Shown here one piece after another: positions 1 to 64,000 of a stretch of DNA of 64,000 nt. Source of the DNA: Periplaneta americana. Lineage: Eukaryota; Arthropoda; Insecta; Blattodea; Blattidae. The DNA lies in contig NC_091128.1 in NCBI RefSeq assembly GCF_040183065.1, positions 177,305,668 to 177,369,667 of the forward strand, in the 5' to 3' direction. Both the position numbers and the translations under genes were made by a program. Each line of letters begins with the position of its first letter. Position 1 is the first letter of the stretch. Under the pieces are notes generated by a model that did not search any database, was not told the origin of the DNA, and worked only from the letters and a program-made list of their open reading frames with translations.

Positions 1-150
1 AAATATCTTTGGGGAGACCGAAACGTAGATGGGAGGATAATATTAAAATGGATTTGAAGGAGGTGGGATATGATGATAGAGACTGGATTAATCTTGTTCA
101 GAATAGGGACCGATGGCGGGCTTATGTGAGGGCGGCAATGAACCTTAAGA
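1..150 (+). pseudogene. 3' end of an RTE-like non-LTR retrotransposon ORF
   Basis: The first 148 bases encode the C-terminal end of the reverse-transcriptase polyprotein that recurs at least seven more times in this window. The frame shows RWEDNIKMDLKEVGYDDRDW and then RAYVRAAMN. The copy enters from outside the window and stops where the usual Leu-Arg-Val-Pro-stop would be; the sequence then turns into unrelated DNA without the AAT tail seen on other copies. It shares the variant GACCGAAACGTAGATGG-type spelling with the copy ending near 29.8 kb, so the two belong to one subfamily. It is a dead fragment with no expected function. Confidence 0.85.
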
Positions 151-1103
151 GCCATAACTGGTAACTGATGGAGTTAAGGTCATCAGGCTTTCTAAAATTA
201 AATTTGAAAAAGAGGGGCGTAAAGATGAAGAACGACTTGAAGATAAACTTGATAACGGCGAATAAGAAAGGCAGTAGGAAGCGACAGGAGAAAAGAAAAC
301 GCATGAAGAAGGAGAAAGGGACAGGGAAGTAAGAGAAACGGAACGCGATGTTGATATTGATAAAAGTAGAGGACGCAGTCGATGTTAATACCGCTGATTA
401 GGAGCAAGAAAGCGCCGGCCTGGAGATTCATGGGGAGTTGATGGGGGCGCCCGCAGTAATTTCCAGCCCTCTGGCATTAACGGCCGCCCCTCTCGGTACT
501 TTTAATCCCTCGAATTCCGAACTCTCCGCCTCGAGTCCCATAAACGTCAGCAGACTCCGCAGCTCTCAGCCTGGCAGTCCGATCTTTATTTAGGTTATGG
601 TTACCATAAATCTTTGATTTACGACTCTGTGTATTCTGGGCTCCATACAGGTCCCACTGATTGACAGGCTCGGCTCGAAGTCGCGATGTTTTGATTTGAG
701 TCCAATGACTTATTGACCCCTATTTCGCTTCAAGTCGTAAAAGTTCCGTTCCCAAGTAAAGGGCGAGTGGTATCCTATGTCACGGCGCATTTCTGTGTTC
801 CCAGGTCACCTTTACTCTTTCTCCTGACCTATGCTCCCAGCTTGCTCTCCGGTGGTCTAGCAGTGATCGTACCTACCCCTCAACCGAAGTAAGTGTCCAT
901 AACTGATAACTCTAGGCCAGAATTTTTTATTACTACAACTTCTTTCAACTGCAATTCAGAAAACATCGATAGTCATTCAAAAAGCAACAATTGTATTTCG
1001 GATTAATCAAGTGAATTTCAGAATAGGTCACACGTAATTCAGGTAGTGCAACTGAAACTCACAAAAATTAATTTTATTTTATTTCAGAGAATGTAGATTG
1101 TAA
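151..1103. other. No gene recognised; purine-rich then moderate-GC unique sequence
   Basis: Bases 200-360 are strongly purine-rich (GAAG/AAGGAGAAAGG type). Bases 440-890 have higher GC than most of the window, with several CpGs. Bases 900-1100 return to AT-rich DNA. Open frames are under 80 codons and match nothing I recognise. Confidence 0.4.
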
Positions 1104-2336
1104 TCTATACTAATAATAAATCTGTAGCCGAAATTTTTCTGGTAATTTTCGATTTTCCAAAAATAATTGGCCCTAACATATATAATTAACCACCCTGAAA
1201 CCGAAAATCGCTTTTTTGACATTTTTGTTTGTATGTCTGTCTGTATTTTTGTTACCTTTTCACGCGATAATGTCTGAACGGATTTCGATGAAAATTGGAA
1301 TATTAATTAAGTTCGATGTAACTTAGATTTTAGGCTATATGGCATTCAAAATACATTATTTAAAAGGGGGTTATAAGGGGGCCTGAATTAAATAAATCGA
1401 AGTATCTCGCTTATTATTGATTTTTGTGAAAAGCGTTACATAACAAAAGTTTCTTTAAAAATAATTTGCGATAAGTTTTATTCCTTGAAAAATTTTGATA
1501 GGACTGATACTTAATGAGATAAATGAGTTTTAAAATTAAAATAATTGCCATCTAAGGCCGTGTAATGAATTAAAAAACAAATGACTTCGTCTATAAGGGG
1601 CCTTGGACAGCAACAATCGAAAGCTATGAAAGATAGCCTACAGAGAATGTTTCTGTGTTTGTATGAAGTAATATCGGAAGATAAATTAACCGATTTGTAT
1701 AATTAATTATTATTTCACCATTGGAAAGTGTAGTTTGTCTAGATGGACATGATGCTATAATGTTATTACAGTAACTTCTGATATAATATAATATAATATA
1801 ATATAATATAATATAATATAATATAATATAATATAATATAATATAATATAATATAATATAATATAATATAATATAATATAATATAATATAATATAATATA
1901 ATATAATATTATATTATATTATATAATTTAAGTTATTTGAAGGGTTCAGAACCATAGTGGGCCAAACGCCATTTACTGAATACGTAGAAAACAAGGGTTA
2001 AAATTAAGTTATTACCATAATTCAATGGAAACCTATAACAAGTAAAATAAAATATACACATTAAATCTAAATGATGTCAATCTTCATTAAACTATGGTTG
2101 CATGTAATAAAAATTAAGAAACATGTTAAAGGAATTGCCATTGCACCAAATGAGTGTCTCTGGACCAAAATGATCGCATTTTGATTATTTGGATGCAATT
2201 TAAATTAAGTAACATATTAAAGGATTTATCCTTCTATCAAACACGAATGTTCCCTGGATCAAATGTCCTATTTTAATTATGTAATTACTTTATATTTATT
2301 TCTAACGGGTGCAGCGGAGCGCACGGGTACGGCTAA
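1104..2336 (+). mobile_element. Non-autonomous Helitron, family 1, copy 1
   Basis: The element starts with TC (TCTATACTAATAATAAATC) and ends in CTAA. A GC-rich terminal hairpin (outer stem GTGC...GCAC around GCGGAG, 2310-2323) lies about 10 bases before the end. It sits between an A and a T with no target duplication. These are the established hallmarks of Helitrons. Two other copies with the same ends lie on the minus strand (16812-17872, 41460-42893), and a fourth starts at 62883. Shared internal text includes a stretch near 1945 about 'gggccaaacgccatttactg'. No Rep/helicase frame is present, so it must have been mobilised in trans. It carries a private TATAA array. Confidence 0.85.
1776..1925. 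repeat. (TATAA)n pentanucleotide array inside a Helitron
   Basis: About 150 bases of almost perfect TATAA repeats turn into ATATT-type repeats at the right edge, so the last part is a short inverted copy. Sister Helitron copies lack the array, so it expanded after this insertion. Confidence 0.9.
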
Positions 2337-2426
2337 TTCAGAAATAAATTGCGACTGAGATTAATAAATCATCTAATGTAACTTTATTCAGATTGTGCAA
2401 AAAAAAAAAAAATGAAATTGTAAGGG

Positions 2427-2505
2427 AGTCATTTGTTTGGTAGTCATGGCAACTGGCTCTTTCGTTTATGTTATTGTATTACAGTTTAAATGTTAACGTA
2501 AAACG
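2427..2505. repeat. Left copy of a ~79-bp direct repeat flanking a Helitron
   Basis: This stretch (starting GTCATTTGTTTGGTAGTCAT) recurs at 4247-4325 with only a few substitutions. The two copies bracket the Helitron at 2525-4233. Helitrons do not make target duplications, so the repeat needs another explanation. Confidence 0.85.
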
Positions 2506-2524
2506 TGTGATATTTATATTTAGA

Positions 2525-4233
2525 CTAGTGGCTTGTGCAGCAAATGCTGCAAACTAAGTCCATAAGAAGTTCAAATAAACATTTTTCGGATTTATTTTCA
2601 ATGAAGAATACCAGACATTCTGAAAGTTATTTGCTTCCGTAATAATGAAACATACTCCCTCTGAATGGTTTTTTTTTATGCCAAATACTTTTCCTTGAAC
2701 CTATCCGTCTTCAGTTCTTGAGTTTCAATGCGAAATCGCAAGTAACAATGTCAGGATGATCAGCGAGTTTTTGATGTGGGAGTAATGCAGTAGCTATTTC
2801 AGGTCATTGCTGATTGTATGTGAAAGTTAAGAAAATGTAAGGTTTGTCATGCTTTGAACAAAAGACTTAGCATCTTGGTATAGCTGCTGCATGTTTCGTG
2901 AACTACCCTGAAATGTAGAGGGCAGAATCACTTTTTCCCACTAAGAGATCTTCCTGAGGTGATCAAGAGACTACAAAATCTTGTAGGCCTCTTATTTTAT
3001 CAATAAGTAATACCTTTTGGTCTTTTCTTATGAATTGTAATATTTGCGCTTCTTCCAGACAATACTGATCTATCAAATACTACTGGATTAATTTATGTAA
3101 CAAAGAATGTTATTTCGTATATTTTCTGTAATATAGAGTGTTGTGAGGAATTTATTGCTGATATGTGGAAAATGAAGCGAATGATATGTCAGGTTGTAGA
3201 ATCTTTTATGCGCCTAAATAAAATTGGTCCTCGTAAATCGTTAGCAGTTTCAGTGTTTCATTTGTTGCTGGTTGCTGGAAATAAACTTACTCATCACGGT
3301 AGCAAGAAGTGAAATGGCATGCTATTTTCCCTACGACAAAATATGCTTGGCAGCGATCACAAATCTAATCGATTAAACCAAAGAAATATGAAATTAATTT
3401 TGATGTAGTTTAGAGACGCAGCTAAAATAGGAAGCATGACTCAATTACTACCAAGGAAAATTAGAGACTCAGACATAGAAATATCTATATCACACCGCCA
3501 TTAAATATATGAAAAAGACCCACACCACTTGATTAATAACTATAAAAGTATTTCATTTTTAATAACAGTATTGTAACTTACGTAAGTTTTATAGTTTTCA
3601 GTAACATATATATAGTCGTTACTCAGTAAATTATAGAAATGAAGATCTAATAGAAAATATTCTTTCTCTGTGTCTACTTACATAAAGCCCCAAAAGGTTT
3701 CACTTTCATATCATCACTATAGCATTATGTGTTGCATTAACTACAATAATATTTTATTTTAATGGTAATGATGTCATCAAACATTCTTAAGTTTTGTAGT
3801 TCTTAATATCCAATACACAGCTGTACTCGGAAAACTACAGACCAGAGAATCACACTTGTAAATTATTTTTATACGTTATCAAAAAATTGCACAAATGAAG
3901 ATCGACATATTGGCATTATGATGTGAAAGAATCTGAGCCATCTGAACTATAAGTATGTCAGCAATCCTGTAGGTCATGACCTTCGTGTAATAGCCTACTG
4001 TTTATTGTAGTGTCTGTTTTGTTTTATTCTGAAATGCAATTAATTAGTTCTCAAAACTGACGAAAGATGGATTTTGGAAAATAGGAAAATGATGTAGGAA
4101 AATTGACATTTCACTGAAAACTACTATTTTTCTGAAAAACTTTGGGTTCCAAGCTTCAAAATGAGGGGTCATTTATTAAAATCCGTTCAGCCGTTTTCCC
4201 GTAATTTCCATTACCAGTTAAAATTATATAAGA
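2525..4233 (-). mobile_element. Helitron-like element, family 2
   Basis: On the minus strand it begins TCTTATATAATTTTAACTGG and ends with a hairpin GCAGCA-TT-TGCTGC, then ACAAGCCA and CTAG, flanked by A at the 5' side and T at the 3' side. These ends follow the Helitron rules but differ from family 1. The subterminal phrase about a reverse-complemented 'ccgttcagccgttttcccg' resembles family 1 in style only. The interior is AT-rich with no frame over 60 codons. The family assignment rests on the ends alone, because no second copy is present in the window. Confidence 0.6.
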
Positions 4234-4246
4234 TGATGTTTTATAG

Positions 4247-4325
4247 AGTCATTTGTTTGGTAGTCATGACAACTGGCTGTTTCGTTTATGTTATTGTACT
4301 ACAGTTTAAATGTTAATGTAAAAAG
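4247..4325. repeat. Right copy of the ~79-bp direct repeat
   Basis: Partner of 2427-2505. It starts 14 bases beyond the Helitron 5' terminus. Confidence 0.85.
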
Positions 4326-4857
4326 TTTAATAGATTTGGAATTTATAGATGATGTTTTCTGAATTGTAATTGATATTTTCTGAATTACGTCTTATTCTTT
4401 CTGATTCACAGCTGAAAACCGTTTACAATGACACAACAATCATCAGTTCTATCCCAGACTACAGCATGTTTAGCCTGCTCTAGATCTCCAGAGATGATCC
4501 ACAGGATGAATTTAGGCCGCAGGACTTTCCGAGGAAGCAGGTACGTTGATGATAATTACTATCGGGAGAAACGAAAAGCTGATGAGTCTGTAAAAAGCGT
4601 TAAATTGGAATCCTTGTTTCAATTACATCACAAGGTAACAACAGACTTCCGCTAATAGGCCTTTCAACCACGCTTACATCTTGACACGCAGCCATTTTGT
4701 CGTTATCAGGATGTAGATCACGTATTGTTACCAGGACGGTCTAAAACCAATTACCCCTGGCCTTAAGACTAATTATTCACTGAATATCTGAAATACTTTC
4801 AAATTAGCTTTTAACATTTCTAGTGACTAGTAAATACAGTAAGAAACGAATCATAAT
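4326..4857. other. No gene recognised
   Basis: Unique AT-rich sequence. A 75-codon frame at 4428-4655 (+) is the best open stretch. It has no recognisable motif, and there is no clear splice or promoter context. Confidence 0.35.
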
Positions 4858-5655
4858 TTATTTCTTTGTTTATTCATTTATTTGTTTATTTATTAGTTTG
4901 TTTAATCTTTGTCAGCTTATTTATTTATTTGCCTACTTATTAGTTTATTTATATATTGATTAGTTTGTTTTGTCGTTTATTAATTTGTTAGTTGTCTTAT
5001 TTATTATTTATTTATTGATTTGTTTATCAGTTTGTTTATTCATTTGCCAGACTTTTTTATTACTCTATTTATTTAATAGTTTCTTTATTCCTTTTCAGAG
5101 TACTTATTTGTTCATTTATTTAATTATTTAATTATTTATCTACTTATTAGTTTATTTATATATTGATTAGTATGTTTTATCGTTTATTCATATGTTAGTT
5201 GTCTTTTTTATTATTTATTTATTGATTTGTTTATTATGTAGTTTATTCATTTGCCAGTCTTTTTATTACTTTTTTTCTTTATTAGTTTATTTGCTTTTTC
5301 ACTTATTTATTTCTCTATTTATTTATTTATTAGTTCATTTATATATTGATTAGTTTGTTTTTTCGTTTATTCATTTGTTAGTTGTCTTATTTATTACTTT
5401 ATTTGTTTATTAGTTTGTTTATTCATTTGCCAGTATTTTTATTACTTTGTTTGTTTATTTATTAGTTTATTTATTAATTTATTTATTTGTCTAATTATTA
5501 GTTTATTTATATATTGATTAGTTTGTTCATTCGGTTATTCATTTGTTAGTTGACTTATTTATTACTTTATTTATTGATTTGTTTATTATATTGTTTATTC
5601 ATTTGCCAGTCTTCTTTATTACTTTGTTTCTTTATTAGTTTATTTGTTTATTCAC

Positions 5656-5702
<47 letters not shown>

Positions 5703-5745
5703 TGTATTTCTTTATTCTCATTTTGTATTTACGTACTTCGGCAAT
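4858..5745. repeat. TTTA-rich array with ~185-bp higher-order repeats
   Basis: Imperfect TTTA/TTTG units form a higher-order unit recognisable by 'gttagttgtcttattta', 'catttgccag' and 'tatattgattagt'. These markers recur four times at spacings of about 175-195 bases. The array ends in a pure TTTA run near 5650-5700. Frames through it are repeat artefacts. Confidence 0.85.
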
Positions 5746-6390
5746 ACATTGTATAGACAGACATAGTCCATTTTTGCCAAGCAGTTGACATTAAGAAAAT
5801 AACATATTTCAAAAAATCTATTAAATACATTAAACAAACCTCAACATATTAAATATTAAAACATAAAATTAAGCTAAATGAATTTACACTTGAATACGTG
5901 TGTTGTGTGTAATGTTTCTGCGTAGCTAATATGAAATAGCTGTATTTTGAAACTGAAATTAAAAATATCTGACTAACAGAAGGTTCGGACAATTTGTTGG
6001 TCGCTTATCATTCACGTCATGCTCACGTCGGTGTCCACAACAAAGGGGTGGGTGCCTCCTTCAATAATTGTCAGCATCTAATAGTTTTCTTAGTCGTCCG
6101 CCCAGGTTCATTTTTATGCTAATGCCAGCAGTAAACACACAGCTCGCACCTTCCAGGAAAAAAGTTGAATACAGGACTACTTAATGTTGATTAGGGACAA
6201 ATTACCGCTCATTTAATTCATACTTTTATCAACGTTCCATTAAGAATTGGTGTAAAATTCTGACCAATCTTTTCTTCATTAATTTTATGATAAAAATTAA
6301 ACGCAGCACAGAAGATAGAGGGTAGCTTCTTCAGTTCTGGATCTGAATCTGCATAAATACTCGTACTTTGTTAAGGGAACGGCTGTCAGA
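5746..6390. other. No gene recognised
   Basis: Unique AT-rich sequence with no long frame and no repeat partner in the window. Confidence 0.35.
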
Positions 6391-8148
6391 ATTTCTACTA
6401 AACTATTGGACGGATTTTGTTCATATTCAGTATCTACGAGTCAATTTATCAGGGAATGATGTACATGAAATATAATAATTTTAGTACTAGTCTGTCTGTG
6501 TACAGCGATTTCTACTAAACTATTGGACGGATTTTGTTCATATTCAGTATCTACGAGTCAATTTATCAGGGAATGATGTACATGAAATATAATAATTTTA
6601 GTACTAGTCTGTCTGTGTACAGCGATTTCTACTGAACTATTGGACGGACTTTGTTCATATTCAGTATCTACGAGTCAATTTATCAGGGAATGATGTACAT
6701 GAAATATAATAATTTTAGTACTAGTCTGTCTGCGTACAGCGATTTCTACTAAACTATTGGACGGATTTTGTTCATATTCAGTATCTACGAGTCAATTTAT
6801 CAGGGAATGATGTACATGAAATATAATAATTTTAGTACTAGTCTGTCTGCGTACAGCGATTTCTACTAAACTATTGGACGGATTTTGTTCATATTCAGTA
6901 TCTACGAGTCAATTTATCAGGGAATGATGTACATGAAATATAATAATTTCAGTACTAGTCTGTCTGTGTACAGCGATTTCTACTGAACTATTGGACGGAC
7001 TTTGTTCATATTCAGTATCTACGAGTCAATTTATCAGGGAATGATGTACATGAAATATAATAATTTTAGTACTAGTCTGTCTGTGTACAGCGATTTCTAC
7101 TGAACTATTGGACGGATTTTGTTCATATTCAGTATCTATGAGTCAATTTATCAGGGAATGATGTACATGAAATATAATAATTTTAGTACTAGTCTGTCTG
7201 TGTACAGCGATTTCTACTAAACTATTGGACGGATTTTGTTCATATTCAGTATCTACGAGTCAATTTATCAGGGAATGATGTACATGAAATATAATAATTT
7301 TAGTACTAGTCTGTCTGTGTACAGCGATTTGTACTAAACTATTGGACGGATTTTGTTCATATTCAGTATCTACGAGTCAATTTATCAGGGAATGATGTAC
7401 ATGAAATATAATAATTTTAGTACTAGTCTGTCTGTGTACAGCGATTTCTACTAAACTATTGGACGGATTTTGTTCATATTCAGTATCTACGAGCCAATTT
7501 ATCAGGGAATGATGTACATGAAATATAATAATTTTAGTACTAGTCTGTCTGTGTACAGCGATTTCTACTAAACTATTGGACGGATTTTGTTCATATTCAG
7601 TATCTACGAGTCAATTTATCACGGAATGATGTACATGAAATATAATAATTTTAGTACTAGTCTGTCTGTGTACAGCGATTTCTACTAAAGTATTGGACGG
7701 ATTTTGTTCATATTCAGTATCTACGAGTCAATTTATCAGGGAATGATGTACATGAAATACAATGATTTTAGTACTAGTCTGTCTGTGTACAGCGATTTCT
7801 ACTAAACTATTGGACGGATTTTGTTCATATTCAGTATCTACGAGTCAATTTATCAGGGAATGATGTACATGAAATATAATAATTTTAGTACTAGTCTGTC
7901 TGTGTACAGCGATTTCTACTAAACTATTGGACGGATTTTGTTCATATTCAGTATCTACGAGTCAATTTATCAGGGAATGATGTACATGAAATATAATAAT
8001 TTTAGTACTAGTCTGTCTGTGTACAGCGATTTCTACTGAACTATTGGACGGATTTTGTTCATATTCAGTATCTACGAGTCAATTTATCAGGGAATGATGT
8101 ACATGAAATATAATAATTTTAGTACTAGTCTGTCTGTGTACAGCGATT
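6391..8148. repeat. 117-bp tandem satellite, 15 units
   Basis: The marker ACAGCGATT falls at 6502, 6619, 6736 and so on to 8140, exactly 117 bases apart every time, so no unit has gained or lost a base. Units differ by a handful of substitutions (for example TGAACTATTGGACGGACTT in the units beginning 6619 and 6970, and CTGCGTACAG in two adjacent units). The first unit is preceded by a diverged edge (GGCTGTCAGAATTTCTACT), and the last breaks off in GCGATTCTCTTC. The text 'ctattggacggattttgttc' resembles the 'ctgaacggatttcgatgaaa' phrase of the Helitrons here, so the unit may derive from a Helitron interior. Confidence 0.97.
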
Positions 8149-8805
8149 CTCTTCTCCAGTGTCCATAAACCCAACACTGCCTCCATCTTCGTCGAAATAA
8201 CTGATTCCTGTTAAGTTACAAATCCTGTGCGTTTACAAATGGAGCGGTAACGTCAATTGTGCTACCTTCACGGAATGAACGAAGTATTTTAAATAAAGAA
8301 TGTAAGTTACCCGAACTTAACACAACGGAAATGAAAAATTCTCCGTGACGTTTATTCCATTACTTCGGGAATTGAAAAACCATTTCACGGCATACCAACT
8401 GGCAGCTACAAGGTAATTGTTTTCGCTGATAATTGCTTTGCAAATGGACTCAAACGAATACAGATGTCGGGGTTTAATTTGGGAGAACGTGGAGTAATTG
8501 CAATCAGAAATTATTGATGGAAATATACTGGAGTATTAAGAAACCTTCAATTAGAGGGAACAGGGTCAAATACGTACATCAGTGGAATAAAAGACAAGAA
8601 TGAGAGAACAGCGATAAGCTTATTGTTTAAGTTAAATCCTGCAATTGACCCCAGTACAGATAAAATGTAACTTATTTGATAATGGAGCAATCGATAACTT
8701 AGCTTTTAAATTACTTCTCTAATTACATACAATTCCGTGTAAGAATATTTAAGATATTTCTAAATTCTTTACTTTGATACAATACAGAACTTAAATGACG
8801 ATATA
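8149..8805. other. No gene recognised
   Basis: Unique AT-rich sequence between the satellite and a LINE fragment. No frame is supported. Confidence 0.35.
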
Positions 8806-9267
8806 TTTGATAGATGCGTTGTGTAACTTTCTCCATTCTCCTGTAACTTCATCCCTCTTAGACCCAAATATTTTCCTCAGAATCTTATTCTTAAACATCC
8901 TTAATCTCTGTTCCTCTCTCAGAGTGAGAGTCCAAGTTTCACAACCATACAGAACAACCGGTAATATAACTGTTTTATAATTTCTAACTTTCATATTTTT
9001 TGACAGCAGACTAGATGACAAAAGCTTCTCAACCGAATAATAACAGGCATTTCCCATATATATTCTGTGTTTAATTTCCTCCCGAGTGTCATTTATATTT
9101 GTTACTGTTGTAACATATTTGAATTTTTCCACCTCTTCAAAGGATAAACTTCCAATTTTTATAGTTCCATTTCGTACAATATTCCGATCATGAAACATAA
9201 GTTAATCATATACTTTGTCTTTTCGGGATTTACTTCCAAACCTATGGCTTTACTTGCTTCAAGTAAA

Positions 9268-9642
9268 GGGTGTAATTGATATCTTGTTATTTGAAGTGTT
9301 CTATCAGTGAGGAAGTGTGTTGTGTCAGTGAAGTGTGTAGTGTCAGTGAAGTCTGTTGTGTAAGTGAAGTGTGTTGTGTCAGTAAAGTGGCTGTGCAAAG
9401 TATTTGAACAGTGAAATGGTTAGAAGTGTTAGTGAAATCAGGATAGAATCAGTGCAGTGAGTGAGTTGACAGCGAAATAAGTGTAGTGCCGAAAGGTACT
9501 TGTGCAGGTATGAACCTGTCACACTCGTGGGTCTTAGTTCGAACTTAGGGTTAAGATACAAATTAGATTTACTTTAAACGTTATTTTAAGTGACCATGCT
9601 TCATTTAATTTAGGATGCTCCTTGTTATTATTATTATTATTA

Positions 9643-9681
<39 letters not shown>

Positions 9682-9846
9682 ATTTTTATTAGTTGTGTTT
9701 ATTATTAATTGTCATTATTGAGTGTAATTAGTTACCATTGCCACCGGGTATATACCCATTTGCAGTGTGAATAAATACATACATACATACATACATACAT
9801 ACATACATACATACATACATACATACATACATACATACATACATAG
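9268..9846 (+). mobile_element. Short retroelement (SINE or truncated LINE) with 7-bp target duplication
   Basis: It is inserted in the minus-strand LINE between two copies of AAGTAAA (9261-9267 and 9847-9853). It contains a ~19-bp minisatellite (GTGTTGTGTCAGTGAAG units, 9303-9388), an ATT run (9628-9673) and a terminal stem-loop GGGTATATACCC (9746-9757), followed by TGTGAATAAATACATACATA and a long CATA tail. The last 60 bases match the 3' end of the neighbouring LINE (10751-10800), so the two share a 3' end and presumably the same reverse transcriptase. Confidence 0.8.
9774..9845. repeat. (CATA)n tail
   Basis: About 17 tandem CATA units form the 3' tail of the retroelement just described. 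Confidence 0.95.
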
Positions 9847-9919
9847 AAGTAAAATTTCCTTTTCCCTAATCGTTTCTGGATTTTCTTCTAACATATTCAC
9901 GTCATCCACATAGACAACC

Positions 9920-10360
9920 CTTGTTCGCCCAATTATGGAATATGGAGCAGTAGGTTGGGATCCGTACAGACAAAATCAAATCGATTCAATAGAAAAGGTC
10001 CAACGCAAGGCAGCAAAATATGTCAAAATGGGGAAGGGACATGGTGAAGAGATAGTAAAAGACTTGGGGTGGGAACTTCTCAAATCAAGGCGACGAAAAA
10101 CCAGACTCACCGCATTGTTTAAGACACAAATGGGACACGAAGCATGGACCGACATCAATGCTAGATTAGCAACACCATCATACTTAGGAAGGGCTGATCA
10201 TATTAGAAAGTTTGAATGTAGAAAACAAAGAACGGACGTGGCAAAATTTCCCTTTGTTAACCGCACAATAGTAGACTGGAACAGCTTACCTGCGGCAATC
10301 TTTCAGGGTGGTCCTCTTAAAATCAATACATTTAAGGAAAGGTTGAGAAGATTAGACTGA
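9920..10360 (+). pseudogene. C-terminal end of LINE ORF2 (Jockey/CR1/L2-type)
   Basis: An uninterrupted frame of about 145 codons begins at the insertion junction, so the ATG at 9935 is internal and not a true start. It shows RPIMEYGAVGWDPY and VQRKAAKYV, then the terminal block WNSLPAAIFQGGPLKINTFKERL. This order (LEYG..VWDPY, VQR.AARFV, WNSLP....FK..L) is established for the region downstream of the reverse transcriptase in Jockey/CR1-like elements. The RT domain itself is absent through 5' truncation. The intact frame suggests a fairly young copy. No function is expected. Confidence 0.85.
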
Positions 10361-10384
10361 AAATGTAATTGGAGGTGCAGTGTA

Positions 10385-10552
10385 ATTATTTAAGTTGTCA
10401 TGTAATTAATTGAGTTGATATATAATTAATTAAGGTGATATGTAATTAATTAAGATGATATGTAATTAAGTTGGTATGTAATTAATTAAGGTGATATGTA
10501 ATTAATTAAGGTGACATGTAATTAATTAAGGTGATATGTAATTATCTAAATT
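10385..10552. repeat. ~20-bp minisatellite in LINE 3' UTR
   Basis: About eight units of the type TGTAATTAATTAAGGTGATA, degenerate at both ends. Confidence 0.85.
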
Positions 10553-10872
10553 GGTAATAGTTGGGTGAAATAGAAGTACTTATAAGTTAGATTTACTTTT
10601 GCTTATCGTAGGCATTATTATGGAATAGTTTTTATTTATAGTACTATGTTTATTGCATCTACTATTTATAGATTTAGGTTTATTTCATTTTATTTCATTT
10701 ACGTTTATTTTATTTTATTTGTGTAATTGTAATTATTGTATATTATATATCACTACCACCGGGTGTATACCCAATTGTAGTGTTAATAAATACATACATA
10801 CACACATAATAGTATGATAACTTTGAGACAAGAAGCTAATGTAACCCGTTCAATTCCAAACTCTGTCTCTTA

Positions 10873-11343
10873 TCCTGTTATAGAGTCTATAAAGAAAAAA
10901 AAAACTAAAGTAAAAAATTTAATTTCTTAATCAATAAAAATGTAGGCTTATCCCCTCTGTTAAGACTGTGCAAAGTACTGCCACTTAAACAGATGCTGAA
11001 TTCGCTGTTAGGCTGAGCCATTCATGTACTGCAGGGACATACAAGCGCCGACCAATCAGAGGGCTGCGAGGGGTGAGTAACAATCGCACAAGTCGGATCA
11101 ATGCGGACTGGCGGAGGGTGAAGAATCAGCTTCACGGCCAATTGAAAGGAGTCGCGGCGTATGTCTTGCTGGGGGGAGGCTGTCTTCTATCTCCCCACGT
11201 CCGTGCTTCGAGCACAAATCGCCTCTAACTTTAACTTAAAATCCAAGTCCTTTTTAAAACTCTGAAAACACGTCATCGATATAATTATTATACTAGTGGA
11301 CTAAATGTCTTTGATATCGATAAATTATTTGGTAAAGGCTACA
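10873..11343. other. No gene recognised
   Basis: Unique sequence. Bases 11030-11220 are GC-richer than the surroundings and CpG-containing. No frame of note. Confidence 0.35.
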
Positions 11344-11351
11344 GTATACAC

Positions 11352-12516
11352 CAGGCATGTCAATTGATGCCCACAGGAGCAAGCGCGCGCTTTAGAGCCC
11401 AGGAGAACCTGAGCGCTTTACAGCGGAAAGGAAAGAGACAGACGAAAGAGGTGTTATATGCCGCTTGGTCGAGCTATATTCAGGGATGGCCAGCACTGAT
11501 TCAATAGATAAAGGGAAGAGAACTTATTAAAACTGTATCCATGGTAATTTTTAGATTTGCCTGAGAAGTATAAGTGCATTATAAGAATGTGAGTTTTAAT
11601 TTTAATGCTCATTTTTCACAAGTTTGATTTTTTTATTCAAAAGAAATATTTTCTCAGATTTTCGTATAGAAAAGTGAAATTTTCAGATATAGGCCTATTT
11701 ATTTAGTAGCCTTACAGAATGTTTTCGTAAATCTAATATACCGTACATACGTATTACTAAACATAGTTGAAAATTTTGAAAATATTCGCATGGAAATTGT
11801 TTGTAAGGAAATGAATTAACAAAGCAACTACTGTTACATCATAAGCAAAAGATACGTGCCCATGTGTTGTAAAAATGTCAGCTCTATAGCTTCAGCACAT
11901 TTCGAGAAAATAATTTAATATTCTGATGATAGGAAGTTGCTCGCCAATATCACCTTAAAAGCATAATGCGATAAGAGTTTTGTTATGTAATATTAGTTAC
12001 ACTTAAAACAGATACAGTACCTAGGTAACTTTGCTTTGTACTGTAATATTGTTTTGATTAGTTTATTGATTACTTTTGTAAGGCTAAAGATAACATCAAT
12101 ATAAATTCCAACTTATCATGTCATACTCAATGTCTTTCTTTGGAATATCACTTTCTTTATGAATGATGTGTTTCATCCACTTAATACAGTATAATATTAT
12201 ACTACTATGGAATTTAAGTGAATATTCCTTCTTAACTCTCTATTATGTTATTAAGATTTAAAACACAAGTGCAATATTAAAAAATTGGTGTTAGTACTTT
12301 TGTTTTACAGACAATATACGTAGATAATAACAGAAAGAAGCCATATAAAAATAACGACATAAAATTTCACGTTCCGTTTGAAGTTTGTGCACCACTGTTT
12401 TCTTAATCCAACAGGCTGCTTATTCATATACACAACCCTTCCTCTTTCCATACTTAGAGCTTGATGCCCGCGCACGACGTCAAGGTCAGGAAAATGCGCT
12501 TGCTTTGACATCACTG
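11352..12516. mobile_element. hAT-like non-autonomous DNA transposon with perfect 8-bp target duplication
   Basis: The left end is CAGGCATGTCAATTGATGCC. The right end, read inwards, is CAGTGATGTCAAAGCAAGCG. The first 12 bases match at 10 positions and follow the CAGNGATGTCAAA pattern established for hAT ends. Identical octamers GTATACAC lie immediately outside (11344-11351 and 12517-12524), the duplication length expected for hAT. Interior frames are under 70 codons with no BED finger or hATC domain, so the element is non-autonomous. Confidence 0.85.
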
Positions 12517-12524
12517 GTATACAC

Positions 12525-13254
12525 GTTGGAAGTACAGTAGAGCGTCTCGTTTAGGCACAGTGAAAACGTAAACAAGTGCAGGTAAAGTGTGGGCGGAGGA
12601 GGAGCTGTACGATAAACACCAGGGATGTACAAGGTTTTACTTACAACATTTATGGCGGAGCAATAATTGAAATTATATTTTCCAAAAACACACAAAACAA
12701 AAGAACACAAATTGCATAACGTTATCATATAGACATTTTAACATACAAGCAATTGTAACGTTGAAATAATTCAATATGACAAATCAAATTTTGCTACTTA
12801 CATGATTTTGCTTTCAACCAGCATTTTTCACGGTCATGAATTTCATTCTCTGTATGACTGACATAATATCACCGTCTACTGTGGCCGAATTAACAAAACT
12901 ACACTACAGTGGAAGCTCTTAAGTTCGATAGAAATCAAGTTCGACATCCTACAGTTCGACTGCTTACGTAGGAGAATTAGACACGCCCCTATACGGGCAT
13001 TAAGAAATGGGTTTGCCATTTGAATGGAAATTGGTTCTGTCTTTGGTATGCGCTTCTAGTACCACAGTGGGTTTCGACAGTTCCATCTCACAAACGGCAC
13101 AATTCTCAAATAGAAAAAGAAGAGTTCATTAATGTAAAACCAGTGATTAAATATGGATGTCCTAATCAATAAAATTCTGTTTTCCTTTAACAAAAGTATC
13201 ACTACAAAATTAATTTGTATTATTTTCATCAGTGTTTGTATTTCTTGTCTTTAT
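12525..13254. other. No gene recognised; possible second hAT-like end at 12619
   Basis: Mostly unique AT-rich sequence. CAGGGATGTACAAGG at 12619 looks like another hAT-type end, but I found no partner or duplication. Confidence 0.3.
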
Positions 13255-13312
13255 TTATATGTGCTATCTGGTAGGATGGAAGAGAAGGCCTTAGAGCCTT
13301 GACCCTGTCAGA
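13255..13312 (+). mobile_element. LINE 3' tail, class B, seeding the TAAA array
   Basis: GAAGGCCTTAGAGCCTTGAC followed by CCTGTCAGATTAAATAAATA matches the 3' termini at 26920 and 63928 (plus strand) and 58507-59200 (minus strand). It has the same layout of a short AAGGC/GCCTT stem-loop, then a CTGYCAG box, then AAAT repeats. Upstream LINE sequence is too decayed to delimit. Confidence 0.65.
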
Positions 13313-15045
13313 TTAAATAAATAAATAAATAAATAAAATAAATAAATAAAATAAGTAAATAAATAAGTAAATAAATAAGTAAATAAAAATAAATAAATAA
13401 ATACGTAAATAAATAAATAAATAAGTAAATAAATAAATAGATAAATAAATAAGTAAATGAATAAATAAATAAGTAAAGTAAATAAATATATAAGTAAATA
13501 AACAAATAAGTAAATAAATAAATAGATAAATAAATAAGTAAATAAATAAGAAAATAAGTAAATAAATAAGTAAATAAATAAATAGATAAATAAAGAAGTA
13601 AATAAATAAATAAATAAGAAAATAAGTAAATAAATAAATAAGTAAAAAATAAGTAAATGAATAGATAAATAAATAAGTAAATAAATAAATAAGCAAATAA
13701 AAATAAATAAATACGTAAATAAATAAATAAGTAAATAAATAAATAGATAAATAAGTAAATGAATAAATAAATAAGTAAATAAATAAATAAATAAATAAGT
13801 AAATGAGTAAAGTAAATAAATAAATAAGTAAATAACTAAATAAATAAATAAATAAGTAAATAAATAAATAGATAAATAAATAAGTAAATAAATAAGTAAA
13901 TAAGTAAATAAATAGATAAATAAATAAGTAAATAAATAGATAAATAAATAAGTAAATAAATAAGAAAATAAGTAAATAAACAAATAAATAAGTAAATAAA
14001 TAAACAAATAAATAAGTAAATAAATTAATACACAAATAAATAAGTAAATAAATAAATAAGTAAATAAGTAAATAAGCAAATAAATAAATAAGTGAATAAA
14101 TAAATAAGGAAATAAATAAATAACTAAATAAATAAATAAATAAAGTAAATAAATAAATAAAATAAGTAAATAAATAAGTAAATAAATAAGTAAATAAAAA
14201 TAAATAAATAAATACGTAAATAAATAAATAAGTAAATAAATAAATAGATAAATAAATAAGTAAATGAATAAATAAATAAGTAAAGTAAATAAATATATAA
14301 GTAAATAAACAAATAAGTAAATAAATAAATAGATAAATAAATAAGTAAATAAATAAATAAGAAAATAAGTAAATAAATAAGTAAATAAATAAATAGATAA
14401 ATAAAGAAGTAAATAAATAAATAAATAAGAAAATAAGTAAATAAATAAGTAAAAAATAAGTAAATGAATAGATAAATAAATAAGTAAATAAATAAATAAG
14501 CAAATAAAAATAAATAAATACGTAAATAAATAAATAAGTAAATAAATAAATAGATAAATAAGTAAATGAATAAATAAATAAGTAAATAAATAAATAAATA
14601 AGTAAATGAGTAAAGTAAATAAATAAATAAGTAAATAACTAAATAAATAAATAAATAAGTAAATAAATAAATAGATAAATAAATAAGTAAATAAATAAGT
14701 AAATAAGTAAATAAATATATAAATAAATAAGTAAATAAATAGATAAATAAATAAGTAAATAAATAAGAAAATAAGTAAATAAACAAATAAATAAGTAAAT
14801 AAATAAACAAATAAATAAGTAAATAAATTAATACACAAATAAATAAGTAAATAAGTAAATAAGCAAATAAATAAATAAGTGAATAAATAAATAAGGAAAT
14901 AAATAAATAACTAAATAAATAAATAAATAAAGTAAATAAATAAGTAAATAAGTAAATAAATTAATAAGTAAATAAATAAATAAGTAAATAAATAAATAAG
15001 TAAATAAATAAATAAGTTAATAAGTAAATAAATAAATTAATTAAT
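13313..15045. repeat. 1.7-kb imperfect TAAA array, two ~810-bp higher-order copies
   Basis: TAAA units are varied by AAGT, AGATA, ACGT and similar interruptions. The order of interruptions repeats. The ATACGTAAAT markers at 13401 and 13711 recur at 14212 and 14518, an offset of about 807-811. Longer passages about AAATATATAAGTAAATAAAC also recur. The long minus-strand frames of Leu/Ile/Tyr/Phe here are repeat artefacts. Confidence 0.92.
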
Positions 15046-16811
15046 GATTTAATCGCTTTTACAGCACTACAGAGCTAACGTGAAAAGAAAGATCGATGAG
15101 CCATGTGGACGAGCGAACGAGAACTGAACTCTTTTTACATGTAGATGAAGGTAAATTCAACCTTGGAAACGTTGACAGTTTTATGAACTTCACTGTCAGT
15201 AGAACAAGTCCAAAGTGCACTTACGAAAAGGTGCAAAGTTTACAGATTCAAGTGTATAGACGCAGATATGTTTGAGGACAGAAATGCTAGAAGTATGCGC
15301 TATGTTTTTAACCCTGTAATGGAGAGAAATATGGGCAGTAAAGCAACCATATTTGAGAAGAAAGGCTTCATTTGAGAAGGGGTGCAAAGGTCTACTTGAA
15401 GAAGCATTAAACTTAATACACGAATTCTCTCTTTGCTCAATTTACAGGCCGTAATAAATACAGTCGGGTAGTTAAGTAAGGGTATCCAGGCAACGTACGG
15501 ATTTCTCCTGACAATGGAGACATCGATATGAGTCCGTGTCGTGTCCGCCAGGAAATACGAGACTATCGACGACCTCATGAACCCGGGACCGGACGTGCTT
15601 TGTTCAAACGCCGATCAGATTCTTTTACGTTACTGCAGGCTCGAATTGCGGACTTTTATGCGAGGTCCACTCCGAAATGACGCAGTGTGACCCGGTCCAG
15701 CTCTCAAAGCACCCGCCTACCGGGTCCGTCCAACCTGGAGCACGTGAAGTCGAAGCCATTTAGGCTCAGAGTTGCTTGTTTGATAGAAGTGCAGCACTTA
15801 AAGATTCGACAAGAATTATACAGGGTAATATTTCTGTTCTCTGCTGTGACCCAGTGTGAGGTCAAACAATCCGGACTGGAATCCTTACAGAAGGGTCTGG
15901 GTTCTTGTTCTCTGCCCTGTTTTTTCACAGCGATCATTTCTCCACACGGCCAGAAAATTACGTTCCATATTATGGATTGCTAATGAAGCTGGGACGATGT
16001 TAGCATACGCAAATGTCAAAGAATTTGATCCAGGACAGCTGAGTTATGTAAAAGAGACGGTAAGATAGGCTACAAATCTAGAATTAAGAGGCCTACTGGT
16101 AGTTTGGATCAAGAAGAAGTCAGTAGGCTACTTGAGCAAATAGAAACGTGGGCCTATTTTGGAAACACACCACATGTAGGCCTATTATTTTAATTTTCAA
16201 TGATCTTATGTGAGATTCAAAATAGTGAAAAGAAAAAAAGAAGTTATAAGTAAACCATAGCCTAACAGTCATTAGCTATAGCCTATTATTTTGATGATAA
16301 AGACTCGTTGGCGTAATGCTTTACCAATGACTAGGCCTATTATACTTCTACTACGTCATACTACTTTCGACCAATAACACGGTACGAAAGGATGTGTTTA
16401 AACCAATGATGGCTGTTTATCGCTACAATTTTATAACTTCCCTAGCATTTGTTTACTTTTATCACTTCCCTAGCATTTGTATCTTTGCCAGCATTTCAAA
16501 CTCAAATTCTTTACGATACTATAGGCCTAAAACATGTTTCGCGATCTTCATATATTTCCCGCATAGATAGTTAACTGAAAATGGCTGCTTCTTTCAAACG
16601 TTTTGGTGAAGCTAACGTTAGTGAAATATAATTTTAGTAATTAAGTTAATTAATACCTATTTTATTGTATTAGAGTAGGCCTACTTTATTTCTTTTAATT
16701 AACCTTTATACAGGCTAGTTTCTTCTAATCGTGTAATAGTCAATTAAATGTCGCCCGAGTTTTGATTTTCTCTAGATAAGTAAAAACCTCTAGTGAGATT
16801 ATTATATTTAA
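15046..16811. other. No gene recognised
   Basis: Bases 15480-15760 are GC-richer with CpGs but have stops in every frame that matters; the ~98-codon frame at 15687 has no recognisable motif. Bases 16070-16690 are AT-rich and unusually dense in TAGGCCTA-type words (at least five AGGCCTA occurrences). Confidence 0.4.
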
Positions 16812-17872
16812 CTAGCCGTATCCGTGCGCTCCGCTGCACCCGTTAGAAATAAATATAAAGTAATTACATAATTAAAATAGCACATTTGATCCAGGGAACA
16901 TTCGTGTTTGATAGAAGGATAAATCGTTTAATATGTTACTTAATTTAAATTGCATCCAAATAATTAAAATGCGATCATTTTGGTCCAGAGACACTCATTT
17001 GGTGCAATGACAATTCCCTTAACATGTTTCTTAATTTTTATTACATGCAACCATAGTTTAATGAAGATCGACATCATTTAGATTTAATGTGTATATTTTA
17101 TTTTACTTGTTACAGGTTTCCATTGAATAATGGTAATAACTTAATTTTAACCCTTGTTTTCCACGTCTTCAGTAAATGGCGCTTGGCCCACTATGGTTCT
17201 GAACCCTTCAAATGACTTAAATAGTGATACAGCATATATAGTGGTATTTAATTATATGTCTTTCTTTCGAAAATGTAAGAATTCACGATCTCCTACGTAC
17301 CATTTCCATGGAATGAATAAATGTGTTTTTTTTTTTTTGCTACTCATAAATTTTATATTTTGCACATAGGAGTTACTGCAGGAACAACAACGCTATAATT
17401 TGAGGCGGCGGTGAAAATGTATTATATTGTTATTTTAAAAGTCTTGTATATCCTTAAATATCATTCCTATAAAAATTTTGCATAGAATAAAACTTACCGG
17501 AAATCATTTTAAAGAAACTTTTGTTATGTAACATTTTTCACAAAAATCAATAATAAGCGAGATATTTCGATTTATTTAATTCAGGCCTCCTTATAACCCA
17601 TCTTTTAAATAACGTATTTTGAATGCCATATAGCCTAAAATCTAAGTTACAACGAACTTAATTTATATTCCAATTTTCATCGAAATCCGTTCAGCCATTA
17701 TCGCGTGAAAAGGTAACAAACGTCCAGACAGACAGACAGACATACAAACAAAAATGTCAAAAAAGCGATTTTCGGTTTCAGGATGGTTAATTATACATGT
17801 TAACACCAATTATTTTTAGAAAATCCAATATTGCCAGAAACATTTTGGCTACAGATTTATTATTAGTATAGA
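16812..17872 (-). mobile_element. Non-autonomous Helitron, family 1, copy 2
   Basis: The minus strand starts TCTATACTAATAATAAATC and ends CTAG, with host A 5' and T 3'. The terminal hairpin region (GGTGCAGCGGAGCGCACGG) matches copy 1. It is shorter than the other copies because it lacks the middle segment that copies 1, 3 and 4 carry near 'tatgaagtaatatcgg'. There is no coding capacity. Confidence 0.87.
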
Positions 17873-18814
17873 TGTGTGTTATTCCCGGACAAACTGACTT
17901 ACAGACAGGCCTTTCGAACATAAAAAAAATACATCATAATATTTTATCACAACTCGCTATAGACATACAGACAGACACGCATGTCCAAAATGATGTGCAT
18001 TTACTGAAGATCTGGGAATCGATTCCATGTGGCTTCACAATACTTCACGTAATGAGAAACAAAGGAAAGCTAATCATCATAACTTGTAGTACAGGACTAT
18101 CAGGGCTATGATATTTGCAGCGTCTTCGAAGTTCCACCCCAGGCAGCTGAGCTGCGCCACAATACGTTAGCTGCGATCTCCCACCATGGAAACGGAAGAA
18201 AAGAGGGTGTTAACTAATTTGCATAAGAATAGATCACTGGGAGGATTAGGCTGCAGTTTTTTGCAGAAGTAGCATTGGCGTGGAACAAAATGCCGATAAC
18301 TTGCCTAATTAAATTCGGATCTGAAATAAATTATCGCATTTTGGACAGAATAAACACAGAAAGAGGGAGGGGACGGTTTCCATAGACATTTATGGTAGCC
18401 TGGTTTTAATAAAGTGTATAACTACGTTGAAGTGTGAATTCCCTTCAGTAGCTTGGACATAGGCTATTAGTGACATATTTTATATCGGTATTAACATTTT
18501 TCCTTAGCGTGTCGAAATATCCTTAAACGACTGTATAGGCCTGATGTTTGTGTTATTATATTCTTTATGATTTTGTTAATATTTTTTTTGTATTCTTTGT
18601 CTATAAGGCAGTCTTTAGTAGCAGAAAGATAATAAAATAAGCTATTCTTGAGTCAGTTAGCGTGTTTTTATTTTTATTTTGCAAGTAAAGCTCATAGCAG
18701 AAAATAATAACTTAGTTTTGAATTTGCCAAACCGCATCGATCTTACCTAGGCCTATTCATTTTATCTGTGAGTGTGATAAAAATTGTTCCAATGCACGGG
18801 GAAGATTCAGAAGT
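17873..18814. other. No gene recognised
   Basis: Unique sequence with one unremarkable 79-codon frame at 17872. No TE ends found. Confidence 0.35.
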
Positions 18815-20665
18815 CTACTATGGGTTGAAGTATGGGCCCTACAATTTGGCATAAATGTAGAAAGTGTAAAAAAAATTAGATTGGTTCAGTGATAGATAAA
18901 AAAAAAAAACATTGTGGTAGACAAAAGTACTTTGAAAATGAAGTCCACTATGGGTTGAAGTATGGGCCCTACAATTTGACATAAATGTGGAAAGTGTAAA
19001 AAAAATGATGAGATTGGTTCAGTGATAGATAAAAAGACATTGTGGTAGACAAAAGTACGTTGAAAATGAAGTCTACTATGGGTTGAAGTATGGGCCCTAC
19101 AATTTGGCATAAATGTAGAAAGTGTAAAACAAATGAGATTGGTTCAGTGATAGATAAAAAAACATTGTGGTAGAAAAAGTACGTTGAAAATGAAGTCTAC
19201 TATGGGTTGAAGTATGGGCCCTACAATTTGGCATAAATGTGGAAAGTGTAAAAAAAAGAGATTGGTTCAGTGATAGATAAAAACATTGTGGTAGACAAAA
19301 GTACGTTGAAAATGAAGTCTATGGGTTGAAGTATGGGCCCTACAATTTGGCATAAATGTGGAAAGTGTAAAAAAAAAAAATGAGATTGGTTCAGTGATAG
19401 ATAAAAACATTGTGGTAGACAAAAGTACGTTGAAAATGAAGTCTACTATGGGTTGAAGTATGGGCCCTACAATTTGGCATAAATGTGGAAAGTGTAAAAA
19501 AAAGAGATTGGTTCAGTGATAGATAAAAACATTGTGGTAGACAAAAGTACGTTGAAAATGAAGTCTGTGGGTTGAAGTATGGGCCCTATAATTTGGCATA
19601 AATGTAGCAAGTGTAAAAAAAAAATGAGATTGGTTCAGTGATAAATAAAAACATTGTGGTAGACAAAAGTACGTTGAAAATGAAGTCTATGGGTTGAAGT
19701 ATGGGCCCTATAATTTGGCATAAATGTAGAAAGTGTAAAAAAAAAATGAGATTGGTTCAGTGATAGATAAAAACATTGTGGTAGACAAAAGTACGTTGAA
19801 AATGAAGTCTATGGGTTGAAGTATGGGCCCTATAATTTGGCATAAATGTAGAAAGTGTAAAAAGAAAATGAGATTGGTTCAGTGATAAATAAAAACATTG
19901 TGGTAGACAAAAGTACGTTGAAAATGAAGTCTATGGGTTGAAGTATGGGCCCTATAATTTGGCATAAATGTAAAAGTGTAAAAAAAAAATGAGATTGGTT
20001 CAGTGATAGATAAAAACATTGTGGTAGACAAAAGTACGTTGAAAATGAAGTCTATGGGTTGAAGTATGGGCCCTATAATTTGGCATAAATGTAGAAAGTG
20101 TAAAAAAAAATGAGATTGGTTCAGTGATAGATAAAAACATTGTGGTAGACAAAAGTACGTTGAAAATGAAGTCTATGGGTTGAAGTATGGGCCCTATAAT
20201 TTGGCATAAATGTAGAAAGTGTAAAAAAAAAATGAGATTGGTTCAGTGATAGATAAAAACATTGTGGTAGACAAAAGTACGTTGAAAATGAAGTCTGTGG
20301 GTTGAAGTATGGGCCCTATAATTTGGCATAAATGTAGCAAGTGTAAAAAAAAAAATGAGATTGGTTCAGTGATAGATAAAAACATTGTGGTAGACAAAAG
20401 TACGTTGAAAATGAAGTCTATGGGTTGAAGTATGGGCCCTATAATTTGGCATAAATGTAGAAAGTGTAAAAAAAAAAAAAATGAGATTGGTTCAGTGATA
20501 GATAAAAACATTGTGGTAGACAAAAGTACGTTGAAAATGAAGTCTATGGGTTGAAGTATGGGCCCTATAATTTGGCATAAATGTAGAAAGTGTAAAAAAA
20601 AAAAGAGATTGGTTCAGTGATAGATAAAAACATTGTGGTAGACAAAAGTACGTTGAAAATGAAAA
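18815..20665. repeat. ~122-bp tandem satellite, 15 units, with internal poly-A slippage
   Basis: Each unit carries GAAGTATGGGCCCTA, then GGCATAAATGTAGAAAGTGT, a run of 7-13 A, then GATTGGTTCAGTGATAGAT and ACATTGTGGTAGACAAAAGT. Fifteen GGGCCC boxes fall at about 120-125-base intervals, and the variation is mainly in the A run. Early units read CCCTACAATTT with TCTACTATGGG. Later units read CCCTATAATTT with TCTATGGG or TCTGTGGG. The array therefore has two subfamilies with a boundary near 19560. Confidence 0.96.
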
Positions 20666-20781
20666 GGCCTAACCTTTATAATTTTAAATAACCATGGTTG
20701 TAATACGTAATTATTACGTAATTATACCTCTGTCACCGGAGTAGCTTACAGTATTTTCGATAGCATAGTAAGAAAGTACAA

Positions 20782-20993
20782 CAGGTGGCCCGGGTTCGAA
20801 TCTCGGTCGGGGCAAGTTACCTGGTTGAGGTTTTTTTCCGGGGTTTTCCCTCAATCCAATACGAGCAAATCCTGAGTAACTTTCGGTGCTGGACCCCGGA
20901 CTCATTTCACCGGCATTATCACCTTCATCTCATTCAGACGCTAAATAACCTAGACGTTGATAGAGCGTCGTAAAATAACTCAATAAAATAAAT
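20782..20993 (+). mobile_element. 5'-truncated tRNA-derived SINE with 9-bp target duplication
   Basis: It matches the second half of the full-length SINE at 39256. It starts within the tRNA-like head just before the B box (GGTTCGAATCTC), then runs through GGGGCAAGTTACCTGGTTGA and CTTTCGGTGCTGGACCCCGG to a CAATAAAATAAAT tail. AAAGTACAA flanks it at 20773-20781 and 20994-21002. The A box is lost, so it cannot be transcribed from its own promoter. Confidence 0.88.
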
Positions 20994-21150
20994 AAAGTAC
21001 AAAATGACTCCCATCACCGAAAATTCGTCAAGAAGTAAAAACTGTGAACAAGATTTTCAAAATCAATGTACTTTAGCTTACTTGATAAATATCGTCTCAA
21101 CAGAACTGTGTGCAGTTTTTACCACATACTTATAGACCTAGACCTATATA

Positions 21151-21181
21151 TGAGTAGCTTAATATCAAAGGCGGACATCTG
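21151..21181. repeat. Left TIR of the 3.2-kb transposon
   Basis: TGAGTAGCTTAATATCAAAG followed by GCGGACATCTG. It pairs with 24354-24384 with two mismatches. The first GGACAYCT box is part of the TIR. Confidence 0.85.
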
Positions 21182-21519
21182 ACCATCAGACCGAAATTTA
21201 CATATCTGTGGATTCTTATACAATTTATCATGCTCTTTTCAATTGTGGCATTTATGTCTTTCAAAAATCGACACATGTATGTGTTTTATAGCATTTTATT
21301 ACGATGTCTATTTCAGAAGTGGACACCTACATGATAGGTTTGTTTCAAATGCGGACACCTGACAAATAAACCAATAATAGAATAGTATTCTGATCAGATG
21401 ATCAAGATATCTGTCATGGCGTATTGTTATTGTGGATTAGTGGACGCTGTAGTGTCTGTCCTTAAAAATATTGTCTTTTTTAAGATTAATTTACACTGGT
21501 TTTTTAATCTGACTGTGAA

Positions 21520-23791
21520 ATGGAACAGAATATCACACCAGTGAAGTCTGGAAATGTTAGGAAGAGGAAATCTCAACCTCAACAATGGAAAAGAAACATT
21601 GAAAAAGACAAAGGTAAGGAACATCTCTGTAATGCACAACCTCCTTTTTTTGTTTGTTGTGTAAAATATTAATCAATCGGAGAAAAGTTTGATATCACAT
21701 ATGCTTTAATAGCCTATAATGGAACATGTAAATATGTTTTCAGTAGGTGTTATGTAGACATTTTTATTTGTATTTTGAACTTGAAAAGCAGGGTATTTGG
21801 TTCTAAAGAATTCAGATTAGTCATGTCTACACATACAATCTTTTTCTGTAACCAGGTTTCTTATATTTTCTCTTGGTTTGTTTTTGTTTTAGGTAAAGTA
21901 GGCCTATGTATTATTCGAAGAATATCTTTCAATAATTGTATTATTAGTGCCGTAATGTTTTAGGTAATTTCTATAGCACTTTTCTTCTCTTTATTTTTTC
22001 TCTCTCTCCCTCACTAATATTTTGTGTTCCTGAGGGGAAAGTTGTAATAGGGGTTTGTTTTGTTTGTTCAGATATTCTGCCAAAGGTCTCCCTGTGCACC
22101 CAACTTGTGGCCATAGGGTTGGCTATCAATGCATGCTACTGACTACACGTGATATCAAGGATTATCATGAAGCCTTTTATTCCACTCCCGAGAAAAGTAA
22201 GCAGGGTACATTTATTTTGAAATATTGTCGAGCTGAGATACCCAACCCAAAGAGGAAAAAGAAAGATCCAGTTAAGAGCAAATCTGCAACATTCCAGTAT
22301 TCTATTCTGAACCAGGCTGGAAACAATCTCAGGGTTTGTAGGAGTACATTTTTGAACATTCTGGCACCATTAACTAAACATGGAATCATAGGGGTCTTTA
22401 AAAGGTTTAAAAACGGGAAATCTCATGTTCCTGTAGAAACAAGAGGAGGAAACCATAAAGAAGCAAAGTTTGGTCTGAAAAGAGATGCGGTAAAGAATTT
22501 CATCTGCACTCTTAAAGCATCAGAATCTCATTACTCAAGGGAAAAAAGTTCGCGTGTGTATCTACCATCAGAACTGAACATACGTAAACTTTGGAAAATG
22601 TACTGTATGAAGGCAAGCCTGAAAACGTTAAGGTTGCACAGGGTTTTTTCAGGAAAGTGTTCTGCACGAATTTTAACATTGGTTTCTCTGCCCCAGCTGT
22701 AGATGAGTGTAGCACATGCATTGAGTTGGAAAGCAGGATTATGATGGAGAAAAATTAGGTTGAGAAAGCAGGATTGAAATTCAAATTGCAATTACACAAA
22801 AAAACAAGCACAATCCTTTTTTGAACATTTGCGTCAAAATCCTCCAGGCTGTTTTGTTATGTCATTCGACAGTCAGAAGAACCTTGTTCTCCCGAAGATT
22901 AGTGACCAAATGGCTTACTACTCCAGACAGCTCTACTGTTACAATTTATCAGTAGTTAAAGGTTTGTCAACAGACTCCTTAAACCCTGACAATATCTCTA
23001 TTTATTCATGGATTGAAGATGAGGCTAGAAAGTCGTCTAATGAAGTTGCTTCTGTTGTATTCAATGAAGTTAACTCTCTTGATCTCTCGAATTATGACAC
23101 TCTTCGTCTTGTTGCTGGACAAAATAAAAACGTAAATGTCCTAACAATGTGTACAAAATGGCTGGGCATTTGCGCCCCCCAGAACATCTCACAACTTGAA
23201 ATGATTTATCCTGTGACAGGCCACTCTTTCCTCCCTTCTGATCGAGTGTTTGGTTTGATTGAAAGAGAGCTGAGGAAAATTGAAACCATCACAACGAAAG
23301 AGGATTATTATGCAATATTTAAAAAATATGGAACATTAAAACTGATTGGAAGTGACTGGAAACCATCTGACTGGAAAGCAGTAGCTAAACAGTGTTTGAA
23401 GTCTGCAAGCCAGCTTCATTTCAAACTTTCCTCTTGCAGACGTGTAATTTTACGAAAGACGAGGAAGGGAAACGTGGTTGTCAGAGGTGAAATGGCATAC
23501 AACATTGATGTGGGCAGCGAAAGACCAATTTGTAAAGGAAAGTGCACACCTGCGGAAATGAACCCCTTCGACATTCCTCTTGGAGTTTCAGTAAAGGCTG
23601 AAAAACTGAAAGATGTCGGCAAGTTACTCTCAAAACATTTTGGGGAAAACTGGAGAAGCATCCCATGTCTTGAGTACTATAACAATCTGCTCAGTTCAAA
23701 CCTACATGGTCCAGATTCACAAGATACAGAATGTGAATGTTTTGATCTTCAAGAAGAGTTGGGTGACAAGCCAGTTCTGGTGGCTGTATAA
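21520..23791 (+). pseudogene. Transposase-like gene of an uncharacterised arthropod family, frameshifted
   Basis: A short first exon (21520-21613) encodes a basic N-terminus with RKRKSQPQQWKRNIEK and ends at a GTAAGG donor. The next block starts after a TTGTTTGTTCAG acceptor at 22072. As read, this junction is out of frame by one base. Downstream, in order, are CRAEIPNPKRKKK, the ETRGGNHKEAKF segment, SHYSREKSSRVYLPSELNI, and then, after a frameshift near 22600, FNIGFSAPAVDECSTC. A TAG stop lies near 22757. A second shift in an A7 run near 22800 leads into a 320-codon block with the NKNVNVLTMCTKWL and VTGHSFLPSDRVFGLIE motifs. I recognise this order (basic head, ETRG, SHY...R..YLP, F...KD.C..C, GHSFLP.DR.F) from many uncharacterised TE-derived arthropod proteins, possibly the DUF7869-type group. 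The catalytic chemistry is not established from sequence. It is not functional. Confidence 0.65.
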
Positions 23792-24353
23792 AGGTGGACA
23801 TTATTTCCGTTTCAGTGTTATAATCAAGTAATGTTAAAGTATATTGTAATTTTCAACGTTATAATGTCAATTAGTTCTCATGAACATGTACATTTGTTTA
23901 AGAATAATGTGAAAATAATTTTGTAATAAGAAAGACACAATAGTTATTTTTGTAATTCAGTGTTCTTGTAATTAATAATCAATTCGTCTATTAATTTGTT
24001 AAAAATAATTCCACTTTCCACTTTTGAATTATAATTTCCTTGATAGTTACTGACACTACACAGACTAGTTGTACAGTCCATTTTGATACCAGTAATTGAT
24101 ATTTGAATCAAAAACGGACACCTACATGGCAGTTTATATCATAAGTGGACACCTGCAATTTTTCATTTCAAAAGCGGACATCTGTTTCTTTAGAACAAAA
24201 TTTTACATAGTAATTGTTTAAAAATGATGTTGCCAGGTTCTAAAAAGCATATACGAACTCTCACACTACATTTATAAAAATGAATTGTGTTAAAATATTA
24301 CAAACAACACTGTGAAACAAAAATCTGCCTCTATATCAAAACTATGGAAACGA

Positions 24354-24384
24354 CAGATGTCCGTCTTTGATATTAAACTACTCA
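24354..24384. repeat. Right TIR of the 3.2-kb transposon
   Basis: CAGATGTCCGTCTTTGATAT onwards is the inverted partner of the left TIR and is followed by TATA. Confidence 0.85.
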
Positions 24385-24681
24385 TATAACACTAACTTAT
24401 AGCTGTAACTTATAACCAAGATTCTAATCGACAATTTACTAGACTGAAAGCAATTCTCGCGTGACTCCATATTTCTGTGCTGAATTTGGACATTTTTTTT
24501 CATATGAAGTATTTGCTTTAATGACTATTATGCATAAGGTATTTGAAATACTTCAACTTTCTAACTTAATTTATTTCATATTCCACAAAGCATTTTGAAA
24601 TGTAGGTCGAAAAGACACATTCTGAGATAAAATTACATGTTATTGTGAAGAAGCGTTAGGCCTACCAGAAATCCGGAAATT

Positions 24682-24740
<59 letters not shown>
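24682..24740. repeat. (AAT)n microsatellite at the 5' edge of a LINE copy
   Basis: About 19 AAT units. The truncated LINE begins directly at its right end. Confidence 0.9.
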
Positions 24741-24741
<1 letters not shown>

Positions 24742-25318
24742 CGGGAGGAAATTAAACGCAGAATAAATATGGAAAATGCCTGTTATTATTCGGTTGAGAA
24801 GCTTTTATCATCCAGTCTGCTGTCAAAAAATCTGAAAGAATTTATAAAACAGTTATATTACCGGTTGTTCTGTATGGTTGTGAAACTTGGATTCTCACTT
24901 TGAGAGAGGAACATAGGTTAAGGGTGTTTGAGAATAAGGTTCTTACAAAAATATTTGGGGCTAAGAGGGATGAAGTTACAGGAGAATGGAGAAAGTTGCA
25001 CAACACAGAACTTCACGCATTGTATTCTTCACCAGACATAATTATGAACATTAAATCCAGATGTTTGAGATGGGCAGGACATGTAGCACGTATGAGCGAA
25101 TCCAGAAATGCATATAGAGTGTTAGTTGGGAGGCCGGAGGGAAAAAGACCTTTAGGGGGGCCGAGACGTAGATGGGAAGATAATATTAAAATGGATTTGA
25201 GGGAGGTGGGATATGATGATAAAGAATGGATTAATCTTGCTCAGGATAGGGACCAATGGCGGGGTTATGTGAGGGCGGCAATGAACCTCCGGGTTCCTTA
25301 AAAGCCAGTAAATAAGTA
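24741..25318 (+). pseudogene. RTE-like LINE fragment with short 3' UTR and AAT tail
   Basis: The fragment starts at the [10 protein letters not shown] segment. It loses four bases near 24838 (CTGAAAGAATTTAT where others have CTGAAAGTTAGAATTTAT), shifting the frame, and then stays open from 24900 to 25301 to the LRVP-stop terminus. Between these lie the LYGCETWILTLREE region, KRDEVTGEWRKLHNTELHAL, CLRWAGHVARM, RRRWEDNIKMDLREVGYDD and RAAMNL. Only about 17 bases separate the stop from the (TAA)n tail. A very short 3' UTR with a microsatellite tail is characteristic of the RTE clade. Confidence 0.85.

Positions 25319-25368
<50 letters not shown>
25319..25368. repeat. (AAT)n tail microsatellite
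   Basis: Pure AAT run directly following the LINE 3' UTR. Confidence 0.9.
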
Positions 25369-25371
<3 letters not shown>

Positions 25372-26458
25372 GGCTTGCACTGAACAAAAATAAAGTTCAT
25401 AAAGTACGTTAAGACCTGCGTAACGAACATTTCTTAGTAACCTATGGTTAAAGACAGACATCCTCTTCAACCAAGCCATAGAATTTATAATAGGTATAGA
25501 GGACCATAATAAAAGCTAAGAATTACACCAGACACATCTTCAAAGAAGATATTCCTCAAGATGAAGGCAGAAACTGCTTCCAAGCACTGAAAACAATAAG
25601 TTACTGTTTGTCACTGGATCACGTCCGCTTGTAGAAGAGTGGAGTAGACCTCTACACAAAAAGGCGCGATATTTTCCTAAAGATAAAACTACTCTTCATA
25701 TAAAGACTAAAAAAATATAGGCTAGGCCTATTATTAAAAGTAATAATTACAATATTAGGACTTGCAGCTGACAGCTGAATGGCTTTTGTTCCGTTGCTAT
25801 AACTACGGATCGTCGAATGTTTTGTGTTGCGTTTCTAAGACTGCAAATAAATAACGGAGACATTTCAATTAAAACCGGATTGTTTTTATAAGTAAAAATA
25901 TGAGTGAATGTATTGAAGTTGATCATTTGACTGAAGACATTAAAAAAAAAAAAAAAACAAAACCCCTTCAGAAGAAAAGAACTGGGAGTAGGGAAATTTG
26001 TACTTTTTAAGCTTTTACACGTTAAAAATGATTCACTTGAATTTTTTCTAAGTCCATCTGATACCGAAATCACAGATCTACAGCAACTGTTTTAACACGG
26101 CCCCCTTGTATAAAGATATAAACCACTGAAACAAAAGAGCATCAAAATACATCCTTTGAATCTCTTTTATTAGGACGTTGGCATATTATTAACTTTTAAT
26201 GCTGTCACTCCTGGAATTCGAATTTCCTTCCACTTAGACATTCCTTGGTTCCCCAATATTACTCCCAGATGTAAAAGTTGTTATGCGTGATAAATTAGAT
26301 TATATGAAACATTTTATTTGTTGGTTTACAATCTCTTTACACTCATACAACAGTTATTGCCTTAAAAAAAATTCTTTCACATCCATCGTCTAACATACTT
26401 CCTTCGCACTACCCTTCTCTGCTCATTTCCCTCTTTTCTTCTAGACGCTGATTGTATT
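25369..26458. other. No gene recognised
   Basis: Unique sequence with a poly-A stretch near 25945. Frames up to about 108 codons have no recognisable motif. Confidence 0.35.
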
Positions 26459-26968
26459 TTGCGAGATTGTTTGGAATCCATTCTTAATATCCAACTTGAT
26501 AAACATTCTTGGTCCTTCACTACTTTGCGTGTTTCATTTGGCAGTCTTGGAATTCGCAATGTTAGCGATAATGTGTGTGCCTGCGTTTTTAGATTCGGCA
26601 CACCGTTTTTATTGTGCATTTTATTTAATTTTCATATTTTTTTCTCATTTTTTATTATTATTTTATTACATTCCATTTATTTTAATCTTCCTTACGTTTT
26701 CTCTATTAACTAGGCTATTTGTACTGAGTCGCTTTTATTATATTCCAATCTTTAGACCTGAATTTTACTTTCTTTTTTATATTATGGTAGCCTATTATTT
26801 TCTTGTTGTTTAGTGTCGATTTTGTTATGCTATTAGGCCTATTATTTTTTTGCAATAAGTTAATATTATGTTCGTTACCTATTTGTTGAATTTTCACTGC
26901 TTGTATACTTTGTGACCTGATAGAGTGTAAGAGAAAGCCCTATGGCCTTAACTCTACCAGGATAAATA
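26459..26968 (+). pseudogene. Decayed LINE 3' end with class B tail
   Basis: Two overlapping plus frames together show FTTLRVSFGSLGIRN followed, one frame over, by VPAFLDSAHR. That is the order of the 'LP...GGLGIR...AFL.SA' region known from LINE reverse transcriptases downstream of the active site, so one indel separates them. It is followed by about 350 bases of T-rich 3' UTR and the terminal stem-loop GAAAGCCCTATGGCCTTAAC, CTCTACCAG and AAATAAATGAATAAAT. The 5' limit is uncertain. Confidence 0.5.
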
Positions 26969-27063
26969 AATGAATAAATAAATACATAAATAAATAAATA
27001 AATAATAATAATAATTATTATTATTATTATTATTATTACTTAGTTACTTACTTACTTACTTAC
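26960..27063. repeat. Back-to-back AAT/ATT microsatellite between two converging LINE tails
   Basis: AAAT and AAT units (tail of the plus-strand LINE) switch to ATT and then TTAC units (tail of the minus-strand LINE). This makes an approximate palindrome in which two retroelements meet tail to tail. Confidence 0.85.
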
Positions 27064-27903
27064 TGGATTTTAAGGAACCCGGAGGTTCATTGCCGCCCTC
27101 ACATAAGCCCGCCATTGGTCCCTATCCTGAGCAAGATTAATCCATTCTCTATCATCATATCCCACCTCCCTCAAATCCATTTTAATATTAGGCCTATCTT
27201 CCCATCTACGTCTCGCCCTCCCTAAAGGTCTTTTTCCCTCCGGCCTCCCAATTAACACTCTATATGCATTTCTGGATTCACTGATACGTGCCACATTCCC
27301 TGCCCATCTCAAACGTCTGGATTTAATGTTCTTAATTATGTCAGGTGAAGAATACAATGCGTGCAGTTCTGTGTTGTGTAACTTTCTCTATTCTCCTGTA
27401 ACTTCATCCCTCTTAGCCCCAAATATTTTCCTAAGCACCTTATTCTCAAACACCCTTAACCTATGTTCCTCTCTCAAAGTGAGAGTCCAAGTTTCACAAC
27501 CATAAAGAACAACCGGTAATATAACTGTTTTATAAATTCTAACTTTCAGATTTTTTGACAGCAGACTGGATGACAAAAGCTTCTCAACCGAATAATAACA
27601 GGCATTTCCCATATTTATTCTGTGTTTAATTTCCTCCTGAGTATCATTTATATTTGTTACTGTTGCTCCAAGATATTTGAACTTCTCCACCTCTTCAAAA
27701 GATAAATTTCCAATTTTTATGTTTCCATTTCGTACAATGTTCTGGTCACGAGACATAGGCCTAATCATATACTTTGTCTTTTCGGGATTTACTTCCAAAC
27801 CTATCTCTTTATTTGCTTCCAGTAGAATTCCCGTGTTTTCCCTAATCGTTTGTGGATTTTCTCCTAACATATTCACGTCATCCGCATAGAAAAGCAGCTG
27901 ATG
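27064..27903 (-). pseudogene. RTE-like LINE fragment carrying two 6-bp GGCCTA insertions
   Basis: Read on the minus strand, the fragment begins at the catalytic box ([20 protein letters not shown]). It continues through [29 protein letters not shown] and the terminal WAGNVARI...RRRWED...LRVP region. A TGG-to-TAG nonsense change near 27391 splits the frame. Two Arg-Pro insertions are absent from all other copies: KYMI-RP-MSRD at 27758-27763 and RWED-RP-NIKMD at 27191-27196. Each is exactly the six bases GGCCTA placed after a TA. The fragment starts abruptly at an ATT microsatellite. Confidence 0.88.
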
Positions 27904-27917
27904 TATTATTATTATTA

Positions 27918-27985
<68 letters not shown>
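27904..27985. repeat. (ATT)n microsatellite at the 5' edge of the minus-strand LINE
   Basis: About 27 ATT units with one GTT. The LINE breaks off at CATCAGCTG on its left edge. Confidence 0.9.
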
Positions 27986-27989
<4 letters not shown>

Positions 27990-28419
27990 AACTGTGAATT
28001 TCGTAAAATCTACTGTTTCTAGTCACAGTGACGAAACCAGAATCCCTCGTATATCTGAAGCCTTTGAACAATGGTCCTTCGTTACTCATCTTGGGGATCT
28101 TCCAAACAGCCCTGGGTTTCAAAAATGCAGGGATCTTGTTCTCGCTTTCAAAACATTTGGCAACCTTTCGCGTCCTCTTCCTCAGATTTTGATAGAGCCC
28201 GTTTTCTTGCTTTACGAGAAAAATAATCAGGATGCCATACCTTCTTCCAGCATAGCTAGGCCTAGGCATCTTAATGGATAATAAGTCCTTTAAGATTTGC
28301 TATTATCTTAATGCTCGGCATTAAAATTTGTTTTCCACACAAATGTAGCCTATTTGTGTTACAGATGTCGATTCTTCTGGCCTCCATGGATTAAGTTACC
28401 TGAAAAATTCTGGACGATT
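27986..28419. other. No gene recognised; open minus-strand frame
   Basis: The minus-strand frame of the neighbouring LINE stays open through the microsatellite and on to 28269. Its product here (FESENKIPAFLKPRAVWKIP and onwards) is not a LINE sequence I know. It may be a decayed coding remnant. Confidence 0.3.
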
Positions 28420-28890
28420 TTCCAGACACGTCATGATTAAGACATCATTAAAAGGGCCCTAATTTCCGCTGGTTTTCCTACCATCCTAGAGCCCAATGAC
28501 ATAAATCGTTCCGATGGCAAACGTCCAGACGGCTTTAACCTTAACACCATGGTCCGAAGGCAAATCACTTTCATGGAATGCCACTTGTTGTAACACCTTC
28601 GCTTCTTATATGCCCAAAACTTTCAAACTCGCTGAATCAACCGCTGCATCTGCTGTGACAAACGTAATAAGTAGGCCTATCTCGAAATTCTGGATCGATA
28701 TAATTTTGCCGTTTTCGGCGTAGAATCTATGGGCCCAGGGTGTTCCGAGGCGAAGTTGTTAACTTCTGATTACGGCAAGTATTTGTCAGCACTTAACGGT
28801 GACTTTCGCTTCATGGCTTTCCTCCGCCAACGAATTACTAGGCCTATTGCCAATCAACGAGGGAATGCTATAAGTTTTACGGGGACTTTT
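28420..28890 (+). pseudogene. Decayed TE-associated ORF fragment with RPDG...WNAT signature
   Basis: The plus strand shows IKRALISAGFPTILEPN and SDGKRPDG, then one frame over LTPWSEGKSLSWNATCCNTF, and then in a third register SEAKLL and FRFMAFLRQRIT..IANQRGNA. I recognise this order (EP.GL.R.DGKRPDG, PW..GK.LVWD.TC.DT, FL.QRIS.AIQRGNA) as the C-terminal part of a family of invertebrate RT-linked hypothetical proteins. RPDG followed by W-[DN]-x-T resembles a PD-(D/E)XK nuclease core, which is inference only. At least two frameshifts and a stop break it. TAGGCCTA at 28672 and 28839 adds Arg-Pro; at 28839 it interrupts the expected RI(S/T)IA. Confidence 0.55.
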
Positions 28891-28944
28891 CCATAAACTA
28901 AATCTTTGAAGAAATATTTCATTTCGTGTAGAGCTGTAGACCTA

Positions 28945-29825
28945 GAGTATGCCATTAGGGTAGTTCAGGATAACAGAGAGGGTTTGGAATTGAACGGGTT
29001 ACATCAGCTGCTTGTCTATGAGGATGACGTGAATATGTTAGGAGAAAATCCAAAAAACTATTAGGGAAAACACGGAAATTTTAGTGGAAGCAAGTAAAGC
29101 GATCGGTTTGGAAGTAAATCCCGAAAAGACAAAGTATATGATTATGTGTCGTGATCAGAATATTGTACGAAATGGAAATATAAAAATTGGAGATTTATCG
29201 TTCGAAGAGGTGGAAAAATTGAAATACCTAGGAGCAACAGTAACAAATATAAATGATACTCGGGAGGAAATTAAATGCAGAATAAATATGGGAAATGCCT
29301 GTTATTATTCGGTTGAGAAGCTTTTGTCATCCAGTCTGCTGTCAAAAAATCTGAAAGTTAGAATTTATAAAACAGTTAAGTTATATTACTGATTATTCTG
29401 TATGGTTGTGAAACTTAGACTCTCACTTTGAGAGAGGAACATAGATTAAGGGTGTTTGAGAATTAGGTGCTTAGGAAAATATTTGGGGCTAAGAGGGATG
29501 AAGTTACAGGAGAATGGAGAAAGTTACACAACACAGAACTGCACGCATTGTATTCTTCACCTGACATAATTAGGAACATTAAATCCAGATGTTTGAGATG
29601 GGTAGGGCATGTAGCACGTATGGGCGAATCCAGAAATGCATATAGAGTGTTAGTTGGGAGGCCTGATGGAAAAAAATCTTTGGGATATCGAAACGTAGAT
29701 GGGATGATAATATTAAAATGGATTTGAAGGATGTGGGATATGATGGTAGAGACTGGATTAATCTTGCTCAGGATAGGGACCGATGGCGGCAATGGACCTC
29801 CGGGTTGTCTAAAAGCCATTTGTAA
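28945..29825 (+). pseudogene. RTE-like LINE fragment (tandem copy 1) with YEDD box
   Basis: It begins at the LEYAIR segment before the active site and runs to the 3' end. The catalytic YADD is changed to YEDD (29017-29028). An A insertion near 29051 shifts the frame. GTTAAGTTATATTACTGATT at about 29373 destroys the ILPVVLYG segment. An AAG-to-TAG change (29464-29466) is shared with the next copy. The terminus is GACCTCCGGGTTGTCTAAAA followed by GCCATTTGTAA and the ATT tail. Multiple lesions make it clearly dead. Confidence 0.88.
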
Positions 29826-29826
29826 A

Positions 29827-29884
<58 letters not shown>

Positions 29885-29885
29885 A
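29826..29885. repeat. (ATT)n microsatellite between tandem LINE copies
   Basis: Tail of copy 1. Copy 2 begins at its right edge with TTGAACGGGTTACATCAGC. Confidence 0.9.
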
Positions 29886-30716
29886 TTATTGAACGGGTTA
29901 CATCAGCTTCTTGTCTATGCGGATGACGTGAATATGTTAGGAGAAAATCCACAAACGATTAGGGAAAACACGGGAATTTTACTTGAAGCAAGTAAAGCGA
30001 TCGGTTTGGAAGTAAATTCCGAAAAGACAAAGTATATGATTATGTCTCGTGACCAGAATATTGTACGAAATGGAAATATAAAAATTGGAGATTTATCCTT
30101 CGAAGGGGTGGAAAAATTCAAATATCTTGGAGCAACAGTAACAAATATAAATGACACTCGGGAGGAAATTAAACACAGAATAAATATGGGAAATGCCTGT
30201 TATTATTCGGTTGAGAAGCTTTTATCATCCAGTCTGCTGTCCAAAAATCTGAAAGTTAGAATTTATAAAACAGTTATATTACCGGTTGTTCTGTATGGTT
30301 GTGAGACTTGGAATCTCACTTTGAGAGAGGAACAGAGGTTAAGGGTGTTTGAGAATTAGGTGCTCAGGAAAATATTTGGGGCTAAGAGGGATGAAGTTAC
30401 AGGAGAATGGAGAAAGTTACACAACACAGAACTGCACGCATTGTATTCTTCACCTGACATAATTAGAAACATTAAATCCAGACGTTTGAGATGGGCAGGA
30501 CATGTAGCACGTATGGGCGAGTTCAGATATCTATATAGAGTGTTAGTTGGAAGACCTGAGGGAAAAACATCTTTGGGGAGACAGAGACGTAGACGGGAGG
30601 GTAATATTAAAATGGATTTGAGGGAGGTGGGATATGATGGTAGAGACTGGACTGATCTTGCTCAGTATAGGACCGATGGCGGGCTTATGTGAGGGCGGCA
30701 ATGAACCTCCGGGCTC

Positions 30717-30717
<1 letters not shown>
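29886..30717 (+). pseudogene. RTE-like LINE fragment (tandem copy 2)
   Basis: It starts at [15 protein letters not shown] (intact YADD near 29925) and reads openly to 30356, where the TAG shared with copy 1 (30357-30359) stops it. The frame resumes from 30360 with [16 protein letters not shown] to the C-terminal GRDWTDLAQ segment, where a missing base shifts the final residues. The gene ends at CTCCGGGCTC directly followed by an ATT run, without the usual 3' UTR. Confidence 0.88.
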
Positions 30718-30770
<53 letters not shown>

Positions 30771-30784
30771 CATTATTATTATTC
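30718..30784. repeat. (ATT)n microsatellite tail
   Basis: About 22 ATT units with one ATC, following LINE copy 2. Confidence 0.9.
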
Positions 30785-31270
30785 ATTCTGTCCTATTTGA
30801 ACAAAGTCCCCTCCACCAATTGGTGCGGAGAAGTGTTTTGGATCTTATCCGAGAGAAATCACGTACGATAACGAAAGAAAAAAAAATAAAGCTAGAGGCA
30901 AGGGAAGAGGGTGGAGATCGTGTATTACGGGTCGCGATGGGCCGCCAGGGGATCGAATAGCGGTCTCGGGGTTGCGATCAGACGACATCCCGTCACATCC
31001 CGTCCGATACCCTATTAGGTGCCAGGCATCGTGAATTGCGACACAACGTGATGGGGCCCAGGCTCCACCCCGTGCCGCTGGGCGGCGCTAGGAGCTGTAG
31101 GTCACGCCCCCAACACCGCGCGGCAAGGCGATGACAGTAGCAGGGAGGGAAACGGACTCGGCGACTCCAACAACAACTGGAAGCAAGTCCCTGGTGGCCA
31201 ATTCAACTGCGGATTCCCTTGCGATGATAATTCAATTATTAATATGTCATCATTATGATTATCACGGCTG
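30785..31270. other. GC-rich block, no gene recognised
   Basis: Bases 30890-31230 are clearly GC- and CpG-rich (for example GTGCCGCTGGGCGGCGCTAG) compared with the AT-rich surroundings. Frames are short. It could be an old exon, a CpG island remnant or TE sequence. Confidence 0.35.
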
Positions 31271-31282
31271 TCAATTACAATT

Positions 31283-31394
31283 TTGTCTCATCTAGCTAGA
31301 AATCAAGAGCCCTGGGTTCGATATCCGGAAAGGGAGCTGGCATATCAGATCTTAATCACTGGAAGCAAGACAAGAGGTGCAATCCTTGAAAAAA

Positions 31395-31441
<47 letters not shown>
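31283..31441 (+). mobile_element. Possible SINE-like fragment with ATT tail
   Basis: A B-box-like GGGTTCGATATCC (31315-31327) sits about 30 bases after TAGCTAGAAATCAAGAG and is followed within 80 bases by an ATT run (31397-31441). It matches neither SINE family elsewhere in the window, and the A box is not convincing. Confidence 0.3.
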
Positions 31442-31442
<1 letters not shown>

Positions 31443-33562
31443 GGCCTATAGCAGATTTTATGTGTATTGTAGGATTTCATTTTATTACGACTAGAATTCT
31501 ATTTCTGAGACTTTGAAGTAAAGAATTAATAGGATATTAACAGACCTACTTAAAAATGTTAGCATCGGAGCATATGTGCCCCGTAGACTATAGACTAATC
31601 ATAAAATGTTTCTTAAAATTAACAAACGTTAAATATTATCTGAAGTGTGATTAGTGTAATAGGGTCTAACTTATGTTACGCCTGCTAATCAGCGATGTAT
31701 GCAAACTCAAGTAGCTAATTTGTTATTTTTTCCGTTAAAAATTACAAAAAATCGATAGCCTGCTTCCTTAATACATTAGAGCGTTTTTGTTTCCGGAAAT
31801 AAAAACGAATACCTTCAAAATGTTACTCTTTCAAAAAGTAATGAATTATAAGGTGAAGAGGAAAGGGTTGCCTAGCAACGACCATCTGGGAGACATCACA
31901 TCAAATAAATTATGAGCTTTACCTTCAGAGCGAAACATAATTTTGTGTCAGAAGCCACCATTCATTAATTTTATTTATAAGTTACATTTACTTAGCCCTA
32001 TTTCTCCTCTTAAGTATTTATTTGTGTCTATATTTCCACGTTTATTTCATATTTCTCCACAGATCCTGCTTCTAAATGACATAGACTAATAAAAGTTTTG
32101 TTCGCAAGGTATTTTGTTATTAGCCCTTAGAGTAGAAGAACTCTCTATTTCTTAAACAGTGTCGGACCGCAAAGAAAACAACTAACGTAATGTCGTTATA
32201 TTTGTTGCAGGCCTATATTATTCTCTAACTAGTTTTTCTGTTATTCCATTAAAATTGTAGCATAAATTGAAATGTTGTAGGCCAATCTATTGAGGTAGGC
32301 TACTTCTTTAATTTAAGAGTTAAAATATTATCATGAAATAAAATGCAAAAACTGCAGACAGAATAACCGTGTGTTTATTCTAGGAGAAGAAATTTCACAT
32401 GTCCCTTAGCCGAACCTAGATGTTAGACGACTACTGGACTAAATCATACGGGTCAGGGGTATACAACTCCGTATTGATAACACAAACAGACCTAAGTTAG
32501 ATCATTTTAAGATTGACGCACGAGAATAAAATGAATGGCTTACTTTTGCAGTCCCTTTTCTTTTGTTATTTTTTATTATTAATACAAGGTGGCAGTAATA
32601 GGCCTGTAATTGTGCGCATTTTAACAGCTTAGCCTATTTTCTGGATAGAGTAGGCCTACAGCAAAAAATTCTAATAGGCATACTATATTCGTCACAAATT
32701 AATATAGGCCTATTTGTCAGAAAAAAAAAATATTTTTCCCCTACATGTTAACACTGTTTCAGTCGATAGGTAGGCCTACCATAGGCTACTATCTGTAAGA
32801 TTCTTTTACTCTTATGATTAGAGAAACTGATAAGATAATTACGTTTTATGGTTTTGCACTTTTTTAATAAAATGGACGTTTTTCTTGTGCAAATTAAATA
32901 AAAAGATTACCATGTATCGTTATTTTCTGCCATTAGTAAGTCTGGCAACCCTGGGACAGTGACTAAGAGACGGAATGCTCAACCTGATGTGACTATGTAT
33001 AACCTATTCGTAAATGAGCGCGTGTTGCGTTGTTGCCAAACTTTCTATACTTTGGACTTAATTTTTGTATTAACCAAGTACGTACTTAATTACAAAACTT
33101 ATTATAGGCTTGTTAATTTATTTTAATGTACTCATTGTCCCCTTTGATCTATAGTGTAGAGTTAATCACTTCTATTCTGTACAACAGGTCTATTTAAGAC
33201 TTACGTATTCATTCATATTCATTCATATTCTGTTCTTTATTTGATTTTCTGATTTTTATCTTTATAGGGTAATTGCTGTTTTGTACTAAACTTTGTAATC
33301 TTATTGAATTTTTGTTTATACTAGGCCTATTTTAGTACAAAATTGTTACTTAGCCTACAGGAACTGTCCCTGAACACTACCTTGCTCAGACGGGTGTGCG
33401 ATATGGTTTTTAAACCAATTATTACCAATGCCATTTTTTTTTAATTCAGAAAATCATTACCCAGATACTTAAAGATTCCTGCATACTTTACAATTTCATT
33501 TGTACCATTCGCAAGATCTTAGTTAAAGATAGGCCTACGTCATTTGCTAATTGTAAATAGTC
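31442..33562. other. AT-rich unique DNA, dense in TAGGCCTA words
   Basis: No frame of interest and no TE ends found. At least seven AGGCCTA/TAGGCCT words and several TAGGCTA/TAGCCTA words occur between 32200 and 33540. Confidence 0.45.
31867..31880. promoter_or_regulatory. Palindromic RFX (X-box-like) site
   Basis: GTTGCCTAGCAACG is a near-perfect palindrome matching the known high-affinity RFX family site. The identical 14-mer recurs at 61602-61615. No adjacent gene is visible, so any role is unproven. Confidence 0.3.
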
Positions 33563-33828
33563 CTAAATAAATAAGTAAATAAATAAATAAGTAGCCTAAG
33601 TAAGTAGCCTAAGTAAGTAGTCTAAGTAAGTAAGTAAGTAGCGTAAGTAAGTAAGTAGTCTAAGTAAGTAGCCTAAATAAGTAAGTAGCCTAAGTAAGTA
33701 GGTAGCGTAATTAAGCAAGTAGCCTAAGTAAGTAAGTACGTAAGTAAGTAAATAAATGAATGAATAAATAAATAAATTGATTAATGAATAAATAAATAAA
33801 TAAATAAATAACTAAATAAATATTTTAT
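33563..33828. repeat. AAGT/AAAT array with interspersed TAGCCTA
   Basis: (GTAA)n repeats are broken at near-regular intervals by TAGCCTA, TAGTCTA or TAGCGTA. At least eleven such interruptions are present, and pure AAAT units follow. The interrupter appears to have been amplified with the array. Confidence 0.85.
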
Positions 33829-34270
33829 TTGTGAATTTATTGTCAGGGTTATCTTTCAAGATTTTATTTTATTGGTGATCTTATCGGTGCTTTATTATTT
33901 TACATTTTATTTCTGCAATAATATAATTATTATTCTTTCATTCATCAGGCTTATCTCACTCATATTATTTTCCGGATACTTGTGATCATTTTTAATTAAA
34001 GCCTTGCGCTTTCTTTTTCTTTAAATAGGCTATATATCTTCATTTTCAATTGTAATATGTAGCAATAGGCCTAAATAAAATACAATGCATTACCATTTAT
34101 ATTTTGGCCACTGATGATTCTGTTACGTTTGCATTTCTCTGAATTTTTTACTAAACAATTCCTGTCTTTCTAAATTATTATGTAGTGCTTTCATTCTGGA
34201 TCTTTATGCTCACCCTCATTGAGGGCAGATTATTTTCTTTAAATATTTATATATATAAAACTTAATTTTG
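33829..34270. other. No gene recognised
   Basis: AT-rich unique sequence. Confidence 0.35.
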
Positions 34271-34818
34271 CAGGATGAACCTAAGAATGTCATTATTTTG
34301 AGGGGGTTATTCTTTGAGATATTTCAACCAAAATACTTCCATACAATTTTGCTCGTTTTTGCTTCCTTTTCGAGATAAAAATTGTTTTATATGAAACATT
34401 CCATAGAGGGTTTTGGAAAAGCCATTGAATTACTTCCCAATATTCTCAGTCAATTTAAGAGAGCAGTATTTTATGATAATAAATGATTGAAAGAATTTTA
34501 GTTTTGTTCTTTAAATGTGCAGAAATTTGATCAGAACAAATGTAACTTTCTAAAATTCCTTTGCAGAACGAAAAGTTATATTTATTTAGATCATAATTTC
34601 TGCACATTTAAAGGACAAAACTAAAATTCTTTCAATCATTTATTATCATAATGCACTGGTTTCTTAATGACTATATTAGGAATTAAATCAATCGTTTTCC
34701 CAAAACGGAAAGGTAGTAAAAACGAGCAAAATTGTATTACACTTTTTTTCTGTTTGAAATGTATCAAACAATAAGCCTAACGACGTGTAATTAATGCCAT
34801 CACTTAAGGCTCATCCTG
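34271..34818. mobile_element. Fold-back (palindromic) MITE
   Basis: The ends are inverted (CAGGATGAACCTAAG at 34271 against CAGGATGAGCCTTAAG read from 34818). The middle arms repeat ACAATTTTGCTCGTTTTT in inverse. The inner arms (34472-34532 and 34589-34651) are nearly perfect complements of about 60 bases around a 56-base loop, including AAATGATTGAAAGAATTTTA. The outer arms are more diverged. I could not settle a target duplication. Confidence 0.75.
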
Positions 34819-34929
34819 TAGCCTAATTATTTATTTAGCTATTCATTTATTACGACTTTGTGTCCATTCATCTCTTCATGACTGAAGCTGTGGTCCGACT
34901 CTCATACTCGCGTTAGAGTCGCCCACGAG

Positions 34930-35749
34930 GAATAAAACATGAGAATTCTAATTAATATTGGTGCCGCTAACCTTGCTGCCGATTCCATTTCCCCCCACGA
35001 TCGCCCTCTTACCAGCGCCACAGATTGTAGGTTCTTGGCTCGCCGGCAGGTGGTTCTGCCTCCAGATTGCGCTCGCAAGTCAAGGCGCTTTCCCTCTCTC
35101 TTGGTTATCCCTCTTCACGAGCGATCGGAGGGTGCGCGCTCACCCATCAAGCTACACCCCTCGCCGCCCAGGTACGTCACTCGTTTCGCTTCGGTGACGG
35201 CACGGACAAAAAAAAAAAATAAAAAGAAGGTGGCATCTTGGATGCCCTCCCCCCGTGTGTGGTTGCACGATGGGGGCCGCTGTCAGCGAGACATTTCCCA
35301 GTCGATCTTATCCTCCTCCTCCGCTCCGTCTTCCTCCCCTCTCCCCGGTCCCCTCCTACCAAGCCCTCAGGAGCAACATCAAAAAAATGGCAGTGCTAGG
35401 CGGCGGAGTGCCAGTTGAAGCGGCGGCAGTTCCGGCAGCGCGTCTGGTCTTAGCACGGCGACTCGTGTGTTTTGGGGGTCCTCGCCGCGGGAATCCGGTG
35501 CCACGCCCCCTTCCCTGCCGGCCGGCTGGGTGGTCCACTAGAGCGAGAGAGACGGTAGACGGCAACGTGTCTCGGCCGTACAAATAACGCTAAACGTTGA
35601 AGTAGTGTCTGCCGGCTCCGAAGACTGTGCGGTGGTGACATTTAAGATGGCAAGTGACAGTGGTGCGCATCGCCGCGACGGCACGAACCGTGTGACAGTG
35701 TGGTGCTCCCCCACGTGGTGCTGGTGACCGGGTTCGACCCTCGCCCATC
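34930..35749 (+). promoter_or_regulatory. CpG-rich promoter / 5' UTR of the candidate T-box gene
   Basis: GC and CpG content rise sharply here compared with everything around, peaking at 35400-35580 (for example GGCGGCGGAGTGCCAGTTGA). No TATA box is evident. Several frames of 60-160 codons cross the block, but they overlap in all phases and look like products of GC-rich DNA. The block leads directly into the ATG at 35750, as a long 5' UTR would. Confidence 0.45.
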
Positions 35750-35873
35750 ATGGAGGACAACTGCACGCTGCGACCTTGCGCCACCGATTTTTCCATCGCC
35801 GCCATCATGGCGAGGCACGACCGCCGCAATCGAAGCAAGCTGCAGGACAACCCCGACACGCTCTCGCCACTAG
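35750..35873 (+). CDS. Candidate first coding exon, T-box factor (Tbx20/midline/H15-like)
   Basis: The exon starts at ATG in the context CCATCATGG and encodes MEDNCTLRPCATDFSIAAIM, then ARHDRRNRSKLQDNP and SPLG. It ends at CTAG|GTAGGC, a plausible donor. FSIAAIM at residues 14-20 is an eh1-like Groucho-binding motif. An eh1 motif of this FSIAA(I/L)M form near the N-terminus is known in Tbx20-family T-box repressors, and the basic stretch after it is compatible. The T-box DNA-binding domain is not found downstream in the window, so intron 1 would exceed 28 kb. eh1 motifs also occur in homeodomain, Fox and other repressors, so the family call is provisional. Read-through beyond the donor reaches a stop at 35957. 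Confidence 0.5.
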
Positions 35874-36707
35874 GTAGGCTCCCCACCCCTCCCCGCGGCC
35901 CAGCCGAGGTGTGTGTGACCGACTCAGTGTTGTTCAAACTCCGCAGATGCCTCTTGTAAACCACGGGTTATGCTTTAAATTGACGAAGTAGTATCCCACA
36001 CGATAGCCTACAACATTTTAATAAAATAGCCTAACACAAAATAAATTGCTTGCATTTATAAATGTAAGCAAAATTACAGAATAGCATAATACAACAAATG
36101 TAATAAGGACATTGTGTTAGTTGTTTTCTTTGCAGTCCGTCCCGGTTTAAGATATAGCAGTGTGAGGCATTGAGTTCTTTACATTTAAGCGTTAATAGTC
36201 CTCTTATTAATATGAACTGCTTATTTACCTGTTCTTTTTAATGCCATAAGCATCGATAGTGATGCTATAGACAGCAATAAACTATAACAACACAGATAGA
36301 CTAAGAGATAGAAAATGCAAAGATAGAATAAATAATAGTCTAAGATTTAAAATATATTACAAACCAAAATAAAATTAACAACATAAGTTAAAATAGTTAT
36401 AATAAAAGTAATATAATACAGTTATATGAACACTTTTTAAAAAGTTACTTACTCATGAACACTGTTGCATCTGACCTAACTTAAGTAATTTAATAAGTTA
36501 CAATGCTGAAAAATTCGTAGGTTCAGAGAAGACTGAAAAATTCCTTGATATCACAACAGGGGTTTTCTATTAACCAATGTTGCAAGATGATTTTAACTTT
36601 GTTAAAGTGTATGCCTTCAAAGTGTGCTTGTTGTGGCAATTTATTTAACACAGCAACTGCAAATAACAAGTCTTTCATTTGTTCAGTCTAACATTTGGGT
36701 CAGAAAG

Positions 36708-36752
<45 letters not shown>

Positions 36753-36966
36753 TCTCGTGCTGTAACTGGAAAGTTCAGATCTATTAATAAGTTACATTTG
36801 TTGAGGTTTTTCTTAACACCAAATCAACAGTTAAGTAGGCTTAGGTACAAATTTACAACAGTTAAAATTTCTTGAGAATCTATCAGTATTCGTATAGCCT
36901 GCTCTTTCTTTGGAAAACGAGAACTTTGGACAGCACTGCTGTCGTCCCATGTTCGATTACCGTAAC
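35874..36966 (+). other. Presumed start of intron 1; no gene recognised
   Basis: Begins GTAGGCTCCCC. GC falls quickly to AT-rich DNA by 35980. Contains an AAT microsatellite at 36708-36751 and no coding signal. Confidence 0.4.
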
Positions 36967-37806
36967 ACATTACATTGTTGAAAATGAGTTTTAAGAAATG
37001 GGGTGTAAGAGGGTCTATAGTCTCAATAAGTAAGTGACATTACATAGCTGAAAATGAGTTTTAAGAGATGGGGTGTAAGAGATTCTAAAGTGTCAATAAA
37101 TAAGTGACATTACATAGCTGAAAATGAGTTTTAAGAGATGGGGTGTAAGAGGTTCTAAAGTGTCAATAAATAAGTGACATTACATAGCTGAAAATGAGTT
37201 TTAAGAGATGGGGTGTAAGAGGTTCTAAAGTGTCAATAAATAAGTGACATTACATAGCTGAAAATGAGTTTTAAGAGATGGGGTGTAAGAGGTTCTAAAG
37301 TGTCAATAAATAAGTGATATTACATTGCTGAAAATGAGTTTTAAGAGATGGGGTGTAAGAGCTTCTAAAGTGTCAATAAATAAGTGATATTACATTGCTG
37401 AAAATGAGTTTTAAGAGATGGGGTGTAAGAGGTTCTAAAGTGTCAATAAATAAGTGATATTACATTGCTGAAAATGAGTTTTAAGAGATGGGGTGTAAGA
37501 GCTTCTAAAGTGCAAATAAATAAGTGATATTACATTGCTGAAAATGAGTTTTAAGAGATGGGGTGTAAGAGGTTCTAAAGTGTCAATAAATAAGTGATAT
37601 TACATTGCTGAAAATGAGTTTTAAGAGATGGGGTGTAAGAGGTTCTAAAGTGTCAATAAATAAGTGACATTACATTGCTGAAAATGAGTTTTAAGAGATG
37701 GGGTGTAAGAGGTTCTAAAGTATCAATAAATAAGTGACATTACATTGTTGAAAATGAGTTTTAAGAGATGGGGTGTAAGAGGTTCTAAAGTGTCAATAAA
37801 TAAGTA
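36967..37806. repeat. 70-bp minisatellite, 12 units in perfect register
   Basis: The unit starts ACATTACATTGCTGAAAATG and continues through TTTTAAGAGATGGGGTGTAA to GTGTCAATAAATAAGTG. Twelve units fill exactly 840 bases with no indel. Variants (TAGCTG/TTGCTG/TTGTTG, GGTTC/GCTTC, GACAT/GATAT) are arranged in runs. Confidence 0.97.
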
Positions 37807-39242
37807 ACAGTTGAAAATTTAACATATAACGAATTTATTACTAATTTACATTCACTAACTCTTGAGTTTAGGTCTGTAAAAGTAGGAAAAAAACTATTGA
37901 AACGAGATTTATCACGTGCTTCGAGGCAGACTTAGGCCTCCTGGCTTACAAGATGTCTTAATCCATCTTGAAATTAAGATTTTGTACGTAAAACCGTGAA
38001 ATATGTAATAAATAACTGAATATTTATTTGTAGACCATAATTATCAGAAAGGCTGACAACTCATCCTCAGGTTTGCGTTCCGGATATGAAGATGGAGTTT
38101 ACGGACGTAGTCAGCAAATTGCGAGACACCGTGGTACAAACCCGTGGACTGCGAGTTCAGATAACAACCACTCCATGAGAATTAGCGCTGTCTATTTTTG
38201 TTAGAATCTATTGCTTCTAAATATCATAGCCCTTACAAATTGTGTTTTAGTTGTACCTTAGGCCAAAGGCGTCGTTACATCAAAATGTCAAATTTATAAA
38301 AATAAAGTCAATAGCCTACAAGACAGGTTGTCAAATCAAATTTGCATTTCTGTGTTCGAAATTTGAAGTTACTGCTTGTAGCCTACACTACCAGGAAATA
38401 AGTGTGACAAAATTCTTTATTTTATATGACTTCGGAAAGCTGTAGGTCTAAGATGAAAGAAGTTTACTCCATAAAAGTATAACAAATGAAGTCTGAATAT
38501 CATTGTGCACCATCCCGACACATTTTACTGTCTTGTAAGATATCATTTGTCATCTTAAAATTATTATCTGTTCTTGAATTTAAATCATCGCGATGTTGAA
38601 ATAGCCTATCAAATATGTAGGCTAATATAATAATAATAATAATAATAATAATAACATAAGGATTGTAATTTCTTTACCTCAAAGTTTAACTCGCATTGTT
38701 TCTCCGGTTGTAGGCTACTGTGATGTGAGAATTAAAATTTGTCAAAATGTAGAATAAATAATAACAAAGTGGCCGATACTATTCGTGAGGTTATTCCATA
38801 ACATTATCAGTTGTGTGTCCGAAATTCAAGCCTATTTGTTCGTAAGAATTCAACGGCTAGGCGAGAAATTTTATATCAGGTACCTATAAAACCTGTGCAC
38901 TGTGATTCAACGTTAGCTATCCCCCCCAAAACGGCAATAACAAATTGTGTGAGATGTCTTTTGTTTTGAGATAACTAGAGAATTTCTAATCCACTGTTTT
39001 GTAGGCCTGTATTTCTTTTCTCTTCTCTTACTTCCAAAGTTACTATTTTTCTCAAAATTCAGACTAGGGATTGTAAATAGGCTATGTAATAATTGTAATT
39101 TATTCATCTGTTTGTACATAGCTATTATTTTATCGTTACTTTCCAGTTATAAAATTAAATATTGCGTTTTGTACCGAAGCCGCGAAATTTAGAGTTTTAT
39201 CTTCTCTGTCAACACAAACACAATAATATCTGCACTGTCTTT
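37807..39242. other. No gene recognised
   Basis: AT-rich unique DNA with an AAT run near 38623-38655 and many TAGCCTA/TAGGCTA words. No coding signal. Confidence 0.4.
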
Positions 39243-39255
39243 TACAGAGGTACAG

Positions 39256-39514
39256 TCCACACCTGTGGAGTAACGGTCAGCGCGTCTGGCTGCGAAACCA
39301 GGTGGCCCGGGTTCGAATCCCGGTCGGGGCAAGTTACCTGGTTGAGGTTTTTTCCGGGGTTTTCCCTCAACCCAATACGAGCAAATGCTGGGTAACTTTC
39401 GGTGCTGGACCCCGGACTCATTTCACCGGCATTATCACCTTCCTATAATTCAGACGCTAAATAACCTAGATGTTGATACAGCGTCGTAAAATAACCCAAT
39501 AAAATAAAAAAAAA
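39256..39514 (+). mobile_element. Full-length tRNA-derived SINE with 13-bp target duplication
   Basis: The head is tRNA-like: an A-box region GTGGAGTAACGGTCAGCG, an anticodon arm CTGG-CTGCGAA-CCAG (GCG, so possibly tRNA-Arg derived), and a perfect B box GGTTCGAATCC. The body (CAAGTTACCTGGTTGAGG, CTTTCGGTGCTGGACCCCGG, ATTTCACCGGCATTATCACC) is shared with 20782-20993. It ends in CCAATAAAATAAAAAAAAA. TACAGAGGTACAG flanks both sides (39243-39255 and 39515-39527). The internal Pol III promoter looks intact. Confidence 0.93.
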
Positions 39515-39527
39515 TACAGAGGTACAG

Positions 39528-41406
39528 AATCATATTGGCAATGTAGCTTGCGTTTTTTTGTAGACAATGACATAAAACTCCTATAATTTAATACAAAGCG
39601 CGGAAAAAATGTGAGAAGAAAGTTCGACTATTCCTACAGATAAAGGTCCTCTCTGTTTAAATGGACAGTAGTTCGAATTTCTCCCGCTTTAGTAAACACT
39701 CCCCATGACTGTCTCATCTTATATGAATGCATTTAGCGAAATGAATATTTATGAAAAATCTAAACTAGATCCAAGACTCTCCAAAATTATAAAACAACAT
39801 AGATCCACTGATTTATTATTTTTATTTTTCATGAAATAGCCTAGTTATTTTAAAAACAATACAAAGCTATAACTTCTATGGCCGGGAGGAAAAAGGTCTT
39901 AAGTCAATTTTTTGTGAAAATGGGATTTTTATATATTCTGAAAGTGGAAACAATTCTCTACAATCTGGTAAAACGGTTAAAGTCAAATAAGACTCCTGAC
40001 TGGATTTATAGAGCGTTACCAAATGTCCTAAGTACTTTTTGAATCGAGCACACACAGAATAAAGGACTTAAGAATATTTAATACTTTATTCCTTACAAAC
40101 CATCACGTGTTTACTTTCCATGCTTCCCTATTAAAAAGGTCTAAATTGTATTTTAGCCATTTTATCACAATCTGATGCCCTTTCCTTTTGAAACTTTAAG
40201 CACAGGGTAAACAGTCCTATAATTGTTTAAGACCCATTTTGCATTCCTAATAATTTACATTTCTCATTTATTTTGACATGAAAATCATCTTATGTTTAAA
40301 TAGTCCCTTCTTCTCAGTTTGAAATGTAGTCTTAAAAGGGCTTAAGTGCGGCTATTTTTGGAAATAATCAAGAAAATTGTTAAATGAGCAACATTACCTA
40401 TTTTGGAAGAAATATAAACAAATAATATCCAGGAAAAACCTTTTAATTAAAAGAACTCTATAATTGGCACCAATTCCAATCTTTCTACTGCTCTCCTGAA
40501 AAGTATAAAATTGTTACTTATGACCTTTTTCTTCTCGGTCACAGACTTATATTTACTTGCATTCCTTGTAAACGAGACATTTCCTACATAGGGTTAATTT
40601 TTTAAATTGATTTGGCTAGAATTAATCAAATTGTTTTTATTTCAGTTAATAGGCCTATAAGTACCGCGATACAGTGAATTTATGAAGAGGATTTACCATT
40701 TTCGAGTCTGACTTAGATCTATGATCGGCGTAGAAGCAAAAAACACAAATTGTATCGAATAGTTGACACTATGCTATAATTAACTTAACTTACTTAATAA
40801 AAGTGTGGCCTGATTTAGCAAACTCTATACTTTCATTTGAACGTTGCCATAGTAATCATGCTTCTTATGTTTTTAAGAGTGATAGCTGGATGCAGCTGAT
40901 AACTCGTAGACAAACAACAGAACAGCGGAAACATGACTGGCTGTTTCTATGGACAAAGAAAAAAAAAAAGACTACGCAAAATATACTTAGGCCTACCAAT
41001 TGTAAACTGAAAGACGAAGAAACGCTGCACGGCCAAATCTCAACACGCGAGTGATTTTCAATTTTCCTCGAGCCTGAAGACGTGAGCCATAATGATAGGC
41101 TAATTATGGCGATGAAATTTTCGTCTATGATGACAACCAAAGTTTTTAAGTTACGTACTCACAAAAAATATACTCTCTTCGAGGTATTTCTATAGTGTTT
41201 TCAAGATTTGTTTGTCTAACAGATCCCACGACAAAACACTCTTTAAGTTTCAGGCCAGAGAAGGAGAAATCGAGAAAGGGGATTAGAAGATTGGTTGAAC
41301 AATTTAACTGAGAGGTTAAATCTGTTATAAATGATTATAAAATGCATTGGGTCTATTTAAATCTGAAACCAAAACATACATGTTAGAAACTAAACATCTA
41401 CAGCGA

Positions 41407-41407
<1 letters not shown>
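39528..41407. other. No gene recognised
   Basis: AT-rich unique DNA. The 83-codon frame at 40803 and its antisense have no recognisable motif. Confidence 0.4.

Positions 41408-41459
<52 letters not shown>
41408..41459. repeat. (ATT)n microsatellite abutting a Helitron 3' end
   Basis: About 17 ATT units ending at the A-to-CTAG Helitron junction. Confidence 0.9.
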
Positions 41460-41460
<1 letters not shown>

Positions 41461-42710
41461 TAGCCGTACCCCTGCGCTCCGCTGCACCCGTTAAAAATAA
41501 ATATAAAATAATTACATAATTAAAATAGGACATTTGATCCAGGTAACATTCGTGTTTGATAGAAGGATAAATCGTTTAATATGTTACTTAATTTAAATTG
41601 TATTCAAATAATTAAAATGCGATCATTTTGGTCCAGAGAGCACTCATTTGGTGCAATGACAATTCCTTTAACATGTTTCTTTTATTGTTATTACATGCAA
41701 CCATAGTTTAATGAAGATTGACATATCATTTAGTCTTAATGTGTATATTTTATTTCACTTGCTATATGTTTCCATTGAATTATGGTAATAACTTAATTTT
41801 AACCCTTGTTTTCTACGTCTTCAGTAAATGGCGCTTGGCCCACTATGGTTCTGAACCCTTCAAATAACTGAAATAGTGATATGTGATGTGTAATTATATT
41901 TCTTTCTTTCGAAAATGTAAGAATTCACGATCTCCTATGTACCATTACCATGGAATGAATAAATGTGTTTTTTCTTCCTACTCAAAAATGTTATATTTTG
42001 CACATAGGAGTTACTGTAGGAATAACAACACTATAATCTGAGGCGGCGGTGAAAATGTATTGTATTGTTATTTCAAAAGTCTTGTATATCCTTAAATATC
42101 AGTCCTATCAAAAATTTGCATAGGATAAAAATGTACAGAAAAGCCTATCAAGTTTTCTGTGCAAAAGAAGCTATTTTAATCTTACCTGTCCTCGATTCAC
42201 TCAGAAGTTACTGTAATAACATTATAGCATTATGTCCATCTAGAGAAACTACACTTTCCAATGGTGAAATAATAATTAATTATACAAATCGGTTAATTCA
42301 GCTTCCGATATTACTTCATACAAACACAGAAACGTTCTCTGTAGGCTATGATTCATAGCTTTCGATTGTTTCGTTTGTTTTTTATTTCATTACACTACCT
42401 TAGATGGCAGTTATTTTAATTTTAAAACTCATTATCATTAAATATCAGTTCTATCAGAATTTTTCAAAGAATAAAACTGATCGGAAATCATTTTTAAAGA
42501 AACTTTTGTTATGTAACAGTTTTCACAAAAATTAATAATAAGCGAGATATTTCGATTTATTTAATTCAGATCCCCTTATAACCCCCCTTTTAAATAAAGT
42601 ATTTTGAATCCCATATAGCCTAAAATCTAAGTTACAACGAACTTAATTTATATTCCAATTTTCATATAAATCGGTTCAGCCATTATCGCGTGAAAAGGTA
42701 ACAAACATCC

Positions 42711-42773
<63 letters not shown>

Positions 42774-42893
42774 AATTTCGAAAAATGGATTTTCGGTTTC
42801 AGGATGGTTAATTATACATGTTAACACCAATTATTTTTGGAAAATCGAAAATTACCAGAAAAATTTCGGTTACAGATTTATTATTAGTATAGA
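41460..42893 (-). mobile_element. Non-autonomous Helitron, family 1, copy 3 (longest)
   Basis: The minus strand starts TCTATACTAATAATAAATC and ends CTAG with the GTGCAGCGGAGCGCAGG variant hairpin. It lies in an ATT context with A before and T after. It carries a (CAGA)n run at 42708-42770 just inside the 5' end, expanded from the TGTCTGTCTG motif in the other copies. A 97-codon frame at 42065 is opposite to the element's orientation and is disrupted in the sister copies, so it is probably chance. Confidence 0.88.
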
Positions 42894-44499
42894 TTATTAC
42901 TATACCATATAAACAGCTATAAATATTCCGTAGATTCGTAACAAAAGGGAATAATTAAATTTTTTTGAAAGCTGCAGAAAAACGGAACTTTAAGTTACAG
43001 GCCTAGTAGGCCTACATAAGAAAAAGAGGCAAATTTAAAAACAGGCCTATATACGCTACGGCAACAATACACACCACTGGGGGTTGTTTGAATTAAGCTA
43101 TTTGGACTAGGCCTAGACTACATGCGCAAACAATAGGCTATGCAAGAAATGTTTCTTACTAAAGATAGCCTGTACATCCATCAGAACTGAAAGGGTTGTA
43201 TTCAGCACAGTAAGTAGGGCATTCTTTTAAGGGATTAGGTAAGAAACAGTATACCTATTTCACGTTGCAGTGCGTACCTACAGGCCTACATAGTCTAACT
43301 TGAATTTAGCCCAAAATGAAAGAAATCAGCAGATATGTAGAATTGAATAGAGAAATTAAATATAAGAGCAAGTCAGCATAGTACACAATTACCCCACAAT
43401 AGTTATGGAATGTCGGAAGAGTACACATTTTCCCCATGATTTTATTCACTGTTATATTTCACATCTCCACTATTTCGAGGATATAACTATCTGAATATAA
43501 CACACCAGATTACACTTACTTATTTTAAGATTGGCATTAAGTTACTTCAAACTTTGTAGGCTATATTGCGAGAAAATTAAACAGGTTGGAAATTTTCAAC
43601 AACTTGATTTTTTTTTTTTTGCCTCTTTTAGTGAATTTTCCTTAAAACAACACAAAGAAATTGAAACGATTATGAACATGTTAATGAAATAAAATCCTAG
43701 AAGGACAAAGTAACAACACTTTTCAATGTTCTTGTAATTTCATTTGCTACAGAGTAATGTTTCGTGCAGCCATTTTTGGTAACGTACACATTTCATTCAA
43801 TCCACTTTTTTTGCTTTGTCTCATAGGCTAATTCTACCACGACCTACACATTCATAGCTTTGTTCAGGTGTCCCAACACAAAAAAAAATCACTTGGCTTC
43901 ATTGCAACTATCCTATGTACAATTTTCTGTTTTAACTCTTCTTTCCAGAGCTTTTCTTGGAATAGGAAATGTAATGAAGGTTGACGTACAGAAGTGTCAT
44001 ATTTAACGACTTCAAAAGCACGGTTTAAGTGATCGTTATTCTAGACACGCCGTTGCTACGGGCTTTGCTTTACATTTCGTTGTAATCTACAAATAATGAT
44101 AAAAAAAATCGATACTTTTAACATAATAATACTATTCAATATTGTAGACTATCTATCCCGGAAAAATGCTGGCCATCTCTTTCCCTTTTTTAGGGAGAGA
44201 GGGCCATACCACGCAATAAAAACTGAGAGTAGTTAAGAGGACAAATACAGTTAAGATAGAATTTCTAAAGATGCCTTACCTCTTTAATAATGTTTCCAGC
44301 AAATCTGCTCAGAAAAAGCAGTATTTTTCTATTGTTATTTCAGGTTTAAAATTATTGCTTGCTCACAAAAAAATCACGAACGGCTACAAAACGCGGAAAA
44401 AATAACTTACCCCTATGTTTTCGTAGGTGCAACAATCACTTCGTTTAATTAACATCTGCGGCAAACCGATTTTCTATTGAAACAGATGGTTAGAATAAA
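42894..44499. other. No gene recognised
   Basis: AT-rich unique DNA. A cluster of AGGCCTA words occurs at 43000-43120 (at least four) and another at 43281. No coding signal. Confidence 0.4.
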
Positions 44500-44687
44500 G
44501 GCTGGTTCACAGAAACGACAACGAGAACGGAAATAATGTTAAAATAAATGTATTTAAATGTGAGAATTCACAATTAATTATTGTATTCACAATTAATTAT
44601 TGTGAATGCTTACATTTAAATACTTTTATTTTGACATTATTTCTGTTCTCGTTGTCGTTTCCGTTTTCGGTTTATTGTGAACCACCC
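44500..44687. mobile_element. 188-bp fold-back MITE
   Basis: The left arm GGCTGGTTCACAGAAACGAC pairs with the right arm (inward GGGTGGTTCACAATAAACC). Inner arms share ACGACAACGAGAACRGAAAT and AAAATAAANGTATTTAAATG. The centre holds two direct copies of CACAATTAATTATTGT. The target duplication is unclear. Confidence 0.75.
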
Positions 44688-44882
44688 TTAAAAATGAGAG
44701 CGTTTGGCCGTCCCACCCGCATAGCTATCTCCCCAGGAATTACCCTAATAGGTAACCTAATTTTAATGTTAAAAACCAAAATTTGTGGATGTTCGAGAAA
44801 TTTTAATCAGCTATAGGTACTGTAAAAAAACTAAACTCTCTATAGCATAGGTATTAATACTGATTAAAGCTGAAATTCGGTT

Positions 44883-44888
44883 ATTTCT

Positions 44889-44927
<39 letters not shown>

Positions 44928-44985
44928 TTTGTCTGTAACAGGGCAAAGCCCCAATTACAATAGACAGTACAAATATTTGCTTAGA
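44883..44985 (-). mobile_element. LINE 3' tail, class C, with (TTTA)n
   Basis: Read on the minus strand, TAATTGGGGCTTTGCCCTG (stem-loop GGGGC-TTT-GCCC) is followed by TTACAGACAAATAAATAAAT, the same stem-loop-then-AAAT layout as the class A and B tails. The rest of the element is not recognisable. Confidence 0.5.
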
Positions 44986-45328
44986 ACATAAAATTGGAGA
45001 TGATACGAAAAAAGAGATGAAACAGATACAAATTCAAGATACAAGTGAAAATACGAATTAAAAATGAAAGAAAAATAGGCAAATAGATACTACCACACTG
45101 ATAATAAGTAATGATAGATAATACTACCACAATAGGTAATAACACTGTATCATTACAAGAATCTGATGAAATTTTCGGAAAGATGGGTTAACATTTGTAT
45201 AATTCTGATATTTCAGAACCCCTTGACTTGGAGAGCGATACAGTAGGAAAAATTGAAGCAGCCGCTGGACTCTAGAGACTTAAGTTAACTCCATACCGAA
45301 GGTCTTATAATATACGCTTACGCCCCCA
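44986..45328. other. No gene recognised
   Basis: Short unique stretch, possibly decayed body of the class C element. Confidence 0.3.
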
Positions 45329-46410
45329 TAATGACAATAATAACAACAATAACAATAATAATAATAATAATAACAATAATAATAATAAATAATAATGACA
45401 ATAATAACAATAATAATAAAAAATAATGACAATAATTACAATAATAATAACAATAATAATAATAAATAATAATGACAATAATAATAATAATAATAAAAAA
45501 TAATGACAATAATTACAATAATAATAACAATAATAATAATAAATAATAATGACAATAATAACAATAATAATAAAAAATAATGACAATAATTACAATAATA
45601 ATAATAATAATAATAATAAATAATAATGACAATAATAACAATAATAATAAAAAATAATGACAATAATTACAATAATAATAATAATAACAATAGGCCTAAT
45701 AATAATAAATAATAATGACAATAATAACAATAATGACAATAATAACAATAGTAATAAAAATAACAACAAAAATAATAATAAAAAATATAATTACAATAAT
45801 AATAACAATAACAACAAAAATAATAATAAAAAATATAATTACAATAATAATAACAATAACAACAAAAATAATAATAAAAAATATAATTACAATAATAACA
45901 ATAATGACAATAATAACAATAATAATAATAAATAATAATAACAATAATGACAATAATAACAATAATAATAAAAATAATAACAATAATGACAATAATAACA
46001 ACAATAATAATAAATAATAATGACAATAATAACAATAATGACAATAATAGCAATAATAATAAAAATAATAACAATAATGACAATAATAACAACAATAATA
46101 ATAAATAATAATGACAATAATAATAATAACAATAATGACAATAATAATAGTAACAATAACAACAATAATGAAAATAACAATAATACTAAAAATAATGACA
46201 ATAATAATAGTAACAATAACAACAATAATGAAAATAACAATAATACTAAAAATAATGACAATAATAATAGTAACAATAACAACAATAATGAAAATAACAA
46301 TAATACTAAAAATAATGACAATAATAATAGTAACAATAACAACAATAATGAAAATAACAATAATACTAATAATAATGAGAATAATAACAATAATAATAAT
46401 AATAATAATA
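45329..46410. repeat. Hierarchical AAT/AAC/GAC array (about 1.1 kb)
   Basis: AAT-based repeats fall into nested blocks: about 78-bp units marked by AAAAAATAATGACAATAATT (45418-45660), three 48-bp units marked AAAAATATAATTACAAT (45781, 45829, 45877), and four 60-bp units (46133-46370) with TAGTAACAATAACAACAATA. A lone TAGGCCTA (45691-45698) interrupts AAT units, and a TAGGCTA sits near 46410. Asn- or Leu/Ile-rich frames are artefacts. Confidence 0.95.
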
Positions 46411-47039
46411 GGCTAATAATAGCAATAATAATAGTAATATTTCCACCATTTGTAAATTACTTATTGTTACTTAACTCAGTTTTATATAAAATGGCAATTA
46501 AAAAGGAAACTGGTCGCCTGTCCAAAACAATCTCACTGTAAACGTCACCTGCAGTCCTATACACTTTTTTTTCACTACAACCTCACCTCATCTGTACTGT
46601 GTGAACCATTGTGGTAACCTTCGGATCATCTTATGTGCAGAAGAATTAGGGAAACCAAGTAGCAATTTCAAAACCAGCTAACGTGCTTCTGAATTAAGTG
46701 AAAATAAATGTTGAAATGGATTAGAAAAAAACCAGTCATCAATGTCACTGTAGAACAGAATTCCAGTTTGTATCCGTAGGCCTATTTATTTGTACCTAAC
46801 ATCTTCAGGGTTAATACATTTCTTCTAACAATTTTTAAAATACCCCTTTTCAGTTTCTATCGCAAAAATTAAAATTTTTCGCAGTAACAGTCTATCTTTT
46901 CCAAAATTCGCGACAAATTTAGATTACTGCCACCTGCATATTATATTTCTTAGTGCATCTCTGTCACATTTCGTGTTGATGGATTATATGTAGCATAATA
47001 ACAAAAAAAATATATATATATCAGGCACAATTATGTATG
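46411..47039. other. No gene recognised
   Basis: Unique AT-rich sequence. Confidence 0.35.
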
Positions 47040-47720
47040 AAAACATTGGACGTCGGGAATTGAATTTCGCCCTGTAGGGTGCAGACTCGGAGGCCTACAG
47101 GAACTACAGCTGTATTCAGGAGCATTTCGGAATGTAATAAACAATATAAAATACGATTGAAAAGATATCCGGTGTCAGATATCCACCTTTCTCTTGCAGG
47201 CCTTAATTATATTTTAATGTGTTGTCATAAAAACCAGAACGCTTGCCAGCGGCACATAATGTAATGACGTTTGAATCGCCGCTAGACTTTAATTGTGATT
47301 AATTTCCTGATTACAATATCATTTCAATTTGCATCGCATCAAATGTCTGTCGATGCACCCTCTGATGTCACAAAAATAATTCACGGCCATCAGCCAGGCT
47401 TCGTGTTCCACTCTGTGACGTATTATCGCCGAACATTGTCACACGCGGCCATGAGCGGACTCACTAATTTGCGGTAAGCCCCCCCGACTGAATTCGCGCA
47501 GAGATCAGCTCCAATTTCCAGCAGGCTTTCTGTACACAGTTCCAGGGTCTATAAATAATGACAGTGCCTCTGTACGCACAATCAATATGCCGATGAAACG
47601 TCCACGTGATTTTCTGCGATAAAGCCCAGAGATTTGTCTAGGGTCAAATGGGCATTAGGTTGCAATGCCGCCAAACTCCATTATTCTGTACGGGCGGAGT
47701 AATACCTTCGCATTGATCCT
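47040..47720. promoter_or_regulatory. Candidate conserved non-coding block within presumed intron
   Basis: This stretch is less AT-rich, low in simple repeats and free of TE signatures. It has homeodomain-type cores (TGATTAATTTCC, ATAATGTAATGACG), a half T-box-like TCACAC (about 47440) and CACGTG (47603). The composition is what an enhancer might show, but nothing here proves it. Confidence 0.25.
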
Positions 47721-49819
47721 ACCAAGTACCGTAGAAGAGGGTAAAGTCGATCAAAATTTTGCAATTTTTAATGATATTGAGGTAATGGGACGAAGTTCCT
47801 CAGAAAATAGCATTTTGTCGTGATATCCTTCACTTATGAAGACACATTACAAGAACTGAATTACAATCTATCAAAAACTGTTTTTTTTTATTTCACTTGT
47901 GACCGAAGTTACCTGCAATTTCACCTAAATTGCAATGTTAATTATTGTTTTTAAATATTTGCAAAAATTAAGTAAACTCTACAACTCCACTAAAGTTACT
48001 GCATTCGTGATGCAAGTAACATTAAGGAAGCCGTGAAAAAATAAACAAGATTCCAGATGCCGATGTTATTACTGCAATATGTTATATAAATAATATTGTT
48101 AAAATATTAAAATGAAAAATAAATCATTACATAACCTTACCGTTTGTTTTAAGTTCGCATTTATAGACTGGGGGGAAAAAAAAGACAGACGTATATCACG
48201 GCCTGCTGGAGTATAGTAAACACAGAAAACATTTTAAAGCAACAATGTTGAAGATAGATATTTTTGTTTTGCAAATTTTGCCGTCATTGAACAGAAACCA
48301 AGATGGAGATTTCATTGCAACTAATTATAAATTCCTCTTTCAGGTAAGGTAATAAACGATCTTAGCACAAAATAATGTACGATACACGAGCGGTATGTTT
48401 TCTTTCAATTCTCGGAAATTAAAAAAGCTCAACTACGTTTCGCTTTTTCAAACATTTCCTCGAACATGAAAACTTCAACATACCGCTCTTGTAACGCATA
48501 TTACTATATTTGTTATAAAGGGTGTAAAAAACAATAATAATCTTCAATATATGCCTATAGCATTATATAGTGTATCTTTTGTTACTGTGATCATACTATT
48601 CGATACAATTAGGCCTATAGGTCTCCACTGTACAATCGTGACTATGATTGCCAACTTACAAAACATAAAAACACATTTTAATACTTCACATACCAACAAA
48701 CAAAGATTTAAGAATTCAAAATTTACATTGAAATACCACACTTCAATTATAATCTAAAATGCAATTCAACATTGCTTAGGTTTATATCAGATGTTATTTG
48801 AAATCTTCCCCTCCTCATGTCACTTTAGAAACTACGTTGTTCCCATAGTCAGGTACAGAGGGGTGTACAAAATATGTTCCTTTGGCAGTGCTTCTCTTAC
48901 GCAAGAAATTCACCATGATTTCGTCTTCCTCTTTCCCCACTATCCCATCAATAGAAGCTATACTATGACACTTTTCTGCTTATAATGTTAGTTGGAGATA
49001 TTTCGGTGAACAATTTATTCTTCCTGCTGGTCCTATCTGTATTTCGAGTAGGTTGATGGTATGATCGACTTAACCCTACAAAGGTACAAGTTTTCTTAAA
49101 ATAATAAGTTTTAATACTAACATGTACGAACTGCAAAACTATTATTTCAGGATACAATCTCAACGAAAAGTACTTACGTATACTTCCTGTCTCCTTTCAC
49201 TGCTGACCATAGAGTTTGTAAGACTTTTTCATTTAAGAGAAAAAGTTGAAAATAACAATTTTCACTTCAACGGTAATTACACAGTGTTCCCATTGTTTGA
49301 ATTCGCAGGCTTTTTGTTGTCCCTCTCGCTTACATTTGCAATGTCAGGCAATGAAGTCAGCATAAAAAAAATTTAACAAGTAACTGAGAAAATATATAAT
49401 TTTCAATAAAAATCGCAAACGATCGATTTTACACCCACTGATTGACTTTACCCAATTCTACGGTACTCCACGTCAAAAAGAAATCCCCACTCCATGCCGC
49501 AAATGTGGACGCTTCGTCTTTCAAAATAAAATTGACGATCAGGTCAGTAATAACTTATCTGCACCTCTTTGAGCAACAATGTTTAACTTTCATGCCGTTG
49601 AGGTCACAAGAGAAAGGCTGGAAGGTTTCAGACAATGGCGGTATTGTACTAACCACCATGTTATTTATGACGAACAAATGATAGCTATATAAGAAAAACG
49701 AATGACGCCTTACAGAAAGCGACACTTAAACGTACTTTTAGAACTTAGAGGCACGTAAATTAAAAAATGAATGTCGCGATACCTTCTCATCGTGTTTTTC
49801 GCTTTTCACAAAAAGTTAG
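47721..49819. other. No gene recognised
   Basis: AT-rich unique DNA. Frames of 60-84 codons have no recognisable motif. Confidence 0.4.
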
Positions 49820-51690
49820 TTTCTCTAACAATTATTCAAAAGTCATAGAGAAATGAAATCATTACAGCCAAATAAGAATACTGTATTGTTTATAGTTTAT
49901 TTTCTTGAACTATTATTCAAAAGTCATAAAGAAATGTATTTATTTGATATAACTTACAGCCAATTACAAATAATGTATTGTTTATAGTTTACTTTCTTAA
50001 ACTATTGTTCAAAAGTCATAAAGAAACGAAATAATACAATGTAACTTACAGCCAAATAAGAATACTGTATTGTTTATACTTTATTTTCTTGAACTATTAT
50101 TCAAAAGTAATAAAGAAATGAAATTATTTAATACAATTTACAGCCAATAATGTATTGTCTGTTTATTTCCTTAAACTATTGTTCAAAATCATAAAGAAAT
50201 GAAATAATTTAATATAACTTACAACCAATAATGTATTGTCTGTTTATTTTCTTAAACTATTGTTCAAAATCATAAAGAAATGAAATAATTTAATATAACT
50301 TACAACCAATAATGTATTGTCTGTTTATTTTCTTAAACTATTGTTCAAAATCATAAAGAAATGAAATAATTTAATATAACTTACAACCAATAATGTATTG
50401 TCTGTTTATTTTCTTAAACTATTGTTCAAAATCATAAAGAAATGAAATAATTTAATATAACTTACAACCAATAATGTATTGTCTGTTTATTTTCTTAAAC
50501 TATTGTTCAAAATCATAAAGAAATGAAATAACTTAATATAACTTACAACCAATAATGTATTGTCTGTTTATTTTCTTAAACTATTGTTCAAAAGTCATAA
50601 AGAGTTGAAATAATTTAATATAACTTATAACCAATAATGTATTGTCTGTTTATTTTCTTAAACTATTGTTCAAAAGTCATAAAGAGTTGAAATAATTTAA
50701 TATAACTTACAACCAATAATGTATTGTCTGTTTATTTTCTTAAACTATTGTTCAAAAGTCGTAAAGAAATTAAATAATTTAATATAACTTACAACCAATA
50801 ATGTATTGTCTGTTTATTTTCTTAAACTATTGTTCAAAAGTCATAAAGAGTTGAAATAATTTAATATAACTTACATCCAATAATGTATTGTCTGTTTATT
50901 TTCTTAAACTATTGTTCAAAAGTCATAAAGAGTTGAAATAATTTAATATAACTTACAACCAATAATGTATTGTCTGTTTATTTTCTTAAACTATTGTTCA
51001 AAAGTCGTAAAGAAATGAAATCATTTAATATAACTTACAACCAATAATGTATTGTCTGTTTATTTTCTTAAACTATTGTTCAAAAGTCGTAAAGAAATGA
51101 AATCATTTAATATAACTTACAACGAATAATGTATTGTATGTTTATTTTCTTAAACTATTGTTCAAAAGTCGTAAAGAAATGAAATAATTTAATATACCTT
51201 ACAACCAATAATGTATTGTCTGTTTATTTTCTTAAACTATTGTTCAAAAGTCGTAAAGAAATGAAATCATTTAATATAACTTACAACCAATAATGTATTG
51301 TCTGTTTATTTTCTTAAACTATTGTTCAAAAGTCGTAAAGAAATGAAATAATTTAATATACCTTACAACCAATAATGTATTGTCTGTTTATTTTCTTAAA
51401 CTATTGTTCAAAAGTCGTAAAGAAATGAAATCATTTAATATAACTTACAACCAATAATGTATTGTCTGTTTATTTTCTTAAACTATTGTTCAAAAGTCGT
51501 AAAGAAATGAAATAATTTAATATACCTTACAACCAATAATGTATTGTCTGTTTATTTTCTTAAACTATTGTTCAAAAGTCGTAAAGAAATGAAATCATTT
51601 AATATAACTTACAACCAATAATGTATTGTCTGTTTATTTCCTTGAACTATTGTTCAAAATACATAAGGAAATGAAATAATTTAATAATCA
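49820..51690. repeat. ~81-bp minisatellite, about 23 units, with 164-bp dimers on the right
   Basis: The unit contains AACCAATAATGTATTGTCTG and TTTATTTTCTTAAACTATTG, then TTCAAAAGTCATAAAGAAAT. Units at the left edge (49820-50160) are diverged, the central ones nearly identical. From about 51090 to 51620, GAAATCATTTAATATAACTT alternates with GAAATAATTTAATATACCTT, giving a two-unit period of about 164 bases. Confidence 0.95.
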
Positions 51691-52489
51691 CCTAGATAAG
51701 AAGATAGGCGATGGATGGATTATTAGGTTCCAAGAAATAAGATACTTAACCGCATTTATGCCTTTTTATATTGTGCATTTAAGTGTAAACACGAAATTGC
51801 TTTCTCGTTGGTCTACATAAAATAGATACGTGCATTTTAAATACATAAATTGCGATATTACAAATTACATTTACAGTGGTTTACAGCAACGGCTATTGAC
51901 TTAATAACAATGAATCGTCCTTCCCTAAGGCTAGTTTTCATTCCTGCTCGAACTGGAAGCTATTTTGAACTTATGATATTACTAACTAAAAATAAAGTTG
52001 TATATAAGAGGCCTATTTCATTTCTCCAAAACGTGGAGGCCTGGACACATACGGGCTGCACATTTCATTATTCTTCACGTTGTCAAAGAAAAAAATCATT
52101 GAGGCGATATCCTATTCTTTTGCTTTTAATTTAGAACAGACTCAATAGCTCTTTTCTTTGAATTATTAGACTATATTTCAGATGCATCATTCCTGTATCA
52201 ATTAGCTCATATACACCCAATATAGGGTACATCCGTCCAATAGTTCAACAGAATAGTTAGGAGTTGTACAAGACGGACTAAAGTCCTCCCTGCTTTCAAG
52301 ATCTAGTTGCCATGGTTACTAAATCTGAAATTGTATGAATGGCTATAAATAACGAGACAAAGTTTAAGGACTAAACACAAAATGTACGTAAGCTTACAGA
52401 CTTACAAAGTTTTGGTTGTTTTTTGCTCGTTTATGAATCACTTGAGCGTGTAGAAAAGTGGAATGATTTAAAATAGGCCTATTACAAAT
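51691..52489. other. No gene recognised
   Basis: AT-rich unique DNA. A 94-codon frame at 51850 has no recognisable motif. Confidence 0.35.
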
Positions 52490-53577
52490 ATTAGAGATTT
52501 CAAAAAGGCGTATGACTCGGTTAAGAGAGAAGTTTTATATAATATTCTTACTGAATTTGGTATTCCCAAAAACTAGTTCGATTAATTAAAATGTGTCTTA
52601 GTGAAACTTACAGCAGAGTCCGTATAGGCCAGATTCTATCTGATGCTTTTCCAATTCACTGCGGGCTAAAGCAAGGAGATGCACTATCACCTTTACTTTT
52701 TAACTTCGCTCTAGAATATGCCATTAGGAAAGTCCAGGATAACAGACAGGGTTTGGAATTGAACGGGTTACATCAGCTGCTTGTCTATGCGGATGACGTG
52801 AATATGTTAGCGGAAAATCCACAAACGATTAGGGAAAACACGGGAATTTTACTGAAAGCAAGTAAAGAGATAGGTTTGGAAGTAAATCTCGAAAAGACAA
52901 AGTATATGATTATGTCTCGTGACCAGAATATTTTACGAAATGGGACTATGAAAGTTGGAGATTTATCCTTCGAAGAGGTGGAAAAATTCAAATATCTTGG
53001 AGCAACAGTAACAAATATAAATGATACTGGGGAGGAAATTAAACGCAGAATAAATATGGGAAATGCCTGTTATTATTCGGTTGAGAAGCTTTTTTCATTT
53101 AGTCTTCTGTCAAAAAATCTGAAAGTTAGAATTTATAAAATAGCTATATTACCGGTTGTTCTGTATGGCTGTGAAACTTGGACTCTCACTTTGAGAGAGG
53201 AACAGAGATTAAGGGTGTTTGAGAATAAGGTTCTTAGGAAAATATTTGGGGCTAAGAGGGATGAAGTTACAGGATAATGGAGAAAGTTACACAACACAGA
53301 ACTGCACGCATTGTATTCTTCACCTGACATAATTAGGAACATAAAATCCAGACGTTTGAGATGGGCAGGACATGTAGCACGTATGGGCGAATCCAGAAAT
53401 GCATATAGAGAGTTAGTTGGGAGGCCGGAGGGAAAAATACCTTTGGGGAGGCCGAGACGTAGATGGGAAGATAATATTAAAATGGATTTGAGGGAGGTGG
53501 GATATGATGGTAGAGACTGGATTAATCTAGCTCAGGATAGGGACCGATGGCGGGCTTATGTGAGGGCGGCAATGAAC
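52490..53577 (+). pseudogene. Most complete RTE-like LINE reverse-transcriptase fragment
   Basis: It starts at the first catalytic block DFKKAYDSVKREVLYNIL (52496 on). A one-base loss at about 52572 shifts the frame. The 228-codon frame (52591-53277) then carries [19 protein letters not shown] and the YADD box (52785-52796), followed by [32 protein letters not shown] and [17 protein letters not shown]-to-TAA at about 53274 stops it just before WRKLHN. The frame continues from 53311 through RRLRWAGHVARM and RRRWEDNIKMDLREVGYDG to RAYVRAAMN and is cut at 53577. Motif order and the short C-terminal region fit RTE-clade elements. The endonuclease half is missing. Confidence 0.9.
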
Positions 53578-54125
53578 AGAACAGAGCTTTCTACAAAGCG
53601 TGCGAAAATACATCATTTTTGGATACACGCCTATCAAGCGATACCGTATCAACAAGAAATTTCTGGTTGCGTCTGTCCACGTCAAAAAGATCGATTACTC
53701 TATTAGAAAGCAATACTATCCCATCAGCCTTAAAACGCGCCTGTCCGTCTACCACTATTTCTTCGTCATTCGAGTTTATGAAGAAAATTGGTTTTCCTTG
53801 ACTGCCTTGTACATAGGTCGTTCCTTATATTGGTATGTACAGGCCTACAGCTTTAAGCATTCAACGACTGGATTTATTGAGTTGTTACCTGGGAACATAG
53901 TTTTCAAATTCTACGCATTCCTGTGAAACTGAGTAGCTTTCTAAGGAAATTTAATCTATAGCAAAATGAACGACCATGAAATATTGGGAATCAAAAACTC
54001 AAACATGTTCATCATAAACATAAACACAAATATTATGACCTATATCATGATGAAATAAGACATATGAAACGATATCTTGAAATAATGGAAAGATATCAGG
54101 CCTTTGTATCCAAATAGTGAACTTC
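53578..54125. other. No gene recognised
   Basis: Overlapping frames of 84-131 codons reach into this stretch from the LINE, but none resembles a known protein. Confidence 0.35.
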
Positions 54126-54513
54126 ATTACTTACTTTCCTACTTACTTACAAATGGCTTTCAAGGAACCCGAAGGTTCATTGCCGCCTTTACATAAGCCC
54201 GCCATTGGTCCCTATCCTGTGCAAGATCAATCCAGTCTCTATCATCATATCCCACCTCCCTCAAATCCATTTTAATATTATCCTCCCATCTACGTCTCGG
54301 CCTCCCCAAAGGTCTTTTTCCCTCCAGCCTCCCAACTAACACTCTATGTGCATTTCTGGATTCGCCCATACGTGCTACATGCCCTGCCCATCTCAAACGT
54401 CTGGATTTAATGTTCCTAATTATGTCAGGTGAAGAATACAATGCGTGCAGTTCTGCGTTGTGCAACTTTCTCCATTCTCCTGTAACTTCATCCCTCTTAG
54501 CCCCAAATATTAA
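54126..54513 (-). pseudogene. RTE-like LINE 3' fragment, minus strand
   Basis: The minus-strand frame is open from [20 protein letters not shown] through RRLRWAGHVARM and RRRWEDNIKMDLREVGYDD to LRVP-stop at 54160. It is followed by a short 3' UTR with GCCATTTGTAAGTAAGTA. The frame continues upstream to 54549 in non-LINE sequence. No internal stop is present, so this fragment is relatively young. Confidence 0.88.
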
Positions 54514-55427
54514 ATTACGCAAGATTAAATTCGACGGATGTCTTCTCAACTCGATTTCTAAGGCCTTGAGTTCAAGTTCTTATCACTAGGATCAGAATTG
54601 GCCACTCAAAATAGACTCATCCGTATCTTCTGCTCAAAGATCAAACCCAAAATTTACAACACGTTATACCAACCTTACCACCAAGCACATCATCATTGAA
54701 GAACGAAAAAAAATATTCTATGACGAAAGTTTGAGAAAATAATATGATATCTATACCCCAAAAATATGAAGAAAAAAAAAATATATATATAATATTTCCT
54801 TGAAAAAAAAAACATAACCTCATGCAGGAAAAACAAAGCGAAATTAATGTTTCTCTAATGTTACCAACCTGAAAACGAGTGAGGCAGCTACAAACGTCCC
54901 GAAATTCAGCTACAAATATACCAAAATTAAGCTATGCTCAAAAACCGAAGATATCATAAAAAGCAAATAATTAACAAGTAACAATGAAACATAAGCCTCG
55001 TATTTTAAAAATTGGCTTTTTCCGTGTATATCTGACTGTCCAATAGGAGGGACTCTTTGTGCAAAACATTATAACATTTCGTCAACATAGCCGTAAAGAG
55101 CGGCACATCTGGAGATGGTTTTGAGAGAGCCCTTTTTTCAATAATAAAAAGAACCGAAGACCACTGTTACAGTTTAAAGTTAAAAAGCGATGTTTTAGAG
55201 ATATCATTTAGTGGAGTAAGGCCGGTTTATTTTTGTTGGATAGGCGATCTCTAATAAAGACTCTATCGGGAGTCGAAGAATTCACGAATACAGGGATTGT
55301 CAGTCAGCTAAGAGGCGTTGTTCACATAGCAGGAAAAGAAAACTGAAAACGGCAAAGCTTTCCTTACCATAAATGAGAGACAGTGTTAAAAAATCAGCCA
55401 TAACCTACATTTCCTATAGGTACGCAA
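54514..55427. other. No gene recognised
   Basis: AT-rich unique DNA with A-runs near 54770-54810. Confidence 0.35.
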
Positions 55428-57180
55428 CTATAAATACAATAAAACACAAACAAATGTCAAATACAAAAACAATAATGGTCAACAATAAATACAATAAAAC
55501 ACAATAAAATGTCAAATACAAAAACAATAATGGTCAACAATAAATACAATAAAACACAATAAAATGCGAAATACGAAAACAATAATGGTCAACGATAAAT
55601 ACAATAAAACACAATAAAATGCGAAATACAACAAACAATAAGGGTCAACAATAAATACAATAAAACACAATAAAATGCGAAATACAACAAACAATAATTG
55701 TCAACAATAAATACAATAAAACACAATAAAATGCGAAATACAAAACCAATAATGGTCAACAATAAATACAATAAAACACAATAAAATATCAAATACAAAA
55801 ACAATAATGGTCAACAATAAATACAATAAAAAACAATAAAATGTCAAATACAAAAACAATAATGGTCAACAATAAATACAATAAAACACAATAAAATGTC
55901 AAATACAAAAACAATATTGGTCAACAATAAATACAATAAAAAACAATAAAATGTCAAATACAAAAACAATAATGGTCAACAATAAATACAATAAAACACA
56001 ATAAAATATCAAATACAAAAACAATAACGGTCAACAATAAATACAATAAAACACAATAAAATGTCAAATACAAAAACAATAATGGTCAACAATAAATACA
56101 ATAAAAAACAATAAAATGTCAAATACAAAAACAATAATGGTCAACAATAAATACAATAAAACACAATAAAATGTCAAATACAAAAACAATAATGGTCAAC
56201 AATAAATACAATAAAAAACAATAAAATATCAAATACAAAAACAATAACGGTCAACAATAAATACAATAAAAAACAATAAAATGTCAAATACAAAAACAAT
56301 AATGGTCAACAATAAATACAATAAAAAACAATAAAATATCAAATACAAAAACAATAACGGTCAACAATAAATACAATAAAACACAATAAAATGTCAAATA
56401 CAAAAACAATAATGGTCAACAATAAATACAATAAAAAACAATAAAATGTCAAATACAAAAACAATAATGGTCAACAATAAATACAATAAAAAACAATAAA
56501 ATATCAAATACAAAAACAATAACGGTCAACAATAAATACAATAAAACACAATAAAATGTCAAATACAAAAACAATAATGGTCAACAATAAATACAATAAA
56601 AAACAATAAAATATCAAATACAAAAACAATAACGGTCAACAATAAATACAATAAAACACAATAAAATGTCAAATACAAAAACAATAATGGTCAACAATAA
56701 ATACAATAAAAAACAATAAAATGTCAAATACAAAAACAATAATGGTCAACAATAAATACAATAAAACACAATAAAATATCAAATACAAAAACAATAACGG
56801 TCAACAATAAATACAATAAAACACAATAAAATGTCAAATACAAAAACAATAATGGTCAACAATAAATACAATAAAAAACAATAAAATGTCAAATACAAAA
56901 ACAATAATGGTCAACAATAAATACAATAAAACACAATAAAATGTCAAATACAAAAACAATAATGGTCAACAATAAATACAATAAAAAACAATAAAATGTC
57001 CAATACAAAAACAGTAATGGTCAACAATAAATACAATAAAACACAATAAAATATCAAATACAAAAACAATAATGGTTAACAATAAATACAATAAAAACAA
57101 TAAAATGTCAAATACAAAAACAATAATGGTCAACAATAAATACAATAAAACAAAATAAAATGCGAAATATAACAAACAAT
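55428..57180. repeat. 55-bp minisatellite, about 32 units
   Basis: The unit is CAAATACAAAAACAATAATG then GTCAACAATAAATACAATAA then AACACAATAAAATGT. Spacing is 55 bases with very few exceptions. Unit variants (ACGGTC against ATGGTC, AAAACAC against AAAAAAC, AATGTC against AATATC) recur in multiples of 55, for example ACGGTC at intervals of about 110 and 165, so multi-unit blocks were duplicated. Confidence 0.95.
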
Positions 57181-58440
57181 TACTCCTTTATAATAATTTA
57201 TATTAAAACATAGTATTAACACTCCCTAGCTGTAAAAATTCATTTAAAAAATACAAAATGATTCTTGACAAGTCATTTCTATAGGATAGCTTTCTTGAAA
57301 TTTAAACCCTAACACTGGAAGGTTCCAGAGGTAATAAGTTAAATAAGAATGATGGTAATATACATGTACCAGCTTTTAGGTTTTGCCTTGTGGAGTAATT
57401 ATGAATAGTTGATACTAAGGTATAATTAGGCCTATTAAGATTCTTTTTAATATTCAATAGACATCTAAAAATATGAACATTAGCAACTGTTAAAATTCCT
57501 TCCTTTTTTTAAACAGGGGTTTACAATGAACATCATATGCCGATCCAGGATCTTAGTGGACACCCTGTACATCATAGGAAGTTTGTGTTGGTAAATATGA
57601 ACAAATATGAAGATTTGTTCGCAATGTGAAATTTTTACGAAATACGAGTGTCATGAAACAATAAGCAAATTTCCGCGTTTCGATTCTATTCACGACGCAA
57701 CACAGAAATTGTTATTTAAAAAAAATCTGCAATGTATGGGATAAAATATGAAACTCGATATTATTTTTCCGCTCTCTAATCATCACAGAGTGTAACAAGT
57801 CAAGGAAACAGATGAGCATCTCCGCAGAACTGCCAAATACTGTGAGAAACGCTAGTTCTTGTGTGACGTTAATTAAACGTTTCTAGGCCATAAAGTTGTG
57901 TGACGAACTACTGTAAGCTATACCAACGATGTTCATGTAATGTTGAAGGGTTTAATTGCATTCAGTAGTCGTTGTAAGGCCATGCAGGCGGCTATAAATA
58001 AATCCTATTAAAAAGTTTTAAGAAAAAAGATCTCATAACGACTTTGTTATAGCCTATAGGCTTACCGCACTGGTAGAGGACAGGTAAACTCATCGACACG
58101 ACAGCCACGAGTTACAACCCCGTCACACGCACATTTCTGTGGAGGCTTGAGCATTGCGTTCGGAGTCATTGACAAATAAGTCAAAGCACATTCCTCTCTA
58201 TAGATTGAGATATGTTTGCACGCTTCAAAATTTAAACTTTGGAGAAAACTGAATTTTAAAACTTGATGTTGCTGTGAAAAATCCAATTAACGCACACTAA
58301 TTTGAAACTTACAGTATAAATAAAACATCATTAGAGCAAGTTCAAAGAGTCTTTGATTTTTTACAGCAATTGTGGGTCCCTATCACCACGGCATGGCGCG
58401 TCCTCAGGTAGCGGATAGAGGAGACGGCCTCCAGATGTAG
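57181..58440. other. No gene recognised
   Basis: AT-rich unique DNA. The 74-codon frame at 58062 (minus) has no recognisable motif. Confidence 0.4.
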
Positions 58441-58464
58441 ACTAATAATAATAATAATAATAAC

Positions 58465-58508
<44 letters not shown>

Positions 58509-59092
58509 TTTATTTAACCTGGCAGAGTTAAGGCCTTCTCTAACACTCAACCAGGAGTAAAACTGCGTTACAAAGACACTACAAATTTACAAAGTGCACT
58601 ACAATTTTACACACAAAACTGAATAAGATAATAATAATAAAATGTAAACAACAAGTAAGTAGAAATCAGACATAATATATAACATACAGAAATAAAGGTA
58701 AAAGCGTAATAAAATGTGAACAGCAGGTCAAAAATAAATGAGGCATACAACGTATAAAAATAAGACAATTATTGATAATAATAATGATAATAATAATAAT
58801 AATGATTTATTTAACCTGGCAGAGTTAAGGCCATACGGCCTTCTCTAACACTCAACTAGGAGTAAAACTGCGTTACAAGAAACACTACAAATTTACAAAG
58901 TACACTACAATTTTACACACACAACTGAATAAGATAATAATAATAAAATGTAAACAACAAGTAAGTAGAAATCAGACATAATATATAACATACAGAAAGA
59001 AAGAAAAAAGCATAATAAAATGTGAACAGCAGGTCAAAATAAATGAGACATACAAAGTATAAAAAATAAGACAATTATTGATAATAATAATG

Positions 59093-59135
<43 letters not shown>

Positions 59136-59410
59136 TAATAATGATTTATTTAACCTGGCAGAGTTAAGGCCATACGGCCTTCTCTAACACTCAACCAGGA
59201 GTAAAACTGCGTTACAAAGACACTACAAATTTACAAAGTGCACTACAATTTTACACACAAAACTGAATAAGATAATAATAATAAAATGTAAACAACAAGT
59301 AAGTAGAAATCAGACATAATATATAACATACAGAAAGAAAGAAAAAAGCATAATAAAATGTGAACAGCAGGTCAAAATAAATGACGCATACAAAGTATAA
59401 AAAATAAGAC
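58441..59410 (-). mobile_element. Three tandem copies of a LINE class B 3' end
   Basis: Each ~300-340-bp copy (starting near 58507, 58804 and 59143) reads on the plus strand as AAT repeats, GATTTATTTAACCTGGCAGA, GTTAAGGCCATACGGCCTTC and ACCAGGAGTAAAACTGCG, then shared body. On the minus strand this is a LINE 3' UTR ending in the GAAGGCC...GGCCTT stem-loop, CTGCCAG and an ATT tail. The first copy lacks the eight bases ATACGGCC of the stem-loop. Identical bodies show the triplication is local and not three insertions. Confidence 0.82.
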
Positions 59411-59418
59411 AATTATTG

Positions 59419-59451
<33 letters not shown>

Positions 59452-59510
59452 GTAATAATAATACTAATAGTAATAATACTAATAGTAGTAATACTAATAG
59501 TAGTAATAAA
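59411..59510. repeat. AAT/AGT-type microsatellite
   Basis: AAT units grade into ACTAATAGTAGTAAT units. Confidence 0.85.
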
Positions 59511-59519
59511 ATAGTGCAG

Positions 59520-59797
59520 TACAAAGCAAGTATGGAGGGTATGGAGGGTAGCTGCGAATATATTGAATAAGCAGTTGTGGATAGCCGATAAGGGGTGGTC
59601 CTCCAGCTTGGGGGTTGGGCGAAGGGCTAACAACCCATCACCGTAAAATTCAGCTTGTTACGAATCCTTCAAATAAGCCTCGGAATGGGATTGATTCTCT
59701 GGCACGACCACAGCAAGGGTGTAAGGTTTTGAGATTTGTAACTTGGAATGTTACAAGTCTTTATAGAAGAGGAGGGGTGAGATCAGTATATTTGCTG
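59520..59797 (+). pseudogene. 5' end of the RTE-like LINE: leader and endonuclease N-terminus
   Basis: The frame 59615-59809 shows GLTTHHRKIQLVTNPSNKPR, LARPQQGCKVL, then RFVTWNVTSLYRRG. The W-N-V/I...S block is the established start of the AP-type endonuclease of non-LTR elements (the Asn is catalytic). The leader GGGGTGGTCCTCCAGCTTGG matches my recollection of 5' ends of this cockroach-type RTE family. The frame then leaves the family at GVRSVYLLTSC, so only the extreme 5' end is present. That is unusual, since LINE fragments normally keep the 3' end. Confidence 0.65.
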
Positions 59798-60418
59798 ACA
59801 TCTTGTTAAGTTATTGCATATGTAGGTAACGCGCTGCACAATTTATAACGAAGTGCCAACTTTAATAAATAAATACACAACATACAGACAGTTACCAGGT
59901 AACCATTTCTTTTTATTATTTCTTCATTTCTGAGTCGAAGTCTCTCCACGTGTTGTAAATCACGTGTTAAATATGTTACTGTGACGGGTTTGCATAAACA
60001 GTCTTCCCCCACCCCCAAATTTCTTAATTCCACATTACAAACATGTCTTAGTCTACAATGAAGCTATGACAGAGTACGTCCCGTGAAAGTGCAACACAAA
60101 GAAAAGAATGGCGCCATAAGTTCCCTGTAGAACGTCTAGCTTGGACGTGCTTCCAACGGTATTGTCGCTAAAGCAGCGATGACATCACCCTGAAGCACAA
60201 AATAGCTGCCCAAAAGTAACTTTATCTCGGAACTATCACTTGAGACCTTTGGTAGATCAAGCAGTTTTTGTGGACGCTTTCTTAGCAGGCATTCTGACCC
60301 TATCATTTTTTTCTGTTATTACCACATCATCGATTTATCAACTTTAAATAGTCTTTACAGGTTATAAGTGTCATTAAATAAATAACAATTGATTCTATTA
60401 ACCTTTGCTTACAGATTG
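59798..60418. other. No gene recognised
   Basis: Moderate GC around 60080-60240. No frame or element recognised. Confidence 0.35.
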
Positions 60419-60961
60419 TTGCATTGGAGTTAAATCGCTCGCTTGAACTCGGTCGAGTGTCGCACCCTCGAGTGAGATACGATCGGTCGTGATACGCTCG
60501 TAATAAATAGAAGCACAGTACAAGGTCATCTCACCGTCATGTCTTATCTTGTATGGAAGGCGACAGATAAGATACACATATGTTTTGCTCACACGGTAAA
60601 AAGTAAGGCTTTATTTTCTGCGTTTATGACAAACGTCTAATGGAACAGTCAATGGAACGTACCAAAACAGGAACATGAAGTTATAAATAAAATAGTATGA
60701 AAAACTTCGATATATGGTTATTATTGCTAATTAATAATTATTCAATATTTGATTTACCACATATATAATATGATAGGTCCATACATAGTGTTCCGCCTAT
60801 ATACTGCGACAATGTAGAAACGTTTTACAAAATATTATTGATATAGCAGTAGATTAATAACAATATTAGTACAGAGATAACGTCACAGAAAATATAATAA
60901 AACGAATAATCATGCTGCACAACTGTTACAGACGCAAAGATTGATACACTAATTATTAGAG

Positions 60962-61017
<56 letters not shown>

Positions 61018-61413
61018 TAGAAAACTTGATACAGTTCTTGCATTATCGTGGTTGTGTTCTCCGTTTATAATAATTACATTTACATCCAATAACATCTATC
61101 AGATGTGGCAAAAACAAAATCACTCCTGTGTCGAAAAAAAAAAACATTTACCTACAACATTTATATTACATTTTAAAGCAAGTTTTGTAGTTGTACTATG
61201 GAGAGGTTAGTTAAACACTGCAAAGTTTTGAAATGATAAACATCTATGATGTTACTACACAGTTCATCACTGTAACAAGAACGAATGTCTAACGCTCGGC
61301 TTATACCGTTCGAGGATTTATCGCTCGTGACAATTTTACCCATCATGCATGTGCGCTACCTATCGGATTATTCTATGAACTACTTGGCGCTCGAGCGAAA
61401 ACGTCCGATGCAA
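60419..61413. mobile_element. Candidate TIR element with CGCTCG-rich subterminal regions
   Basis: The left end TTGCATTGGAGTTAAATCGC and the inverted right end TTGCATCGGACGTTTTCGC align over about 24 bases with five or six mismatches. Both subterminal regions are rich in CGCTCG/CGAGCG and TCGAG words, unlike the AT-rich middle. An ATT run lies inside (60961-61016). No convincing target duplication was found: ACCTTTGC (60401-60408) and ACCTTTGT (61414-61421) are similar but misplaced on the left. Confidence 0.35.
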
Positions 61414-62120
61414 ACCTTTGTTTGCTTATCTTCATTGTCTTCTTCACGGGTTTTCCGAATCCAATCAATACTGTACTTACGGTTCTTTAACACTCAAAGG
61501 TTTTCTTTCTTCAGATTTACAGTCAATTGTCATTTTCTCCAATCGTATTCTTTCAATTTCTCTCAAGATTATCCCTGATTAAGTATTTCAGTGTCAGATT
61601 TGTTGCCTAGCAACGTATGGCCTGTCTCAGGACGCAAATGAAACATGTCAGCTGCTTACAGTTTTTTTTAAGTGTTGTGTTTACTGTAATTTTAACTTAA
61701 TATGGTATCAAAATAGTTTCCATTGTTACCCTTTTAATTAGTTCATGTTTTTGATAATTTTCCTTTCTATATCCATACTGGATAATTAACAAAGCTACAT
61801 CTTTAACACGACTTTTGGCTTCTATATTCTGTCAGCCATAGCCTACTCTTACAAATGAAAACAATTGACAATAGTTACATCAGTCATACCAACGTCAAAG
61901 ATACTAACTTACTATGAAGTAATTTAAATACGATTATTTTAGTCCAGAGAGCGTCCGTTCTTAGTACAAGAATATCTAATACATATAACACTCTAACATG
62001 TTTCCTTATCTGGTTATTCAGCGACGCTATATCAAAATACGAAGTTATTTAGAGTCCGCGGAATTGATGATAGCAAGATAATATTTGGCGACATGAGGCC
62101 GAGGATTCGCCACATATTAC
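61414..62120. other. No gene recognised
   Basis: AT-rich unique DNA. Confidence 0.35.
61602..61615. promoter_or_regulatory. Palindromic RFX (X-box-like) site
   Basis: GTTGCCTAGCAACG, the same 14-mer as at 31867-31880. Confidence 0.3.
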
Positions 62121-62254
62121 CTGACATTCGCATGACGGTTGGCGAAAATCTCGGAAAAACAAACCAGGTAATAAACCCAAGCGGGCATCGAACCCACTCC
62201 AGTGCAACTCCAGATCAGGAGGAAAACACACTACCGCCTGAGCTACGCGTGTGG
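62085..62254 (-). mobile_element. tRNA-derived SINE, second family, copy 1
   Basis: Minus strand: the A box GCGTAGCTCAGGCGGTAG fits the TRGCNNAGNNGG pattern, and the B box GGGTTCGATGCCCGC lies about 50 bases on. The body has ATTACCTGGTTTGTTTTTCC and CGCCAACCGTCATGCG. It is unrelated in body to the SINE at 39256. The 3' limit is approximate. Confidence 0.75.
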
Positions 62255-62665
62255 TGAAATATTTCTTAATTAATCTTAAATAATACATTATTCAGTAAAT
62301 CACTCCAAACCAAAGGGAATACAGCGTGGATTTTGTACGTAGATACTTTGTTTATGTTGGCCACATTGTGCATCATGTTTATGTAAATAAATACAAATGA
62401 CACTCGTCTTACGGTTGGGGAAGTCCTCGGAAAAAACTCCAATCAGGTAATAAATCCAAGAGGGAAACGAACCCACGGGCAGTACAACTCTGGATCATCA
62501 GACAAACGCACTACCGCCTGAGCTACGTCTGTGGCAACGTGTTTCTTAATTTATTTTAAATACATTATTAAGTAAATCACTCCAAACCAAAGAGAATACA
62601 GTACGAAGATACTTTTTTGTGTTGGCCACATTGTGGATCATTGTCTATGTAAATAAAGATAAATG
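62121..62665. repeat. ~270-bp tandem duplication carrying SINE copies
   Basis: Segments 62121-62397 and 62398-62665 align along their full length. The shared text includes AGTAAATCACTCCAAACCAA and TGTTGGCCACATTGTG. Divergence is moderate, so the duplication is old. Confidence 0.75.
62400..62534 (-). mobile_element. tRNA-derived SINE, second family, copy 2
   Basis: Minus strand: A box GACGTAGCTCAGGCGGTAG, B box GGGTTCGTTTCCCTC (degenerate), then ATTACCTGATTGGAGTTTTT. It arose with copy 1 by the segment duplication, and its 3' part is cut at the duplication junction. Confidence 0.72.
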
Positions 62666-62882
62666 AAAATTAGCATAGCACATAAGAGTTACTTTAAGAA
62701 ATACAGAAAGCAAACATGAATAATGTTTAGTCTGTGATTCTTAATCAGCTTGGGATAAAAAATAGCAATAAAAATGGTATGAAATAGAAAGTACGTACTA
62801 ATCAGATTATAGGCCTAATAAACAGTAAATAGAACATTAAATAAAAAAAATATATGTGGAGTAAACCTTACGAAATAATTAA
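62666..62882. other. No gene recognised
   Basis: AT-rich spacer. Confidence 0.3.
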
Positions 62883-63474
62883 TCTATAATAATAATAAAT
62901 CTGTAGCCAAAATTTGTCTGGTAATTTTCGATTTTCCAAAAATAATTGGTCCTAACATATATAATTAACCACCCTGAAACCGAAAATCGCTTTTTTGAAA
63001 ATTTTGTTTGTATGTCTGTCTGTCTGTATGTTTGTTACCTTTTCACGCGATAATGGCTGAACGGATTTCGATGAAAATTGGAATATTAATTAAGTTCGTT
63101 GTAACTTAGATTTTAGGCTATACGGCATTCAAAATACATTATTTAAAAGGGGGGTTATAAGGGGGCCTGAATTAAATAAATCGAAATATCTCGCTTATTA
63201 TTGATTTTGTGAAAAATTTTACATAACAAAAGTTTCATTAAAAATGATTTGTGATAAGTGTTATTCTTTGAAAAGTTTTGATAGGACTGATATTTAATGA
63301 GATAAATGAGTTTTAAAATTAAAATAACTGCCATCTAAGGCGGTGTATTGGAATAAAAACAAATGACTTCGTCTATAAGGGGCCTTGGGCAGCAACAATC
63401 GAAAGCTATGAAAGATAGCCTACAGAGAATGTTTCTGAGTTTGTATGAAGTAATATCGGAAGCTAAATTAATTG
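62883..63474 (+). mobile_element. Helitron, family 1, copy 4, interrupted by a LINE
   Basis: It starts TCTATAATAATAATAAATC and follows copy 1 closely through GACTTCGTCTATAAGGGGCC and TATGAAGTAATATCGGAAGC. It then departs at about 63475, where LINE sequence begins. The rest of the Helitron probably resumes beyond the window. Confidence 0.82.
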
Positions 63475-63967
63475 TTATTCATCATCTTTTACAGTACCCA
63501 CCTCGCGTCAATGGAATTCCTTGTCACAAAGTATTAGGGGCTGCAAGACAATAAACACCTTTAAGAACAGCTTAAAAGATAACCTTCTTAGCATTTCACT
63601 CCAATCATACTGATTTTAACTATCACTGTCTACATTGTTACTTCATTCTTTAGACATCATCCTGATAGTGCTGTATTTTTTAAATTGTCTCATAATAATC
63701 TCTTTCTATTATCTAACATTATTTGAAATATATTAACATTCTATGTATTTTAGTTTAATTCTGCTACATAGTTTGTATTTCAGTGTTTAATTAATAGTTC
63801 ATAGTATTTTGTTGTTTAATTCGTAAATAACTCTTGTATACATGTAACTCTCATCTAAATCAAATTGTTGAATTCTTTGTAAGTTCATGCATATGTATAT
63901 ACTCTTTTTGCTGGTTGAGTGGAAGAGAAGGCCTTACGGCCTTAACTCTGCCAGCTAAAATAAATCA

Positions 63968-63998
<31 letters not shown>

Positions 63999-64000
63999 TA
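63475..64000 (+). mobile_element. 5'-truncated LINE with class B tail, running off the window
   Basis: A short C-terminal ORF2 remnant is followed by about 310 bases of AT-rich 3' UTR. The terminal stem-loop GAAGGCCTTACGGCCTTAAC follows (from about 63928), then CTCTGCCAGC and ATT repeats to the window edge. It inserted into the Helitron above. Confidence 0.8.
63476..63613 (+). pseudogene. C-terminal tip of LINE ORF2
   Basis: In the frame whose TGG codon is at 63512, the product is TVPTSRQWNSLSQSI, then RGCKTINTFKNSLKDNLL, ending at TGA 63611-63613. The W-N-S-L...F-K-N-S-L-K pattern is the same terminal block seen in the LINE at 9920-10360, here from a different lineage. The 63-codon frame one register over (from 63363) is a shadow that also crosses the Helitron junction. 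Confidence 0.7.

Follow-up and report, generated by a model that had tools for sequence, protein, structure and literature searches.

Abundant TAGGCCTA words in the American cockroach genome as probable excision scars of a Tc1/mariner-type transposon

Sleeping Beauty and mariner elements are described, in an excerpted account, as producing three-base 3' overhangs and leaving footprints identical to those overhangs (PMC7827188), and the Sleeping Beauty footprint has been given as TAG(T/A)CTA (PMC2874221). Tc1-Mariner is reported, in the excerpt available, as one of the two main groups of DNA elements in the Periplaneta americana genome (PMC12774602). DNA transposons are usually counted by their remaining copies, whereas scars count the copies that have departed. 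Among the literature matches listed, represented by titles and abstract openings, none concerned genome-scale scars of such a kind or TAGGCCTA in animals. Here we analyze a 64-kb stretch of P. americana DNA (the window) and compare its TAGGCCTA words with copies of the same repeats across the genome.

The window holds 32 copies of TAGGCCTA against 0.53 expected (mean of 100 dinucleotide shuffles, sd 0.80, maximum 4), which agrees with the initial annotation in placing the word far above chance. That annotation had counted roughly 45 AGGCCT by eye; the excess is real, and the exact count is 57 against 6.0 expected. The dozens of TAGGCTA and TAGCCTA it described are likewise present, with 19 of the former (3.2 expected) and 26 of the latter (2.9 expected). 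Across the 3.23-Gb genome, TAGGCCTA occurs 457,526 times, or once per 7.1 kb, and the reversed word, a rough control taken as the background, occurs 16,914 times; several hundred thousand TAGGCCTA scars appear to be present. At one per 2 kb, the density in the window exceeds that in 20 evenly chosen 10-kb stretches, which hold 17 in 200 kb with a very uneven spread. The word may be frequent in other animals too, a circumstance that enters none of our conclusions. Tandem repeats mask 14,612 of the 64,000 window bases and 30 of the 32 words lie outside them, so the earlier impression that the words avoid satellites is a fair one; the remaining two (31441 and 45691) fall within ATT/AAT microsatellites or at their margins. 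The groups noted at 16.1-16.7, 32.2-33.5 and 43.0-43.3 kb do exist, but clustering is not significant, with 13 of 30 sites having another at most 300 bp away (null 8.65, p = 0.12). The features of the window are listed below, with no strand assigned unless one is given.

9198..9204, putative TA-AGT-TA scar in LINE copy other than that at 27085, 8 homologues with TA only
11690..11697, putative TAGGCCTA scar, exact word
16177..16184, putative TAGGCCTA scar, exact word
16332..16339, putative TAGGCCTA scar, exact word
16522..16529, putative TAGGCCTA scar, exact word
16676..16683, putative TAGGCCTA scar, exact word
18748..18755, putative TAGGCCTA scar, exact word
21899..21906, putative TAGGCCTA scar, exact word
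24657..24664, putative TAGGCCTA scar, exact word
25718..25730, putative double scar TA-GGC-TA-GGCC-TA with TAGGCCTA at 25723, exact word
26834..26841, putative TAGGCCTA scar, exact word
27085..27905, minus strand, LINE copy with two putative scars, self-alignment
27189..27196, putative TAGGCCTA scar in LINE copy, insertion seen against 20 homologues with TA only
27756..27763, putative TAGGCCTA scar in LINE copy, insertion seen against 13 homologues with TA only
28257..28264, putative TAGGCCTA scar, exact word
28672..28679, putative TAGGCCTA scar, exact word
28839..28846, putative TAGGCCTA scar, exact word
29377..29383, putative TA-AGT-TA scar in LINE copy, 7 homologues with TA only
31441..31448, putative TAGGCCTA scar at edge of ATT microsatellite, exact word
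32651..32658, putative TAGGCCTA scar, exact word
32705..32712, putative TAGGCCTA scar, exact word
32771..32778, putative TAGGCCTA scar, exact word
33322..33329, putative TAGGCCTA scar, exact word
33530..33537, putative TAGGCCTA scar, exact word
34066..34073, putative TAGGCCTA scar, exact word
38618..38624, plus strand, putative TAGGCTA (TA-GGC-TA) scar adjoining TAA microsatellite
40650..40657, putative TAGGCCTA scar, exact word
40988..40995, putative TAGGCCTA scar, exact word
43007..43014, putative TAGGCCTA scar, exact word
43108..43115, putative TAGGCCTA scar, exact word
45691..45698, putative TAGGCCTA scar inside AAT microsatellite, repeat continues on both sides
46409..46415, plus strand, putative TAGGCTA scar inside AAT microsatellite
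46777..46784, putative TAGGCCTA scar, exact word
47727..49465, element with no long open frame, TA-flanked inverted ends CCGTAGAA
48610..48617, putative TAGGCCTA scar inside TIR element, exact word
52474..52481, putative TAGGCCTA scar, exact word
52555..53577, plus strand, LINE copy used as insertion reference
57427..57434, putative TAGGCCTA scar, exact word
62810..62817, putative TAGGCCTA scar, exact word

In the LINE copies, TAGGCCTA is a small insertion at TA, by which one TA becomes TA-GGCC-TA. In self-alignment the copy at 27085..27905 is 92% identical to 52769-53577 and carries two clean 6-bp insertions, each set against many empty homologues (20 at 27189, 13 at 27756), with TA alone duplicated around the insertion as in a Tc1/mariner product. 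The same LINE TA holds TAGGCCTA in one copy (27756) and TAAGTTA in another (9198), and six of nine LINE insertions of at least 3 bp have the form TA-X-TA, where X is 3-4 bases long; another one takes this form in other alignments. An unbiased survey of indels, covering 297 insertion loci, found TA duplication in 7 of 16 insertions of length 5, in 4 of 9 of length 6 (with one more ambiguous) and in 0 of 28 of length 7. Clean insertions also include the CAG/CTG class, which we take to be of the Sleeping Beauty type. One of the eight octamer sites with a homologue has a one-base variant in common with it, indicating that some scars were copied along with their host repeat. The initial annotation had claimed inserted sequence between duplicated TA, and this holds both in multi-copy alignments with empty homologues and in genome-scale counts at one LINE TA; the word neither sits at compositional expectation nor is ancestral wherever it can be polarized. 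A binding site or regulatory word conserved by selection would suit a very frequent palindrome, but the de novo insertion at TA, seen in LINE copies as well as microsatellites and duplicating the TA, the accompanying TAGGCTA and TAGCCTA siblings, and the presence of only 6 of 84 sites in repeat-covered DNA (31.9% of the sample) make selection on such a word exceedingly improbable. We read the scarcity in repeat-covered DNA as reflecting the longer time that older DNA has had to gather scars.

Read genome-wide, a single LINE TA (the test TA) is empty in 73,221 copies and carries TAGGC in 222, while the reversed pattern occurs in 0. Among 40 of the TAGGC copies that were read, 23 start TA-GGCC-TA, 14 start TA-GGC-TA and 3 are irregular, and 35 of the 37 regular copies show recognizable LINE beyond. 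Small deletions or filler accompany TAGGC in four copies (L165, L166, L177 and L186), and five copies in which the base after GGC is A or G look like variant scars. The unbiased three-base spectrum at the test TA, for 100 listed of 247, comprises GCC (33) and GGC (30) in about equal numbers, followed by AGT (12), GAC (7), ACT (6) and CAG (1). Scarred copies are about as distant from each other as from empty copies, and the many scars at this one TA do not make up one subfamily.

The equal GGC and GCC forms, together with the parallel CAG/CTG and AGT/ACT classes, fit with Tc1/mariner excision, and it is highly probable that TAGGCCTA, TAGGCTA and TAGCCTA were left by the excision of a cut-and-paste transposon of this type with GGC ends. 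We infer a GGC-ended element as the agent, with a three-base overhang and an annealing step. Such an element would enter at TA, favoring RTAY, and duplicate the TA; at exit, the transposase would cut one strand three bases inside the element, leaving a 3' overhang GGC on each flank. Overhangs paired in register would contain one central G-G mismatch, the repair of which would give TA-GGC-TA or TA-GCC-TA, and overhangs paired via their self-complementary GC, with one base filled per strand, would give TA-GGCC-TA. GGCC would then be the sole abundant four-base core, the next being TACCGGTA, from CCG-ended elements. One-base variants of TAGGCCTA are uneven, with CAGGCCTA and GAGGCCTA about 3-fold enriched and TGGGCCTA not enriched, which counts against this reading. 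TGGCCTA lacks enrichment despite that of TAGCCTA, so the three-base form is not a random deletion. Excision might alternatively involve a perfectly pairing four-base overhang GGCC, the three-base scars arising as a cutting variant; the palindrome would pair without mismatch, and another kind of four-base core, CGAC/GTCG, is also a clean insertion (locus L145). However, three- and four-base scars are close to equal in frequency, with genome excesses over the reversed word of about 428,000 and 441,000 (together about 0.87 million), there are 14 three-base to 23 four-base scars at the test TA in one orientation, and the remaining main scar classes have three-base cores, leaving the four-base overhang an unlikely alternative to the three-base one.

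Three- and four-base scars have in common a flank preference for RTAY, the base before TA being mostly A or G, with T below background. This preference speaks against telomerase-like break healing, in which the insect telomere repeat TTAGG would extend both 3' ends at a broken TA and the ends would be joined as TAGG-CCTA. The P. americana telomere is AACCT (PMC12774602), and two telomeres joined head to head read TAGG-CCTA, but GGC cannot come from the telomere repeat and the GGC/GCC sibling class contradicts such healing. Moreover, TAGGTA shows no excess in the window (27 against 25.5), TTAGGCCTAA occurs there 0 times, and the added bases do not keep a telomeric TTAGG register, so that healing of this kind is scarcely credible.

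To date, a GGC-ended donor has not come to light. The 326,064 bases sampled contain 0 TA-flanked inverted-repeat elements with GGC ends, and a stricter recount, which drops pairs with homology continuing outside the TA, gave 13 elements starting CAG, the end of the CAG scar class, 3 CAC, 1 CCG, 0 GGC and 0 AGT. Two AGT-ended donor candidates failed this recount. Many other TA-flanked inverted pairs in the sample are inverted LINE copies, and the element at 47727..49465 exemplifies the donor type with ends of a different class. No GGC-ended element was recognized in 45 LINE copies that have TAGGC at the test TA (one copy, L182, is unclassable because its LINE does not resume). The words after TAGGC likewise showed no recognizable recurring end sequence. 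Tc1/mariner superfamily DDE transposases are present in the genome, with 26,193 first-look candidates for PF13358 and 19,038 for PF01359; all 150 scored for each matched, and none was tied to GGC ends. Three of the eight transposase loci read have readable ends, none GGC, namely Tc1 CAG (L155, a head-to-head pair), CAC (L154) and mariner CGAG (L157); ends were not recognized at L153/L156, L158, L159 and L160. Viral contigs yielded no relative of the LINE protein, and paired TAGGCCTA among the viral matches listed were about at chance level by a rough estimate made without a control. The earlier reading of the words as excision footprints of TA-targeting transposons is thus borne out as to insertion and TA duplication, and, as no GGC-ended element was found, the excision itself is what we infer.

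The lack of a GGC-ended element is odd, since 13 CAG-ended elements were found, yet CAG scars are fewer. CAG elements are the commonest donors yet account for 1 of the 100 listed cores, and TA-CAC-TA is not enriched despite three CAC-ended elements, so the abundance of scars does not track that of donors. We propose that the GGC-ended donor is now rare or gone; the scale of scarring and the missing donor are the surprising parts. A ghost transposon, that is, a GGC-ended, TA-targeting family that moved mostly by cut-and-paste, underwent, to an order of magnitude, a million germline excisions on the cockroach lineage and then almost vanished, known only by its scars, is a plausible though somewhat tentative account, for which we would stop just short of even chances. 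If it is true, scars would be a main source of small insertions in the cockroach genome and a site-specific, datable record of transposon activity. If several hundred thousand scars are readable in one genome, cut-and-paste history may be measurable from the assembly alone, as may target choice and host break-repair choices, extinct families included. A palindrome may thus be enriched as a product of repair instead of as a binding site, and the small insertions of such genomes are non-random.

Among known systems, PIF/Harbinger elements have similar GG/CC-rich ends, given in excerpt as GG(G/C)CC (PMC4423477). Nevertheless, the Harbinger duplication is of three bases, TWA, and that of ISL2EU is of AT within AATT (PMC4482050, in excerpt), whereas here TA alone is duplicated within RTAY and neither of those duplications was seen, so an origin of the scars from PIF/Harbinger or ISL2EU in place of Tc1/mariner is very improbable. 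Sleeping Beauty and other Tc1/mariner elements are alike in duplicating TA around the element's three-base overhang, according to the same excerpted account as above (PMC7827188), and the footprint lengths excerpted for other members range over 0-4 bases in Passer and 0-3 in ZB. The cockroach differs from them in its GGC core, the frequent GGCC palindrome, the about 0.87 million excess words and a donor that was not found. Mariner excisions compared between rice genomes (PMC4423477, in excerpt) are similar in that footprints were drawn from genome comparison for a mariner element with a TA target. In contrast to that comparison between genomes, the cockroach scars were tallied within a single genome, both as words and across LINE copies, and while the rice products are often complex, as far as the excerpt describes them, two simple scar forms dominate in the cockroach.

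The window holds 32 occurrences of the palindromic octamer TAGGCCTA, against a mean of 0.53 and a maximum of 4 in 100 dinucleotide-preserving shuffles, and AGGCCT (57 vs 6.0 expected from first-order composition), TAGGCTA (19 vs 3.2) and TAGCCTA (26 vs 2.9) are also in excess. Among TA-core-TA words outside the tandem repeats of the window, the core GGCC reaches 65 times its expectation and the three-base cores GGC/GCC 8 times. The initial annotation had described the octamer as far above chance and as avoiding satellites, and both observations are borne out, with 30 of the 32 sites outside tandem arrays and the other two at microsatellites; the clusters that it named are not significant, 13 of the 30 sites lying at most 300 bp from another (p = 0.12).

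Repeats and other features of the window
6391-8148, tandem array, unit 117 bases
18818-20663, tandem array, unit 122 (243) bases
22034-23791, two adjoining open frames of 222 and 337 codons; putative protein, perhaps transposon-derived
27,085-27,905, LINE copy with two extra blocks, each turning a TA into TAGGCCTA; 92% identical to another copy in the window self-alignment
36967-37809, tandem array, unit 70 bases
47727-49465, CCG-ended element of 1.7 kb with TA-flanked inverted ends CCGTAGAAGAGGGTAAAGTC; no open frame above 100 codons; holds a TAGGCCTA
49895-51686, tandem array, unit 82 bases
55425-57180, tandem array, unit 55 bases
58478-59447, 338-base repeat in three copies, which diverge from one another at a GGCC-ATAC-GGCC spot in a way unlike TA-type insertion

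Across the genome (3,231,669,367 bases in 91 contigs, with reversed words as a rough control), TAGGCCTA occurs 457,526 times and its reversed word 16,914 times, while TAGGCTA and its complement together reach 615,663, against 187,645 for the reversed word. By subtraction, about 441,000 words of the four-base form and 428,000 of the three-base form are in excess, which brings the sum near 0.87 million. Part of these words multiplied together with their host repeat, as indicated by seven TAGGCCTA at 84-base spacing in what is apparently a word-bearing tandem array (G000:C1:1034003-1034514) and by TAGGCTA at fixed places common to old repeat families of the window.

That the word is inserted sequence, as initially proposed, is confirmed by the LINE copy at 27,085-27,905, by empty homologues and by a single LINE position followed genome-wide. 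For each word in a sample of 326,064 bases (the window, 20 evenly chosen 10-kb stretches, eight short loci and 38 kb of a region rich in scars), the other copies of the repeat around it were scored as empty, with TA only, or filled. Of 83 TAGGCCTA sites, eight had a usable homologue and none of the eight an identical filled one; four had homologues with two bases only at that place (exactly TA in three), for one (L123) a homologue carries TAGACCTA, which differs by one base, and the remaining three aligned poorly. A homologue was available for 167 of 700 random TA-N4-TA controls (99 filled, 1 empty) and for 192 of 700 TA-N3-TA controls (134 filled, 0 empty). Exact empty TA copies were found for 3/26 GGC/GCC, 3/31 CAG/CTG and 3/39 AGT/ACT sites and filled homologues for 20, 15 and 30 of these, respectively, many of the filled sites being words common to a whole repeat family or tandem array.

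The initial annotation had also proposed tabulating small insertions in repeat copies. A survey of all 3-12-base insertions between copies, with no motif chosen (297 loci), brought out a TA duplication at 7/16 loci of length 5 and 4/9 of length 6 (a fifth being ambiguous), and at 0/28 of length 7. It was one reading among several at no fewer than 7/83 length-3 and at least 4/116 length-4 loci (12 commonest classes each) and at 2/18 length-8 loci, and the sole reading at 1/4 length-11 loci. In 36 LINE alignments (16,210 bases, 7.6% divergent), six of the nine insertions of at least three bases are TA-X-TA, with cores ACT, GCC, GGCC, GGCC, GTCG and GGTC; the insertion at window 29,377 becomes a seventh, TA-AGT-TA, when other alignments are used, and the last two are an 18-base, duplication-like insertion and a three-base one. 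Although the numbers are small, no other kind of small insertion is as common as TA-X-TA scars in the LINE copies of this sample. A clean four-base TA insertion at L145:4370 has the core CGAC, which matches none of the element ends read.

At the well conserved LINE position followed genome-wide (the test TA, prefix TCCAGAAATGCATA), 73,221 exact copies are empty, 222 continue with GGC and 0 with the reversed pattern. Among 40 of the 222 that were read, the first in the list minus one already fetched, 23 begin TA-GGCC-TA, 14 TA-GGC-TA and three are irregular. One irregular copy (L177) contains filler for which the flank apparently served as template, as in the repair of a break. Two of the 23 show no recognisable LINE past the scar: L206 keeps the first LINE bases, and L182, which is not classable, has TATGCAGGGTGTTTCC after TAGGCCTA, a sequence found nowhere else in the DNA sampled; it may belong to another element inserted there or, conceivably, be a donor start. 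The five test-TA copies in which A or G comes after GGC also resemble variant scars; in L166, for example, a few bases are missing where TAGGC meets the flank. Scarred copies lie at similar median distances from each other (0.144 for GGCC, 0.113 for GGC) and from 15 empty copies (0.121 and 0.107); 9/37 have an empty copy as their closest neighbour, so the scarred copies are not one subfamily, though a single duplicated event may account for both L188 and L189. Any three-base core at the test TA gives 247 matches; the 100 listed comprise GCC (33), GGC (30), AGT (12), GAC (7, two of which, 295 bases apart, may be one event), ACT (6) and twelve other cores, CAG occurring once; GGC and GCC are equally frequent (p = 0.80).

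Sleeping Beauty and mariner transposases, as described in PMC7827188, nick three bases inside the element and leave three-base 3' overhangs on the flanks, the footprint being equal to the overhangs. The two overhangs of one element would differ only at the middle base, such that repair would yield either of two complementary cores, and the GGC/GCC, AGT/ACT and CAG/CTG scars look like such pairs. Out-of-register joining would be possible only for overhangs ending in a self-complementary pair, GGC giving GGCC through GC, and by the same logic CCG-ended elements are predicted to leave CCGG. The excess of TACCGGTA, which ranks second in enrichment among four-base forms (9 sites vs 2.2 expected), and the CCG-ended element of the window lend this prediction small support. 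Three- and four-base scars share the flank preference RTA...TAY (outward T 0.43-0.47 and C 0.28-0.29, vs 0.33 and 0.18 for all TA), while flanks of CAG scars are near background, and GGC and GGCC scars therefore probably derive from one source. A three-base scar that is merely TAGGCCTA with one base randomly lost is ruled out, since TAGCCTA is in excess and TGGCCTA is not; one-base variants of the octamer are unevenly represented.

GGC-ended elements number 0 in the sample, compared with 13 TA-flanked CAG-ended elements, while the GGC and GGCC word excesses (79 and 78) together amount to about twice that of CAG (77). A Tc1 pair at L155 also has CAG at its ends. The 45 LINE copies that have TAGGC at the test TA showed no recognisable GGC-ended element either, and no AGT-ended element was upheld in the sample. 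Transposase matches are plentiful in the genome; of eight loci, three had readable ends, which start with CAG, CAC or CGAG. Scar number does not track donor number in other classes, CAG being rare at the test TA and TA-CAC-TA showing no excess despite the presence of CAC elements. The mariner with ends beginning CGAGG (L157, G000:C15:165131500-165133500) has a 387-codon open frame, and many of 150 scored PF01359 matches have the same open-frame length or score. A 352-codon DDE_3 family (L153, L156) has no visible terminal repeats in 4.4 kb and lies beside stretches that are tRNA-like by eye.

Given the lack of a GGC-ended donor and of tracking between scars and donors, we infer excision from the anatomy of the scars and not from an observed event. 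Excision footprints, as first suggested, are nonetheless the best supported reading of the TAGGCCTA scars. Scars of this kind are already known as footprints of Tc1/mariner; apparently new are the scale, a palindromic four-base core as a main product and the missing donor, none of which limited searches found in the literature.
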